A DNA stretch of 64,000 bases from Siphonodentalium dalli (taxonomy: Eukaryota; Mollusca; Scaphopoda; Gadilida; Siphonodentaliidae), in contig CP136069.1 of NCBI GenBank assembly GCA_032622095.1, positions 4,450,976 through 4,514,975 on the forward strand. Direction: 5' to 3'. Below, piece by piece: positions 1-64,000 of the stretch. Positions within the stretch are counted from its first letter, which is position 1; each line of letters begins with the position of its first letter. The position numbers and the translations under genes are program-made. The notes below the pieces were generated by a model. That model ran no database searches. It had not been told where the DNA came from and was given only the letters and a program-made list of their open reading frames with translations.

Positions 1-2526
1 GGCTTAATTATTTATTATTGATTATTTTATCATGTGTGATGATACTTTTATTTTATATTTCCGTTTCATGGTTAAATGGTTAAATGGAATGTCATTTACG
101 TAGTATCACGTCAATTGGATGTGTATGGAACATATGGAACTGTGTACAGAACATATGGAACTGTGTATGGAACTGTGTATGGAACATTTGGACCTGTGTA
201 TGGAACATATGGACTGTGTATGCAACATATGGAACTGTGTATGGAACTGTGTATGGAACATTTGGAACTGTGTATGAAACATATGGACTGTGTATGGAAC
301 ATATGGAACAGTATGGAACTGTGTAATGAACATTTGGAACTGTGTATGGAAATGTGTATGGAAATGTGTATGGAATATTTGGAACTGTGTATGAAGCACA
401 TATAACTGTGTATGGAACATATGGAACTGTGTATGGAACTATGTATGGAACATATGAAACTGTGTATGTAACATATGAAACTGTGTATGGAAGATATGTA
501 ACTGTGTATGGAATAGATGGTCCTGTGTATGGAACATATGGTCCTGTGTATGGAACATATGGAACATATCGACCCGTGTATGGAACTATATGGAACTATG
601 TATGAAACATATGGAACTGTGTATGGAACATATGGGACTGTGTATGGAACATATGGACTGTGTATGTGACATGGAACTATGCATGGAACTGTGTATGGAA
701 CATATGGAACTGTGTATGGAACATATGGAACTGTGTATGTAACTATGTATGTAACTATGTATGGAACTATGTGTGTAACTGTGTATGTAACTATGTATGG
801 AACTATGTATGTAACCATGTATGTAACGGTGTATGGAACTACATATGGAACTATGTATGGAACTGTGTATGGAACTATGTATGTAACTGTGTATGTAACT
901 TTGTATGTAACTGTGAATGGAACTGATTTCTGAATATGGAACAGCAGGAACACTGTTATTCTAGGAGCCAATTTTTGCCAATTCTGATTTATTTTGACCA
1001 AATAACAAAAAACTGGCCAAAATAAATCCTCATTTTCTGGTCTCACAATTAACAAATATTTTTGTATTATTTAACATCTAACATTCTATATAATTATATC
1101 CATAATATTGTGTCTAGACTTCTTTAATGCCACCATTGTTACTTAACAATATAACACTACCCACAATCTACCATTCAGCCTTATATGACAGACAAACGAT
1201 TCATCAGTGTTAATCATCATTATTACATACCACCTAAACTAGAATCGTGAATTTAAAAAAACATTGACTTACAAGGTTTATTCAGGCACATACAGGGCTT
1301 AATTATTTATTATTGATTATTTTATCATGTGTGATGATACTTTTATTTTATATTTCCGTTTCATGGTTAAATGGTTAAATGGAATGTCATTTACGTAGTA
1401 TCACGTCAATTGGATGTGTATGGAACATATGGAACTGTGTACAGAACATATGGAACTGTGTATGGAACTGTGTATGGAACATTTGGACCTGTGTATGGAA
1501 CATATGGACTGTGTATGCAACATATGGAACTGTGTATGGAACTGTGTATGGAACATTTGGAACTGTGTATGAAACATATGGACTGTGTATGGAACATATG
1601 GAACAGTATGGAACTGTGTAATGAACATTTGGAACTGTGTATGGAACTGTGTATGGAAATGTGTATGGAATATTTGGAACTGTGTATGAAGCACATATAA
1701 CTGTGTATGGAACTATGTATGGAACATATGGAACTGTGTATGGAACTATGTATGGAACATATGAAACTGTGTATGTAACATATGAAACTGTGTATGGAAG
1801 ATATGTAACTGTGTATGGAATAGATGGTCCTGTGTATGGAACATATGGTCCTGTGTATGGAACATATGGAACATATCGACCCGTGTATGGAACTATATGG
1901 AACTATGTATGAAACATATGGAACTGTGTATGGAACATATGGGACTGTGTATGGAACATATGGACTGTGTATGTGACATGGAACTATGCATGGAACTGTG
2001 TATGGAACATATGGAACTGTGTATGGAACATATGGAACTGTGTATGTAACTATGTATGTAACTATGTATGGAACTATGTGTGTAACTGTGTATGTAACTA
2101 TGTATGGAACTATGTATGTAACCATGTATGTAACGGTGTATGGAACTACATATGGAACTATGTATGGAACTGTGTATGGAACTATGTATGTAACTGTGTA
2201 TGTAACTTTGTATGTAACTGTGAATGGAACTGATTTCTGAATATGGAACAGCAGGAACACTGTTATTCTAGGAGCCAATTTTTGCCAATTCTGATTTATT
2301 TTGACCAAATAACAAAAAACTGGCCAAAATAAATCCTCATTTTCTGGTCTCACAATTAACAAATATTTTTGTATTATTTAACATCTAACATTCTATATAA
2401 TTATATCCATAATATTGTGTCTAGACTTCTTTAATGCCACCATTGTTACTTAACAATATAACACTACCCACAATCTACCATTCAGCCTTATATGACAGAC
2501 AAACGATTCATCAGTGTTAATCATCA
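1..2526. repeat. 1.3 kb direct duplication, each copy holding a TGTATGGAAC minisatellite
   Basis: Bases 1-1230 and 1297-2526 are nearly identical, with a period of about 1,296-1,308 bp. Each copy starts GGCTTAATTATTTATTATTG, contains about 800 bp of variants of TGTGTATGGAAC and ATATGGAAC (to about 930 and 2240) and ends with the same unique stretch. They differ mainly by one or two repeat units near 345-420 and 1640-1730. The sequence flanking the minisatellite resembles the MITE-like element at 49850-50045, which has only one or two unexpanded copies of the motif. No gene is supported here; the long open frames are a product of the repeat. Confidence 0.9.
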
Positions 2527-2849
2527 TTACTGTTTTATTGCATTTGGTGGCCCATTGTCTGGTAGTTCGCTGCCATGAATGCCTTTAGTTATCCATTAAG
2601 CTGTATCACCTAATCAATTAGCAGATGATCATACTATAAATTTGATTCTCATGATGTTCCCGTTACAAAACTGTTACAAAATCAATTTGGGTTTTTGAAT
2701 TAGATTTCCGAGTTTGGGGTAAAAAAAACTGGCCGAATGAAAAAAAATTTGGCCATTTTTTGAAGAAAAACAATTGACATTGGCCAATTTGGCCTATGAA
2801 AGTATGAACACTGCAAGCGTGTAATACAGTTATGTCTGGAATTACTTAC
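2527..2849. other. Intron sequence 3' of exon P, nothing recognised
   Basis: This is A/T-rich sequence with short TTGGCC-containing runs at 2730-2800 that resemble a low-complexity stretch at 42300-42360. I see no exon, RNA gene or element end in it. Confidence 0.5.
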
Positions 2850-3122
2850 TATAGACGATCAGAGTGATAACTTTCGTGTCATTTCCTGCAGCATTTGTCA
2901 CAACACATTCATAAATAGCCTTGTCGGACATCTGAGCGTCAGAGATTCTGAGGCCCGATTCGACCTCAATGTTTCGCGATCCATCAGCGTGGTGCTGCTT
3001 AAAGTTCTTCTTCCAATGTTTGGTGGGCGGTGGGTCTCCTTTCGAGTCACATGGAAGTAGAATCGTCTCCCCTTCTAGAATCTCCAGCTCTATATCTGCC
3101 TCTCCGACAATTCGTGCCGCCA
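2850..3122 (-). CDS. HMCN1: Exon P: complete Ig domain 8 (last exon seen)
   Basis: This exon is 273 nt with phase 1 at both ends. The acceptor is CCCCACAG before TGGCGG; the donor is CTATA followed by GTAAGT. The peptide starts [18 protein letters not shown], with cysteines in [13 protein letters not shown] and [12 protein letters not shown] and a tryptophan in KHWKKN. The gene must continue below position 1 because the exon ends in phase 1 with a good donor and no further exon is seen at 1-2849. Confidence 0.9.
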
Positions 3123-6100
3123 CTGTGGGGGAAAAAAATAGCCAATTATACATTTATCCCTTTGGCAGATGAAGATAGGCACAGAATTGCTACGGGTCTA
3201 CTCCCCTTACAAGCCTGAGTTTAGTGTGCCTGTCATTTGCAGAATGAGATCCCCAGAGGGTAAATTTAGTGATGTTATTCCACATAGTGGGCTAGCATCA
3301 CTAAATTCACCCTCTGGGGACCTCATTTGCTTATATGTGCCTCATCATCTCTGGAAAGTTTCTTTATTATAAAATTTCTATAGAAACTTCTTCACATAGA
3401 TTCTATTTCTTTGTTAGTTAATTTCTCTATATACCCAAATTGGCAGATGACACATTGCATAATTGATGTTCCCAATGGGTGTACATCACAATATTCACCA
3501 TTTGGGAACCTCAATATGAGTCTATGTCTTCCATAGCAGATGAGGCCTAAGCAGAATGTGGTTCACAGAGGGTAAATTTTGTGATGCTAGTCCGCTATGC
3601 GTGATAGTGTCACTAAATTCATCCTCTGGGGACCTCATTCTGCAAATGACAGGCACAATAAACTCAGACTTGTCCCTTTATAAAATGGAGTGAGACCCAA
3701 TAGTCTTTGGGAAATATAAGTCTATTACTAATAATCCCAGGTATGGAAATAGTGTCTCACATTTGCAGAATGAGGTTCCCAGAGGGTGAATTTAGTGACA
3801 CTATCACGCATAGCGGACTAGCATCACAAAATTTACCCTCTGTGAACCACATTCTGCATGGCCTCATCTGCTATGGAAGACATAGACTCAGATTGAGGTT
3901 CCCAAATGGTGAATATTGTGATGTACACCCATTGGGAACCTCAATTATGCAATGTGTCATCTGCCAATTTGGGGATATAGAGAAATTAACTAACAAAGAA
4001 ATAGAATCTATGTGAAGAAGTTTCTATAGAAATTTTATAATAAAGAAACTTTCCAGAGAAGATGAGGCACATATAAGCAAATGAGGTCCCCAGAGGGTGA
4101 ATTTAGTAATGCTATCCCGCAGAATAGGATAGCATATATATAGTCACCAAATTCACACTCTGGCAACCTCAATCTGCTTAGGCCACATCTTCTGGGAAGT
4201 ATATTAACAATGTTTTCAGTTATCTTTTCGAATGGAATAAGGGTAGGATCATGCAATAAATACATAATACAGACAGAAGTTCCAAAACATATAATACATG
4301 AGCGAGTATCCAGTCGTAAGTCGGGATTTTTTTACCCTGTGCCAATGCATTCTCTTATATATGCGAGTCGACCATAGGTCGCCTCGCATATATAAGAGAA
4401 TGCATTGGCCTAACAATTTTTTAACATTTTTTTTAAATAAATGTTTCTTACAATTTTTAGGACATAAAATAAAAAACATCCATTACCCTGCAGGGAGCCC
4501 CACATATATATAGAAGCATATAGAAGAGTGTCTTCTGCTCATGTTTGTCTGGGGCTCTGTATGGGTGAAATTATAAAATTTGTATGCGCTTTCGCTCTCA
4601 GTTCTTTGCTCCTGGTCTATGACGGATAATCTATCAGCAAAAATAAAGGTGAGACATAGTTATCGCGAGACCTGCATTTATAAAACTTTGGCTTGAACTG
4701 TTTTTCGTTAATGGCATTTTCATTTTAGATAACTTCCAGACAACCTGAATGGTCATTCGCCTCAAATTTGCAGGCCTATGAGCCTACTGAATGGTATTTG
4801 AAAATATTTACATTTTTTTATAACACCAAGGGACCAGATAAACAAAACCATAAACATGCCAACTAGAGGCTGAGTATTAGCTAGGTATACAGTAATGCTC
4901 TAATTAATCGACTCCTTAACCACAGCATAATTATGGGTAACTTTTCAGGATTTAGTCGGGAAATATGGCTTGTTGCCATTCATCGGAAAGCTCTCGGCGA
5001 GAACTTTCCGATGAATGGCAACAAGCCATATTTCCGAATAAATCCTGAAAGTTACCCACAATTCTGATGTGGTTAAGAAGTCGATTAATTAGAGCATCAC
5101 TGTAGCAGTTCTTGATCACGCAAATGATTCCTTGTTTACTATAATTTCATATTTTATACAACTTGTTTATAAAAAATATTTTCATTTGAATTCATTGACA
5201 TCTAAACCAAAACATAAAACCAACCTTGAACGATTAATTTGACGTCTTTTTCAATCTCTCCTGCGACGTTTGATGCGATACATTTGTACATTCCTGTATC
5301 CTGGTCCTGTGATTCGTAGATTTCTAAGCTACCATCCTCCAACACAAAAATGTTCTCGTCTTCCCATGAGAGTGGGCTGCCATCCTTATACCACTGGAAT
5401 AATGGTGGTGGGTCAGCGAACACAGAGCAGGGTAGGATCACTAAATCTCCCTCGTTAACTCTTACGACGTCCCTATCATCAGGATCAGGTATCAGCTTCG
5501 GGGGAACTGAAAATACAAATTTTTTTGGGGTTTACCAATGGTTTAGGCAATAATGGTATAAAAGTTGATGAAAATATTATAAACTTACATGAATTGACAA
5601 ATTTGCATTGATAATATATGTCAATTTATGTTAACTGTTCTGGGTAGCGTTTTTCTCCTCGAATGAGATGCAGAGGATTATTTTTACGACAGGTATACCT
5701 GTCACCCAAGAATATCGCAAACGTAACCAGATTAGAATGGCAGCCGGTCGGCTCAGTGCCTTTATGGAGCCTCACACAGACCCAAGCAGACGACAGTCAC
5801 CAGTGCATCATTATCTCTGTCTGGGGCTCCATAAGGGTATTATGGTATTAAACGTAGCCAGATTAGAATGGCAGCCGGTCGGCTCAGTGCCTTTATGGAG
5901 CCTCACACAGACCCATGCAGACGACAGTCATCAGTGCATCATTCTCTCTGTCTGGGGCTCCATAAGGGTATTATGGCATTAAACATAACCAGATTAGAAT
6001 GACAGCCGGTCGTGTCAGTGCCTGTGTGGAGCCTCACACAGACCCATGCAGACGACAGTCATCAGTGCATCATTATCTCTGTCTGGGGCTCCATAAGGGT

Positions 6101-9100
6101 ATTATGGTATTAAACGTAGCCAGATTAGAATGGCAGCCGGTCGGCTCAGTGCCTTTATGGAGCCTCACACAGACCCAAGCAGACGACAGTCATCAGTGCA
6201 TCATTCTCTCTGTCTGGGGCTCCATAAGGGTATTATGGTATTAAACATAACCAGATTAGAATGGCAGCCGGTCGGCTCAGTGCCTTTACAAATTGTAAAC
6301 AAAAAATAGAAGAATATATATATACTAGAAGGTGACCCGACTTCAAAAACCAAATTTCAAGTCGATTGTTCCACCCGTTTCCTAGATCTGGTCTGCGCAT
6401 GCGCGAAGCTGGTGTCGCACGGGCTCGGCGACCCGATAAAATTCGTATCCGGGGCAAGATACATTCACATACCAAATTTCAAGTCGATAGCTACACCCGT
6501 TTTCGAGATATATAGCCCAATGTCATTTGCGGATACCTCGGCCGGTGATGAGTTAACGCGACATCGGCCTCTTAAGAGTTAACGCGAACACGTCACGATA
6601 TGTTGATGGCGTAATATATTTTTTTACGCAATGATTTTCGATGAGCGAAGCATGAACTTGTGTTCTTCCCGATAATTAAGGTAGAAACTTTAAACGTACA
6701 CAGGCGTGTCATACATCATTGGAAAGGTGACACGCCACAGATTCTAACCGTGCAAATTATATGACTGGCAATTTATTATTCGCGCTATATCGAATCGATT
6801 TGTGAGCACCGAACTGAAATATATTAGCGCAAAACGGCGTAAAAACAGATTTGACCTCGGCACGTGAAAAGTTGACCTCGGATCTGAAAATCAATATGCC
6901 TATGTTCGTCTCCGGCCGAAAATACATCCAAATACCAAGTTTCATCGAAATTGGCTTAGTCGTTTTTGAGTCCATCGATTTCAAACACACACACAAACAC
7001 ATACACACACACACACACAGATCTTTCAAAATATATAATAGATAAAGGCTGGGAATTAATTTGTAAAAAATTATAATAAGATTCAAGGTGGTGATTAAAG
7101 GTTGTCAATGGGAGAAGTCGAACTCCTCCGAAACCACCCAAATTAATGACTATATGCCGACATTGAATTCATACATGTACGTATATAAATTTCACAAATG
7201 TATGTGTTATATTCACTGAGAGCTTTCCGATGAATGACAACAAGCCATACTTCCGACTAAAGCCTGAAAAATTACCCATAATTCTGCTGTGGTTAAGGAG
7301 TTGATTATTTAGAGCATTACTGTAGCTAACTGCTGACTGTTGGCAAATTTCATTTCTATGACATATACTAGTACTAGTATAAATTTTCTGGAGTCGCACA
7401 TTATTAAAACTCACAACGGAAATAAATCGAGACATTATTAAAACTCACCATGGACGTCAAGCCATACATTAGCAGTGGTGTTCCCAGCAATGTTTGCTGC
7501 CACACAAGCGTACGGTCCTTCATGTTCTGCCTGTATGTTACGAATCGTAAGTTTACCATGGCCGTCCTTTATAATGTGCCTGTTTGACTGCAGAAGATGA
7601 TTATTTCTTGTCCAAACCACAGATGGCAACGGGTTCCCGTTTAAAACAATGCATTCTAATTCAATGCTGTCACCCTCTACTACTTCATTAAAAGGTTCTA
7701 TATACGCCAGCATCGGTCGAACTGCAAGATAAATAAAATATCATAATATGTACGCCAGCATCGGTCGTACTGTAAGTTAAATAAAATATCATAATATGTA
7801 CGCCAGCATCGGTCGAACTGTAAGTTAAATAAAATATCATAATATGTACGCCAGCACCGGTCGTACTGTAAGATAAATAAAATATCATAATATGTACGCC
7901 AGCATCGGTCGTACTGCAAGATAAATAAAATATCATAATATGTACGCCAGCACCGGTCGTACTGTAAGATAAATAAAATATCATAATATGTACGCCAGCA
8001 TCGGTCGTACTGCAAGATAAATAAAATATCATAATATGTACGCCAGCACCGGTCGTACTGTAAGATAAATAAAATATCATAATATGTACGCCAGCATCGG
8101 TCGAACTGTAAGATAAATAAAATTGGTAAACGACAGTAAACTGTAGTTATATGCAATTTGAATTTTTCTAATATCTTTTTACTTATTCGTTTTTTTTTTT
8201 AAGAGGAGCGGCTTAGTTGCAATAACTTGTGTTTCAATCCTATTCAGACATTAGTGATGTGCGGCATATCAATTAATTGACAACGCCATGGTATGAAAAC
8301 CAACACCGTCTTACAACACCCACATTGATTTCTAAATGGTATATCGGCAGTTCAATAATATCACGACAATCAAACTAATGAAACATTCTCAAGGAAATGC
8401 TTTATCTACAGTAATGCCCTAAATAATCGACTCCTTAACCACAGCAGAATTATGGGTAACTTTTCAGGATTTAGTTGGAAATATTGCTTGTTGCCATATT
8501 TCCGTCTAAATCCTGAAAAGTTACCCATAATTCTGCGGTGGTTAAGGAGTCGATTATTTAGGGCATTACTGTACATTTGAATAAAATGTCTCTGTGACGT
8601 GATGGTTTATATAGAAGGGTATAAATAACTTACCCAGACCAGTAACTGTGAAATAAGCGGAGGTCTCTTTAGCTCCGAACTGGTTTTCTACGGTACACGT
8701 GTAGTATCCTTCATCATCCGGCTCGATATCTGAAAACAATCAATTCAAATCCCAAATCAGTTTCTCTTTTGAGTGAGCTAGTGTTCAAGTCTGTCCATCC
8801 ATCTGTCCATCAGTGTTTACAATCAGTTTGTTTATTGAGTGTGAATGTTACAGCCAGTGTTCACGTTAGACTCTGTCTGTCCATCTGTAAGTCCATCAGT
8901 GTTTACAATCAGTTTGTTTATTGAGTGTGAATGTTACAGTCAGTGTTCACGTTAGGCTCTGTCTGTCCATCTGTCAGTCAGTCCATCTGTGTTTACAATC
9001 AGTTTGTTTATTGAGTGTGAATGTTTGTCCGTCTTTTATCATGTTTAAGGGCTAATTATGTGATAAAGAAAATTATAAAATGCTGTAACTTACTTGAGAT

Positions 9101-12100
9101 ATGTAGATCACCGTTTGACTGCTGTCTGACTCTCCCACTCATTTCGACAGACAGCCCGTCATGTCTCTGCCAGTGAACTTTCGGCGGAGGAATACCTTCA
9201 CCCTGGCATTCTATCGTTGCCTCTGTCTCAATATCAGCAGCCACGCTCTGTGGATATTTAGTGATCCTAGGAGGGGCTAAAACAAACATTAGTAAATAAG
9301 CCAGGCATGTGTCAATTACAATAGACTGGAATAGACAACACTCCATAGTGCATGCTTCCATTTGTGTGAGGCTCCCTGCGGGATACCTGTGGGAGGGGGT
9401 AATGACCAACCCCGGCCATCATGTCTCAAGTATTATTTGTTCACTCGAATATATCTTCAAGTGGGCCATAATCGAGGTGACTAATGGGTGAACACCACCT
9501 ACTTAAACTGGGGAACTTCAATCTGATCATAGGTCCCCCATATCAATTGAAGCCTCAGCAGAATGAGGTTCCCAGAGGGTGAATTTCATCATGCTAGCCC
9601 GCTGTGCGGGATATCGTCACTAAGTTCACACTCTGTGGATCTCACTCTCAAAAGCATTTAATAGGTAGACAGAGGTGTTAATGTTTTAATTACGGATGAA
9701 AGTTTAACACGGACTGTAAAATATGAATAGAATGATATACGGGACTAATACATGAAATTTATCTAAATGAATCTTTTCTTCATCACAGAAATGAAACCTA
9801 CAGTAATGCCCTAAATAATCGTCTCCTTAACCACAGCAGAATTATGGGTAATTTTTCAGGATGTAGTCGGAAATATGGCTTGTTGCCATTCATCGGAAAG
9901 CTCTCACTGAGAGCTTTCCAATAAATTCCAACAAGCCACATTTCAGACTAAATCCTGAAAAATTAGCCATAATTCTGCTGTGGTTAAGGAGTCGATTATT
10001 TAGGGCATTACTGTATACTGAATATAATTTTTGCCAAATGAGAATTATTTATGCATTTGTAAATTTTGATAAATGCGCGAACCCTGTATGATGGAAAATG
10101 TTCAAATAAACATTTATTACATGATCCTACCTTTATTCCAATCAATAAACCCATTCTATAAATTCTATAAACGTTCGTTTAATAACAGGAAATAGTGCCA
10201 GGTGACCTTTGACTTCTGGTTTATCGTCTGTTTACATTCCGTACGCTACGTCTCAAAATAATATGGCTTCCAATATTTTTCCAATAAACTATCATGAATG
10301 AAGAGTTTGAAAAGTTATGCCATTAAATATATGCCATTAAATATGCAAAAGGGTCTTTATTTGTCTGGGACTATTTCTTTACGTGGGCAAACAACCCATA
10401 GTTACATGAAACGTCATCGCAGGTATTACAGAAGCCGATGTTAGTTTCGCATCCTATTTGTTGATTTAAGTATTCATTGTTTTGTCAAGGTTTTGATCAT
10501 GTAATAAATAGAATCTACAACTCGTCCCAGTTTATAGCGGAATTTACAAAACTCGTCCAGTAAATTACCCAGAGGGTGAATATGGTGGTGGTAGCCCGCT
10601 GTGTAGGATAGTGTCACTAAATTCACCCTCTGAGGACCTCATCTGCAGCTGACAGACAGACTAAATCCAGACTTGATTTGGTACATTGGCTGTTACAGTA
10701 ATGCTCTAATTAATCGACTGCTTGACCACAGCAGAATTATGGGTAACTTTTCAGGATTTAGTCGGAAATATGGCTTGTCGCCATTCATCGGAAAGCTCTC
10801 GGGGAGAGCTTTGCAATGAATGGCAACAAGCCATATTTCCGACTAAATCCTGAAAAGTTACCCATAATTCTGCTGTGGTTAAGGAGTCGATTAATTAGAG
10901 CATTACTGTATATTAGTTTCACACTCACATCCTACTTCTAGTTGGACCTCGGCCTCGACAGCCCCAGCCTCATTCTCAGCAAGACATCTATAGGATCCGG
11001 CATCAACCTGCTGTGTTCCAGTTATTATGAGGTCACCGGCCTCGGTGATTCGGGCATATGATACGCTGTGGAGCTGAAAGAATCACAGAACACATAGTCA
11101 GCAAACATATTTTGATGGAAACAAGCAGTCATTGACGCCGGTATACCCCACCTACAGAAATGCCCTAAATAATCGACTCCTTAATTCTTCTGTGGTTAAT
11201 TAAAGAGACGATTATTTAGGGCATTTTCAGGATTTAGTCGGAAATATGGCTTGTTGCCATTCATCGGAAAGCTCTCACCAAGCTCCAGTCATTTTAGAGT
11301 TAAAATTGAAATTGCAATGACAAAAAAATTACAATCAAAGGGGCGTAACTCTGTCGAAAATGTCTGACCGGGCCTAGTTTGTGAACTTGTTTAAGATATT
11401 CCCCTTGTGAACTCATATAACAAAAATCTTTGAAATCCATTGATAATTGTTTGAAATAACACCCGGACAACTTTTTTTTTCGAAACGTTATGTGACATGC
11501 GCTTAGCTGTCATATAGTCAGCAATCTGCAACTGATGATGATCTTATCAAAACATTTTGGCATCTTTTTAACTCATTGTGAGTAATTTTCAAAAATTTAT
11601 AAATTCTACTTTTGGCATTAAATAAAATCATGTTTTTGTGGGGTAAGTTCTAAAACTTTTTCAAAATTCCAATAAACTGCTCTGGGATCCAGCTTCCACC
11701 TCATTGATTCATGTCATCAGAACAAGGAGCAATTTGTCTGCGAGAAATTGGGATCTTGGTCATCATCATATTTATCCTCGAATCTTCTTTAATATGACTA
11801 GAAGACAACCTCCCCTTTCTTTTGACATCCATACATTTATGCACCACCATCATTATGTGGGGAAATTATATAATGGACAGGTTGTAAGCCATTATTTCTT
11901 TCACTCTACTTATGTTGACAAACAGAAAGGCCGTAAGGTCCATCAGCCAGTTCTCCATTCTGACTTGTTATTGTCATTCCGAAGGGCTAGGTGTGATTTT
12001 CGTTGACCCGGACAGATGTGTTACCTTGTCAGGCACCCACTTACCTATATTGGTTAACCTATAGAAATAACACCCGTACAACTTTTCGGGTCAGACGGTA

Positions 12101-15100
12101 TCTATTCCAAGATCTCCAGCCAAAAAATGTTTTGGGTGGGGGATAATTAATGAGGTTCATCGGACGTCAGATCAGTACTTCAAAATATTTCAAGAAGCCA
12201 AACTAAACTCGCTAGTAGTCGAACAGACAGGATGCACGGACGCCAGTACCTGCCTTGCTAGAATGGGACAAATTTAGCCATAATAGAATGTCGCTCGGTC
12301 AGCAAAGTGCATTTACAAATTGTCAACAAAAATGGAAGATATATACAGAAGCTGGGAATTTATTTGGAAAGATTGTAGAAGAATTGCGAAGGTGATATAC
12401 AAACCTTGAAATAGGGTGTCTGTCATTTTCAGAATGAGGTCCCCAGAGGATAATTTTTAGTGATGCTAGCCCGCTAAGCGGGGTAGCATCACTAAATTCA
12501 CCCTCTGGGGACCTGATCCTGCAAATGACAGACACACTATTTCAAGGCTTGGTGATATGTGACCCGCCATATCAAATCCAGTCATAAGTCGGGATTTTTT
12601 TACCCTGTGCCAATGCATTCTCTTATATATGCGAGTCGACCATAGGTCGCCTCGAATATATAAGAGAATGCATTGGCCTAACAATTTTTTATCATTTTTT
12701 TAAAATAAATGTTTCTTACAATTTTTTGGACATAAAATAAAAAACATCCATTACCCTGCAGGGAGCCCCACACATATATAGAAGCATATAGAAGAGTGTC
12801 GTCTGCTCATGTTTGTCTGGGGCTCTGTATGGGTGAAAGTATAAAATTGTTAAAGAATACAAGAAAAAATTATTAAAATTGTAAAAAATTGTTAGGCCAA
12901 TGCATTCTCTTATATATGCGAGGCAACCTATGGTCGGCTCGCATATATAAGAGAATGCATTGGCACAGGGTAAAAAAAATCCCGACTTACAACTGGATTT
13001 GATATGGTGGGTCACATATAAAGGCTGTCAGTTGCCAAACTTTTCCAAAAATGCTTGAATTTCTTTGATAATTGCCGATGCCATGGTGTTCGCTAAGTTG
13101 TCCATTAAAATATATAGGGTGTCACTTCGTAAACATGTCGATATTGCATGCATATATGTTGGTGTATATTTCACGAATTAACATGTTATTTCACAAGTTA
13201 TCGTTTATCTCAAGTCAACATCTGACAGTTATATGTAAAATTTTACAGAATTGTGCAGGCTATTTATAGGTTATGTCAGGCTATTTATAAGTTATGTCAG
13301 GCTATTTATAAGTTATGTCAGGCTATTTATAAGTTATGCCAGGCTATTTATAAGTTATATCAGGCTATTTACAAGTTATGCCAGGCTATTTACAAATTAT
13401 GTCAGAATATTTTTATAAGTTATAAGTTATGTCAGGTTATTTATAAGTTATGTCAGACTATTTATAAGTTATGCCAATCTAATTTTCTTCAATATTTCTG
13501 CTGAAAAAATCGTTTCAATGGGAATGAAAGAGAGTGCTTTAAAAAGTTATCTAAGTTGCCTCCAGACCACCTTGAGAGTTATCTATAAACTTACTTTGAT
13601 ATCACCTTTAGAGTTGTCTAACTTACCTCGAGATCACCTTTGAACCATTTCATCTTAGGAGCAGGTATTCCTGATGCTTTACAAAACAGTCTGGCCGTGT
13701 CTCCCGTAGCAACGAGAATCTTACTCTCAAACAAGTTGATTACTGGATGCTCTGTAAATCAAGAGAATAATATGTATACATGCACCATGCTAACTAACCC
13801 ACACCCCCTACCTGGGCTTACTGAATAACGTGCACCTTGCTAACTAACCCACACCCCCTCCATGGGCTTACTGAATAACATGTACATACGCACCGTGCTA
13901 ACTAACCCACACCCCCTCCATGGGCTTACTGAATAACATGTACATACGCACCTGTGTTGGTTGGTTTGAGTTTATATAACACCTGTATTGGTTGATTTGA
14001 GTTTATATAACACCTGTGTTGGTTGAATGGAGTTTATATAACACCTGTGTTGGTTGGTTGATTGGAGTTTATATAACACCTGTGTTGGTTGGTTGGAGTT
14101 TATATAACACCTGTGTTGGTTGGTTGGAGTTTATACAACACCTGTGTTGGTTGGTTGATTGGAGTATATATAACACCTGTGTTGGATGGCTGGAATTTAT
14201 AACACCTGTGTTTGTTGGTTGATTGGAGTTTATATAACACCTGTGTTGGTTGGTTGGAGTTTATATAACACATGTGTTGGTTGGTTGGAGTTTATATAAC
14301 ACCTGTGTTGGTTGGTTGATTTGAGTTTATATAACACCTGTGTTGGTTGGTTGGAGTTTATATAACAACTGTGTTGGTTGGTTGGAGTTTATATAACACC
14401 TGTGTTGGTTGGTTGATTGGAGTTTATATAACACCTGTGTTGGTTGGTTGGTTGGAGTTTATATAACACATGTGTTGGTTGGTTGATTGGAGTTTATATA
14501 ACACCTGTGTTGGTTGGCTGGAGTTTATATAACACCTGTGTTGGATGGCTGGAATTTATAACACCTGTGTTGGTTGGTTGGGGTTTATATAACACCTGTG
14601 TTGGATGGCTGTAGTTTATATAACACCTGTGTTGGATGGCTGGAGTTTATAACACCTGTGTTGGTTGGTTGATTCGAGTTTATATAACACCTGTGTTGGT
14701 TGGTTGGTTGGAGTTTATATAACACCTGTGTTGGTTGGTTGGAGTTTTAGGATCATTTCAGCCACTTGGTCGTATAATGACATTGCCAGGCTTTAATATC
14801 AAGCCTTGAAATAGTGTGTCTGTCATTTGCAGAATGAGGTCCCCAGAGTCATCGGGGTCCCCTCCATAAGAATGCCATGCGTCTTACTAACTGAGCCATC
14901 GGGGTCCCCTCCATAAGAATGTCATGCACCTTACTAACTGAGCCACCGGGGTCCCCTCCATAAGAATGTCATGCTCCTTACTAACTGAGCCATCTGGGTC
15001 CCCTCTATAAGAATGTAATGCGCATAACTAACTGAGCCACCGGGGTCCCCTCCATAAGAATGTAATGCGCCTTACTAACTGAGTCATCGGGGTCCCCTCC

Positions 15101-18100
15101 ATAAGAATGTAATTCACCTTACTAACTGAGTCATCGGGGTCCCCTGCATAAGAATGTAATGCGCCTTACTAACTGAGTCATCGGGGTCCCCTCCATAAGA
15201 ATGTAATTCACCTTACTAACTGAGCCATCTGGGTCCCCTCCATAAGAATGTCATGCTCCTTACTAACTGAGCCATCTGGGTCCCCTCCATAAGAATGTCA
15301 TGCTCCTTACTAACTGAGCCATCGGGGCCCCTTCCATAAGAATGTAATTCACCTTACTAACTGAGTCATCGGGGTCCCCTCCATAAGAATGTAATTCACC
15401 TTACTAACTGAGCCATCGGGGTCCCCTCCATAAGAATGTCATGCTCCTTACTAACTGAGCCATCGGGGTCCCCTCCATAAGAATGTAATTCACCTTACTA
15501 ACTGAGCCATCGGGGTCCCCTCCATAAGAATGTCATGCTCCTTACTAACTGAGCCATCGGGGCCCTTTCCATAAGAATGTAAATTCACCTTACTAACTGA
15601 GTCATCGGGGTCCCCTCCATAAGAATGTAATGCGCCTTACTAACTGAGTCATCGGGGTCCCCTCCATAAGAATGTAATGCGCCTTACTAACTGAGCCATC
15701 GGGGTCCCCTCCATAAGAATGTAATTCACCTTACTAACTGAGCCATCTGGGTCCCCTCCATAAGAATGTCATGCTCCTTACTAACAGCCATCGGGGTCCC
15801 CTCCATAAGAATGTAATTCACCTTACTAACTGAGCCATCGGGGTCCCCTCCATAAGAATGTAATTCACCTTACTAACTGAGCCATCGGGGTCCCCTCCAT
15901 AAGAATGTCATGCTCCTTACTAACTGAGCCATCGGGGTCCCCTCCATAAGAATGTCATGCTCCTTACTAACTGAGCCATCGGGGCCCTTTCCATAAGAAT
16001 GTAAATTCACCTTACTAACTGAGTCATCGGGGTCCCCTCCATAAGAATGTAATGCGCCTTACTAACTGAGTCATCGGGGTCCCCTCCATAAGAATGTAAT
16101 GCGCCTTACTAACTGAGCCATCGGGGTCCCCTCCATAAGAATGTAATTCACCTTACTAACTGAGCCATCTGGGTCCCCTCCATAAGAATGTCATGCTCCT
16201 TACTAACTGAGCCATCGGGGTCCCCTCCATAAGAATGTAATTCACCTTACTAACTGAGCCACCGGGGTCCCCTCCATAAGAATGTAATTCACCTTACTAA
16301 CTGAGCCATTGGGGTCCCCTCCATAAGAATGTCATGCTCCTTACTAACTGAGCCATCGGGGTCCCCTCCATAAGAATGTAATGCGCCTTACTAACTGAGT
16401 CATCGGGGTCCCCTCCATAAGAATGTAATGCGCCTTACTAACTGAGCCATCGGGGTCCCCTCCATAAGAATGTAATTCACCTTACTGAGTCATCGGGGTC
16501 CCCTCCATAAGAATGTAATGCTCCTTACTAACTGAGTCATCGGGGTCCCCTCCATAAGAATGTAATGCGCCTTACTAACTGAGCCATCGGGGTCCCCTCC
16601 ATAAGAATGTAATTCACCTTACTGAGTCATCGGGGTCCCCTCCATAAGAATGTAATGCGCCTTACTAACTGAGTCATCTGGGACCCCTCCATAAGAATAG
16701 CATGCGCCTTACTAACTGAGCCATCGGGGTCCCCTCCTTAAGAATGTCATGTGCCTTATTAACTGAGTCATCAGGGTCCCCTCCACAAGAATGTCATGCA
16801 CCTTACTAACTGAGCCATCGGGGTCCCCTCCATAAGAATGTCATGCGTCTTACTAACTGAGCCACCTCCAAAAGAATGTTGAAGAATGAAGACGAGATAT
16901 TACTAATTGGCCTCACAATATGGTACTGGTCATGTGCAGAATGAGGTCACCAGTGGGCTAACATCACCAAATTCACCCCCTGGAGACCTCATTCTGCTTA
17001 GGCCTTATCTTCTCTGAAAAGTATTTTATTATCAAATTAACAAGTTTTTAAATTTCTTTAGAAATTTTCGTTTTCTTTTAAGTTTAGTTTCTCAGTATAT
17101 CCCCAAATTGGCAGACGAAACAATGTATAATCGAGGCGCCCAATGGGTGCACATCACCATGTTCATCATTTGGGAACTTAAATCTGTGTCTAGGTCTCCC
17201 ATAGCAGATGAGGCCATGCAGAATTAGGTCCCCAGAGGGTGAATTTGGTGACACTAGTCCACTGTGCAGAGTAGCATAATTAAATTCACCTTCTGGGAAC
17301 CTCATTTTGCAAATGACCAGCAAAATATTTTTAGGCCTGCTTACCAAGGTATTTAAGATTGAGAACTTTAGCGTCCTCTCCTGCTAAAGGCCGAAAAGTT
17401 TGTGTTCATATGCTTAATATGGCACAGGTTAGGGACTTGCAACTGAGGAAGATCCTATTGGTTGTATCTTTCTTTTGACTTTTCAAAACTTTACCTCTTT
17501 GGTCTTCTATAATTTTAAAGTTTTACCTTTTTCCTTAAATTACAAATTCTTAGGTATCTTTGATTTTAATTACCCTCTTTCGATCTGTACGTTCTTAATT
17601 ACTTTTCAAAATATTTCCAGCCCCTCCGTGACTTTGCTCTACGACTCAAAATTTTATGCCAAGAACACGAGGAACACAGTATCTGCATGTGATTGGGACC
17701 CTGACCCTAATATATCCCCATTCTTTCATATACTTTGCAGACACTCTCCTCTTGTTCTTGACATCCATTACATTTTTGCTCCGCCAATATTATGTGGGTA
17801 AAATGATGAATATGTTTGAGGCGTTTTTCTTTCTTACTAAAACCTATGTTGACTAACAAATAGGCCATTTATGGTCTACCTGCCAGTGCTTCACTTTGAC
17901 TTGTTTTCTGTCATTCTGGTGTGCTAGGTTTGGTGTTGCTTACCCTGGAACTCGTGTTACCTGGTCTGACACCCACTTACCTGATTGGTTACACATAAAC
18001 AAAAAAATAAAAAATATTTTTAGGCCTGCTTACCAAGGTATTTAAGATTGAGAATTAGGTCCCCAGAGGGTGAATTTGGTGACACTAGTCCACTGTGCAG

Positions 18101-21100
18101 AGTAGCATAATTAAATTCACCTTCTGGGAACCTCATTTTGCAAATGACCAGCAAAATATTTTTAGGCTTACCAAGGTATTTAAGATTGAGAACTTTAGCG
18201 TCCTCTCCTGCTTCGTTGAGAGCGACACACTCGTATCGTCCAGCATCCCCTTGTCGAGCATCTGGGATGGTGAGGTACGGCTCGGTCGATAGAATCTTAC
18301 TGTTGTGTAACCAAAGGTATTCAGGATCTGGGAATCCTTGAGCCTCACATTCAATCTCCAGCGTCTCACCGGCAACGAAACTGATGTCCTCAAATGGGAG
18401 AACCAGCGGTCGTTCTGTGAATAAATAATTTTTTTATTCATTAACCCTTTGAGTGCCAGGTCGATTTTTGTAACAACCCATATACCCTGTGCCAATGCAT
18501 TCTCTTATATATGCGAGTCGACCATAGGTCGCCTCGCATATATAAGAGAATGCATTGGCCTAACATTTTTTTTTTTTTTTAATTTTTTACAATTTTAATA
18601 ATTTATTCTTATATTCGTTTACAGACTTATTTTGTAGGTTTAGGGCCGATGAGATCGGCCCCTGGCACTCAAAGGGTTAATGCAGAACTAACATCATGAT
18701 TCGTCAATCTGAAGGCAATTAGAGCTTACTCATCAGGGCTGCAACGATTCACCGATGTTTATCGGCGATATATGATATGCGGTTCGTTCCGTAATTATTT
18801 TGGTATGTTTTCTATCCACATTTTTATAGTCCAACGCATGCCCAAGCACTCTGAGAGGATACTGTTCATCGGCTGTAATCACAATAATTCCATAGTTTCA
18901 TGTTCTGTTAAAATGTTTTAATCAATTTCATGTTGGAACTATCAGACCATGATAAAATTGCAAGTTGTCAGGCGGTCGGAGGTTGGGCAACTAAAAAAAA
19001 ATTGTCATGCGGCCGGCGAAATGTAAATTGCATGTATGGAAACATATCGGTTTTCGTGCCTTTGAGAACGACGGTGTGTGGAATACTGACAATAGAAACA
19101 ATATGCTAAGTAGGCAAAAGTTTTAATCCGGTCAAATTTTCAGTCTGGAATGTATCGTGATACGTATCATATTGTTGCAAAAAATTGTGATACGTATCAA
19201 ATCGTGAGGTGGGTGTATTGTTGCAACCCTATTACTCATAAGATGACACTTGGCAGACAAACAAAAATGATGCACTAGTGAACTGCGGGTCGTTCTATTG
19301 ATGAAACATGATTTTTTTTTTAATTACATGTATGTTAGTTGAAACATGATTCATCAAACGTATGTAGAGGTTACTCAAGTGATAAATAAATAACACTGTT
19401 ATTGCTTTAGCAGCTAAATATTTTTGAATAAGTAATTTGAAATATAACGGCCATGATAACCTCATGATTTGTTAAATTGAAGCAATGTAGATTATAAAGT
19501 TGCTTATATATAAAGGTGAAACATATGCATATTGCATTTACTTTTGGCTGGAAAAATTAACCCTTTCATGACTGGAGCTCCATTTTTTTTGGAGAAAACC
19601 CTGTGCCAATGCATTCTCTAATATATGCGAGTCGACCAAAAATTTATAAAGAATGTAAGAAAAAATGAAAAAAAATGAAAAATTGTTAAAGAATGTAAGA
19701 AAAAATGATAAAATTGTTAAAGAATATAAGAAAAAATGTTAAAAATGTAAGAGAAAATGTAAGGTAAATATTCCAACAAATTTCTAGAATCTTAAAATTG
19801 GAGCTTGAAATTTCCAATTTTTGTGATTTATACCATCAAATTGCCCAGTTACTTTCTATGCTTTAAAGATGCGGGCGGTCTTCACGGTATTGCTGTTAAA
19901 ATAGTCACTGCCATAAACAGGAAGAATATTATATAACAGACAGATTTTAATCTTAAACCAATTATAAATATTGCGTACATTGCATGCTATTATCATGTTT
20001 GAATGCCTTGTTATGTAAACAAACATCAAAAATGTTACAGAACGATTTGTTTATAGACAAACACTTGGAACTACTGGATCGTCCACTGAAAATGTTCTGT
20101 TGTGCTGTTGAAGTCGAAGATCAAATTATTGTTGCTATCAATAATCACATTCAAATCATACCAAATTTTATTTTAATTGACCCATTCTACCCACTGTCAG
20201 TTCAAAAATCCAGCTAATCCACGTTAACCCTTTACCCAACAAACCGGCCAAAACCGGCCAAATAAAGCTTCAACAGCCTAAAATATCTTCGGTCTGTCTC
20301 AATAGAACCATACAAATATGGATATCATTGGAACCGGCTCCTTGACCACATTGTGATAGTTACAGTTAGCCCTGTGCCAATGCATTCTCTTATATATGCG
20401 AGTCGACCATAGGTCGCCTCGCATATATAAGAGAATGCATTGGCCTAAAAAAAATCTTTTTTTAACACTTTTTACCATTTTTTCTTACATTCTTTAACAA
20501 TTTTATAATTTTTAATGTGTTAAGCCAATGCATTCTCTTATATATGCGAGGCGACCTATGGTCGACTCGCATATATAAGAGAATGCATTGGCACAGGGCC
20601 GTTCTGTTGGATAAAGGGTTAATTCATGATTGCGAAATGATCAGACAGAAAACATGTACATGTACATAATATAATTGTTCTTGCAAAGAGATGAACATTT
20701 TCAATCCAATTAGTATTTTCTCCTAACCTATGGTAACTATGGTAATAACGTCACACACCAAATAAGGAATTTACAACATACATGTATGATAGTATTGTGA
20801 GTTGTAAGTTGTAGATGCACCAAATTAGGGGTTTTACAACCGACATAGAAAGCGCGCGATTCCAAATAAGGAAATGGTGCAAAATCATGACTCGGCTTAT
20901 AAACAATTCATTGTGCTTTTTTCGAGAAACTATACAACACTCGATCTGCATTTTCTCCAACACAAAGCACATGTATTGTGAATAATATCGATATCATTAT
21001 TATGCTATTACAATTAGTATAGTTTTGAGGAAATTATTATAAATTGATAAATGTTATTTTTAAGTTATAACCTACAACGAAAGCTACCTGTCCCTTTAAT

Positions 21101-24100
21101 TTCACATCATATAGAGTATTTATTCCACTAACCATGGACTATAATTTCCCATCATATAGAGTATTTATTCCACTAACCATGGACTTTAATTTCACATCAT
21201 ATAGAGTATTTATTCCACTAACCATGGACTTTAATTTCACATCATATAGAGTATTTATTCCACTAACCATGGACTTTAATTTCCCATCATATAGAGTATT
21301 TATTCCACTAACCATGGACTTTAATTTCACATCATATAGAGTATTTATTCCACTAACCATGGACTTTAATTTCACATCATATAGAGTATTTATTCCACTA
21401 ACCATGGACTTTAATTTCACATCATATAGAGTATTTATTCCCTGGACCTTTAATTTCACATCATATAGAGTATTTATTCCCTGGACCTTTAATTTCACAT
21501 CATATAGAGTATTTATTCCACTAACCATGAACTTTAATTTCCCATCATATAGAGTATTTATTCCACTAACCATGGACTTTAATTTCACATCATATAGAGT
21601 ATTTATTCCACTAACCATGGACTTTAATTTCCCATCATATAGAGTATTTATTCCACTAACCATGGACTTTAATTTCACATCATATAGAGTATTTATTCCA
21701 CTAACCATGGACTTTAATTTCACATCATATAGAGTATTTATTCCCTGGACCTTTAATTTCACATCATATAGAGTATTTATTCCCTGGACCTTTAATTTCA
21801 CATCATATAGAGTATTTATTCCACTAACCATGAACTTTAATTTCCCATCATATAGAGTATTTATTCCACTAACCATGGACTTTAATTTCACATCATATAG
21901 AGTATTTATTCCACTAACCATGGACTTTAATTTCCCATCATATAGAGTATTTATTCCACTAACCATGGACTTTAATTTCACATCATATAGAGTATTTATT
22001 CCACTAACCATGGACTTTAATTTCACATCATATAGAGTATTTATTCCACTAACCATGGACTTTAATTTCACATCATATAGAGTATTTATTCCACTAACCA
22101 TGGACTTTAATTTCCCATCATATAGAGTATTTATTCCACTAACCAAGGACTTTAATTTCCCATCATATAGAGTATTTATTCCACTAACCATGGACTTTAA
22201 TTTCACATCATATAGAGTATTTATTCCCTGGACCTTTAATTTCCCATCATATAGAGTATTTATTCCACTAACCATGGACTTTAATTTCACATCATATAGA
22301 GTATTTATTCCACTAACCATGGACTTTAATTTCACATCATATAGAGTATTTATTCCACTAACCATGGACTTTAATTTCCCATCATATAGAGTATTTATTC
22401 CACTAACCATGGACTTTAATTTCACATCATATAGAGTATTTATTCCCTGGACCTTTAATTTCACATCATATAGAGTATTTATTCCACTAACCATGAACTT
22501 TAATTTCCCATAATATAGAATATTTATTCCACTAACCATGGACTTTAATTTCACATCATATAGAGTATTTATTCCACTAACCATGGACTTTAATTTCCCA
22601 TCATATAGAGTATTTATTCCACTAACCATGGACTTTAATTTCACATCATATAGAGTATTTATTCCACTAACCATGGACTTTAATTTCACATCATATAGAG
22701 TATTTATTCCCTGGACCTTTAATTTCACATCATATAGAGTATTTATTCCACTAACCATGGACTTTAATTTCCCATCATATAGAGTATTTATTCCACTAAC
22801 CAAGGACTTTAATTTCCCATCATATAGAGTATTTATTCCACTAACCATGGACTTTAATTTCACATCATATAGAGTATTTATTCCCTGGACCTTTAATTTC
22901 ACATCATATAGAGTATTTATTCCACTAACCATGGACTTTAATTTCACATCATATAGAGTATTTATTCCACTAACCATGGACTTTAATTTCCCATCATATA
23001 GAGTATTTATTCCACTAACCATGGACTTTAATTTCACATCATATAGAGTATTTATTCCACTAACCATGGACTTTAATTTCACATCATATAGAGTATTTAT
23101 TCCACTAACCATGGACTTTAATTTCACATCATATAGAGTATTTATTCCACTAACCATGGACTTTAATTTCACATCATATAGAGTATTTATTCCACTAACC
23201 ATGGACCTTTAATTTCACATCATATAGAGTATTTATTCCACTAACCATGGACCTTTAATTTCACATCATATAGAGTATTTATTCCACTAACCATGGACTT
23301 TTAACTTCACATCATATAGAGTATTTATTCCACTAACCATGGACTTTAATTTCACATCATATAGAGTATTTATTCCACTAACCATGGACTTTAATTTCAC
23401 AACCTTTAATTTCACATCATATAGAGTATTTATTCCACTAACCATGGACCTTTAATTTCACATCATATAGAGTATTTATTCCACTAACCATGGACTTTAA
23501 TTTCACATCATATAGAGTATTTATTCCACTAACCATGGACTTTAATTTCACATCATATAGAGTATTTATTCCACTAACCATGGACCTTTAATTTCACATC
23601 ATATAGAGTATTTATTCCACTAACCATGGACTTTTAACTTCACATCATATAGAGTATTTATTCCACTAACCATGGACCTTTAATTTCACATCATATAGAG
23701 TATTTATTCCACTAACCATGGACTTTAATTTCACATCATATAGAGTATTTATTCCACTAACCATGGACTTTTAGGAAGGCTCTTTAATTTCACATCATAT
23801 AGAGTATTTATTCCACTAACCATGGACTTTAATTTCACATCATATAGAGTATTTATTCCATTAACCATGGACTTTTAGGAAGGCTCTTTAATTTCACATC
23901 ATATAGAGTATTTATTCCACTAACCATGGACTTTAATTTCACATCATATAGAGTATTTATTCCACTAACCATGGACTTTTAGGAAGGCTCTTTAATTTCA
24001 CATCATATAGAGTATTTATTCCATTAACCATGGACTTTACTTTTACATCATATAGAGTATTTATTCCACTAACCATGGACTTTTAGGAAGGCTCTTTAAT

Positions 24101-27100
24101 TTCACATCATATAGAGTATTTATTCCACTAACCATGGACTTTAATTTTACATCATATAGAGTATTTATTCCACTAACCATGGACTTTTAGGAAGGCTCTT
24201 TAATTTCACATCATATAGAGTATTTATTCCACTAACCATGGACTTTAATTTCACATCATATAGAGTATTTATTCCATTAACCATGGACTTTTAGGAAGGC
24301 TCTTTAATTTCACATCATATAGAGTATTTATTCCACTAACCATGGACCTTTAATTTCACATCATATAGAGTATTTATTCCACTAACCATGGACTTTTAGG
24401 AAGGCTCTTTAATTTCACATCATATAGAGTATTTATTCCACTAACCATGGACTTTAATTTCACATCATATAGAGTATTTATTCCATTAACCATGGACTTT
24501 TAGGAAGGCTCTTTAATTTCACATCATATAGAGTATTTATTCCACTAACCATGGACTTTTAGGAAGGCTCTTTAATTTCACATCATATAGAGTATTTATT
24601 CCACTAACCATGGACCTTTAATTTCACATCATATAGAGTATTTATTCCATTAACCATGGACTTTTAGGAAGGCTCTTTAATTTCACATCATATAGAGTAT
24701 TTATTCCATTAACCATGGACTTTAATTTCTCATCATATAGAGTATTTATTCCACTAACCATGGACTTTTAGGAAGGCTCTTTAATTTCACATCATATAGA
24801 GTATTTATTCCACTAACCATGGACTTTAATTTCACATCATATAGAGTATTTATTCCATTAACCATGGACTTTTAGGAAGGCTCTTTAATTTCACATCATA
24901 TAGAGTATTTATTCCACTAACCATGGACTTTTAGGAAGGCTCTTTAATTTCACATCATATAGAGTATTTATTCCACTAACCATGGACTTTTCGGAAGGCT
25001 CTTTAATTTCACATCATATAGAGTATTTATTCCACTAACCATGGACTTTAATTTCACATCATATAGAGTATTTATTCCACTAACCATGGACTTTTAGGAA
25101 GGCTCTTTAATTTCACATCATATAGAGTATTTATTCCACTAACCATGGACTTTAATTTCACATCATATAGAGTATTTATTCCACTAACCATGGACTTTTA
25201 GGAAGGCTCTTTAATTTCACATCATATAGAGTATTTATTCCACTAACCATGGACTTTTAGGTAGGCTCTTTAATTTCACATCATATAGAGTATTTATTCC
25301 ATTAACCATGGACTTTAATTTCACATCATATAGAGTATTTATTCCACTAACCATGGACTTTTAGGAAGGCTCTTTAATTTCACATCATATAGAGTATTTA
25401 TTCCACTAACCATGGACCTTTAATTTCACATCATATAGAGTATTTATTCCATTAACCATGGACTTTAATTTCACATCATATAGAGTATTTATTCCACTAA
25501 CCATGGACTTTTAGGAAGGCTCTTTAATTTCACATCATATAGAGTATTTATTCCATTAACCATGGACTTTTAGGAAGGCTCTTTAATTTCACATCATATA
25601 GAGTATTTATTCCACTAACCATGGACTTTAATTTCACATCATATAGAGTATTTATTCCACTAACCATGGACTTTAATTTCACATCATATAGAGTATTTAT
25701 TCCACTAACCATGGACTTTAATTTCACATCATATAGAGTATTTATTCCACTAACCATGGACTTTAATTTCACATCATATAGAGTATTTATTCCATTAACC
25801 ATGGACTTCTAGGAAGGCTCTTTAATTTCACATCATATAGAGTATTTATTCCACTAACCATGGACTTTTAGGAAGGCTCTTTAATTTCACATCATATAGA
25901 GTATTTATTCCATTAACCATGGACTTTAATTTCACATCATATAGAGTATTTATTCCACTAACCATGGACTTTTAGGAAGGCTCTTTAATTTCACATCATA
26001 TAGAGTATTTATTCCACTAACCATGGCTCTTTAATTTCACATCATATAGAGTATTTATTCCACTAACCATGGACTTTTAGGAAGGCTCTTTAATTTCACA
26101 TCATATAGAGTATTTATTCCATTAACCATGGACTTTTAGGAAGGCTCTTTAATTTCACATCATATAGAGTATTTATTCCACTAACCATGGACTTTAATTT
26201 CACATCATATAGAGTATTTATTCCACTAACCATGGACTTTTAGGAAGGCTCTTTAATTTCACATCATATAGAGTATTTATTCCATTAACCATGGACTTTT
26301 AGGAAGGCTCTTTAATTTCACATCATATAGAGTATTTATTCCACTAACCATGGACTTTAATTTCACATCATATAGAGTATTTATTCCACTAACCATGGAC
26401 TTTTAGGAAGGCTCTTTAATTTCACATCATATAGAGTATTTATTCCACTAACCATGGACTTTAATTTCACATCATATAGAGTATTTATTCCATTAACCAT
26501 GGACTTTTAGGAAGGCTCTTTAATTTCACATCATATAGAGTATTTATTCCACTAACCATGGCTCTTTAATTTCACATCATATAGAGTATTTATTCCACTA
26601 ACCATGGACTTTTAGGAAGGCTCTTTAATTTCACATCATATAGAGTATTTATTCCACTAACCATGGACTTTAATTTCACATCATATAGAGTATTTATTCC
26701 ATTAACCATGGACTTTTAGGAAGGCTCTTTAATTTCACATCATATAGAGTATTTATTCCACTAACTATGGACTTTTAGGAAGGCTCTTTAATTTCACATC
26801 ATATAGAGTATTTATTCCACTAACCATGGACTTTAATTTCACATCATATAGAGTATTTATTCCACTAACCATGGACCTTTAATTTCACATCATATAGAGT
26901 ATTTATTCCACTAACCATGGACCTTTAATTTCACATCATATAGAGTATTTATTCCATTAACCATGGACTTTTAGGAAGGCTCTTTAATTTCACATCATAT
27001 AGAGTATTTATTCCACTAACCATGGACCTTTAATTTCACATCATATAGAGTATTTATTCCACTAACCATGGACTTTTAGGAAGGCTCTTTAATTTCACAT

Positions 27101-30100
27101 CATATAGAGTATTTATTCCACTAACCATGGACCTTTAATTTCACATCATATAGAGTATTTATTCCACTAACCATGGACCTTTAATTTCACATCATATAGA
27201 GTATTTATTCCACTAACCATGGACCTTTAATTTCACATCATATAGAGTATTTATTCCATTAACCATGGACTTTAATTTCACATCATATCGAGTATTTATT
27301 CCACTAACCATGGACTTTTAGGAAGGCTCTTTAATTTCACATCATATAGAGTATTTATTCCACTAACCATGGCTCTTTAATTTCACATCATATAGAGTAT
27401 TTATTCCACTAACCATGGACTTTAATTTCACATCATATAGAGTATTTATTCCACTAACCATGGACTTTTAGGAAGGCTCTTTAATTTCACATCATATAGA
27501 GTATTTATTCCACTAACCATGGACTTTAATTTCACATCATATAGAGTATTTATTCCATTAACCATGGACTTTTAGGAAGGCTCTTTAATTTCACATCATA
27601 TAGAGTATTTATTCCACTAACCATGGCTCTTTAATTTCACATCATATAGAGTATTTATTCCACTAACCATGGACTTTTAGGAAGGCTCTTTAATTTCACA
27701 TCATATAGAGTATTTATTCCACTAACCATGGACTTTAATTTCACATCATATAGAGTATTTATTCCATTAACCATGGACTTTTAGGAAGGCTCTTTAATTT
27801 CACATCATATAGAGTATTTATTCCACTAACCATGGACTTTTAGGAAGGCTCTTTAATTTCACATCATATAGAGTATTTATTCCACTAACCATGGACTTTT
27901 AGGAAGGCTCTTTAATTTCACATCATATAGAGTATTTATTCCACTAACCATGGACTTTAATTTCACATCATATAGAGTATTTATTCCACTAACCATGGAC
28001 CTTTAATTTCACATCATATAGAGTATTTATTCCACTAACCATGGACCTTTAATTTCACATCATATAGAGTATTTATTCCACTAACCATGGACTTTTCGGA
28101 AGGCTCTTTAATTTCACATCATATAGAGTATTTATTCCACTAACCATGGACTTTAATTTCACATCATATAGAGTATTTATTCCATTAACCATGGACTTTT
28201 AGGAAGGCTCTTTAATTTCACATCATATAGAGTATTTATTCCACTAACCATGGACTTTAATTTCACATCATATAGAGTATTTATTCCACTAACCATGGAC
28301 CTTTAATTTCACATCATATAGAGTATTTATTCCACTAACCATGGACCTTTAATTTCACATCATATAGAGTATTTATTCCATTAACCATGGACTTTTAGGA
28401 AGGCTCTTTAATTTCACATCATATAGAGTATTTATTCCACTAACCATGGACTTTTAGGAAGGCTCTTTAATTTCACATCATATAGAGTATTTATTCCACT
28501 AACCATGGACTTTAATTTCACATCATATAGAGTATTTATTCCACTAACCATGGACTTTTAGGAAGGCTCTTTAATTTCACATCATATAGAGTATTTATTC
28601 CACTAACCATGGACTTTTAGGAAGGCTCTTTAATTTCACATCATATAGAGTATTTATTCCACTAACCATGGCTCTTTAATTTCACATCATATAGAGTATT
28701 TATTCCACTAACCATGGACTTTTAGGAAGGCTCTTTAATTTCACATCATATAGAGTATTTATTCCACTAACCATGGACTTTAATTTCACATCATATAGAG
28801 TATTTATTCCATTAACCATGGACTTTTAGGAAGGCTCTTTAATTTCACATCATATAGAGTATTTATTCCACTAACCATGGACTTTTAGGAAGGCTCTTTA
28901 ATTTCACATCATATAGAGTATTTATTCCACTAACCATGGCTCTTTAATTTTACATCATATAGAGTATTTATTCCACTAACCATGGACTTTTAGGAAGGCT
29001 CTTTAATTTCACATCATATAGAGTATTTATTCCATTAACCATGGACTTTTAGGAAGGCTCTTTAATTTCACATCATATAGAGTATTTATTCCACTAACCA
29101 TGGACTTTAATTTCACATCATATAGAGTATTTATTCCATTAACCATGGACTTTAATTTCACATCATATCGAGTATTTATTCCACTAACCATGGACTTTTA
29201 GGAAGGCTCTTTAATTTCACATCATATAGAGTATTTATTCCACTAACCATGGCTCTTTAATTTCACATCATATAGAGTATTTATTCCACTAACCATGGAC
29301 TTTAATTTCACATCATATAGAGTATTTATTCCACTAACCATGGACTTTTAGGAAGGCTCTTTAATTTCACATCATATAGAGTATTTATTCCACTAACCAT
29401 GGACTTTAATTTCACATCATATAGAGTATTTATTCCATTAACCATGGACTTTTAGGAAGGCTCTTTAATTTCACATCATATAGAGTATTTATTCCACTAA
29501 CCATGGCTCTTTAATTTCACATCATATAGAGTATTTATTCCACTAACCATGGACTTTTAGGAAGGCTCTTTAATTTCACATCATATAGAGTATTTATTCC
29601 ACTAACCATGGACTTTAATTTCACATCATATAGAGTATTTATTCCATTAACCATGGACTTTTAGGAAGGCTCTTTAATTTCACATCATATAGAGTATTTA
29701 TTCCATTAACCATGGACTTTTAGGAAGGCTCTTTAATTTCACATCATATAGAGTATTTATTCCACTAACCATGGACTTTTAGGAAGGCTCTTTAATTTCA
29801 CATCATATAGAGTATTTATTCCACTAACCATGGCTCTTTAATTTTACATCATATAGAGTATTTATTCCACTAACCATGGACTTTTAGGAAGGCTCTTTAA
29901 TTTAACATCATATACAGTATTTATTCCACTAACCATGGACTTTAATTTCACATCATATAGAGTATTTATTCCACTAACCACGGACTTTTAGGAAGGCTCT
30001 TTAATTTCACATCATATAGAGTATTTATTCCACTAACCATGGACTTTAATTTCACATCATATAGAGTATTTATTCCATTAACCATGGACCTTTAATTTCA

Positions 30101-33100
30101 CATCATATAGAGTATTTATTCCACTAACCATGGACTTTTAGGAAGGCTCTTTAATTTCACATCATATAGAGTATTTATTCCACTAACCATGGACTTTAAT
30201 TTCACATCATATAGAGTATTTATTCCACTAACCATGGACTTTTAGGAAGGCTCTTTAATTTCACATCATATAGAGTATTTATTCCACTAACCATGGACCT
30301 TTAGGAAGGCTCTTTAATTTCACATCATATAGAGTATTTATTCCATTAACCATGGACTTTTAGGAAGGCTCTTTAATTTCACATCATATAGAGTATTTAT
30401 TCCACTAACCATGGACTTTAATTTAACATCATATACAGTATTTATTCCACTAACCATGGCTCTTTAATTTCACATCATATAGAGTATTTATTCCACTAAC
30501 CATGGACTTTTAGGAAGGCTCTTTAATTTCACATCATATAGAGTATTTATTCCACTAACCATGGACTTTAATTTCACATCATATAGAGTATTTATTCCAC
30601 TAACCATGGACTTTTAGGAAGGCTCTTTAATTTCACATCATATAGAGTATTTATTCCATTAACCATGGACCTTTAGGAAGGCTCTTTAATTTCACATCAT
30701 ATAGAGTATTTATTCCATTAACCATGGACTTTTAGGAAGGCTCTTTAATTTCACATCATATAGAGTATTTATTCCACTAACCATGGACTTTAATTTAACA
30801 TCATATACAGTATTTATTCGACTAACCATGGCTCTTTAATTTCACATCATATAGAGTATTTATTCCACTAACCATGGACTTTTAGGAAGGCTCTTTAATT
30901 TCACATCATATAGAGTATTTATTCCACTAACCATGGACTTTAATTTCACATCATATAGAGTATTTATTCCACTAACCATGGACTTTTAGGAAGGCTCTTT
31001 AATTTCACATCATATAGAGTATTTATTCCATTAACCATGGACTTTTAGGAAGGCTCTTTAATTTCACATCATATAGAGTATTTATTCCACTAACCATGGA
31101 CTTTTAGGAAGGCTCTTTAATTTCACATCATATAGAGTATTTATTCCACTAACCATGGACTTTAATTTCACATCATATAGAGTATTTATTCCACTAACCA
31201 TGGACCTTTAATTTCACATCATATAGAGTATTTATTCCACTAACCATGGACTTTTAGGTAGGCTCTTTAATTTCACATCATATAGAGTATTTATTCCACT
31301 AACCGTGGACTTCTAGGAAGGCTCTTTAATTTCACATCATATAGAGTATTTATTCCACTAACCATGGACTTTAATTTCACATCATATAGAGTATTTATTC
31401 CACTAACCATGGACTTTTAGGAAGGCTCTTTAATTTCACATCATATAGAGTATTTATTCCACTAACCATGGACTTTAATTTCACATCATATAGAGTATTT
31501 ATTCCATTAACCATGGACTTTTAGGAAGGCTCTTTAATTTCACATCATATAGAGTATTTATTCCACTAACCATGGACTTTAATTTCACATCATATAGAGT
31601 ATTTATTCCACTAACCGTGGACTTCTAGGAAGGCTCTTTAATTTCACATCATATAGAGTATTTATTCCACTAACCATGGACTTTAATTTCACATCATATA
31701 GAGTATTTATTCCATTAACCATGGACTTTTAGGAAGGCTCTTTAATTTTACATCATATAGAGTATTTATTCCACTAACCATGGACCTTTAATTTCACATC
31801 ATATAGAGTATTTATTCCACTAACCATGGACTTTTAGGAAGGCTCTTTAATTTCACATCATATAGAGTATTTATTCCATTAACCATGGACTTTTAGGAAG
31901 GCTCTTTAATTTCACATCATATAGAGTATTTATTCCACTAACCATGGACTTTAATTTCACATCATATAGAGTATTTATTCCACTAACCATGGACTTTTAG
32001 GAAGGCTCTTTAATTTCACATCATATAGAGTATTTATTCCACTAACCATGGACTTTTAGGAAGGCTCTTTAATTTCACATCATATAGAGTATTTATTCCA
32101 TTAACCATGGACTTTTAGGAAGGCTCTTTAATTTCACATCATATAGAGTATTTATTCCACTAACCATGGACTTTTAGGAAGGCTCTTTAATTTCACATCA
32201 TATAGAGTATTTATTCCACTAACCATGGACTTTAATTTCACATCATATAGAGTATTTATTCCATTAACCATGGACTTTTAGGAAGGCTCTTTAATTTTAC
32301 ATCATATAGAGTATTTATTCCACTAACCATGGACCTTTAATTTCACATCATATAGAGTATTTATTCCACTAACCATGGACTTTAATTTCACATCATATAG
32401 AGTATTTATTCCATTAACCATGGACTTTTAGGAAGGCTCTTTAATTTCACATCATATAGAGTATTTATTCCACTAACCATGGACTTTTAGGAAGGCTCTT
32501 TAATTTCACATCATATAGAGTATTTATTCCACTAACCATGGACTTTTAGGAAGGCTCTTTAATTTTACATCATATAGAGTATTTATTCCATTAACCATGG
32601 ACTTTTAGGAAGGCTCTTTAATTTCACATCATATAGAGTATTTATTCCACTAACCATGGACTTTTAGGAAGGCTCTTTAATTTCACATCATATAGAGTAT
32701 TTATTCCATTAACCATGGACTTTTAGGAAGGCTCTTTAATTTCACATCATATAGAGTATTTATTCCACTAATCATGGACTTTTAGGAAGGCTCTTTAATT
32801 TCACATCATATAGAGTATTTATTCCATTAACCGTGGACTTCTAGGAAGGCTCTTTAATTTCACATCATATAGAGTATTTATTCCACTAACCATGGACTTT
32901 TAGGAAGGCTCTTTAATTTCACATCATATAGAGTATTTATTCCACTAACCATGGACTTTAATTTCACATTATATAGAGTATTTATTCCACTAACCATGGA
33001 CTTTAATTTCACATCATATAGAGTATTTATTCCACTAACCATGGACTTTAATTTCACATCATATAGAGTATTTATTCCACTAACCATGGACTTTAATTTC

Positions 33101-36100
33101 ACATCATATAGAGTATTTATTCCATTAACCATGGACTTTAATTTCACATCATATAGAGTATTTATTCCACTAACCATGGACTTTAATTTCACATCATATA
33201 GAGTATTTATTCCACTAACCATGGACTTTAATTTCACATCATATAGAGTATTTATTCCACTAACCATGGACTTTAATTTCACATCATATAGAGTATTTAT
33301 TCCACTAACCATGGACTTTAATTTCACATCATATAGAGTATTTATTCCACTAACCATGGACTTTAATTTCACATCATATAGAGTATTTATTCCACTAACC
33401 ATGGACTTTAATTTCACATCATATAGAGTATTTATTCCATTAACCATGGACTTTTAGGAAGGCTCTTTAATTTCACATCATATAGAGTATTTATTCCATT
33501 AACCATGGACCTTTAGGAAGGCTCTTTAATTTCACATCATATAGAGTATTTATTCCACTAACCATGGACTTTAATTTCACATCATATAGAGTATTTATTC
33601 CACTAACCATGGACTTTAATTTAACATCATATACAGTATTTATTCCACTAACCATGGACTTTAATTTCACATCATATAGAGTATTTATTCCACTAACCAT
33701 GGACTTTAATTTCACATCATATAGAGTATTTATTCCACTAACCATGGACTTTAATTTCACATCATATAGAGTATTTATTCCACTAACCATGGACTTTAAT
33801 TTCACATCATATAGAGTATTTATTCCATTAACCATGGACTTTTAGGAAGGCTCTTTAATTTCACATCATATAGAGTATTTATTCCACTAACCATGGACTT
33901 TAATTTCACATTATATAGAGTATTTATTCCACTAACCATGGACTTTAATTTCACATCATATAGAGTATTTATTCCACTAACCATGGACTTTAATTTCACA
34001 TCATATAGAGTATTTATTCCACTAACCATGGACTTTAATTTCACATCATATAGAGTATTTATTCCATTAACCATGGACTTTAATTTCACATCATATAGAG
34101 TATTTATTCCACTAACCATGGACTTTAATTTCACATCATATAGAGTATTTATTCCACTAACCATGGACTTTAATTTCACATCATATAGAGTATTTATTCC
34201 ACTAACCATGGACTTTAATTTCACATCATATAGAGTATTTATTCCACTAACCATGGACTTTAATTTCACATCATATAGAGTATTTATTCCATTAACCATG
34301 GACTTTTAGGAAGGCTCTTTAATTTCACATCATATAGAGTATTTATTCCACTAACCATGGACTTTAATTTCACATCATATAGAGTATTTATTCCACTAAC
34401 CATGGACTTTAATTTCACATCATATAGAGTATTTATTCCATTAACCATGGACTTTTTGGAAGGCTCTTTAATTTCACATCATATAGAGTATTTATTCCAC
34501 TAACCATGGACTTTAATTTCACATCATATAGAGTATTTATTCCATTAACCATGGACTTTTAGGAAGGCTCTTTAATTTCACATCATATAGAGTATTTATT
34601 CCACTAACCATGGACTTTAATTTCACATCATATAGAGTATTTATTCCATTAACCATGGACTTTTTGGAAGGCTCTTTAATTTCACATCATATAGAGTATT
34701 TATTCCATTAACCATGGACTTTTAGGAAGGCTCTTTAATTTCACATCATATAGAGTATTTATTCCACTAACCATGGACTTTAATTTCACATCATATAGAG
34801 TATTTATTCCATTAACCATGGACTTTTAGGAAGGCTCTTTAATTTCACATCATATACAGTATTTATTCCATTAACCATGGACTTTTAGGAAGGCTCTTTA
34901 ATTTCACATCATATAGAGTATTTATTCCACTAACCATGGACTTTTAGGAAGGCTCTTTAATTTCACATCATATAGAGTATTTATTCCATTAACCATGGAC
35001 TTTTAGGAAGGCTCTTTAATTTCACATCATATAGAGTATTTATTCCACTAACCATGGACCTTTAATTTCACATCATATAGAGTATTTATTCCACTAACCA
35101 TGGACTTTAATTTCACATCATATAGAGTATTTATTCCACTAACCATGGACTTTAATTTCACATCATATAGAGTATTTATTCCACTAACCATGGACTTTTC
35201 GGAAGGCTCTTTAATTTCACATCATATAGAGTATTTATTCCACTAACCATGGACTTTTAGGAAGGCTCTTTAATTTCACATCATATAGAGTATTTATTCC
35301 ACTAACCATGGACTTTTAGGAAGGCTCTTTAATTTCACATCATATAGAGTATTTATTCCACTAACCATGGACTTTAATTTCACATCATATAGAGTATTTA
35401 TTCCACTAACCATGGATTTTTAGGAAGGCTCTTTAATTTCACATCATATAGAGTATTTATTCCACTAACCATGGACTTTAATTTCACATCATATAGAGTA
35501 TTTATTCCATTAACCATGGACTTTTAGGAAGGCTCTTTAATTTCACATCATATAGAGTATTTATTCCACTAACCATGGACTTTTAGGAAGGCTCTTTAAT
35601 TTCACATCATATAGAGTATTTATTCCACTAACCATGGACTTTAATTTCACATCATATAGAGTATTTATTCCACTAACCATGGACCTTTAATTTCACATCA
35701 TATAGAGTATTTATTCCACTAACCATGGACCTTTAATTTCACATCATATAGAGTATTTATTCCACTAACCATGGACTTTAATTTCACATCATATAGAGTA
35801 TTTATTCCACTAACCATGGACTTTAATTTCACATCATATAGAGTATTTATTCCATTAACCATGGACTTTAATTTCACATCATATAGAGTATTTATTCCAC
35901 TAACCATGGACTTTAATTTCACATCATATAGAGTATTTATTCCACTAACCATGGACTTTAATTTCACATCATATAGAGTATTTATTCCACTAACCATGGA
36001 CCTTTAATTTCACATCATATAGAGTATTTATTCCACTAACCATGGCTCTTTAATTTCACATCATATAGAGTATTTATTCCACTAACCATGGACTTTTAGG

Positions 36101-39100
36101 AAGGCTCTTTAATTTCACATCATATAGAGTATTTATTCCACTAACCATGGACTTTAATTTCACATCATATAGAGTATTTATTCCACTAACCATGGACCTT
36201 TAATTTCACATCATATAGAGTATTTATTCCACTAACCATGGACTTTAATTTCACATCATATAGAGTATTTATTCCACTAACCATGGACCTTTAATTTCAC
36301 ATCATATAGAGTATTTATTCCACTAACCATGGACCTTTAATTTCACATCATATAGAGTATTTATTCCACTAACCATGGACTTTAATTTCACATCATATAG
36401 AGTATTTATTCCACTAACCATGGACTTTAATTTCACATCATATAGAGTATTTATTCCATTAACCATGGACTTTAATTTCACATCATATAGAGTATTTATT
36501 CCACTAACCATGGACTTTAATTTCACATCATATAGAGTATTTATTCCACTAACCATGGACCTTTAATTTCACATCATATAGAGTATTTATTCCACTAACC
36601 ATGGACTTTAATTTCACATCATATAGAGTATTTATTCCATTAACCATGGACTTTTAGGAAGGCTCTTTAATTTCACATCATATAGAGTATTTATTCCACT
36701 AACCATGGACTTTAATTTCACATCATATAGAGTATTTATTCCATTAACCATGGACTTTTAGGAAGGCTCTTTAATTTCACATCATATAGAGTATTTATTC
36801 CACTAACCATGGACCTTTAATTTCACATCATATAGAGTATTTATTCCACTAACCATGGACTTTAATTTCACATCATATAGAGTATTTATTCCACTAACCA
36901 TGGACTTTAATTTCACATCATATAGAGTATTTATTCCACTAACCATGGACTTTTCGGAAGGCTCTTTAATTTCACATCATATAGAGTATTTATTCCACTA
37001 ACCATGGACTTTTAGGAAGGCTCTTTAATTTCACATCATATAGAGTATTTATTCCACTAACCATGGATTTTTAGGAAGGCTCTTTAATTTCACATCATAT
37101 AGAGTATTTATTCCACTAACCATGGACTTTAATTTCACATCATATAGAGTATTTATTCCACTAACCATGAACTTTTAGGAAGGCTCTTTAATTTCACATC
37201 ATATAGAGTATTTATTCCACTAACCATGGATTTTTAGGAAGGCTCTTTAATTTCACATCATATAGAGTATTTATTCCACTAACCATGGATTTTAATTTCA
37301 CATCATATAGAGTATTTATTCCATTAACCATGGATTTTTAGGAAGGCTCTTTAATTTCACATCATATAGAGTATTTATTCCACTAACCATGGACTTCTAG
37401 GAAGGCTCTTTAATTTCACATCATATAGAGTATTTATTCCATTAACCATGGACTTTAATTTCACATCATATAGAGTATTTATTCCACTAACCATGGACTT
37501 TAATTTCACATCATATAGAGTATTTAGTCCACTAACCATGGACTTTTAGGAAGGCTCTTTAATTTCACATCATATAGAGTATTTATTCCATTAACCATGG
37601 ACTTTTAGGAAGGCTCTTTAATTTCACATCATATAGAGTATTTATTCCACTAACCATGGACCTTTAATTTCACATCATATAGAGTATTTATTCCACTAAC
37701 CATGGACCTTTAATTTCACATCATATAGAGTATTTATTCCACTAACCGTGGACCTTTAGAGTATTTATTCCACTAACCATGGACCTTTAGAGTATTTATT
37801 CCACTAACCATGGACCTTTAGAGTATTTATTCCACTAACCGTGGACCTTTAGAGTATTTATTCCACTAACCATGGACCTTTAGAGTATTTATTCCACTAA
37901 CCATGGACCTTTAGAGTATTTATTCCACTAACCATGGACTTTTAGGAAGGCTCTTTCTTCTGATGATCCTCCTTCATTCGTCGCTCTGCATAGATAGTTA
38001 CCCTCATCATCGTCAGTGACACCCCTGAAATCAACGGTAATGGTAATAATAACCACTTGATTTTAGAGTTAACCATCTTTATCTGCAAGACCGTCCGTTT
38101 GACCCCATGCTTCTTCGTGCTTGTGGCCCAAAACCAATTGAAATAATAAACTTCAAAAATCTATATCTGATCACTCTGAGCTTTGATGGGTATGTTCCTT
38201 GAGTCGAATCACATATTTTTTACCCCCGAAGCCAAAGAAATAGTAATGTGGTCAAGGAGCCGGTTCTATTGAGACAGACCGAAGATATTTTAGGCTGTTG
38301 AAGCTTTATTTGGCCAGTTTTGGCCGGTTTGTTGGGTAAAGTGTTAAATTACAATTAATTTTAAATTTTAAATGAGTCATTTTTGTTTATAGTAAAGACA
38401 TATTATGTACTTGTTCAGATGCTGATAAGTTAGTATTCAGGTGCTTTGCCGACTGCAGGAATGTAGCATTCCACTAACATCGCCGAAAATCTCAAGCAAA
38501 TCGACCAGACCACTCCATAAAAAACTACTTTGAACAAGATTATTCTCCATTTCTATTTGATCACCGTTCCAGACTGTTTCACATCACTTTAATTTGCTTA
38601 CCTTACAACTAGTGTACCATTGTCAAATGTAGAAAACTTCTGATTTGAGGGAATCGGCAAGCCATCAGCAAACAGCCAGGTCACTTCGAAGCTAACGGCA
38701 CTCTGAGCCTGACAGGTAAGGAAGGCGGTCTGTCCAGGGGACACAGATACATTGGCTGGTGGTAATATGATCGGCGGGGGTTCTGAAAATGTAAACATGG
38801 ATATATGTTGAAGATGACAGTGCTCCGAGCTGAGGACACAGATACATTCGGTGGTGGTAATATGATGGATGGGGGAGGGGACACAGACACATTGGGTGGT
38901 GGTAATATGATGGATGGGGGAGGGGACACAGATACATTGGTTGGTGGTAATATGATGGATGGGGGAGGGGACACAGATACATTGGGTGGTGGTAATATAA
39001 TGGATGGGGGAGGGGACAGATACATTGGGTGGTGGTAATATGATGGATGGGGGAGGGGACACATATACATTGGGTGGTGGTAATATGATGGATGGGGGTG

Positions 39101-42100
39101 GGACAGACACATTGTGTGGTGGTAATATGATGGATGGGGGAGGGGACACAGATACAATGGTTGGTGGTAATATGATGGATGGGGGAGGGGACACAGATAC
39201 ATTGTGTGGTGGTAATATGATGGATGGGGGAGGGGACACAGATACATTGGTTGGTGGTAATATGATGGATGGGGGAGGGGACACAGACACATTCGGTGGT
39301 GGTAATATGATGGATGGGGGAGGGGACACAGACACATTCGGTGGTGGTAATATGATGGATTGGGGAGGGGACACAGATACATTGTGTGGTGGTAATATGA
39401 TGGATGGGGGAGGGGGACACAGATACATTGGTTGGTGGTAATATGATGGATGGGGGAGGGGACACAGACACATTCGGTGGTGGTAATATGATGGATGGGG
39501 GAGGGGACACAGACACATTGGGTGGTGGTAATATGATGGATGGGGGAGGGGACACAGACACATTGGGTGGTGGTAATATGATGGATGGGGGTGGGGACAC
39601 AGACACATTCGGTGGTGGTAATATGATGGATGGGGGTGGGGACACAGACACATTCAGTGGTGGTAATATGATGGATGGGGGTGGCGACACAGACACATTC
39701 GGTGGTGGTAGTATGATGGATGGGGAAGGGGACACAGACACATTGTCTGGTGGTAGTATGATGGGTGGGGGCTCTGAAAATCTGAAAATGTAAACATGGA
39801 TATATGTTGAAGATGACGGAACTCTGAGTCTGACACAGATACATTGATTGGTTGGTGGTGGTGGACAGGGGCTCTGAAAAGATGACAGAACTCTGAGCCG
39901 GACAGACATATTGGTTGGGGGGGGGCTCTGAAAATGTAAACATGGATATATGTTGAAGATGATAGAACTCTGAGCCTGACACAGACACATTGGTTGGTTG
40001 GTGGTGGACGGGGGCTCTGAAAAGATTATAGAACTCTGAGCCTGACACAGATACATTGGTTGGTTGGTGGTGGACGGGGGCTCTGAAAATGTAAACATGG
40101 ATATATGTTGAAGATGACAGAACTCTGAGCCTGACACAGACACATTGGTTGGTTGGTGGTGGTGGTGGACGGGGACTCTGAAAATGTAAACATGGATATA
40201 TGTTGAATATTTGTATGACCCACATATGTTAGTAAAGGGGGATGGCCAATGACACTTGAGTCCACGACAAGAGGTACCATGTCTTGCCCACCAGAAGCTG
40301 ACATAAGCTAATGACAGGCAGAGAACCCTGCTGTATAGGCAGTTTCAGAATCAATCAGAATTCGACCCATTATGTTAACCCTTTCAGTGCCAGGGGCCGA
40401 TCTCATCCGCCCTAATTTACGGTCTGTAAAATCGGCCCTAAAAATTTTTTTAAATTAAAAATATTTTTTATTTATTTCTTCTTTTTTTTAGATTTTTTTG
40501 GGTTGTATTTTTTTTGGGTATGCTTAAGCATGCTATAGCGAATTTAAAAACAAACTGGATAAAACCTTAGGGGCATATTATAACTCAAAACTATCACCAA
40601 GTATTCATAGTAATAATTTTGATGCCCATGAAAAACGTAAGATTCCCTGGCACTAAACCTACAAAATAAGTCTGTTAAAGAATATAAGAAAAAATTATTA
40701 AAATTGTAAAAAATTGTAAATAATAATAACAAATGATGAAAAATTATTAGGCCAGTGCATTCTCTTATATATGCGAGGCGACCTATGGTCGACTCGCATA
40801 TATAAAAGAATGCATTGGCACAGGGTATATGGGTTGATACAAAAATCGGACCTGGCACTGAAAGGGTTAATTAATGCCATTAAAATTGTAAAAAAATAAA
40901 AAAATTAATAACAAATGATGAAAAATTATTAGGCCAATGCATTCTCTTATATATGCGAGGCTGAGGACTCAGATACATTGGTTGGTGGTTATAGAATGAA
41001 TGGGCGGGGGGGGCTCTGAAGAAACAAAGAACTGGAATATCGCCTGGTGCATACCCCATGTGGCATACCATCTAGTGTGGGCGTTAGAGATGGGTGGTTT
41101 GATTTTTTACGTTCGGTTTCGGTTTTAGTGGGAGAAAAAACCTCGGTTTCGGTTCGGTTTTCGTTTTTTTTACTAGATAGTGAAATTATACTGAAATACA
41201 TACAATTTGAGTATATACTTTCAAAGTAACCTTATTAGAGTCAATAATGTCCCAATAACGTTGAATATTTGAGGAAGGAAATGCGATCACAGGTAAACAA
41301 CGGGACAAAATGCCGACGCAAACTGAATCCAACGCGATAAGATGATACAATTCGGTATTTAAAAAAATAAACACCCCCATCTTCACTGTTTATCCCTTTC
41401 TGACATGTTTACAACATATTTATCATATTATATGCATTAGTATCTGAGAATTCAACCGCAAACAGCAGCAAATTCACAAACAGTGGGCGTCCTTGACCTG
41501 ACTGTGTAACAATTCTTGACACGTGTATGATTGACCCACATTCAATGACTGCGGTGTGATCGCTTTGATGTCTGTGATGTTGCGATATAGTTTACAAGGT
41601 GCACATGGCTGCAAACTTCTACCAGATTACGTCACATCGGAATGTCCAGCCGATCAAAGTGTTCATACCATTTACTTGGTTTATTCTTCGAGTTAGCAGA
41701 CGCTTCCATTTTTTAAACAGGAAAAAGCCACAAACAGAAGAATAAAAGTATATTGCCCGGATTTAAAATTGGGAACCGTTTTTCCGTTTTTTTCAATTAC
41801 GATCAAACCGAACTACATAAACCGAAACCGATCCATCACTAGTGGGCGTACCTATAACCCATGGCTGAGATACTCTGACAGACAGACCAAACAATCCAAC
41901 ATTTTCAGATAAACACAGAAGAATAACTCTAGAATGGACCATCCAAACAAAACAATTGAAAATGGGAGGCAGTTTATGACACATTACGTAACTAACATGC
42001 CATCGCTGGTACATCGAATTATAGGTCAATGTATTTATGTATTTCATCTTACAGACCGCCTAATCAACGAAATATGATATAACCTGTGCAGAGATTAAGG

Positions 42101-45100
42101 TTTTTGACGATTAGTAATGGCCTTTATACAACCATCACCATTCAATCAACCCTCCCCTTACAAAATAAATTTGGGTTGTCATCGTATGATGTATCTCAAG
42201 TACGAAACCCGCGTTTCCAAAACCAGCGATATTTCGTCGCCTAACTTCTTCGATCTATTCATTGCTTTTGAATTAGTTTTCTGTCTCCATTTGTGTTGAA
42301 AAAAAGTTTGTCCTCATGAAATTTTTTGTGGCCACTTTCGAAAAAAAGTGGCCATCGGCCACTTTGGCCACCGACAGCACAAACACTGGTGGGGCGAAAA
42401 CAAAGCTTTTAAGAACAAATGACATTACTGTTCTCAAATTGTGGTTTTTGCAGTATTTGGCTCATTTTTGAATGAATTGAGAAAAAGCCATTATATGCAT
42501 TGAATATTCATGGGTAAGGAACCGGTATAAATGTTTGATGTTCAAAATCGTATTCCAAATGCTTGCAGTATTTAATTCCATTTCAATTGACAATCGGTGC
42601 TGTACATCTATTGAATATATCTGCTCAATAATATACAATGTAATTGACAGATATTCAGCACCGATCCAGTATGTTTGGTTTATATTACCTGTGATATCGA
42701 GGAAGGTGTATGCGATACCGTATCCAGCAGCATTGGTTACATTACACGTGTACATCCCTTCGGTGTAGAAACCAGCGTGTTCAATCTCTAAATCTACTGT
42801 CTTGGAAAATCTACAATATCAAAACGTGTAATCAGTCGGGGTCAGGCCTAAAATATGGTGGCGGACATGAATGCAGAATGAGGTCCTCAGAGGGTATATT
42901 TAGTGACACTATAGCAGGCTAGCATCATTAAATTCTCCTTCTGTGAACCTCATTCTGCATCATCTTCTCTGGAAAGTACATTTACTATCAAATTAACAAG
43001 TTTTTTAGTTTCTTTAGAAACTTCTTTAGAAAGATGCTTTTTCTTTTTTAGTTTTAATTTCTCTATATCTCAAAATTGGTAGATAACACAATGCATCATT
43101 GCACATCACCGTCGGGAAAATTAAATCTGTGTATAGGTCTCCCGGCCATAGCAAATGAGGCCATGCAGAAAGAGTCCCCAGATAATGGATTTGTTGATGC
43201 TAGTCCGCTGTGTGACTAAATTCACCCTCTACAGACCTCATTCTACAAATGGCAGGCACACATGGCCCATATTGATATGCCCACTGAGGACCTCATTCTG
43301 CTTAGGCCTCATCTTCTGGAAATTATCTATTGTCTCAATATAACATTGTTTTAGTTACTTCTGTTCAGTTTCTATATCCGCTAATTTGCAGAAGATAAAA
43401 TGCTTAATCGAGGTGCCCAATGGGGGTACATCACCAACTTCAACTGGGGAACTTCAATCTCATCCTAGGTCTCCCAAAGCAGTTGAATCAGAAGATGAGG
43501 CCTGAGCAGAATGAGGACCCCAGAGTGTGAATTTGTTGATGCTAGCATGCTGTGTGGAGTAGCATCACTAAATTCACCCTCTGGGGACCTCATTATACAA
43601 ATTTCCATCACCATATTTTCAGGCCTGTATACCGTAACCCTAGTGATGTTACCACCTTGTACGCTGTGGTGGTGGCATACAGTAATGCTCTAAATAATCG
43701 ACTCCTCAACCACAGCAGAATTATGGGTAACTTTTCAGGATTTAGTCGGAAATATGGCTTGTTGCCATTCATCGGAAAGCTCTCATTATGAGAGCTTTCC
43801 GATGAATGGCAACAAGCCATATTTCTGACTAAATCCTGAAAAGTTACCCATAATTCTGCTGTGGTTATAAGAAGTCGATTACTTAGAGCATTACTGCATG
43901 TCCTGTACATGTATATATGTAATCAGAGAATAGTGAACTGGGATTATTTGTCCGGTTGTAACCTTTGTAACTCGGGTTCGTTTTTACTTATTTTAAACGA
44001 AGTTTGTGCTTCTTAAAATTTGCTAATAAATTGTGGAATGTGTGCATTTCTTTTGGGGGTTAAACAGTAAGACGAGTCCATTTTGTAGTTTATTCCAATT
44101 TTGTACCTTCGGTTTCGCGCATATCTGGCTGTATCCGGTGAAATTCTGAGTATTTTCACTTAGTCTGCTTCTTTCTCTTCAATAAATGGTATCTCCCACT
44201 CACAATAGCTCTATTACAACTTCCAACAGGACATTCATTGCCATTGTATTTAGGTAAAAAATAAACACAAACAGAAACTCATAAAAACTATGTAATCTTC
44301 ATCATAAAAATGATTTTTGGAACATGAACATATTTGGGCATACCTCCCGCAAAAATCTCCCGGATTGACATTTTCAAAACTTAACAGGTCTGGTCCAGAC
44401 CTAATTTACTGGACTCGTTTTGTAAATTCCGCTACAAACTGGGCACTATAGTTGTAGATCCTATATATATGTATTGTTCTGGACACTTATCACTGAGAGC
44501 TTTAGCACATATGCAGGGTTTCCACTAGGGGTTGGGGGGATGTGGCCATATTTGGGAAGCACATACCAGGCGACCTGTCGGGAGAATTTTTTTATGTTTA
44601 TCACAGAAAAGTAGCCATTTTCTTGCACTTGAGACAACAAGCAGGATCATTGAAGCTTCGTAGAGAAACCAAATTAAAACAGATGTCTTTCTTAGATCTC
44701 AAGTTAATGAACTAAAAGCATGTAAGCACCACAATATACAGTGGATACAATGACTTTTATAACAGTAGGAATTTAAGCCGACATCAAAGGGACTACCCCA
44801 GTTGGCAAAAGACACATTGTCACGCTCAGTGGCAAGTGTACTTCAGCAGTAACCAGTGTGACGTCATCATGAGCAGAGCTCATGTCACATGCTATATGCA
44901 CGTTTTGCATGTTTTTTGTATTTTATTTACAGTACCAATCAAAACAATTAGGTGTAAAATCAAAAGCCATTCCTCAGACGGAGATGACCTCATGCTGGAT
45001 TCATATAACGGATAATTTTGTACTAATTGGATTGGGAATAAATACACTGATAATAACTATTAATATTTTAATTGTTTTATTTTTAATTAAACATTTATTT

Positions 45101-48100
45101 GATACAGACCTTGTTTTGAGGTAAAATATCTGCACTGTTCATCGCAGCGACTGCCAGACCTCACCTGTGTTCATGGTTGTAGCTCAGAATTCAGCCCTAA
45201 TGACTTACCAATGTAAAATGTGCAATTTGAGGGGAAATAGTGGGTCAGAACGTTGGGGCTTATAGACAGAAATATACTGTAAATTAAAATACGAGAGGCT
45301 GGTTACTACTAAACAAATCGTTGCCCAGGATGGTGTAGACCACTGTGCACGTGGTTCATCCTACTGATCATGTTTTATTCAGGCACCAAGAGCAGGATTC
45401 CTTGCAATCTGTTAATCATAAGTGTCAGTGATCGCTTGTCCTGTGTAAAAAGCTAGGTCTGTGGCTATTTTGTGGCCAATATTAAGCCAAGGTTGGGGAG
45501 GGGAATGAGGCCACTAGATGGCCGGCCTGCCATAGTAGCGGAAACCCTGACATAAGGGAACCTCCCAGGCCTGCAAATAGCATGTCTGTCATTTGCAGAA
45601 TGAGGTCCCCAGAGGGTGAATTTAGTGATGCTATCCCGCATAGCGGGATAGCATCACCAAACTCACCCTCTGGAGACCTCATTCTGCTTAGGCCTCATGT
45701 TCTGGGAAGTATCTATAGTAACAAATTAACATTGTTTTTAGTTATGTTTTCCCTTCTGGGAAGTTTCTATATCCCCTTAATTTGCAGAAGATAAAATTCA
45801 TAATGGGTGAACATCACCAACTTCAACTGGGGAACTTCAATCTGATTGTAGGTCTACCTTAGAGGGCCTAAGCAGAATAAGGTTCCCAGAGGGTGAACTT
45901 GGTGGTGCTATCCCGGATCACTAAATTCACCCTCTGGGGACCTCATTCTGCAAATGACAGACACGCTATTTGCAGGCTTGGAACCTTCATATCTCTGCTT
46001 ATATATGTAATATTTTATAATTAACAAGAGGTTGCGCAGGTGGTGCTGGCCTACCCAACTGTGGTAAGTATGGTTCAGATATCTGCTGGACGGGAAAAAA
46101 CCAAACATTTTCATATAAACAAAGATAAATTAAGAACAGAAACATGAACAAAACAATTGAACACTTAATTGATTGTCATCATAGTAGTGAACATACATAC
46201 CAAATATCATAAATATCCGTCAAGCGGAGGTGGAGATAAACCAAAAAACCAAACTTCCAAATAAACAAAGATGAATAATTCTAGAATGGAAAACACTCAA
46301 TTGATAGCGCTCATAGTGGTAAACATCCATACTAAATTTAATTGAGAATCATGTCCTCATAATGTTAAACAACCATACTAAATTTCATTGAGATTCGTGT
46401 CCTCATAGCGGTAAACATCCATACTAAATTTCATTGAGATTCGTGTCCTCATAGTGGTGAACATGCATACTAAATTTCATTGAGATTCGTGTCCTCATAG
46501 TGGTAAACATCCATACTAAATTTCATTGAGATTCGTGTCCTCATAGTGGTAAACATGCATACTAAATTTCATTGAGATTCGTGTCCTAATAGTAGTGAAC
46601 ATCCATAACAAATTTCATTGACATTCCTCAACCGGTAGATATCGGCTCGAACAAACAAAAAAACCACCACTTCCAGATAAACAAAGATAAATAACTCTAG
46701 AACAGAAAATGTGGAAAAAATGATTGAACACTCCGTTGAATGTCCTCATAATAGTGAACATTAATAACAAATCCATTCAGATCCAAAAACCGGTGTTTGA
46801 GATATCTGCTTGGAGGAACAAACATTCCAGATAAACAAAGATGAATAAATCTAGAATGAAAAATACAGAAAAAATGATTTCACCCATACAGAGCCCCAGA
46901 CAAACATCAGCAGATGACACTCTTCTATGTGCTTCTATATATGTGTGGGGCTCCCTGCAGGGTAATGGATGTTTTTTTTATTTTATGTCCTAAAAATTGT
47001 AAGAAACGTTTATTTAGAAAACATGATAAAAAATTGTTAGGCCAATGCATTCTCTTATATATACGAGGCGACCTATGGTCGACTCGCATATATAAGAGAA
47101 TGCATTGGCACAGGGTAAAAAAATCATAGTGGTGAACATCCATACCAAATTTCATTCAGATCCAACAACCAGTGTTTGAGATATCTGCCTGGATGCACAG
47201 ATGGACAGATGGACAAACCGAAGGATAAATATCCAGACGGACGGACGAGGTCAATCCATTAAATCCCCTTTCTCTTCGAGAGTGGGGGTATAATAATGAA
47301 AAAGGACTACGTATTTTACCAAATATTTGTAAATGAAGGGTGTAATTAATAAAATCTCAGACATACTTGTGGAGTTCTGCAGCTTTGTAGAGTTGTCTAT
47401 CTTTGTACCAAATGACCTTGTAAGGAATCAAGCTGCTGACATGGCAACTGAGCTTGGCTGTCTGATCAAAGTAGCCGTTGGTGAGCTCTGTCATGTGTAC
47501 ACTGGGAGCAGTTGGATCACGGGAGTTGATAGCGGTGTGACCCGCCCTCTCAAGTCTGTAGCCTTCATCGTCAATACCCTCAACCTGAAATGTACGAGAC
47601 ATATATAGAGTCATGGGTGTGGAATAAATAATGTAATGTAAATGTAACATTAGGCCAATATACAAAAATTGCTTGATTTACATCCCCTCTGGACCCAATT
47701 CACATCGCCTCCCGACCCTATTTACATCCCATCCCAACCCAATTTACATCGCCTCCTGACCCTATTTACATCCCCTCCTGACCTATTTACATTCCCTCCC
47801 AACCCTATTTACATCCCCTCCGACCCTATTTACATCCCCTCCCGACCCTATTTACATCCCCTCCAGACCCTATTTACATCCCCTCCCAACCCTATTTACA
47901 TCCCCTCCCGACCCTATTTACATCCCCTCCAGACCCTATTTACATCCCCTCCCAACCCTATTTACATCCCCTCCCGACCCTATTTTTAGACCTATTTTTA
48001 GACCCATCCTCGGACCACTAGTTTGGCATAGTCAACTCCAAGCCATACAATATTTATATAATTTTGAAAAAAATTTCTGTTCAAGTTAATATTGTTATCA

Positions 48101-51100
48101 GTCCAATGAGAAGACATAGAGTAATGCCCTAAGTAATCGACTCCTTAACCACAGCAGAATTATGGGTGACTTTTCAGGCAGGATTTAGTCGGAAATATAG
48201 CTTGTTGCCATTCATCGGAAAGCTCTCCTCTGTGGTTAAGGAGTCGATTATTTAAAGCATTTCTGTAGGTGGGGGATACCAGCGTCAATGACTGCTTGTT
48301 TCCATCAAAATATGTTTGCTGGCTATGTGTTCTGTGATTCTTTCAGCTCCACAGCGTATCATATGCCCGAATCACCCCGGCTGGTGACCTCATAATAACT
48401 GGGACACAGCAGGTTGATGCCGGATCCTATAGATGTCTTGCTGAGAATGAGGCTGGGGCTGTTGAGGCCGAGGTCCAACTAGAAGAGCTTTCCGATGAAT
48501 GGCAACAAGCCATATTTCCGACTAAACGTTGAAAAGTTACCCATAATTCTGCTGTGGTTAAGGAGTCGATTACTTAGGGCATTACTGTATCATTTTTAAG
48601 TACTTTTTTAAATCCGCAAAATAAAGTCAGGTGTATAAAAATAATGCCTCTGCAAAGCAGAATCGGTCCATAGTGAAGTTATTGGTATTGTACAGTAAAG
48701 CCCTAAATAATCAACTCCTTAACCATAGCAGAATTATGGGTAATTTTTCAGGATTTAGTCGGAAACATGGCTTGTTGCCATTCATCGGAGAGCCCTCAGT
48801 GAGAGCTTTCCGACAAATGGCAAAGAGCCATTATTTAGGGCATTACTGTGACTGTTACATACAGTAATGCCCTCAGTAATCGACCTCTTAACCAAAGCAG
48901 AATTATGGGTAACTTTTCAGGATTTAGTTGGAAATATGGCTTGTTGCCATTCGCCGAGAGCTTTCCGATGAATGGCAACAAGCCATATTTCCGACTAAAT
49001 CCTGAAAAGTTACCCATAATTCTGCTTTGGTTAAGAGGTCGATTACTGAGGGCATTACTGTAATACACACCCTGACATAGAAGAATCCGTCTGGCGGAGT
49101 AAAATCATTGGTGTTGTAGATGGTTGGATAATCGGGATCTTGTGACAGCGAAAGGTTACTGATTGATGTCCCCTTCAAATCAACTATCTGTACGTTGGTG
49201 ATTCGACCTGGTTCATCTAATCCGTTCGTCCTGATCACAATTCTGCTTTGAATTCCTGAAATATTGAAAAAAACTACATTCAAGCAAATACGTATGTGAG
49301 ACAGACAGTGCTCGCTCTGTAACACCTCGTGAAAATATCGCGAATGCTACGGGAATTGACGAGTTCTCATTTCAGACAATGTTTGCAGTACTTGTTTTTG
49401 TGGAGTACATGTGTGAATAATAAGTAAGTATCATGTTTTATTTAGAGATTAAGTCTTTTCTTCATGTTTGGTTGCATGTTTTAATTGTAATTATTTAATG
49501 TTTTCTGACCGCAAAAACGTTAAATCGATGGCTTTATTGACGAATGTTCTCGTTGTTTTGATTGTCAACGAACAATGGAAATATACGAACATATAATTTT
49601 TCTTCAATTAAATAAACGTAATATGGCCATGCGGTATATACACAGAACGACACGATGTGTAAATGGGTTTGTCAATACGGCACGAGTGCTGTCGCGTAAG
49701 GATAGAACGAGAGGCGCTTGCGCCTCGAGTTCTATCCTTCCGCGACAGCACGAGTGCCGTATCGACAAACCCATTTACACATCGTGTCGTTCTGTGTTTA
49801 TTACACGCTTCGCATCCTAGAATCCGTGCATTAAAAATACAGGATTAGAAGGTTTATTAAGGCTCATACAGGGCGTGTTTGTCATGTGTGATGATTCTTT
49901 TATTTAAATAGTTCCAGTTTCGTGGTTGAGGCGAACGTCATGTACGTCATTTTACGTCAACGAGATGCGTATGGAACGTACGTTGCATACGGATTTGTGA
50001 ATATGGAACGGCAATAACACTGTACTTCTAGGAACAAGCGTGTAATAAAAATTATGTACTCCTAGGGTTTCTTAATAGTTGTAAAATGAACATGATTTGA
50101 TATTCAAGGAATCCGTTTTGAATCATTTTTGCAAAATAATCTTTAAAACTTAAAGGTACTCAAGGTCCTCTGCAGAATGAGGTCCCCAGAGGGTGAATTT
50201 AGTGATGTTATCCCTCATAGCAGGATAGCATCACTAAATTCACCCTCTGGGGACCTCATTCTGCTTAGGCCTCAACTGCTATGGGAGATATACATGTAGA
50301 CTCAGACTGAAATTCCCAAAAGATGAATATTGTGATGTACACCCATTTGGAACCTTGATTATGCAATGTGTCGTCTGCCAATTTGGGGATATAGAGACAC
50401 TAAACTAAAAAAGAAATAGAATCTACGTGAAGAAGTTTCCATAGAAATTTGATAATAAAGAAACTTTCCATAGAAGATGAGGCCTCAGTAGAATGAGGTC
50501 ACCAGAGGGTGAATTTTAGTGATGCTAAAAGTCTGTCAAACAACTATCAACAACAATTACATGCAACGAAAGTGTCAATGACACTGTAGCTCACCTTACT
50601 GAGCCATCAATAGAATGATAAAGAAGAACGAAATTAAAAAAGTTTTAGTAAAGGGATTGTATTATGTAAAGGGATTGTATTATGTAAAGGGATTGTATTA
50701 TGTAAAGGGATTGTATTATGTAAAGGGATTGTATTATGTAAAGGGATTGTATTATGTAAAGGGATTGTATTATGTAAAGGGATTGTATTATGTAAAGGGA
50801 TTGTATTATGTAAATGAATTATTTTTATTTCAAACATTTCTCCAATAAATGTGGGCTGCAGCGTGTGCCGATGGATTCAAATGTGAAATCCATGATGGCT
50901 GCAGGGGGTCATGTTTTTTAATGAATTTCGGAAAAATTGGACAGCTCCCATCTAGATGTTACCCCACAGAACAAAATGAAGTTTGGATGAAGAATGAGGG
51001 ATGTGGCATGTAGGGAGTGCTGAAGGATTTAGACATGAAAAGAGTAAAATCCAAGTTATCCAAGATGGCCACTGGCCACCCCGAAGATCCTTATGATGTT

Positions 51101-54100
51101 TCATGACGATCGGATGAGGGATGTGGCCTATAGGTTGTGCCAAAGGATTTAGTCATGCAAAGAATAAAATCCAAGATGGCCGCAGTCCTCCCAGACCCCT
51201 GGCCCATATTGATATGCCCACTGAGGAACTCATTCTGCTTAGGCCTCATCTTCTGGAAATTATCTATTGTCTCAATATAACATTGACTTCTGTTCAGTTT
51301 CTATATCCGCTAATTTGCAGAAGAGGTACCCAATGGGGAAACATCACCAACTTCAACTGGGGAACTTCAATCTCACCCCAGAGCAGTTGAATCAGAAGAT
51401 GAGGCCTAAGCAGAATGAGGTCGCCAGAGGGTGAATTTTATTATTCTAGCCCGCCATGCAGGATAGCATCACTAAATTCACCCTCTAGGGACCTCATACT
51501 GCATGGCAGACACACTATTTTGAGTGACAAGAATATGACTGAAAGTCGTTCCTATTCACACTAAGTGGGGTCAGTGTTAGGATGTGAAAATCTCTTTCGG
51601 AATATAGTTTCCGAACACTCTCTGGGTTACTATTTCAGTTGTGGTATGGTATGAAAACTTTTTCATTTCATGCTTTTATGGTGTTCCCATTATTATAACT
51701 AACAATATATTTTCCAGGCATTCTTTTTGCATGTCTGACCATTGTTCAAATTTGATAACTCCCATCTAGAGGTGATGGGCCGATGGATTAAAATTAGAAA
51801 TCCAAGATGGCTGCTGGTCGCCGTGTTTTAAAATAAAATTTGGTCAAAATAAGAGACTCTGATCTAGAGGTCACCCTGAAGATCCAAATGAAGTTTGGTG
51901 ATGACTGGATGACGAACGTGGTCTGTAGGGTGCCAAATGATTTAGTCATATAAAGAGTAAATTCCAAGATGGCCACTGGTGGCCATGTTTTTCAACAAAT
52001 TTCGGTCAAAAATAGGAGGCTCCTATCTAGAGGTCACCCCGAAGATCCATATGAAGTTTGGTGATGATCGGATGAGGGATGTGGTCTGTAGGATGTGCCA
52101 AAAGAATTAGTCATAAAAAGAGTAAATTCCATGATAGTGCTGGTTGCCATGTTTTTCAACAAATTTCGGTCAAAAGAGGAGGCCATGATAGTCATCAAAA
52201 TTCGATACCTCCCATCTATAGGTCACCCTGAAGCTACATATAAAGTTTGGTGAAGATCGGATGAGGGATGCGGCCTGTAGGAAATTGTTGATGCACAGGC
52301 GTATGCACGGATGACAGATGCCAACCCATGGCAATAGCTCAAACTTTATTATGTAAAGTTGAGCTAATAAAAGGCCGTCTGGCCACAGTGTCCCCTGAAA
52401 AAGTGGCTTCATTGGGGGCATCAGCTTTTCTGAAAAAAATAACAAGGACCCTAAATCAGAAGCAACCAGACAACAAGAGCTATGCTGGGCGTGCAAAATA
52501 CGTCCTCTCTTGGGTCGGCGGAAACTGGTAAAAAAGAGGCATAACTCTGGTAAAAATTGGCGGACGGAACTCAAATTTGAACTTGACCTGTGTTTTGGTG
52601 GGAGAAACTAATATACCAAATTATCATTGAATCCGATAAGCTCTAGTAAAGTTATCATCCGGACAACAAATTTCAGGGATTTTCTAAGTGAAATTACGTC
52701 AAATAAGGGGCATAACTCCGGTGAAAATTGGCGGACAGAACCCAAATTCGAACTTGAGCTGTCTTTTCTCCTAATAAACCCACATACCAAATTTGATTGA
52801 AATCGGTTAACTCTAACTAAAGTTATCATCCGGACAACAAATTTCAGGGATTTTCTAAGTCAAATTACGTCAAAAAAGGGGCCATAACTCTCGCAAAAAT
52901 AATCGGATTAAAACGAAATTCGGACTTGAGCTGTATTTCGATATATGTAATCCACGGGTTTTGCGTATAAACATTCCAAAATCGAGTTATCATCCGGAAA
53001 CCAAAAAACATAAGAAAAACTGAATTTTGACGCCCGGACGGACGGACGGACAGACCAATACTATAATACGGCCGTTTTTTCAAACGGGCGTATAAAAATG
53101 GGTGGATCGTACCCATATTCGAACTTGATCTGTATTTCGTTATCATGCGGAAACCAGAAATTGACAGGATTCTAAGTTGTAAAAGGGCCATAACTCTCAC
53201 AAAAATGGGCAGAGCAAACCCATATTCGAACCTGATAAACTATCATACTAAATTTGATTCAGATATGATCACACAAACTAAAGTTTTATCATCCGGAAAC
53301 CAGAAATTGACAGGATTCTAAGTCAAAAAAGGCCCATAAATAACTCTAGCAAAAATGGGCAGATTGTACCCATATTCGAACCCCTGTATTTCGAGCTGAT
53401 AAACGCACATTCCAAATTTGGTTAAGATATGATAACACAAACTGAAGTTATCATCCGGAAACCAGAAATTGACAGGATTCCAAGTCGAAAAAGGGCCACA
53501 ACTCTCGCAAAAATGGGCGCAGAACAACCCATATTCGAATTTAACCTGTATATAGGGCTGATAAACTCACATACCAAATTTGGTTCAGATATGATCACAC
53601 AAACTGAAGTTATCATCCGGAAACCAGAAATTGACAGGATTCCAAGTCGAAAAAGGGCCACAACTCTCGCAAAAATTGGCGCAGAACAACCCATATTCGA
53701 ATTTAACCTGTATATAGGGCTGATAAACTCACATACCAAATTTGGTTCAGATATGATCACACAAACTGAAGTTATCATCCGGAAACCAGAAAAATACAAG
53801 ATTCTAAGTAAAAAAAGGGCCATAACTCTCGCAAAAATGGGCGGAGCAAACCCATATTCCAACTTGACCTTTATTTTGGTCTGATAAACTCACCTATGAA
53901 ATTTGCTTTAGATCTAATACCCGAAACTAAAGTTATCATCCGGAAACCATTTCCGGACGCACACATGCATGCACGGACGGCGGGCAGACGGACACCGGCT
54001 ATTTTAATAGTCCCCCGGAAAAAAAAATTCGGGGGACAAAAAGGAGGATATGAGAATACATACACTCGTCAGTTAGCCGGGGGGACTAGTGCACATTTTT

Positions 54101-57100
54101 GCTCAAAAAGTGGGGTACTGGGCTTACTCATGAGGTGCTATTGGTGTTATTCCATGACAAAATATATTCCCTTGTCACCACATCTAATTTGTTAGTTTTA
54201 ACTAGCAATCTGATTGGCTACAACACCCCGTTTAATCACCATGTCCCCCTTGACAGCAGGGTATAAGAGAACATGTGCCAAACATCGGGGGTATATGAGC
54301 ACGTGAAAACATCGGGGGTATATGAATGACCCTTGAACTGGTAGTTTCCGCTAATCATGGCGTTGCTCTCGCATGCCGAATTTGATGTCACCTGCATGAC
54401 GCCGAATCCTTAGGTCGACTACTGAATCATTCTATGAAAACCACACTTAAATTAACCTTTTCAGTGCCAAGTCCGATTTTTTTATCAACCCATATTTCCT
54501 TGATCATTTTTCACATTTATTGATTATAATAAGGTGATACATTGATGGAAATTTAAGAGCTCTTAAAGCTCTTTCCATCAATGTATCACATTATTATAAT
54601 CAATAAATTTGAAAAATGATCAGGGAAATATGGGTTGATACAAAAATTGGACTTGGCACTGAAAGGGTTAAGGCATGGGGTGCATGGAGAGTTAATACCT
54701 GGATGTCTCTTTTTGAACCCCTCGGCTCCAACTCGGGGGTTCAAAATTGATATCCAGGTATTAAATCTCCATGTGCACCCGATGTTGCCGAAGATAACTA
54801 ATAATATCATACTTTTTTTATATTTTAGGAGCAAAAGAATACATACCACTAATAGGCCGATTGTTCAAATCAGTTCCATTAACTCCTGGTTTCCGTGTGA
54901 ACTCGGTTGAGAAATCCACTGAACTAAGGCCAGTAACTCTAACGGTGTGTGGTCCTTTACTTTTAACGAGAAGCCTCCAGAGACCTGGCGCGGGTTCTTT
55001 AACGTTGACGATCAAACCGTTCTCCAGTTCCAGAAGCTTCTTGATTTTATCATTACGATTTGAGTTCGGGTCGTGTCTGTTTCCTGAGAAAAGAAAATGG
55101 TCGAGGTTAGAGTCACTTAGAGTCTCTTTTCAAAAGACGATGATAATCGATGTATGTCTCTAGAAGTGTCCACTAAATTTCATTTCTACAATGATGCGGC
55201 ATTCCAATCATGACATAATAAACCATTTCCAAATATGGAGTGGATTCCTGGCATAGGAAATGTTTGTGAGAATCATGGTATTTAGAAAAAGTTATAAATA
55301 CAACAAGATGGGAAAGAATAATCAGTCAAAAATATCATTGACTGATAAAAACTCGAAGATGATGTGTCCTATATTGCGATGGATAAAATGAGTTATCACC
55401 TGTATTCAGTTTTCCAAGAATAGTTGAGTCTGACAATGCGTGGGAAACTTGTCAATGCGTCATTGACCTCAGATCTGTGAAGTGATCCGTTATGCCAATG
55501 AAATCACATGCGTGCTTCTCCACTCTCCAATGAAATGGATGGAATCCCATCAATTCAGTAACTGATTATGAATGAGATTTCCAGAGACACATAAATATTG
55601 TAAAATTTGACCAGCATCTGCCTGTTCGTCTGTCCATCGGGGTCACGACGTAAGCGCGAAAACTCTAACGTTAAACTGTAATCTGGTTATTACCTGCTGG
55701 ATCTACGAGATGAACTCTAGGGTTTCTTCCGCTGATGGATACTGTGAACTGTTTAAGTTTTGTGTCCACCGGAAGCAGGAATGTTTGTTCTCGATCGTCG
55801 TTAGAATCCACAGCCAACAGGTTCACCTTCTTAGCCTGCACAGCTTCTCTAACGAACTCTAAAACCTGTTTTCAGGGAGTAAAATATAAAGTATAGTATG
55901 TACATACATGTATACATCTACAAAAAAAACCTCACCAAACTGAACCCTCTATAAACCGAATCCCTCTCCATACTGAACAACTTGTCTGGTCCCGAATTCA
56001 CCCAAGTGCATTTTAATTAAAAATTACCTCTGTAAACTGGAAACTCTCTATTCAAAACATCAGACGGCTTTTCTATTCCATAAGTGAACGTATACATTAA
56101 TTTTTACCTCCAAAATCCAAACACGGAAATCGACACAAACCGAATGCATGTGCTGTAGATTTGACATACTTGATGCCGAGCTCTTATTGGCTTCGGTGAA
56201 AACTGGGGATCCTTTGTAAGTTTAAATCTCTGGTCTACATTAAACTCTGAGCGGTCGTGTTTGTGATGGCTCATTCATTGTGACAGGTTGGTTAACCCTT
56301 TACCCAACAAACCGGCCAAAACCGGCCAAATAAAGCTTCAACAGCCTAAAATATCTTCGGTCTGTCTCAATAGAACCATACAAATATGGATATCATTGGA
56401 ACCGGCTCATTGACCACATTGTGATAGTTACAGTTATGCCCTGTGCCAATGCATTCTCTTATATATGCGAGTCGACCATAGATCGCCTCGCATATATAAG
56501 AGAATGCACTGGCCTAAAAAAAAACTTTTTTTAACACTTTTTACCATTTTTTCTTACATTCTTTAACAATTTTATAATTTTTAATGTGTTAAGCCAATGC
56601 ATTCTCTTATATATGCGAGGCGACCTATGGTCGACTCGCATATATAAGAGAATGCATTGGCACAGGGCCCTTCTGTTGGGTAAAGGGTTAACCTTGTATC
56701 GGTGACAATACACTGCCTTCGTGTACTTTTAGCATGCTTCATTATGGTGTTTAGTTTGGACAGTGGTCGTAAAAATACGAGTCCATGCACCTCAGAGAGT
56801 TTATAGTGTCAGTGCTCTTTTCTCTGTGAAGTCACCATTGTTCACTGAATGTGTGAAATTATCTAATCCGACACCTGCTGTTATAATCCGGTTCAAAGCA
56901 TTTGCCGAACAAAGACCACTAATTAAAGTGTTGCGCAAATACAACAGTAGCAAACTACAATACATGTGCAACAATAATATTGTCTGCGACATTTTCGTAT
57001 CACTGTAAAATGTATCATTTCCTTGTATACATGTATTATGTCTTAATATACCATGTTTTTAATTCTTATTATAACATGTTTTATCTATATTATTTATATT

Positions 57101-59327
57101 TTATTCAATACTTTTTAAAATAAAGTTAAAGACCAACCAAAATCAGAAAATAAACTACCTTTTTATTTGTTTAAATGTGATTTATTTGTTGCCAAATAAG
57201 GTTATAAAATGTTTATTTCACATTAACATTTTCGTGAATATATTTAATGATATTTTGAAAGAAATAGCTATCTTATTGTTTACTTTTGTGATCAGTCACT
57301 TCACAAAGTAATCTCCCTTTGGTTCATGGCATCATCATGTGACCCACAGTCATGACAGAGGGAAGACGTTATGAATCTAGGTGTATATATTTTGGAATAA
57401 TGAGTATAAAATACGATTTAAAAAAAATCAAATTCACGTTCCACACAAAATGTCAAACCAACTTGCATTCATACTCCATGGAACGCAAGCAAATCAACAT
57501 CGCAGTGATCAACGTTTTGATTGAATGCGCAGTGATTGACGTTTTGACATTGTCATTTGATAAGTGAAGTTATCATCCGGAAACCAAAACTGCTAACAGA
57601 CAGACGGACAGACCAAACACATAATATGGCAGTTTTTCAAACGGGTGTATAAAATGTCAAAATTTAACAGACTGCAACCATGATAATTTTTCCTATATTT
57701 GCCTGCAACAAAAATAAATGGCCGATCAATGGTTCCATGATGGTGAATATTGTGAACTACATCAATTGGGCACATTGATTATGAAATGTATCATCAGCCA
57801 ATTTGGGAATATAGAGAGACTAAACTAAAAAAGAAAAAGAAAGTTCGGGAAATAAGTTTCTAGAAACTTAAACACTTGTTAATTTGATAATAAAGAAACT
57901 TTCCAGAGACAATGAGGCCTAAGCAGAATGCGGTCCCCAGAGGGTGAATTTAGTGATGCTAGCCCACTATGTGGGGTAGCGTCATAAAATTCACCCTATG
58001 GGGACCTCAGTCCGCAAATGTCATGCATGCACCTTTTTCTCAGGCTTGACCGTAATCGTAACTATGGATACGGCAAAATGATAACTGATAGCAAGAATGC
58101 AAAATCTAGTGATGTACAGTAATGCCCTAAATAACCGACTCCTTAACCACAGCAGAATTATGGGTAATTTTTCAGGATTTAGTCGGAAATATGGCTTGTT
58201 GCCATTCATCAGAAAGCTCTCAGTGAAAACTTTCCGATGAATGGCAACAAGCCATATTTCCGTCTAAATCCTGAAAAATTACCCATAATTATGCTGTGGT
58301 TTAAGGAGTTGATTATTTAGAGTATTACTGTAGTATCTTATTCGTAATTCTTATCAGTTCACTGATACAAGCCTTGAAATAGTGTGTCTTTCATTTGCAG
58401 AATGAGGTCCCCAGAGGGTGAAATTAGTGATGCTATCCTGAACAGCGGACAATTGTCACTAATTCACCCTCTGTTACCTCATTCTGCTTAGCGCTCAACT
58501 GCTATGGGAGACCTAGGATCAGATTGAAGTTTCCACGTTAAAGTTGGTGATGTTCGCCAATTAGTCACCTCGATTATGCATTTTATCTTCTGCAAATTAG
58601 GGGATATAGAAACTTCCCAGAAGGGAAAAAGTTACTAAAAACAATGTTAAATTGAGACTATAGATACTTCTCAGAAGATGAGGCCTAAGGTCCCCAGAGG
58701 GTGAATTTGGTGATGCTAGCCCATCGTGCAGTATAGCATCATTAAATTCATCCTCTGGGCACCTCGTTCTGCAAATGTCAGATAAACAAAATTCAGGCTT
58801 GTACTGGAAACCCAAGCTTCATGCAGAGTTCAGTCCCCTACGCAGGACTTACTGCTGCCCACACCAACACGTAATGTGAAGAAATGTCACATTTATTTAT
58901 TTAAGACTTTTGTAGGTTACAATTCATTCTGCATTATTCTGCGAAAATTGAACTTTCCATTTTCATTTGAAAATTGTCCAGATCAAGCCAGAATGAATTG
59001 TAACTGACAAAACACTTCAATAAAAATGTTAGATTTCATCAGATTTAATTAAGAAAATACACATGCCGACAGCGGTCAGACATAGCATAGCGAGGGGACT
59101 GAACTCTGTTTTGCAGCTTGCTAGAAACTACCTGTTTGACTTGATCTTCAGACATACCGTAGCGAGGGGACTGAACTCTGTTTTGTAGCTTGCTCGAAAC
59201 CTACCTGTTTGACTTGATCTTTTTTAAGCAGAAAGACTTGTCCTGAACTTGTTGAAGCAATTTCCTCAAAAGCTTGGAATCCTTGATGTGTTTGGTCGCC
59301 GCAGTCGCCCGTTAACACAAACACAAC
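2850..59327 (-). CDS. HMCN1: Hemicentin-like gene, 16 internal exons (vWA end, linker, Ig1-Ig8), partial at both ends
   Basis: The span covers 16 exons on the minus strand: 59205-59327, 55694-55865, 54847-55083, 49071-49255, 47367-47584, 42689-42810, 38602-38782, 37933-38024, 18172-18414, 13627-13751, 10929-11073, 9094-9276, 8634-8729, 7449-7721, 5225-5506 and 2850-3122. Phases chain without conflict (0,1,1,0,2,1,2,1,1,0,1,1,1,1,1,1 at exon ends) and give about 983 codons. The order of vWA end, linker and consecutive I-set Ig domains is the N-terminal plan of hemicentins, secreted basement-membrane proteins that tether epithelia. The vWA exon and the start of the next exon read very close to vertebrate hemicentin-1 as I remember it (TGDC and [12 protein letters not shown] motifs). 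The signal peptide, MIDAS half of vWA, later Ig repeats and EGF-like C-terminus lie outside the window. Introns total over 53 kb and are mostly repeats. Confidence 0.9.
3210..4215. mobile_element. Long inverted repeat of the 'GGTCCCCAGAGGG' palindromic family
   Basis: Two arms of roughly 400 bp (about 3300-3665 and 3745-4110) are reverse complements around a centre near 3705. Each arm contains smaller palindromes built on AATTTAGTGATGCTA and CCCTCTGGGGACCTCA. The same family occurs as shorter pieces at 9545-9655, 10562-10660, 12410-12545, 16915-17345, 18052-18165, 42860-43640, 45570-45975, 50160-50530, 51200-51515, 57725-58045 and 58365-58800. No transposase frame is present, so it is non-autonomous. 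The superfamily is not clear. Confidence 0.8.
4335..4570 (+). mobile_element. 75-bp hairpin module plus CCCTGCAGGG tail element
   Basis: The hairpin at 4335-4410 reads CCCTGTGCCAATGCATTC, continues to a short loop region with GTCGACCATAGGTCG, and folds back to GCATTGGCC. It is followed by a poly-T/A stretch and then by a segment with CCCTGCAGGGAGCCCC and GTTTGTCTGGGGCTCTGTAT. The same combination occurs at 12603-12835 and 60603-60840, and inverted at 46875-47115. Confidence 0.75.
4889..5103. mobile_element. Mariner-like palindromic MITE
   Basis: This near-perfect 215-bp palindrome has ends TACAGTAATGC and GCATTACTGTA. TA at the edges followed by CAGT is the usual form of Tc1/mariner termini with TA target duplication. 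Each arm carries AATTATGGGTAACTTTTCAGG and the centre is GAGAGCTTTCCGATG. There is no coding capacity. Confidence 0.85.
5225..5506 (-). CDS. HMCN1: Exon O: complete Ig domain 7
   Basis: This exon is 282 nt with phase 1 at both ends. The acceptor is TTTTCAG before TTCCCCC. The donor GTTGGT after TTCAAG is weaker than the other donors of this gene. The peptide begins [17 protein letters not shown], has cysteines in [13 protein letters not shown] and [12 protein letters not shown] and the tryptophan in FQWYKDG, a clear I-set domain. The 5' splice site is 120 bp from the end of a mariner-like palindrome (4889-5103). Confidence 0.9.
5712..6295 (+). repeat. 131-bp tandem repeat, about 4.4 copies
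   Basis: The landmark ATTAGAATGGCAGCCGGTCG recurs at 5731, 5862, 5993, 6124 and 6255, an exact 131-bp spacing. Each unit includes CTGTCTGGGGCTCCATAAGG, which resembles the tail of the hairpin elements. The last unit ends in sequence also seen at 12262-12340. The open frames across it are repeat-derived. Confidence 0.9.
6300..7050 (+). mobile_element. Retroposon-like tail ending in a CA microsatellite
   Basis: Repeated phrases such as CCAAATTTCAAGTCGAT at 6349 and 6473, and CCAAGTTTCATCGAAATTGG at 6933, precede a (CA)n run at 6986-7018. This pattern is typical of 3' tails of non-LTR elements or SINEs in invertebrate genomes. No reverse transcriptase frame is present. The assignment is by general appearance only. 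Confidence 0.4.
7215..7324. mobile_element. Half of a mariner-like palindrome
   Basis: Only one arm is present, from the central GAGAGCTTTCCGATG to GCATTACTGTA. It lies in the intron between exons N and O. Confidence 0.8.
7449..7721 (-). CDS. HMCN1: Exon N: complete Ig domain 6
   Basis: This exon is 273 nt with phase 1 at both ends. The acceptor is TCTTGCAG before TTCGACC; the donor is CCATG followed by GTGAGT. The peptide starts [18 protein letters not shown], with cysteines in [10 protein letters not shown] and [12 protein letters not shown] and a tryptophan in SVVWTRN. The first 17 bases and the acceptor are repeated about nine times directly upstream as a 48-bp minisatellite (7702-8117). 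Entering from an upstream copy would meet TGA in the exon frame, so the exon-proximal acceptor is the productive one. Confidence 0.9.
7702..8117 (-). repeat. 48-bp minisatellite made from the exon N 3' splice site, about 9 copies
   Basis: Each unit contains, on the minus strand, TTATCTTRCAG followed by TWCGACCGRTGCTGGCG, that is the acceptor and the first codons of exon N, then intron sequence. The unit length is a multiple of three, so two frames are open across the array, but the frame of exon N itself contains TGA in every unit. The copy nearest the exon (acceptor just above 7721) is the productive site. Confidence 0.92.
8407..8573. mobile_element. Mariner-like palindromic MITE, internally shortened
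   Basis: The ends are TACAGTAATGCCCTAAATAA and the matching inverted end at 8573; the central stem is deleted relative to the 215-bp form. Confidence 0.85.
8634..8729 (-). CDS. HMCN1: Exon M: end of Ig domain 5
   Basis: This short exon of 96 nt has phase 1 at both ends. The acceptor is TTTTCAG before ATATCG; the donor is GGTCTGG followed by GTAAGT. The peptide [19 protein letters not shown] then [11 protein letters not shown] supplies the second Ig cysteine and last strand. No start or stop codon of its own is expected. The upstream intron (8730-9093) holds about three copies of a roughly 100-bp tandem repeat. Confidence 0.88.
8770..9030. repeat. Tandem repeat of about 100 bp, 2-3 copies
   Basis: The phrase GTTTACAATCAGTTTGTTTA recurs at 8815, 8901 and 8991, with GTCTGTCCATCTG between. 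It fills most of the intron between exons L and M. Confidence 0.8.
9094..9276 (-). CDS. HMCN1: Exon L: first two thirds of Ig domain 5
   Basis: This exon is 183 nt with phase 1 at both ends. The acceptor is GTTTTAG before CCCCTCC; the donor is TCTCAA followed by GTAAGT. The peptide begins [15 protein letters not shown], has the first Ig cysteine in ATIECQGEG and the core tryptophan in KVHWQRHD, and ends GDLHIS. The closing cysteine is in exon M. Good splice signals and in-frame joining to both neighbours support it. Confidence 0.9.
9799..10015. mobile_element. Mariner-like palindromic MITE
   Basis: This is a full-length palindrome of about 217 bp with TACAGTAATGC-type ends. A fragment of the GGTCCCCAGAGGG family lies just before it (9545-9655). 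Confidence 0.85.
10020..10690. other. Intron sequence with an old dispersed repeat
   Basis: 10505-10568 is an inverted match to 44390-44465 (shared words around TCTACAAC, GCGGAATTTAC and TCCAGTAAATTA). 10562-10660 belongs to the GGTCCCCAGAGGG palindromic family. Nothing else is recognised. Confidence 0.55.
10694..10910. mobile_element. Mariner-like palindromic MITE beside exon K
   Basis: This full-length palindrome ends 18 bp from the end of exon K. Its arm is the sequence fused to the inverted exon copy at 48486-48589. Confidence 0.88.
10929..11073 (-). CDS. HMCN1: Exon K: second half of Ig domain 4
   Basis: This exon is 145 nt, phase 0 in and phase 1 out. The acceptor is TTTCAG before CTCCAC; the donor is AGGAT followed by GTGAGT. 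The peptide [16 protein letters not shown] then [12 protein letters not shown] closes Ig4. It lies between two mariner-like palindromes (10694-10910 and 11153-11280). An inverted, slightly diverged copy of this exon occurs on the plus strand at 48347-48485 in a different intron of the same gene, again with element arms on both sides; the copy lacks the last six exon bases and the donor. Confidence 0.9.
11153..11280. mobile_element. Rearranged mariner-like MITE upstream of exon K
   Basis: It contains the element end (ATGCCCTAAATAATCGACTC), a short inverted end, and then a displaced arm GATTTAGTCGGAAATATGGC. The outer end is also present, inverted, at the exon copy near 48240-48267. Confidence 0.8.
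11290..12340. other. Intron with a degenerate dispersed repeat shared with 17400-17995
   Basis: 11700-12060 aligns loosely with 17640-17995: shared landmarks are TTGACATCCAT, TATGTGGG, TTATGTTGAC and CACCCACTTACCT in the same order. I see no intact coding frame and treat it as an old transposon fragment of unknown type. Confidence 0.5.
12603..12970. mobile_element. Pair of inverted hairpin modules with CCCTGCAGGG tail between
   Basis: Hairpins at 12603-12678 and 12895-12970 face each other. The flanks AAATCCAGTCATAAGTCGGG (12574) and CCCGACTTACAACTGGATTT (12982) are inverted matches, so the whole 12555-13015 block is one element with terminal inverted repeats containing GACCCGCCATATC. Confidence 0.8.
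13253..13490. repeat. 21-bp tandem repeat, about 11 copies
   Basis: Units of AGGCTATTTATAAGTTATGTC (21 bp) repeat with small changes. The frame is open because the period is a multiple of three, but this is intronic and not a gene. Confidence 0.9.
13627..13751 (-). CDS. HMCN1: Exon J: first half of Ig domain 4
   Basis: This exon is 125 nt, phase 1 in and phase 0 out. The acceptor is TTTACAG before AGCATCC; the donor is CTCGAG followed by GTAAGT. The peptide [18 protein letters not shown] then [17 protein letters not shown] carries the first Ig cysteine and the core tryptophan. The exon is enclosed by minisatellites: a 21-bp array on its 3' side (13250-13490) and 60-bp and 30-bp class arrays on its 5' side (13765-14745). 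Confidence 0.88.
13765..14745. repeat. Two adjoining minisatellites upstream of exon J
   Basis: 13765-13960 has about four units containing GCTAACTAACCCACACCCCC. 13960-14745 has units of about 30-37 bp built on ACACCTGTGTTGGTTGGTTG and AGTTTATATA, in mixed unit lengths. Neither contains exon J sequence. Confidence 0.88.
14850..16870 (-). repeat. 47-bp tandem array with tRNA-like box A in each unit, about 43 copies
   Basis: On the minus strand each unit reads GGGACCCCGATGGCTCAG, then TTAGTAAGGCGC and ATTACATTCTTATGGA. The part TGGCTCAGTTAGTAAGGC resembles the D-arm and internal box A of a tRNA or a tRNA-derived SINE. No box B (GTTCGAATCC type) or complete cloverleaf is seen. Variants (CTCC, TTCACC, GCGCC before TTACTAACTG on the plus strand) recur in blocks, which suggests multi-unit duplication. 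Confidence 0.85.
16915..18165. repeat. Intron block duplicated together with the exon I donor
   Basis: 17220-17360 and 18052-18180 share the same palindromic fragment (GAATTTGGTGACACTAGTCC) followed by AAAATATTTTTAGG and CTTACCAAGGTATTTAAG, which is the reverse complement of the exon I end and donor. A third, shorter copy of the junction is at 18017-18055. Exon-derived parts are about 42 nt at 17344-17385 and 24 nt at 18031-18055. The middle part, 17400-17995, is the degenerate repeat shared with 11700-12060. Confidence 0.85.
18172..18414 (-). CDS. HMCN1: Exon I: complete Ig domain 3
   Basis: This exon is 243 nt with phase 1 at both ends, a complete symmetrical Ig module. The acceptor is TTCACAG before AACGACC; the donor is CCTTG followed by GTAAGC. 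Cysteines are in [13 protein letters not shown] and [12 protein letters not shown], and the core tryptophan is in YLWLHN. The donor end is present twice more downstream in the intron (about 18031-18055 and 17341-17385), each with the same GTAAGC-type site, embedded in a duplicated intron block. A TTAA-flanked palindromic MITE sits 26 bp upstream of the acceptor (18441-18680). Confidence 0.9.
18441..18680. mobile_element. TTAA-flanked palindromic MITE (CCCTTTGAGTGCCAG ends) with hairpin module
   Basis: The ends are TTAACCCTTTGAGTGCCAG and its reverse complement. TTAA at both edges followed by CCC is the form of piggyBac-type termini. The inner part includes the 75-bp hairpin (18485-18560) and GATCGGCC motifs. 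Confidence 0.8.
18700..20220. other. Intron sequence, mostly unrecognised
   Basis: 19558-19640 is a damaged TTAACCCTTTC element end with a broken hairpin module, followed by A-rich repeats of AAAGAATGTAAGAAAAAATG to 19760. No exon is seen. The 77-codon open frame at 19984-20217 has no recognisable domain and no splice or conservation evidence. Confidence 0.5.
20224..20622. mobile_element. TTAA-flanked MITE, 399 bp (CCCTTTACCCAACA ends), two hairpins
   Basis: The element begins TTAACCCTTTACCCAACA and ends with the inverted form. It contains CCGGCCAAAACCGGCC, a GAACCGGCTCC segment and two facing 75-bp hairpins (20370-20445 and 20524-20598). Two further full copies are at 56292-56691 and, inverted, at 61811-62210; a fragment is at 38246-38346. 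Confidence 0.9.
21096..37948 (-). repeat. 16.8 kb tandem array derived from the exon H 5' splice site
   Basis: There are two main monomers: 45 bp (CACATCATATAGAGTATTTA, then TTCCACTAACCATGGACTTT) and 59 bp, which has an added TTAGGAAGGCTCTT. On the minus strand the 59-bp unit reads AGAGCCTTCCTAAAAGTCC then ATGGTTAGTGG, that is the last 24 bases of exon H plus its donor, followed by intron. Rarer forms are 46 bp (GGACCTTTAA), about 39 bp (TTCCCTGGACC, confined to 21.4-22.9 kb) and 31 bp (37745-37925). There are roughly 300 or more units, all in one orientation. Long open frames on both strands at 21134-23212 and 32878-34309 arise where 45-bp units run uninterrupted. Confidence 0.95.
37933..38024 (-). 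CDS. HMCN1: Exon H: second half of Ig domain 2
   Basis: This exon is 92 nt, phase 2 in and phase 1 out. The acceptor is TTTCAG before GGGTGTC; the donor is CCATG followed by GTTAGT. The peptide is [16 protein letters not shown] then RAFLKVHG, containing the Y-x-C cysteine that closes Ig2. The last 24 bases of this exon and its donor site are the recognisable source of the 59-bp unit of the 16.8 kb array that starts directly downstream. Reading past the donor hits TAG within two codons, so donor copies further into the array would not give a productive transcript. Confidence 0.85.
38025..38601. other. Intron between exons G and H with dispersed repeats
   Basis: 38060-38265 is a same-orientation match to 61078-61275 (shared ATCTGATCACTCTGAGCTTT and CCCCCGAAGCCAAAGAAATA). 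38246-38346 is a fragment of the CCCTTTACCCAACA element. The rest is unique. Confidence 0.75.
38602..38782 (-). CDS. HMCN1: Exon G: first half of Ig domain 2
   Basis: This exon is 181 nt, phase 1 in and phase 2 out. The acceptor is ATTTTCAG before AACCCCC; the donor is GTAAG followed by GTAAGC. The peptide begins [18 protein letters not shown], with the first Ig cysteine in FLTCQAQ and the core tryptophan in VTWLF. The first 45 or so bases, together with the acceptor and upstream intron, are the source of the tandem array at 38786-40205. The reading frame is also open upstream of the acceptor for nearly 900 bases through that array, so an exon extended on its 5' side cannot be excluded from sequence alone. 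Confidence 0.86.
38786..40205 (-). repeat. 45-bp array made from the exon G 3' splice site and first codons
   Basis: 38830-39770 holds about 21 units whose minus-strand translation is [15 protein letters not shown], matching the start of exon G ([15 protein letters not shown]). 39770-40205 holds about five larger partial copies that also contain the acceptor and upstream intron (GTAAACATGGATATATGTTG). Single-base indels in a few units shift the frame, so all three minus-strand frames are open for long distances (351, 483 and 514 codons). One frame runs from 39653 straight into exon G in its correct frame. Confidence 0.93.
40375..40870. mobile_element. TTAA-flanked MITE (CCCTTTCAGTGCCAG ends), 496 bp
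   Basis: The ends TTAACCCTTTCAGTGCCAGG and the inverted CCTGGCACTGAAAGGGTTAA match over about 20 bp. It contains one hairpin module (40751-40825). A truncated hairpin follows at 40932-40961, directly fused to a copy of exon G acceptor-array sequence (GAGGACTCAGATACATTGG). Confidence 0.85.
41077..41849. mobile_element. hAT-like non-autonomous element with 8-bp target duplication
   Basis: The element 41085-41841 starts TAGAGATGGGTGGTTT and ends in CCGATCCATCACTA, imperfect inverted ends of the TAGNGATGG form. It is flanked on both sides by GTGGGCGT (41077-41084 and 41842-41849), an exact 8-bp direct repeat as made by hAT transposases. Subterminal TTCGGTTTCGG repeats occur at both ends. There is no transposase frame. 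Confidence 0.85.
41850..42688. other. Intron sequence upstream of exon F, no recognised feature
   Basis: Apart from a low-complexity GTGGCCACTTT stretch (42325-42370) and an imperfect hairpin at 42583-42668 I see nothing annotatable. Confidence 0.5.
42689..42810 (-). CDS. HMCN1: Exon F: second half of Ig domain 1
   Basis: This exon is 122 nt, phase 2 in and phase 1 out. The acceptor is TTGTAG before ATTTTCC; the donor is ATCACAG followed by GTAATA. The peptide [11 protein letters not shown] then [12 protein letters not shown] carries the second Ig cysteine in the usual Y-x-C setting followed by the N-x-A-G turn. It completes the Ig fold opened in exon E; together they give an I-set domain of normal size. 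The adjacent region at 42580-42670 is an imperfect hairpin in the intron. Confidence 0.86.
42860..43897. mobile_element. GGTCCCCAGAGGG-family palindromes followed by a mariner-like MITE
   Basis: 42860-43640 has at least three palindromic blocks of the GGTCCCCAGAGGG family. 43678-43897 is a full-length mariner-like palindrome with a TACAGTAATGC left end and a right end changed to TTACTGCA. Confidence 0.8.
43900..45565. other. Intron sequence without recognised genes
   Basis: 44390-44465 is an inverted match to 10505-10568. The 80-codon frame at 44882-45124 is hydrophobic at its end but has no splice signals in the hemicentin frame and no recognisable domain. Nothing else stands out. Confidence 0.5.
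45570..45975. mobile_element. GGTCCCCAGAGGG-family palindromic element
   Basis: Two palindromes flank a spacer with TTTCTATATCCCCTTAATTT. The outer ends GTGTCTGTCATTTGCAGAAT and the inverted form at 45940-45965 define the element. Confidence 0.8.
46190..47290. repeat. 46-bp tandem repeat and retroposon-like tails, with an inserted hairpin element
   Basis: 46330-46620 has about six units containing ATACTAAATTTCATTGAG and TCCTCATAGTGGT at 46-bp spacing. The flanking sequence repeats CAGATAAACAAAGAT and ACATCCATACCAAATTTCAT. An inverted hairpin-plus-CCCTGCAGGG element (46875-47125) interrupts it. The end GACGGACGAGG with CCCCTTTCTCTTCGAG looks like an invertebrate non-LTR or SINE tail. Confidence 0.65.
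47367..47584 (-). CDS. HMCN1: Exon E: end of linker and first half of Ig domain 1
   Basis: This exon is 218 nt, phase 0 in and phase 2 out. The acceptor is TTTCAG before GTTGAGG; the donor is CACAA followed by GTATGT. The peptide starts [15 protein letters not shown] and then enters an Ig domain with the first conserved cysteine in AKLSCHVSS and the core tryptophan in VIWYKD. The second cysteine is in the next exon. A 22-bp tandem array (47680-47990) lies about 100 bp upstream in the intron but does not contain exon sequence, unlike the junction-derived arrays elsewhere in this gene. Confidence 0.88.
47680..47990. repeat. 22-bp tandem repeat, about 14 copies
   Basis: Units of CCCTATTTACATCCCCTCCC with GA or AA between recur at about 22 bp. 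C/T-rich on this strand; no exon-derived sequence. Confidence 0.9.
48118..48589 (+). mobile_element. Composite mariner-like MITE unit enclosing a captured exon
   Basis: The segment begins with element sequence (GTAATGCCCTAAGTAATCG at 48121), contains a shortened palindrome to 48267, then the inverted copy of intron plus exon K, and ends with a single element arm finishing GCATTACTGTA. The join between the left element and the captured intron (CTGTAGGTGGGG) is the reverse complement of the sequence at 11143-11160, so the flanking element was copied together with the exon. The outer ends look like the normal element termini, as expected if two neighbouring elements moved as one unit. Inverted segmental duplication by another route is the alternative. 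Confidence 0.75.
48347..48485 (+). pseudogene. Inverted partial copy of exon K (Ig4 second half) inside a linker-region intron
   Basis: The plus strand carries 139 of the 145 bases of exon K, without indels and with only a few substitutions, including two changes at the glutamate-alanine step that make it proline-alanine. The acceptor TTTCAG and about 80 bases of upstream intron are also copied. The copy stops six bases before the exon end and runs directly into the arm of a mariner-like palindrome, so its donor site is missing. It lies antisense to the hemicentin transcript and cannot be spliced in as an Ig half-domain from that strand. The frame is still open and keeps the [10 protein letters not shown] motif, pointing to a fairly recent event. 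Confidence 0.9.
48691..49063. mobile_element. Two adjacent mariner-like palindromes beside exon D
   Basis: 48691-48849 is a shortened copy and 48859-49063 a nearly complete one. The second ends eight bases before the exon D boundary, so the intron's 5' end changes from GTGTGTAT directly into the element terminus. Confidence 0.85.
49071..49255 (-). CDS. HMCN1: Exon D: hemicentin linker, last part before the Ig repeats
   Basis: This exon is 185 nt, phase 1 in and phase 0 out. The acceptor is TTTCAG before GAATTC. The best donor is GTGTGT directly after CAGG; a shift by one base (GGTGTG) would break the frame to the next exon. The peptide contains [16 protein letters not shown] and [13 protein letters not shown], which parallel the hemicentin segment with the FVPPNEAFFLKV pattern. 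A mariner-like palindromic element ends within about 8 bases of the donor (element 48859-49063), so the intron's 5' splice site abuts transposon sequence. Confidence 0.85.
49600..50048. mobile_element. Long perfect-looking hairpin followed by a MITE with TTATTACACGCTT ends
   Basis: 49639-49798 is a 160-bp hairpin with GGATAGAAC on both sides of a GAGGCGCTTGCGCCTC centre. 49797-50048 begins TTATTACACGCTTCGCATCC and ends GGAACAAGCGTGTAATAA, inverted ends of a short element. Its interior (CATGTGTGATGAT, GCGTATGGAACGTACG) is the unexpanded relative of the duplicated region at 1-2526. Confidence 0.8.
50160..50530. mobile_element. GGTCCCCAGAGGG-family element
   Basis: A palindrome at 50172-50262 is followed by the spacer and a second, truncated arm to 50530. 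Same family as 3210-4215. Confidence 0.8.
50640..50815. repeat. 18-bp perfect tandem repeat, about 9 copies
   Basis: GTAAAGGGATTGTATTAT is repeated head to tail without visible change. The high identity points to very recent expansion. The open frames (GLYYVK and HNTIPL) are incidental. Confidence 0.95.
50860..52370. repeat. Dispersed and tandem 'GATCGGATGAGGGATGTGG' repeats
   Basis: Blocks with ATCCAAGATGGCC, TAGAGGTCACCC and GATCGGATGAGGGATGTGG recur at 50880-51190 and 51770-52290. They resemble 3' tails of invertebrate retroposons. A GGTCCCCAGAGGG-family element (51200-51515) interrupts them. Confidence 0.7.
52520..54000. repeat. 162-bp class tandem repeat ending in a retroposon-like tail
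   Basis: The phrase AAGTTATCATCCGGAAACCA recurs, with copies of GACAGGATTC at 53163, 53309, 53471 and 53633 (162 bp between the last three). Units contain GGGCCATAACTCTCGCAAAA. Two unit types end in GACGGACGGACAGACC (53040) or GGACGGCGGGCAGACGG (53973). The open frames of 146-151 codons reflect a period divisible by three. Confidence 0.85.
54452..54790. mobile_element. TTAA-flanked palindromic MITE plus a second palindrome, 3' of exon C
   Basis: 54452-54671 begins TTAACCTTTTCAGTGCCAAG and ends in the inverted form; its arms pair through GATCATTTTTCACATTTATT to the centre AAGAGCTCTTAA. 54672-54785 is another hairpin around CCCCTCGGCTCC with outer GCATGGAGAGTTAATACC. Confidence 0.85.
54847..55083 (-). 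CDS. HMCN1: Exon C: hemicentin linker region
   Basis: This exon is 237 nt with phase 1 at both ends, so it is a symmetrical cassette. The acceptor is TTCTCAG before GAAACAG and the donor is ATTAGTG followed by GTATGT. The peptide includes [14 protein letters not shown] and [17 protein letters not shown], matching the conserved hemicentin pattern of valine-valine-asparagine-valine-lysine-glutamate-proline followed by a glycine-tryptophan and an RITGLS-like strand. It is a secreted, extracellular part of the protein with no known catalytic function. Two overlapping palindromic elements lie immediately 3' of it (54452-54790 on the plus strand). Confidence 0.9.
55115..55610. repeat. Intron segment duplicated at 63150-63655
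   Basis: About 490 bp align in the same orientation with moderate divergence; shared words include GTGTCCACTAAATTTCATTT-like and GATGCGGCATTCC, and the end CCATCAATTCAGTAACTGAT. One copy lies in the intron after exon B, the other upstream of the vWA exon. Confidence 0.85.
55694..55865 (-). CDS. HMCN1: Exon B: end of vWA helix and start of hemicentin linker
   Basis: This exon is 172 nt, phase 0 in and phase 1 out. The acceptor is AAACAG before GTTTTAGAG; the donor is CAGCAG followed by GTAATA. The peptide begins [17 protein letters not shown], which corresponds to the hemicentin segment directly after the vWA domain, and continues into a beta-rich stretch (QFTVSISG, then RVHLVDPAG) typical of the linker that recalls a presenter-type sandwich fold. 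It joins in frame to exon A and exon C. No membrane segment or cysteine pair is visible. The flanking intron on the 3' side is short and contains a dispersed duplicate of a segment also present at 63.15-63.65 kb. Confidence 0.88.
55900..56290. other. Intron 5' of exon B, nothing recognised
   Basis: Unique-looking A/T-rich sequence with no palindrome or splice-supported frame that I can defend. Confidence 0.5.
56292..56691. mobile_element. TTAA-flanked MITE, 400 bp, second full copy
   Basis: Same structure and orientation as 20224-20622, with hairpins at 56439-56514 and 56593-56667. The two copies differ at few positions, so the family moved or was copied recently. Confidence 0.9.
56700..57720. 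other. Intron sequence without recognised features
   Basis: 57560-57650 carries a retroposon-like tail (AAGTTATCATCCGGAAACCA, then GACAGACGGACAGACC) related to 52520-54000. The remainder is A/T-rich and shows no exon. Confidence 0.55.
57725..58800. mobile_element. GGTCCCCAGAGGG-family elements around a mariner-like MITE
   Basis: 57725-58045 and 58365-58800 are palindromic family members. 58115-58333 is a full-length mariner-like palindrome between them with TACAGTAATGCCCTAAATAA at its left end. Confidence 0.8.
59077..59220 (-). repeat. 72-bp tandem duplication of the vWA exon's 5' splice site
   Basis: 59077-59148 repeats 59149-59220 with few differences. Each copy includes GATCAAGTCAAACAGGTAG on the minus strand, the last 15 or so exon bases and the donor. 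The exon-proximal copy is the true donor (after 59205); the distal copy is a decoy with GTAGTT. Confidence 0.9.
59205..59327 (-). CDS. HMCN1: Exon A: C-terminal part of the von Willebrand A domain
   Basis: This exon has 41 codons, phase 0 at both ends. The acceptor is TTGCAG before GTTGTG and the donor is CAG followed by GTAGGT. The peptide starts [11 protein letters not shown] and contains [12 protein letters not shown], the last beta strand and helix of the hemicentin vWA domain. The DxSxS metal site would be encoded by earlier exons beyond the window. Both edges of this exon are duplicated in the adjacent introns: the acceptor side in a roughly 900-bp array (59330-60250) and the donor side in a 72-bp tandem duplication (59077-59220). 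The identification rests on strong motif similarity to vertebrate hemicentin-1. Confidence 0.92.
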
Positions 59328-59334
59328 CTGCAAT

Positions 59335-60290
59335 GCAGAAAATTGGTGATATATTATATAGGTAACAATAGTTGCATGTATACACAAACACAACCAGTAA
59401 TGACAAAAAATACACTCAAATGTTAACACAAACACAACCTGTTATGACAAAAAACACACTCAAATGTTAACACAAACACAACCTGTTATGACAGAAAATA
59501 AAGTCACCTGTTAACACAAACATGACCTGTTATGACAGAAAACACAGTTGCCTGTTAACACAAAGAAAACCTGTTATGACAGAAAATACAGTTGCCTGTT
59601 ATCACAAACACACCGTTATGACAGAAAACACAGTTGCCTGTTAACACAAACACACTGTTATGACAGAAAACACAGTTGCCTGTTAACACAAACACACTGT
59701 TATGGCAGAAAACACAGTTGCCTGTTAACACAAACACACTGTTATGGCAGAAAACACAGTTGCCTGTTAACACAACATGTTATAACAGAAAACACAGTTG
59801 CCTGTTAACACAAACACACTGTTATGACAGAAAACACAGTTGCCTGTTGACACAAACACACTGTTATGGCAGAAAACACTGTTGCCTGTTAACACAACCT
59901 GTTATAACAGAAAACACAGTTGCCTGTTAACACAAACACACTGTTATGGCAGAAAACACAGTTGCCTGTTAACACAAACACACTGTTATGGCAGAAAACA
60001 CAGTTGCCTGTTAACACAAACACACTGTTATGGCAGAAAACACAGTTGCCTGTTAACACAAACACACTGTTATGGCAGAAAACACAGTTGCCTGTTAACA
60101 CAAACACACTGTTATGGCAGAAAACACAGTTGCCTGTTAACACAACCTGTTATAACAGAAAACACAGTTGCCTGTTAACACAAACACAACCTGTTATGAC
60201 AGAAAGCACAGGCATATGCTAACACAAACACAACCTGTTATGACAGAAGATAGGTAATATATAATTTAGGTAACAATGGTCACCTGTATA
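59335..60290 (-). repeat. 42-45-bp array made from the vWA exon's 3' splice site, about 20 copies
   Basis: On the minus strand units read TGTCATAACAGGTTGTGT, then TTGTGTTAACAGGCAACTG, matching the acceptor and start of exon A (GCAGGTTGTGTTTGTGTTAA). In frame the units encode VFVLTGNCVFCHNS, an echo of VVFVLTGDC. The intron that follows the acceptor copy nearest the exon (ATATATTATATAGGTAAC at about 59350) recurs at the far end (60255-60275), marking both limits of the amplification. Confidence 0.92.
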
Positions 60291-60602
60291 TATAGAAAAC
60301 ATGACCAGCTGTTAAATGACTTACACCATTTATTGGGCTCAGTTTATTTCATAATTCCATGTGTTATTAGTTAATTAGCGATATTAACACCTTCCGTTGT
60401 TATGATTGATAAAATTTTCAAAGTGTCTTTGCGATTGTGCTGTCACTTAAAAGTTCTAAGTCAAATTCATGAGCATGTAAATAGAACTATTTGAAAATAC
60501 ACCTGCACTAAAAGTCTTGTTGACACAGAAGCAACTACGAAAGAAATATCTCGATTGTCTGACCCGCCATATCAAATCCAGTCGTAAGTCGGGATTTTTT
60601 TA

Positions 60603-60840
60603 CCCTGTGCCAATGCATTCTCTTATATATGCGAGTCAACCATAGGTCGCCTCGCATTTATATAAGAGAATGCATTGGCCTAACAATTTTTTATCATTTT
60701 TTTTAAATAAATGTTTCTTACAATTTTTAGGACATAAAATAAAAAACATCCATTACCCTGCAGGGAGCCCCACACATATATAGAAGCATATAGAAGAGTG
60801 TCGTCTGCTCATGTTTGTCTGGGGCTCTGTATGGGTGAAA
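60603..60840 (+). mobile_element. Hairpin plus CCCTGCAGGG element
   Basis: Same structure as 4335-4570; the hairpin is 60603-60680 with two extra bases in one arm. Confidence 0.8.
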
Positions 60841-60849
60841 TTATAAAAA

Positions 60850-61785
60850 CAATCATAATCGGACAACCTATTAAAGGTACTCTATCCGATCAGAGGGTCC
60901 CCATACCATCAAGATACAACAACAAAAACATTTCTTCAAAATACGCTTTAGTTATCAGAATCAATTAATTGCAACAAAATAATGCTAACCACTGTCAACT
61001 ATGGTATCAAATTTCCCAAAATGTGTTATTTATCAACATTTTGTTCAACAAAATATGGCCGTATTATCACTTGTTTTTAGAGTTATCCATCTTCATCCGC
61101 AATTTTGTCCGAGACCGTCTGTTTCACGATGTGTTTCTGGGCCACAAATAATTGCACACATCAAGAAATAACAAACTTCGCAAATCAATATCTGATCACT
61201 CTGAGCTTTGATGTGTGGGTTCCTCGACTCAAATAAAATATTTTTTACCCCCGAAGCCAAAGAAATAGTAATTTAGGAGTGTTAATTCGTATTTATATGC
61301 ATCTTTAAAATTAAATTAACACTGTGTCGGAAACATTAAGAATAATTTAATCGCTTACCTAAAGATTCAATAATTTGTATTTTGTTCAATGAAAACGTTC
61401 GAACAAGGTGGAAAATTTGATGTTCACATGAATGGCATTGGTAAAGAACCAGACACTAAACGCTGGTCTAAAATCTGCATTCAAACGCCAGATAATATAT
61501 TTACAATCTGATTCCGAGTGATATATAAATCCATATTTTGTGCTACACATAGTATCGAATTAAAACATCTTTGTTTTGTTTTTATAATATTCCATCCTCG
61601 ATAATGTTCCTGGCATGTTAAAAATGTCCACAGATTGTACCTGGTCAATGATGGGATCTTACAGCTTTAAATATTTCCTAAGCAAATATTCGTCTTTCAC
61701 AAAAGATTATCTAATTATTATGTGGTAAATGAAATTCCAATAACATCTGTTGGGAAACAGTAACTATAGTCTTGAACCACATAAA
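60850..61785. other. Upstream intron with one dispersed repeat
   Basis: 61078-61275 matches 38060-38265 in the same orientation. No exon of the vWA domain was found here. Confidence 0.55.
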
Positions 61786-62382
61786 AGTAATGTCCTAAAT
61801 AATCGACTCCTTAACCCTTTACCCAACAGAAGGGCCCTGTGCCAATGCATTCTCTTATATATGCGAGTCGACCATAGGTCGCCTCGCATATATAAGAGAA
61901 TGCATTGGCTTAACACATTAAAAATTATAAAATTGTTAAAGAATGTAAGAAAAAATGGTAAAAAGTGTTAAAAAAAGATTTTTTTTAGGCCAATGCATTC
62001 TCTTATATATGCGAGGCGACCTATGGTCGACTCGCATATATAAGAGAATGCATTGGCACAGGGCATAACTGTAACTATCACAATGTGGTCAAGGAGCCGG
62101 TTCCAATGATATCCATATTTGTATGGTTCTATTGAGACAGACCGAAGATATTTTAGGCTGTTGAAGCTTTATTTGGCCGGTTTTGGCCGGTTTATTGGGT
62201 AAAGGGTTAACCACAGCAGAATTATGGATAATTTTCAGGATTTAGTCGGAAATATGGCTTGTTGCCATTCATCATGAGAGCTTTCCGATGAATGGCAACA
62301 AGCCATATTTCCAACTAAATCCTGATAAGTTACCCATAATTCTGCTGTGGTTAAGGAGTCGATTATTTAGGGCATTACTGTA
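61786..62382. mobile_element. Mariner-like MITE with a TTAA-type MITE nested inside
   Basis: The outer element starts AATGTCCTAAATAATCGACT and ends GGGCATTACTGTA. After GACTCC it is interrupted by a 400-bp TTAA-flanked element (61811-62210) in inverted orientation, then continues CCACAGCAGAATTATGG. The intact family reads CTCCTTAACCACAG at this point, so the single TTAA became two, as expected for insertion at TTAA with 4-bp duplication. Confidence 0.92.
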
Positions 62383-62469
62383 ACTATGTTTTATATGCAG
62401 ATGCATGCATTTTCGTTTTGAAAAGAATCTTAGGCACGTACATGATTCATTGAACCTGAATTCTTTATC

Positions 62470-63030
62470 ATCCAGGGGGGGGGGGGGGGGGTGGGGGGGT
62501 CGGAAAAAAATTTCAGGCACGTATGGCATTTTTTCCCTTTCGATCATTTTTTGTACCCACCCACCCCCACCGCCAAATTTTTTCCCGTTTTCGGCAGTTT
62601 TTTTCCAACCATTTTTTGACACCCACCCCCCCCTTTTAGCACTAAAACAGAGATTTGCGGGGGGGAATTCACTGTAAACAGCTGTATATGAATTTCTGTG
62701 CATTCTATTTATCATGGATGTTAACATGGACATGTAAATAGGAATGAGTCATTTTGAGGTCATTCGGCCAAAAAAACATGGCTGCCAGCGGCCATCTTGG
62801 ATTTCAATATTTGCAACAAAATACAACACGATAACTGCCTGCAGTCAGTTTACCAGTTAGAATTACATTATTTCTCTCATTCAAAGTGGTTTTAAAGCCC
62901 AACTCATTGCCAAAACACTAAAAAACAAGCAGGAATTTTTTTTTTTAGTTGCGGAAAAAATTGGTTGTTGGTGGCTTTGACCATCCACCCACCCCGGCAA
63001 AAAAAAATTTCACCCCCCCCCCCCCTGTAT
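62470..63030. mobile_element. Possible element with G-run inverted ends
   Basis: The left edge TTATCATCCAGGGGGGGGGG and the right edge CCCCCCCTGTATCATCTAGG are inverted matches including long G/C homopolymers. Inside are more C-rich and T-rich runs. It may be a non-autonomous element or a chance pair of low-complexity tracts. Confidence 0.4.
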
Positions 63031-63149
63031 CATCTAGGAGAATTCTTCGACTGACAACTTTGGTCAGAATGTTAGAGCAAACAACTGTGATTTGGACAAA
63101 ATTAGGTATCAGCTTGAATGAAAAATAATAAATATGCTCGTAATATATT

Positions 63150-63655
63150 AATCAGTCTCTTTGAAAAGCCGACGATAATCCTAACGGATGAACGTCTCTA
63201 GATGTGTCCATTATATTTCATTTCTACAACGATGCGGCATTCCCAACATGATGTAATAAATCATTTCCAAATATGGAGTGCATCCTGGCATAGTAAATGT
63301 TTGTGAGAATCGTAGTATTTAGAAATATTTATAAATACAACAAGATGCGAAAGAATAATCAGTCACGAATATCATTGACTGATAATAACTCGAAGATGAA
63401 TGTCTCCTATAATGCGATGAGTAAAATGAGTTATTTCACCTGTATTCAGTTTTCCAACAATAGTTTAGTTTGACAATGCATGGGAAACATGTCAACACGT
63501 CATTGACCTCTGATCTGTGAAGTGATCTGTTATGCCATAGACCAATAAAATCACGCGCTTGCTTCGCCACTCTCCTATGAAATGGAGGGAATCCCATCAA
63601 TTCAGTAACTGATTATGAATCAGATATCCAGAGATGTAAATATTGTAAAATTTTC
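63150..63655. repeat. Second copy of the 490-bp intron segment
   Basis: Same-orientation match to 55115-55610. It lies 3.8 kb upstream of the vWA exon. Sequence from 63660 to the window end shows nothing recognisable. Confidence 0.85.
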
Positions 63656-64000
63656 GTCGGCATTTTAAAGAGACTGTATATTAATACCCTAATTTATTAG
63701 CTTTTTCCTCATTTCTGGTTGCGTGTGTGATACTCATCAACTTGAAACCACGTGATTCCCCACCAGGGTCTGCGCTGGACTGAAATTTACTTTTGCCAAA
63801 TTATTTGCCATATGAATATATTTTTTGCCAAATTCTATCATAATTTGCCAAATGTTATTCCTGATAGTATCATTTTCTTCAACATTGTTTGAGTTTTATG
63901 TTTCGACACTCGCGGTTTGAACAAAGTTTGATATTGATAGAAAAGCAGTTAGTTAATAATTATACTCGCATCTCTATTGTGGTTTATCTTACACAAAAAA

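Follow-up and report, generated by a model that had tools for sequence, protein, structure and literature searches.

The first description of mirages in the Adh genes of amphioxus is reportedly that of Canestro in 2002. The amphioxus Adh3 gene and the globin genes BflGb6 and BflGb9 contain such mirages, minisatellite-like tandem duplications of exon-intron boundaries, which carry repeated splice signals, leave splicing apparently undisturbed and show exclusion of their boundaries from homogenisation, and whose origin is described as unclear by the authors of that work (PMC3087553). In intron 7 of human factor VII, which holds 37-bp repeats, only the most upstream donor is used and a +5 mutation there matters (PMC6627357). 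Extra splice sites are also supplied in intron gain, either through the tandem duplication of a coding stretch that holds a proto-splice site or by boundary repeats (PMC2891723; PMC2812944). The arrays of the scaphopod hemicentin gene described here are an unusually dense case of the known mirage kind. A previous reading of this DNA from its letters (hereafter, the sequence-only reading) had noted minisatellites at exon-intron junctions and knew of no named mechanism that predicts them; mirages had, however, already been described (PMC3087553). Our literature search, whose coverage mostly excludes subscription papers, returned no report of an excess of arrays near exons or of hemicentin cases.

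The window, a stretch of 64 kb (C9:4450976-4514975 in an assembly of nine contigs and 2.23 Gb), covers the 5' portion of a hemicentin gene, which runs on the minus strand. Sixteen exons, set by eye on consensus splice sites, join into 983 open codons in one frame with consistent phases, and the Pfam profiles I-set, Ig_3 and GBD_Hemicentin have matches among the stop-to-stop frames. The exon joints tested carry domains across, with I-set extending over G+H, J+K and L+M, and GBD_Hemicentin over A2+B. The gene has the architecture of a hemicentin, namely the end of a vWA domain (putatively exon A), a galactose-binding-like domain and a long run of Ig exons. Downstream of the window lie 26 further Ig exons or exon parts, which, judging from strand, order and profile, appear to belong to the same gene. 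A protein search with exon B returned a single unnamed fragment of 81 residues, and a PDB search returned seven chains (titin, sidekick-2, LRIG1), none of them named hemicentin. An Rfam search at gathering cut-offs gave no match, and neither did exact strings of three dispersed repeats, two of which were searched in viral_contigs only and the third, at two lengths, in viral_contigs and genome_contigs. A paralogue on C4, considered for comparison, was set aside because it covers only 180 bp of the exon B region (95% identity); the other window exons had no convincing match in the 20 kb around it, only short weak ones. The sequence-only reading would have fallen with mis-called exons, but the calls are sound, given the one open frame and the Pfam domains that cross the tested joints. 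An artefact of the assembly or of the gene model is hardly credible: arrays this long are hard to assemble and the evidence comes from one assembly, but the frame, the matching phases and the profiles across joints speak against it, as do units that vary by substitutions and length classes.

Table 1. Exons and arrays of the hemicentin gene in the window (positions within the window)
Feature	Positions	Strand	Evidence
Exon A, taken to be the end of the hemicentin vWA domain	59205..59327	-	Open frame, consensus splice sites and phase at either end
Exons A2 (55694-55865) and B (54847-55083) and their intervening intron, galactose-binding-like domain of hemicentin	54847..55865	-	GBD_Hemicentin 2-100/100, E 4.5e-24
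Exon G, first part of Ig domain	38602..38782	-	G+H joined: I-set 3-90/90, E 1.7e-18
Exon H, last part of Ig domain	37933..38024	-	I-set match of joined G+H
Exon I	18172..18414	-	
Exon J	13627-13751	-	
Exon N, complete Ig domain	7449..7721	-	Pfam Ig_3, E 5.3e-17
Exon A acceptor array, at least 19 imperfect copies of acceptor plus ~20 bp of exon, upstream of the real site	59370..60248	-	TRF, copy listing
Exon G array, 45 bp x 20.9, exonic only (unit similar to the exon's first 45 bp)	38834..39771	-	TRF, sequence
Exon G 155-bp array holding acceptor copies	39781..40207	-	TRF, copy search
Exon N acceptor array, 48 bp x 8.9	7699..8123	-	TRF, units listed
Exon H donor array, 16.9 kb, 337 units including the exon's own	21094..37945	-	TRF, unit counts, unit profiles
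Exon A donor duplication, 72 bp x 2, 17 bp exonic	59076..59221	-	TRF, sequence
Exon J donor array, 32 bp x 2.9, degenerate, crossing the donor	13545..13641	-	TRF (+ strand run), sequence, copies
Exon N donor duplication (doubtful), 34 bp x 2.2	7398..7471	-	TRF (+ strand run), sequence

After merging, 29 TRF arrays cover 28,194 of the 64,000 bp of the window, and every array that the sequence-only reading had named at an exon edge exists (Table 1). The vWA acceptor had been credited with about 20 copies of 42-45 bp, and 15 of the 18 spacings between its copies do have these lengths; 42 bp separate this array from the exon. For exon G, a 45-bp array holding the exon edge had been claimed. The array is there, but its unit is made of exon-like sequence only, and the acceptor copies belong to the 155-bp layer beyond it, in which four of them fall within 1.5 kb, their distances upstream from the true site being 991, 1145, 1300 and 1395 bp. 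The nine copies of 48 bp reported for the exon N acceptor correspond to eight copies plus the exon itself, each unit consisting of 25 bp of intron end and 23 bp of exon. All nine copies (9/9) keep the AG; TTC is retained in the two outermost, one of which is the exon's own, six of the seven inner copies have TAC, and a two-unit alternation extends over five inner units.

The largest array of the window lies at the exon H donor, for which units of 45 and 59 bp had been given; most of its units are indeed of 45, 59 or 46 bp (spacings: 143 of 45 bp, 125 of 59, 47 of 46, 6 of 31 and 15 others). The 59-bp unit comprises 24 bp of exon and 35 bp of intron. In 126 of the 337 units 21 bp of the exon end are matched with no more than two mismatches, and 256 keep ATG|GTTAGTGG exactly. 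The main unit classes show almost no variation in the donor GT, and in the three main ones donor position +5 varies the most, being changed in 11-24% of units (63/337 units). The commonest variant of the exon H unit is +5 G>A, which is scattered along the array (127 changes, against 118 +/- 6 when shuffled). The small donor duplications previously seen at the vWA exon and exon I are present as well: the former has two 72-bp copies, and the 3' end and donor of the latter, joined to a dispersed repeat, are found again at +138 and +827 bp. The exon J donor array had been missed by the sequence-only reading. Both this array and the exon N donor duplication were detected by TRF on the plus strand and are absent from the minus-strand run; the exon N duplication is doubtful because its exonic half barely matches. 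Unit lengths, said to cluster at 42-48 bp, do not do so: over the gene they range from 31 to 155 bp.

Copies of exon edges were sought with 40 bp centred on each edge, a similar copy having to span at least 8 bp on each side within a set distance, and the background was drawn from non-coding positions with each array counted once. Within 1.5 kb, 8 of the 32 window edges are copied, against 3.6-3.7 expected at two score cuts (background 11%, P 0.02; the exon N donor is doubtful), and within 150 bp 7 of 32, against 1.4-1.5 (background 4.5%, P 0.0004). The strictest score leaves 6/32 against 3.2 and 4/32 against 1.3, respectively; P ranges from 0.0004 to 0.12 over 15 settings and from 0.04 to 0.12 at that score. 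The search found no copies at the four edges of exons A2 and B. Placing units at random predicts 1.45 TRF arrays that cross an edge, or 0.82 with units capped at 60 bp, and 5 of the 29 do so (P 0.012 and 0.0009); without the doubtful exon N donor the count is 4/29 (P 0.05 or 0.007).

Because the window had been picked after the fact, the next 200 kb were used as an independent test. The Ig profile gave 27 pieces there, of which one duplicate was dropped, and 50 of the 52 edges passed the splice-score cut. Copies within 1.5 kb were found at 12/50 edges (3.3-4.2 expected; P 7e-4 to 7e-5) and within 150 bp at 8/50 (about 2 expected; P 5e-4 to 1.5e-3), with donors lying in arrays of 62 bp x 64.6 and 40 bp x 16 and acceptors in arrays of 42 bp x 14.8 and 116 bp x 5.2. 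Taken together, 20 of the 82 edges, donors and acceptors alike, have a copy within 1.5 kb (two or more copies at 15 edges), and TRF arrays enter 11/82 edges by 13 to 78 bp (minus-strand run, without the donor arrays of exons J and N). Over the 82 edges, the array boundary closest to the exon falls at 2.58/kb from -40 to +100 bp versus 0.69/kb at 100-800 bp (24 versus 19 events), and the P of 2e-5 is flattering, the limits of -40 and +100 bp having been picked after the profile was known. About 40% of the non-array sequence resembles other sequence within the 264 kb; with dispersed repeats skipped the near-exon ratio is 3.3-fold (P 3e-4), and overall array starts are 3.3-3.7 times denser near exons than deeper in introns.

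It is therefore unlikely that the pattern is purely a by-product of introns full of repeats, in which arrays touch edges by chance without any bias of birth or survival, since the excess was repeated in unseen sequence (the 12/50 edges above) and array starts drop 3.3-3.7-fold beyond 100 bp from exons, also when dispersed repeats are skipped. What speaks for chance is that arrays make up 45% of the window's stretch and 24-25% of two neighbouring stretches, that P in the window reaches 0.12, and that a cruder edge test without copy collapsing showed no excess (8/32 versus a 21% background, P 0.37), although this test, now superseded, counted copies of non-TRF duplications and nearby dispersed repeats as separate events. 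Moreover, when copies are counted without collapsing, positions 80-200 bp into introns have them no less often (8-10/32 within 150 bp, 13-16/32 within 1.5 kb) than the window edges (7/32 and 8/32), a point that also counts against the mirage origin proposed below.

The sequence-only reading had ascribed the arrays to a shared process acting at splice junctions. The shared part held up, as independent arrays with real edges recur in the next 200 kb and start more densely near exons, but the boundary density has no peak at the splice site: it is 3.5/kb at -40..-10, 1.2/kb at -10..25, 3.1/kb at 25..60 and 2.6/kb at 60..100. These densities, and the 11 boundaries at -80..-10, hold with one downstream acceptor set at 4377969; the edge-copy counts of the downstream stretch and the range of 13 to 78 bp used a place one unit off. 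What is partly supported is a shared tendency near exon edges in the hemicentin gene, with no aim at splice junctions shown. A process targeted to the junctions, such as transcription- or splicing-coupled DNA damage that makes duplications exactly at the GT or AG, would suit the copying of donors and acceptors alike at 20/82 edges, but is very unlikely in view of the low density around the junction itself; the absence of copied edges in other genes (0/77, 1-2 expected) also opposes it as weak evidence.

These other genes were represented by 40 Sushi exons, hand-picked from 149 matches as full-length, exon-sized frames and including some close paralogues, of which 77 of 80 edges were tested after three weak donors had been dropped. 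No copy scoring at least 18 was found within 440 bp of any of the 77 edges (one scores 17; 0.8-1.9 expected), whereas 18/82 hemicentin edges have a copy within 500 bp (Fisher P 3e-6). Sushi introns are array-poor and few matches were expected, so 0/77 says little on the relative near-exon bias. The array density, on the other hand, is special to the hemicentin region: Sushi loci have 0.17 arrays/kb (2.2% of bases) and hemicentin exons with 500-bp flanks 0.87 arrays/kb (22.9%). The lack of copied edges in other genes is a second point against the mirage origin, which leaves a regional peculiarity over. The stretch below 4339000, in which the Ig profile found no exon and where the 3' end of the gene may lie, consists of arrays to 23.7%. 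The hemicentin region is 4.4 Mb from a contig end. Among random 1-kb pieces, arrays are present in 5/10 near contig ends and in 4/10 in the interior, where they number 6 and 4 per 10 kb and take up 20.6% and 10.0% of bases, respectively, and in the absence of a clear difference between them an effect of chromosome ends is not claimed.

Function is a highly improbable explanation of the arrays, whether their donors were to bind U1 and shield a long intron from premature polyadenylation or their alternative acceptors to alter the protein. The donor string kept in 256 of the 337 exon H units, with its nearly invariant GT, would suit such a role, but its retention is no sign of selection because the whole unit is homogenised, and the base that varies most is donor +5. 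The exon G 45-bp array is open in two frames throughout and has one stop in the third; its protein pattern, however, shifts frame within one open frame, and a single frame is therefore not maintained. The extra copies at exons H and N also bring stops: reading through the exon H donor meets one after a single codon, and the upstream exon N acceptor has one in frame seven codons before the exon, so that only the exon-proximal copy can be productive at these two edges. This argument fails at three edges with long open read-ins, of 38 codons at the exon A acceptor, at least 60 at the exon G acceptor and 50 at the exon I donor. By analogy with factor VII intron 7, splicing probably chooses the exon-proximal copy. 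A bolder reading is something of a long shot: about 150 bp around the exon edges of this gene would be a genuine birth zone of minisatellites, driven by a factor linked to transcription, to splicing or to chromatin at exons of this region, and the very large donor arrays (337 units at exon H, about 65 at a later exon) would serve as landing strips for U1, keeping long introns from being polyadenylated prematurely.

The arrays are probably mirages, that is, minisatellites derived from tandem duplications that spanned an exon edge or the adjoining ~100 bp, which then grew intronward and were tolerated. Three steps are proposed: (i) birth, judging from the breakpoints, would start from two short direct repeats, of which the first lies in the exon end and the second in the intron, and slippage or template switching from one to the other would duplicate a piece of 30-155 bp that includes the splice site; (ii) growth, as the unit patterns show, took place on the intron side through more slippage, duplication of blocks and homogenisation, the last two being visible in the exon N array; (iii) tolerance, for which factor VII intron 7 offers an analogy, would follow where the exon-fused copy keeps a correct splice site, so that selection permits the array, and any growth within the exon body would be removed. 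The near-exon excess may reflect a higher birth rate in this zone or a slower loss there, because deletions that remove an adjacent array would also damage the exon. At exon H the 59-bp unit runs from an exonic AAAG to an intronic AAAG, and another AAAG of the exon marks the start of the 45-bp unit. The flanks of the seeds have 4 bp in common at exons H and J (AAAG in both) and at exon I (TTCT), and 1 bp at the exon A donor (by eye); 1.8-2.4% of random breakpoints share at least 4 bp. These four cases, the ones that could be resolved, include one with 1 bp only and were read after the fact. Such microhomology fits the published model of slipped mispairing at noncontiguous short repeats (PMC3389668). 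We hold the mirage origin to be probable and not more, because the zone limits are post hoc, the Sushi control is weak and the stop argument applies to two edges only.

One gene with 20 copied edges, 15 of them multiply, and a 3-fold excess of array starts near exons makes two questions testable: why minisatellites arise or persist next to exons, and by what means the spliceosome selects among hundreds of identical donors or nine near-identical acceptors. In comparison with known systems, the hemicentin arrays resemble the amphioxus mirages as described for Adh3 and the globin genes in that their units combine an intron end with the adjoining part of an exon, at 5' or 3' boundaries, and in their repeated splice signals and homogenised inner units (PMC3087553). 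Intron end and exon part are joined in the units at exons N and H and not in the exon G 45-bp layer; splice signals are kept in many units, both at H (256/337) and at N (9/9); and inner homogenisation with boundary exclusion is present in the exon N array, the one array examined, where TTC in the outer copies versus TAC in six of the seven inner ones is an exclusion of the type that globin mirages are reported to show (PMC3087553). Factor VII intron 7 is a single donor array in which splicing was tested, whereas the hemicentin arrays are known from sequence alone and repeat acceptors too (PMC6627357). Unlike the intron gains attributed to tandem duplication, the hemicentin gene shows no new intron, and its arrays sit in introns beside Ig exons (PMC2891723; PMC2812944). 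The difference from the globin mirages is chiefly one of scale: those described have six and three units in the BflGb6 haplotypes and one duplicate in BflGb9, at one edge per gene, whereas hemicentin has up to 337 units in an array and copies at 20 of 82 edges, 15 of which are copied multiply (PMC3087553).

The inverted copy of exon K comprises the exon K acceptor region together with exon K minus its last 6 bp, is flanked by a palindromic dispersed repeat and is apparently an exon fragment relocated within the hemicentin gene. The exon B fragment on contig C4 counts as a second captured piece of exon. The commonest 20-mers of the palindromic, MITE-like repeat occur 10–14 times in the window, where two more dispersed families are represented by 20-mers present 24 and 12 times, and the direct duplication at the window start contains a TATGGAAC minisatellite.

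Features in the window and elsewhere in the S. dalli assembly (G000; C3 and C4 are contigs)
Feature	Location	Strand	Detail
Direct duplication, ~1.2 kb	window 1-1222 and 1296-2529		98.9% identity between copies
Palindromic, MITE-like repeat	window 43660-43900 and other places
Inverted exon K copy	window 48236-48485	+	96% identity over 250 bp
Exon B region fragment, 180 bp	G000:C4:9361848-9362033		95% identity, acceptor included
Long Sushi open frame, 2818 codons	G000:C3:206394530-206402929		dozens of Sushi matches

Within the array of exon H donor copies (window 21094-37945), donor position +5 is changed from G to A in 63 of the 337 H units, which are spread along the array, whereas the mean change in the H unit outside the donor is <1%.

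The C3 locus gathers its many Sushi matches into a single open frame, in contrast to other loci, which have single Sushi exons.

Follow-up and report, generated by a model that had tools for sequence, protein, structure and literature searches.

A 16.9-kb satellite of 5' splice site copies behind an immunoglobulin exon of a hemicentin-like gene in Siphonodentalium dalli

Tandem repeats at exon-intron boundaries are known from human segmental-duplication genes, for which internal tandem repeats of about 30 bp in 4 copies, 160 bp on average, are reported (Genome Biol 2009, PMC2812944). The array described here is like these in its similarly sized minisatellite units, which lie across an exon-intron boundary and may supply new or alternative splice sites, and differs from them in having 337 units over 16.9 kb, in being confined to the intron side of a donor that is itself intact, and in having a counterpart elsewhere in the genome that measures at least 105 kb. 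Introns are also known to arise when exon segments containing AGGT are duplicated in tandem (PMC3443670; a potato case in PMC4974935). Tandem duplication copies splice-site sequence in both situations, but here the duplicated segment takes in a donor that was already present and makes its intron longer, creating no new acceptor or intron; the flanking exons are in phase and the units carry no pyrimidine-rich acceptor, so that no duplicated AGGT serves as new donor and acceptor. U1 snRNP is reported to suppress intronic polyadenylation, an activity called telescripting (PMC5499120; PMC3708835). The present locus shares with that system U1-type sites near AATAAA in a long intron, the likeness being one of motifs alone, whose arrangement is explained by co-amplification. 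Finally, ExSpeU1 is reported to be an extra intronic U1 that binds downstream of a 5' splice site and rescues exon inclusion (PMC4822034); multiple U1 binding places are likewise predicted behind one exon here, although ExSpeU1 is an engineered U1 and the satellite consists of natural copies of a donor. Searches of the open-access literature, from which subscription papers are mostly missing, brought up no account of an exon trailed by donor copies in their hundreds.

The window, by which we mean the whole stretch of 64,000 nucleotides analysed, corresponds to C9:4450976-4514975, and the assembly that was searched comprises 2.23 Gb in 9 contigs. Judged by its domains, the host is a hemicentin-like gene on the minus strand, as are all features of the window given below. 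The hemicentin galactose-binding-like domain PF23560 was matched with 39.5 bits (cut-off 27), I-set Ig domains exceeded the cut-off in the tested window exons, and I-set matches were present at 13 more places between 4.390 and 4.450 Mb on the strand of the host gene, while a VWA_4 match in one exon was weak (E 2.5e-4; 21.1 bits, below the cut-off of 27). Three exons surround the satellite. Exon A (38602..38782) encodes the first part of an Ig domain (ending in NGTLVVR) and exon B (37933..38024; exon H in the preliminary description) the second part of the same domain, as indicated by splice sites, frame and an I-set match of the spliced exons. Exon C (18172..18414), the next exon downstream, encodes an Ig domain and is in phase with exon B, and the reading frame is maintained across the joins of all three. 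The intron between exons B and C (18415..37932) is 19,518 bp long, about 86% of it array, and begins with a putative authentic 5' splice site GTTAGT (37927..37932), the first in the series, whose phase joins exon C in frame.

The donor satellite occupies positions 21094..37948 and contains 337 cores in about 16.9 kb, with 265 GTTAGT, 63 GTTAAT and 336 sense AATAAA, far above chance expectation. Spacings between cores (n = 336) were 45 bp in 149 cases, 59 bp in 125, 46 bp in 47, 39 bp in 8, 31 bp in 6 and 60 bp in 1. Read in gene orientation, the 59-bp unit runs from the exon tail AGCCTTCCTAAAAGTCCATG, which is the end of exon B (AFLKVH), into the donor and intron start GTTAGTGGAATAAATACTCTATATGATGTGAAATTAAAG; it thus holds 20 exonic bases, or 24 with the junction-shared AAAG, followed by GTTAGT and the start of the intron. 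The 45-bp unit lacks the 14 bases between two AAAG words. Both a unit size of 31-60 bp, inside the span of roughly 10-100 bp for such tandem repeats, and the presence of exon sequence together with a splice site place the array among exon-intron-boundary minisatellites. Its order is structured and its zones are position-specific: six 31-bp units without the long tail lie next to the exon (37758..37930, approximate limits), units of 45 and 59 bp are mixed in higher-order patterns in the middle, and a distal zone with a period of about 45 bp (21094..23401) consists almost entirely of 45- and 39-bp units without the exon tail and ends in unique intron at GGGACAGGTAGC. The preliminary description had placed tandem copies at 21096-37948, composed the 59-bp unit of the last 24 bases of exon H plus GTTAGT and intron, and put the end of that exon at 37933; our analysis agrees on all three, provided that AAAG is counted in. 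Two of its frequencies were too high. The exon tail occurs in 125 of 336 units (37%) and GTTAGT ends 74 of those 125, where about half of the units had been said to keep tail and donor, and the 13-base donor core CCATGGTTAGTGG, said to be in nearly all units, is exact in 252 of 337 cores (75%), GTTAAT being found in 63 units.

Where the array came from was examined with a 33-base intronic core. Allowing up to 3 mismatches, a search of the entire assembly (assembled, unmasked sequence) matched it 331 times on the reverse strand and 0 times on the forward strand, compared with 0 for a reversed-pattern control, and since the window itself holds 331 matches, 331/331 belong to this locus. The exact 13-base donor core occurred 264 times in the genome, 252 of them inside the array; the 12 outside are at chance level, because the control gave 13. 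Once spliced, exons A, B and C can be aligned with the I-set model over its positions 3-90 of 90, and since the fit runs to the final matched residues LKV in the exon B tail, this tail is ancestral coding sequence, the G strand of the Ig domain. Sibling exons end in a comparable way (LDVH, LIVQ). The array is bordered by GAAG-AAAG-AGCC on the exon side and by AATT-AAAG-GGACAG, leading into unique intron, on the far side, with AATT-AAAG-AGCC inside the units; the AAAG that the two borders share points to a tandem duplication joined through microhomology, four bases being weak ground for a mechanism. The private core, the ancestral tail and the shared AAAG edges together support seeding of the satellite by exon B. 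The earlier proposal that the copies derive from the exon therefore stands, and the same satellite at unrelated loci, which it had named as evidence to the contrary, was absent in this search. Acquisition of the exon end from a dispersed satellite or mobile repeat inserted behind exon B seems to us very improbable: satellites bearing GTAAGT do exist away from exons in this genome, with AACCAATACAGGTAAGTG-like or related units in 4 of 10 arrays among the matches listed, but the core matches lie entirely at this locus and the exon tail fits both the I-set model and the sibling exons. We attach equally little credence to a false expansion of a short repeat during assembly. Long arrays are difficult to assemble, but here 47 distinct sequences were found among 336 segments, in structured order and zones and with no single repeated block, and several other loci have comparable arrays.

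The history that would follow from seeding by exon B is a simple one. An ordinary tandem duplication, probably at AAAG, would have taken in the terminal 20-24 bases of exon B together with its 5' splice site and some 39 bases from the start of the intron, and slippage and unequal exchange would then have expanded this segment into a 16.9-kb minisatellite of 45-, 46- and 59-bp units within the intron begun by that donor. Because the first exon copy and its donor are intact, splicing most likely still takes place at the exon-proximal donor. In a transcript spliced at a downstream donor, CAT G would be followed by GGT TAG, which places a stop codon in frame immediately behind the first donor; any later donor adds this TAG, so that a productive mRNA needs the first donor, which is presumably the one used. 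The copies would stay intronic since use of any of them reads GGT TAG, and the resulting transcripts would be truncated or decayed. We consider it likely that the array is a passive by-product of this kind, with the exon-proximal donor in use and the copies held intronic by the in-frame stop, in a genome prone to minisatellites, where splice boundaries are carried along together with intron; the duplication mechanism, the donor in use and neutrality are what we infer.

The same arrangement could be read as regulated competition, in which downstream donors are used to yield TAG-terminated, decay-prone transcripts whose share is set by U1 level or array length, as in an expression rheostat. The 265 GTTAGT copies have a core identical to that of the true donor, which is set apart from them by position and not by sequence, and the in-frame TAG following the first donor would give such competition its outcome. 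U1 duplex energies, calculated with an assumed U1 end sequence, were -6.3 for the first donor, -5.6 to -12.3 for 10 other donors of the host gene and -2.6 for the +5A variant. The first donor is thus among the weaker of the 11 compared in the host gene, and the +5A copies are weaker still, both of which count against regulated competition; we regard it as unlikely.

A different role could be sought in the AATAAA signals, of which 336 lie in sense orientation in the 16.9-kb array, compared with 51 on the minus strand in the remaining 47.1 kb of the window. They stand a few bases 3' of the donor, in 263 cassettes of the form GTTAGTGG-AATAAA and 63 of the form GTTAATGG-AATAAA, and TGATGTG, a GU-containing stretch, comes after AATAAA in the unit. 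On such grounds U1 bound to the donor copies might suppress premature cleavage and polyadenylation within so long an intron; alternatively, the array might balance full-length against truncated hemicentin. A precedent is human CstF-77 intron 3, reported to be a large intron with a weak 5' splice site and a U1-controlled intronic poly(A) site (PMC3708835). AATAAA is retained beside the donor in all listed units but one (336 AATAAA, 337 cores), so that some role in 3'-end processing may exist, a point against a passive array. The signal came with the seed, however, so its number needs no selection, and no AATAAA was found in the pieces of three other donor arrays that we read (3,101 b of the C1 array at L098, 620 b of L062 and 1,251 b of L075). 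Moreover, U1 binding should keep the G at +5, but it is lost in 63 units. We therefore favour a passive array on account of the seed and of the three arrays free of AATAAA, and hold a buffering or balancing function to be improbable.

Loss of +5G raises the question of whether donor copies are being disarmed. In the window array, +5 G>A (GTTAAT) is by far the most frequent change, at 63 of 323, with 16 for the next. The array at C1 232 Mb changes most often at +1 (49 A and 29 T of 195). At L062, -2 C>T comes first (22/24) and +5 G>A second (16/24), and at L075/L096, +14 T>C leads (8/34) and +3 A>C ties for second (5/34). A block-shift test for disarming at donor bases gave p values of 0.044 for the window, 0.19 for C1, 0.46 for L062 and 0.75 for L075, or 0.17 combined. 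The +5 G>A excess would weaken U1 pairing, and the p value of the window could hint at selection, which would argue against a passive origin. As a general rule, disarming of donors is no more than a lead, in view of the combined p value and of the commonest changes at L062 and L075 being -2 C>T and +14 T>C.

Comparable donor arrays recur in the genome. One of 26 bp in 23.5 copies lies behind an Ig exon (L062), one of 60 bp with 35 units over L075 and L096 behind an ABC-transporter exon, and one of 41 bp behind a USP47_C exon (L080; Pfam E 1.6e-12), and a 46-bp donor-side duplication in 2.2 copies lies behind another Ig exon (L047). A further one is a 26-bp donor satellite behind a putative exon ending at C1:232,065,580, which persists at 231,960,000 and is thus at least 105 kb long, judged from 9/9 positive interior probes with the stretches between them read only in part. 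This exon is called putative from its frame and splice signals, no significant Pfam match having been found for it (best E 0.11). When the genome was scanned for three CAGGTAAGT close together, 802+665 matches came out, compared with 166+141 when the pattern was reversed; a small number of large arrays inflate this ratio. Among the matches listed, 5 of 10 arrays have an exon, in some cases a putative one, where they begin (C1:50.09, 65.9, 232.07 and 267.85 Mb; C2:28.66 Mb), 4 of 10 resemble dispersed satellites without an edge exon, and the remaining one (C2:32.69) shows no clear edge exon. The notion that every GTAAGT array is exon-seeded was accordingly ruled out, with only 5 of 10 among those matches beginning at an exon or putative exon. 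Of the edge exons of the five exon-edged arrays, three were scanned with Pfam in a first round, in which one matched (USP47_C), and the other two gave no match in a second; MYPT1 is a candidate identity for the exon at C1:267.85.

Within the window, boundary repeats are found at other exons as well. An acceptor-side array precedes exon A (38834..39771; 45 bp in 20.9 copies of the exon A start, with related repeats to 40207), and another precedes the exon of the vWA region, which starts at 59326, copying acceptor and exon start (59370..60248; 42 bp, 20.9 copies). The latter exon also has a donor-side duplication of tail and donor (59076..59221; 72 bp, 2 copies), in which the copy reads GTAGTT against GTAGGT. 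A further exon is preceded by an acceptor-side array (7699..8123; 48 bp, 8.9 copies, TTTATCTTACAG joined to TACGACCGATGC) and bears a donor-side duplication at its opposite end (7398..7471; 34 bp, 2.2 copies). The tail and donor of exon C have a second copy, AATCTTAAATACCTTG followed by GTAAGC, about 130 bp inside the intron (18028..18054).

Whether splice boundaries are preferred seeds was asked by looking for another local copy of the 24 bases across each boundary of 73 exons, comprising 11 from the window, 13 from further along the host gene, 35 other Ig exons and 14 ABC exons. Of these, 48 were taken from 150 listed I-set places and 14 from 19 ABC places, hand-picked for spread; near-identical duplicates were retained (L071/L074 and L077), and two window exons with unfixed limits (47.4-47.6 and 49.1-49.25 kb) were left out. 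A kinase search yielded 25 loci, all in one intronless tandem cluster. In the host gene, 9 of 48 boundaries had local copies, compared with 28.6-30.1% of intronic positions, and elsewhere 10 of 98 did, compared with 11.5-12.1%, the intronic background being rough in that overlapping positions were counted, the test being blind to copies with indels such as the donor of the vWA-region exon, and 4 of the 10 copied boundaries belonging to a duplicated exon pair in L058 and not to arrays. Exon-interior positions had local copies in 2.0-6.9%. Splice boundaries thus behave as intron and exon interiors are protected. On these figures preferential seeding at splice sites was rejected for the exons sampled; boundaries were not drawn into local repeats more frequently than intron was, which points to a minisatellite-prone genome that sweeps splice sites along. 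With donor and acceptor arrays at other exons, and boundaries not enriched over plain intron, the donor satellite is one of a class.

Recurrence of donor arrays behind exons is plain in this genome. A wider proposal, which we offer tentatively and with more doubt than confidence, is that splice-donor satellites form a recurrent class, in which intact exons have nearly identical 5' splice sites behind them in numbers from tens to thousands, and for which choice by position alone and a pressure to disarm donor-critical bases would be predicted. Spliceosome choice among identical 5' splice sites is usually studied with two or three engineered copies. The present locus is a natural case, in which a single exon has some 265 repeats of its donor behind it, with 63 mutants at +5 and AATAAA beside nearly all of them, and the second locus extends over at least 105 kb of repeats that bear donors. 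The donor satellite thus makes choice among identical donors testable within one natural transcript, and in this genome, duplication of splice sites is tolerated about as well as duplication of plain intron.

A 26-bp repeat of the CATACAACTAACGG|GTAAGTCTCGTA type spans at least 105 kb of contig C1, from C1:232,065,580 (L097, a putative exon end) down to at least C1:231,960,000. Its start coincides exactly with the donor of the putative exon, and the G at +1 was kept in 117 of 195 sampled units.

Related satellites containing CAGGTAAGTG were found at four unlinked places, L109 (C1:257.632 Mb), L111 (C2:19.745 Mb), L113 (C2:29.393 Mb) and L115 (C3:13.675 Mb), and none of these four had an exon at the satellite edge. 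They look like a dispersed repeat that carries a donor consensus by chance.

Within the window, three minisatellites with units of 58, 31 and 47 bp lie side by side at 13780-16864, in the intron preceding the 9.2 kb exon, and no exon was seen at their edges. Two near-identical blocks of the TATGGAAC type, about 1.3 kb apart (154-925 and 1449-2232), are a local duplication.

Elsewhere, C2:149.83-150.60 Mb (L001-L025) holds a single tandem cluster of open frames, each about 281 aa long and without introns, that differ little from one another; they supply more than 90 of the 135 protein-kinase matches listed.

At L079 (C1:50,091,200), where a donor array begins at an exon or putative exon, the exon tail and GTAAGT are present as three 27-bp copies (VIHSGKCIHVIHSGKCIQVIHSG). 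The reading frame is open throughout these copies, so that use of a later donor would insert 9 residues per copy rather than a stop.
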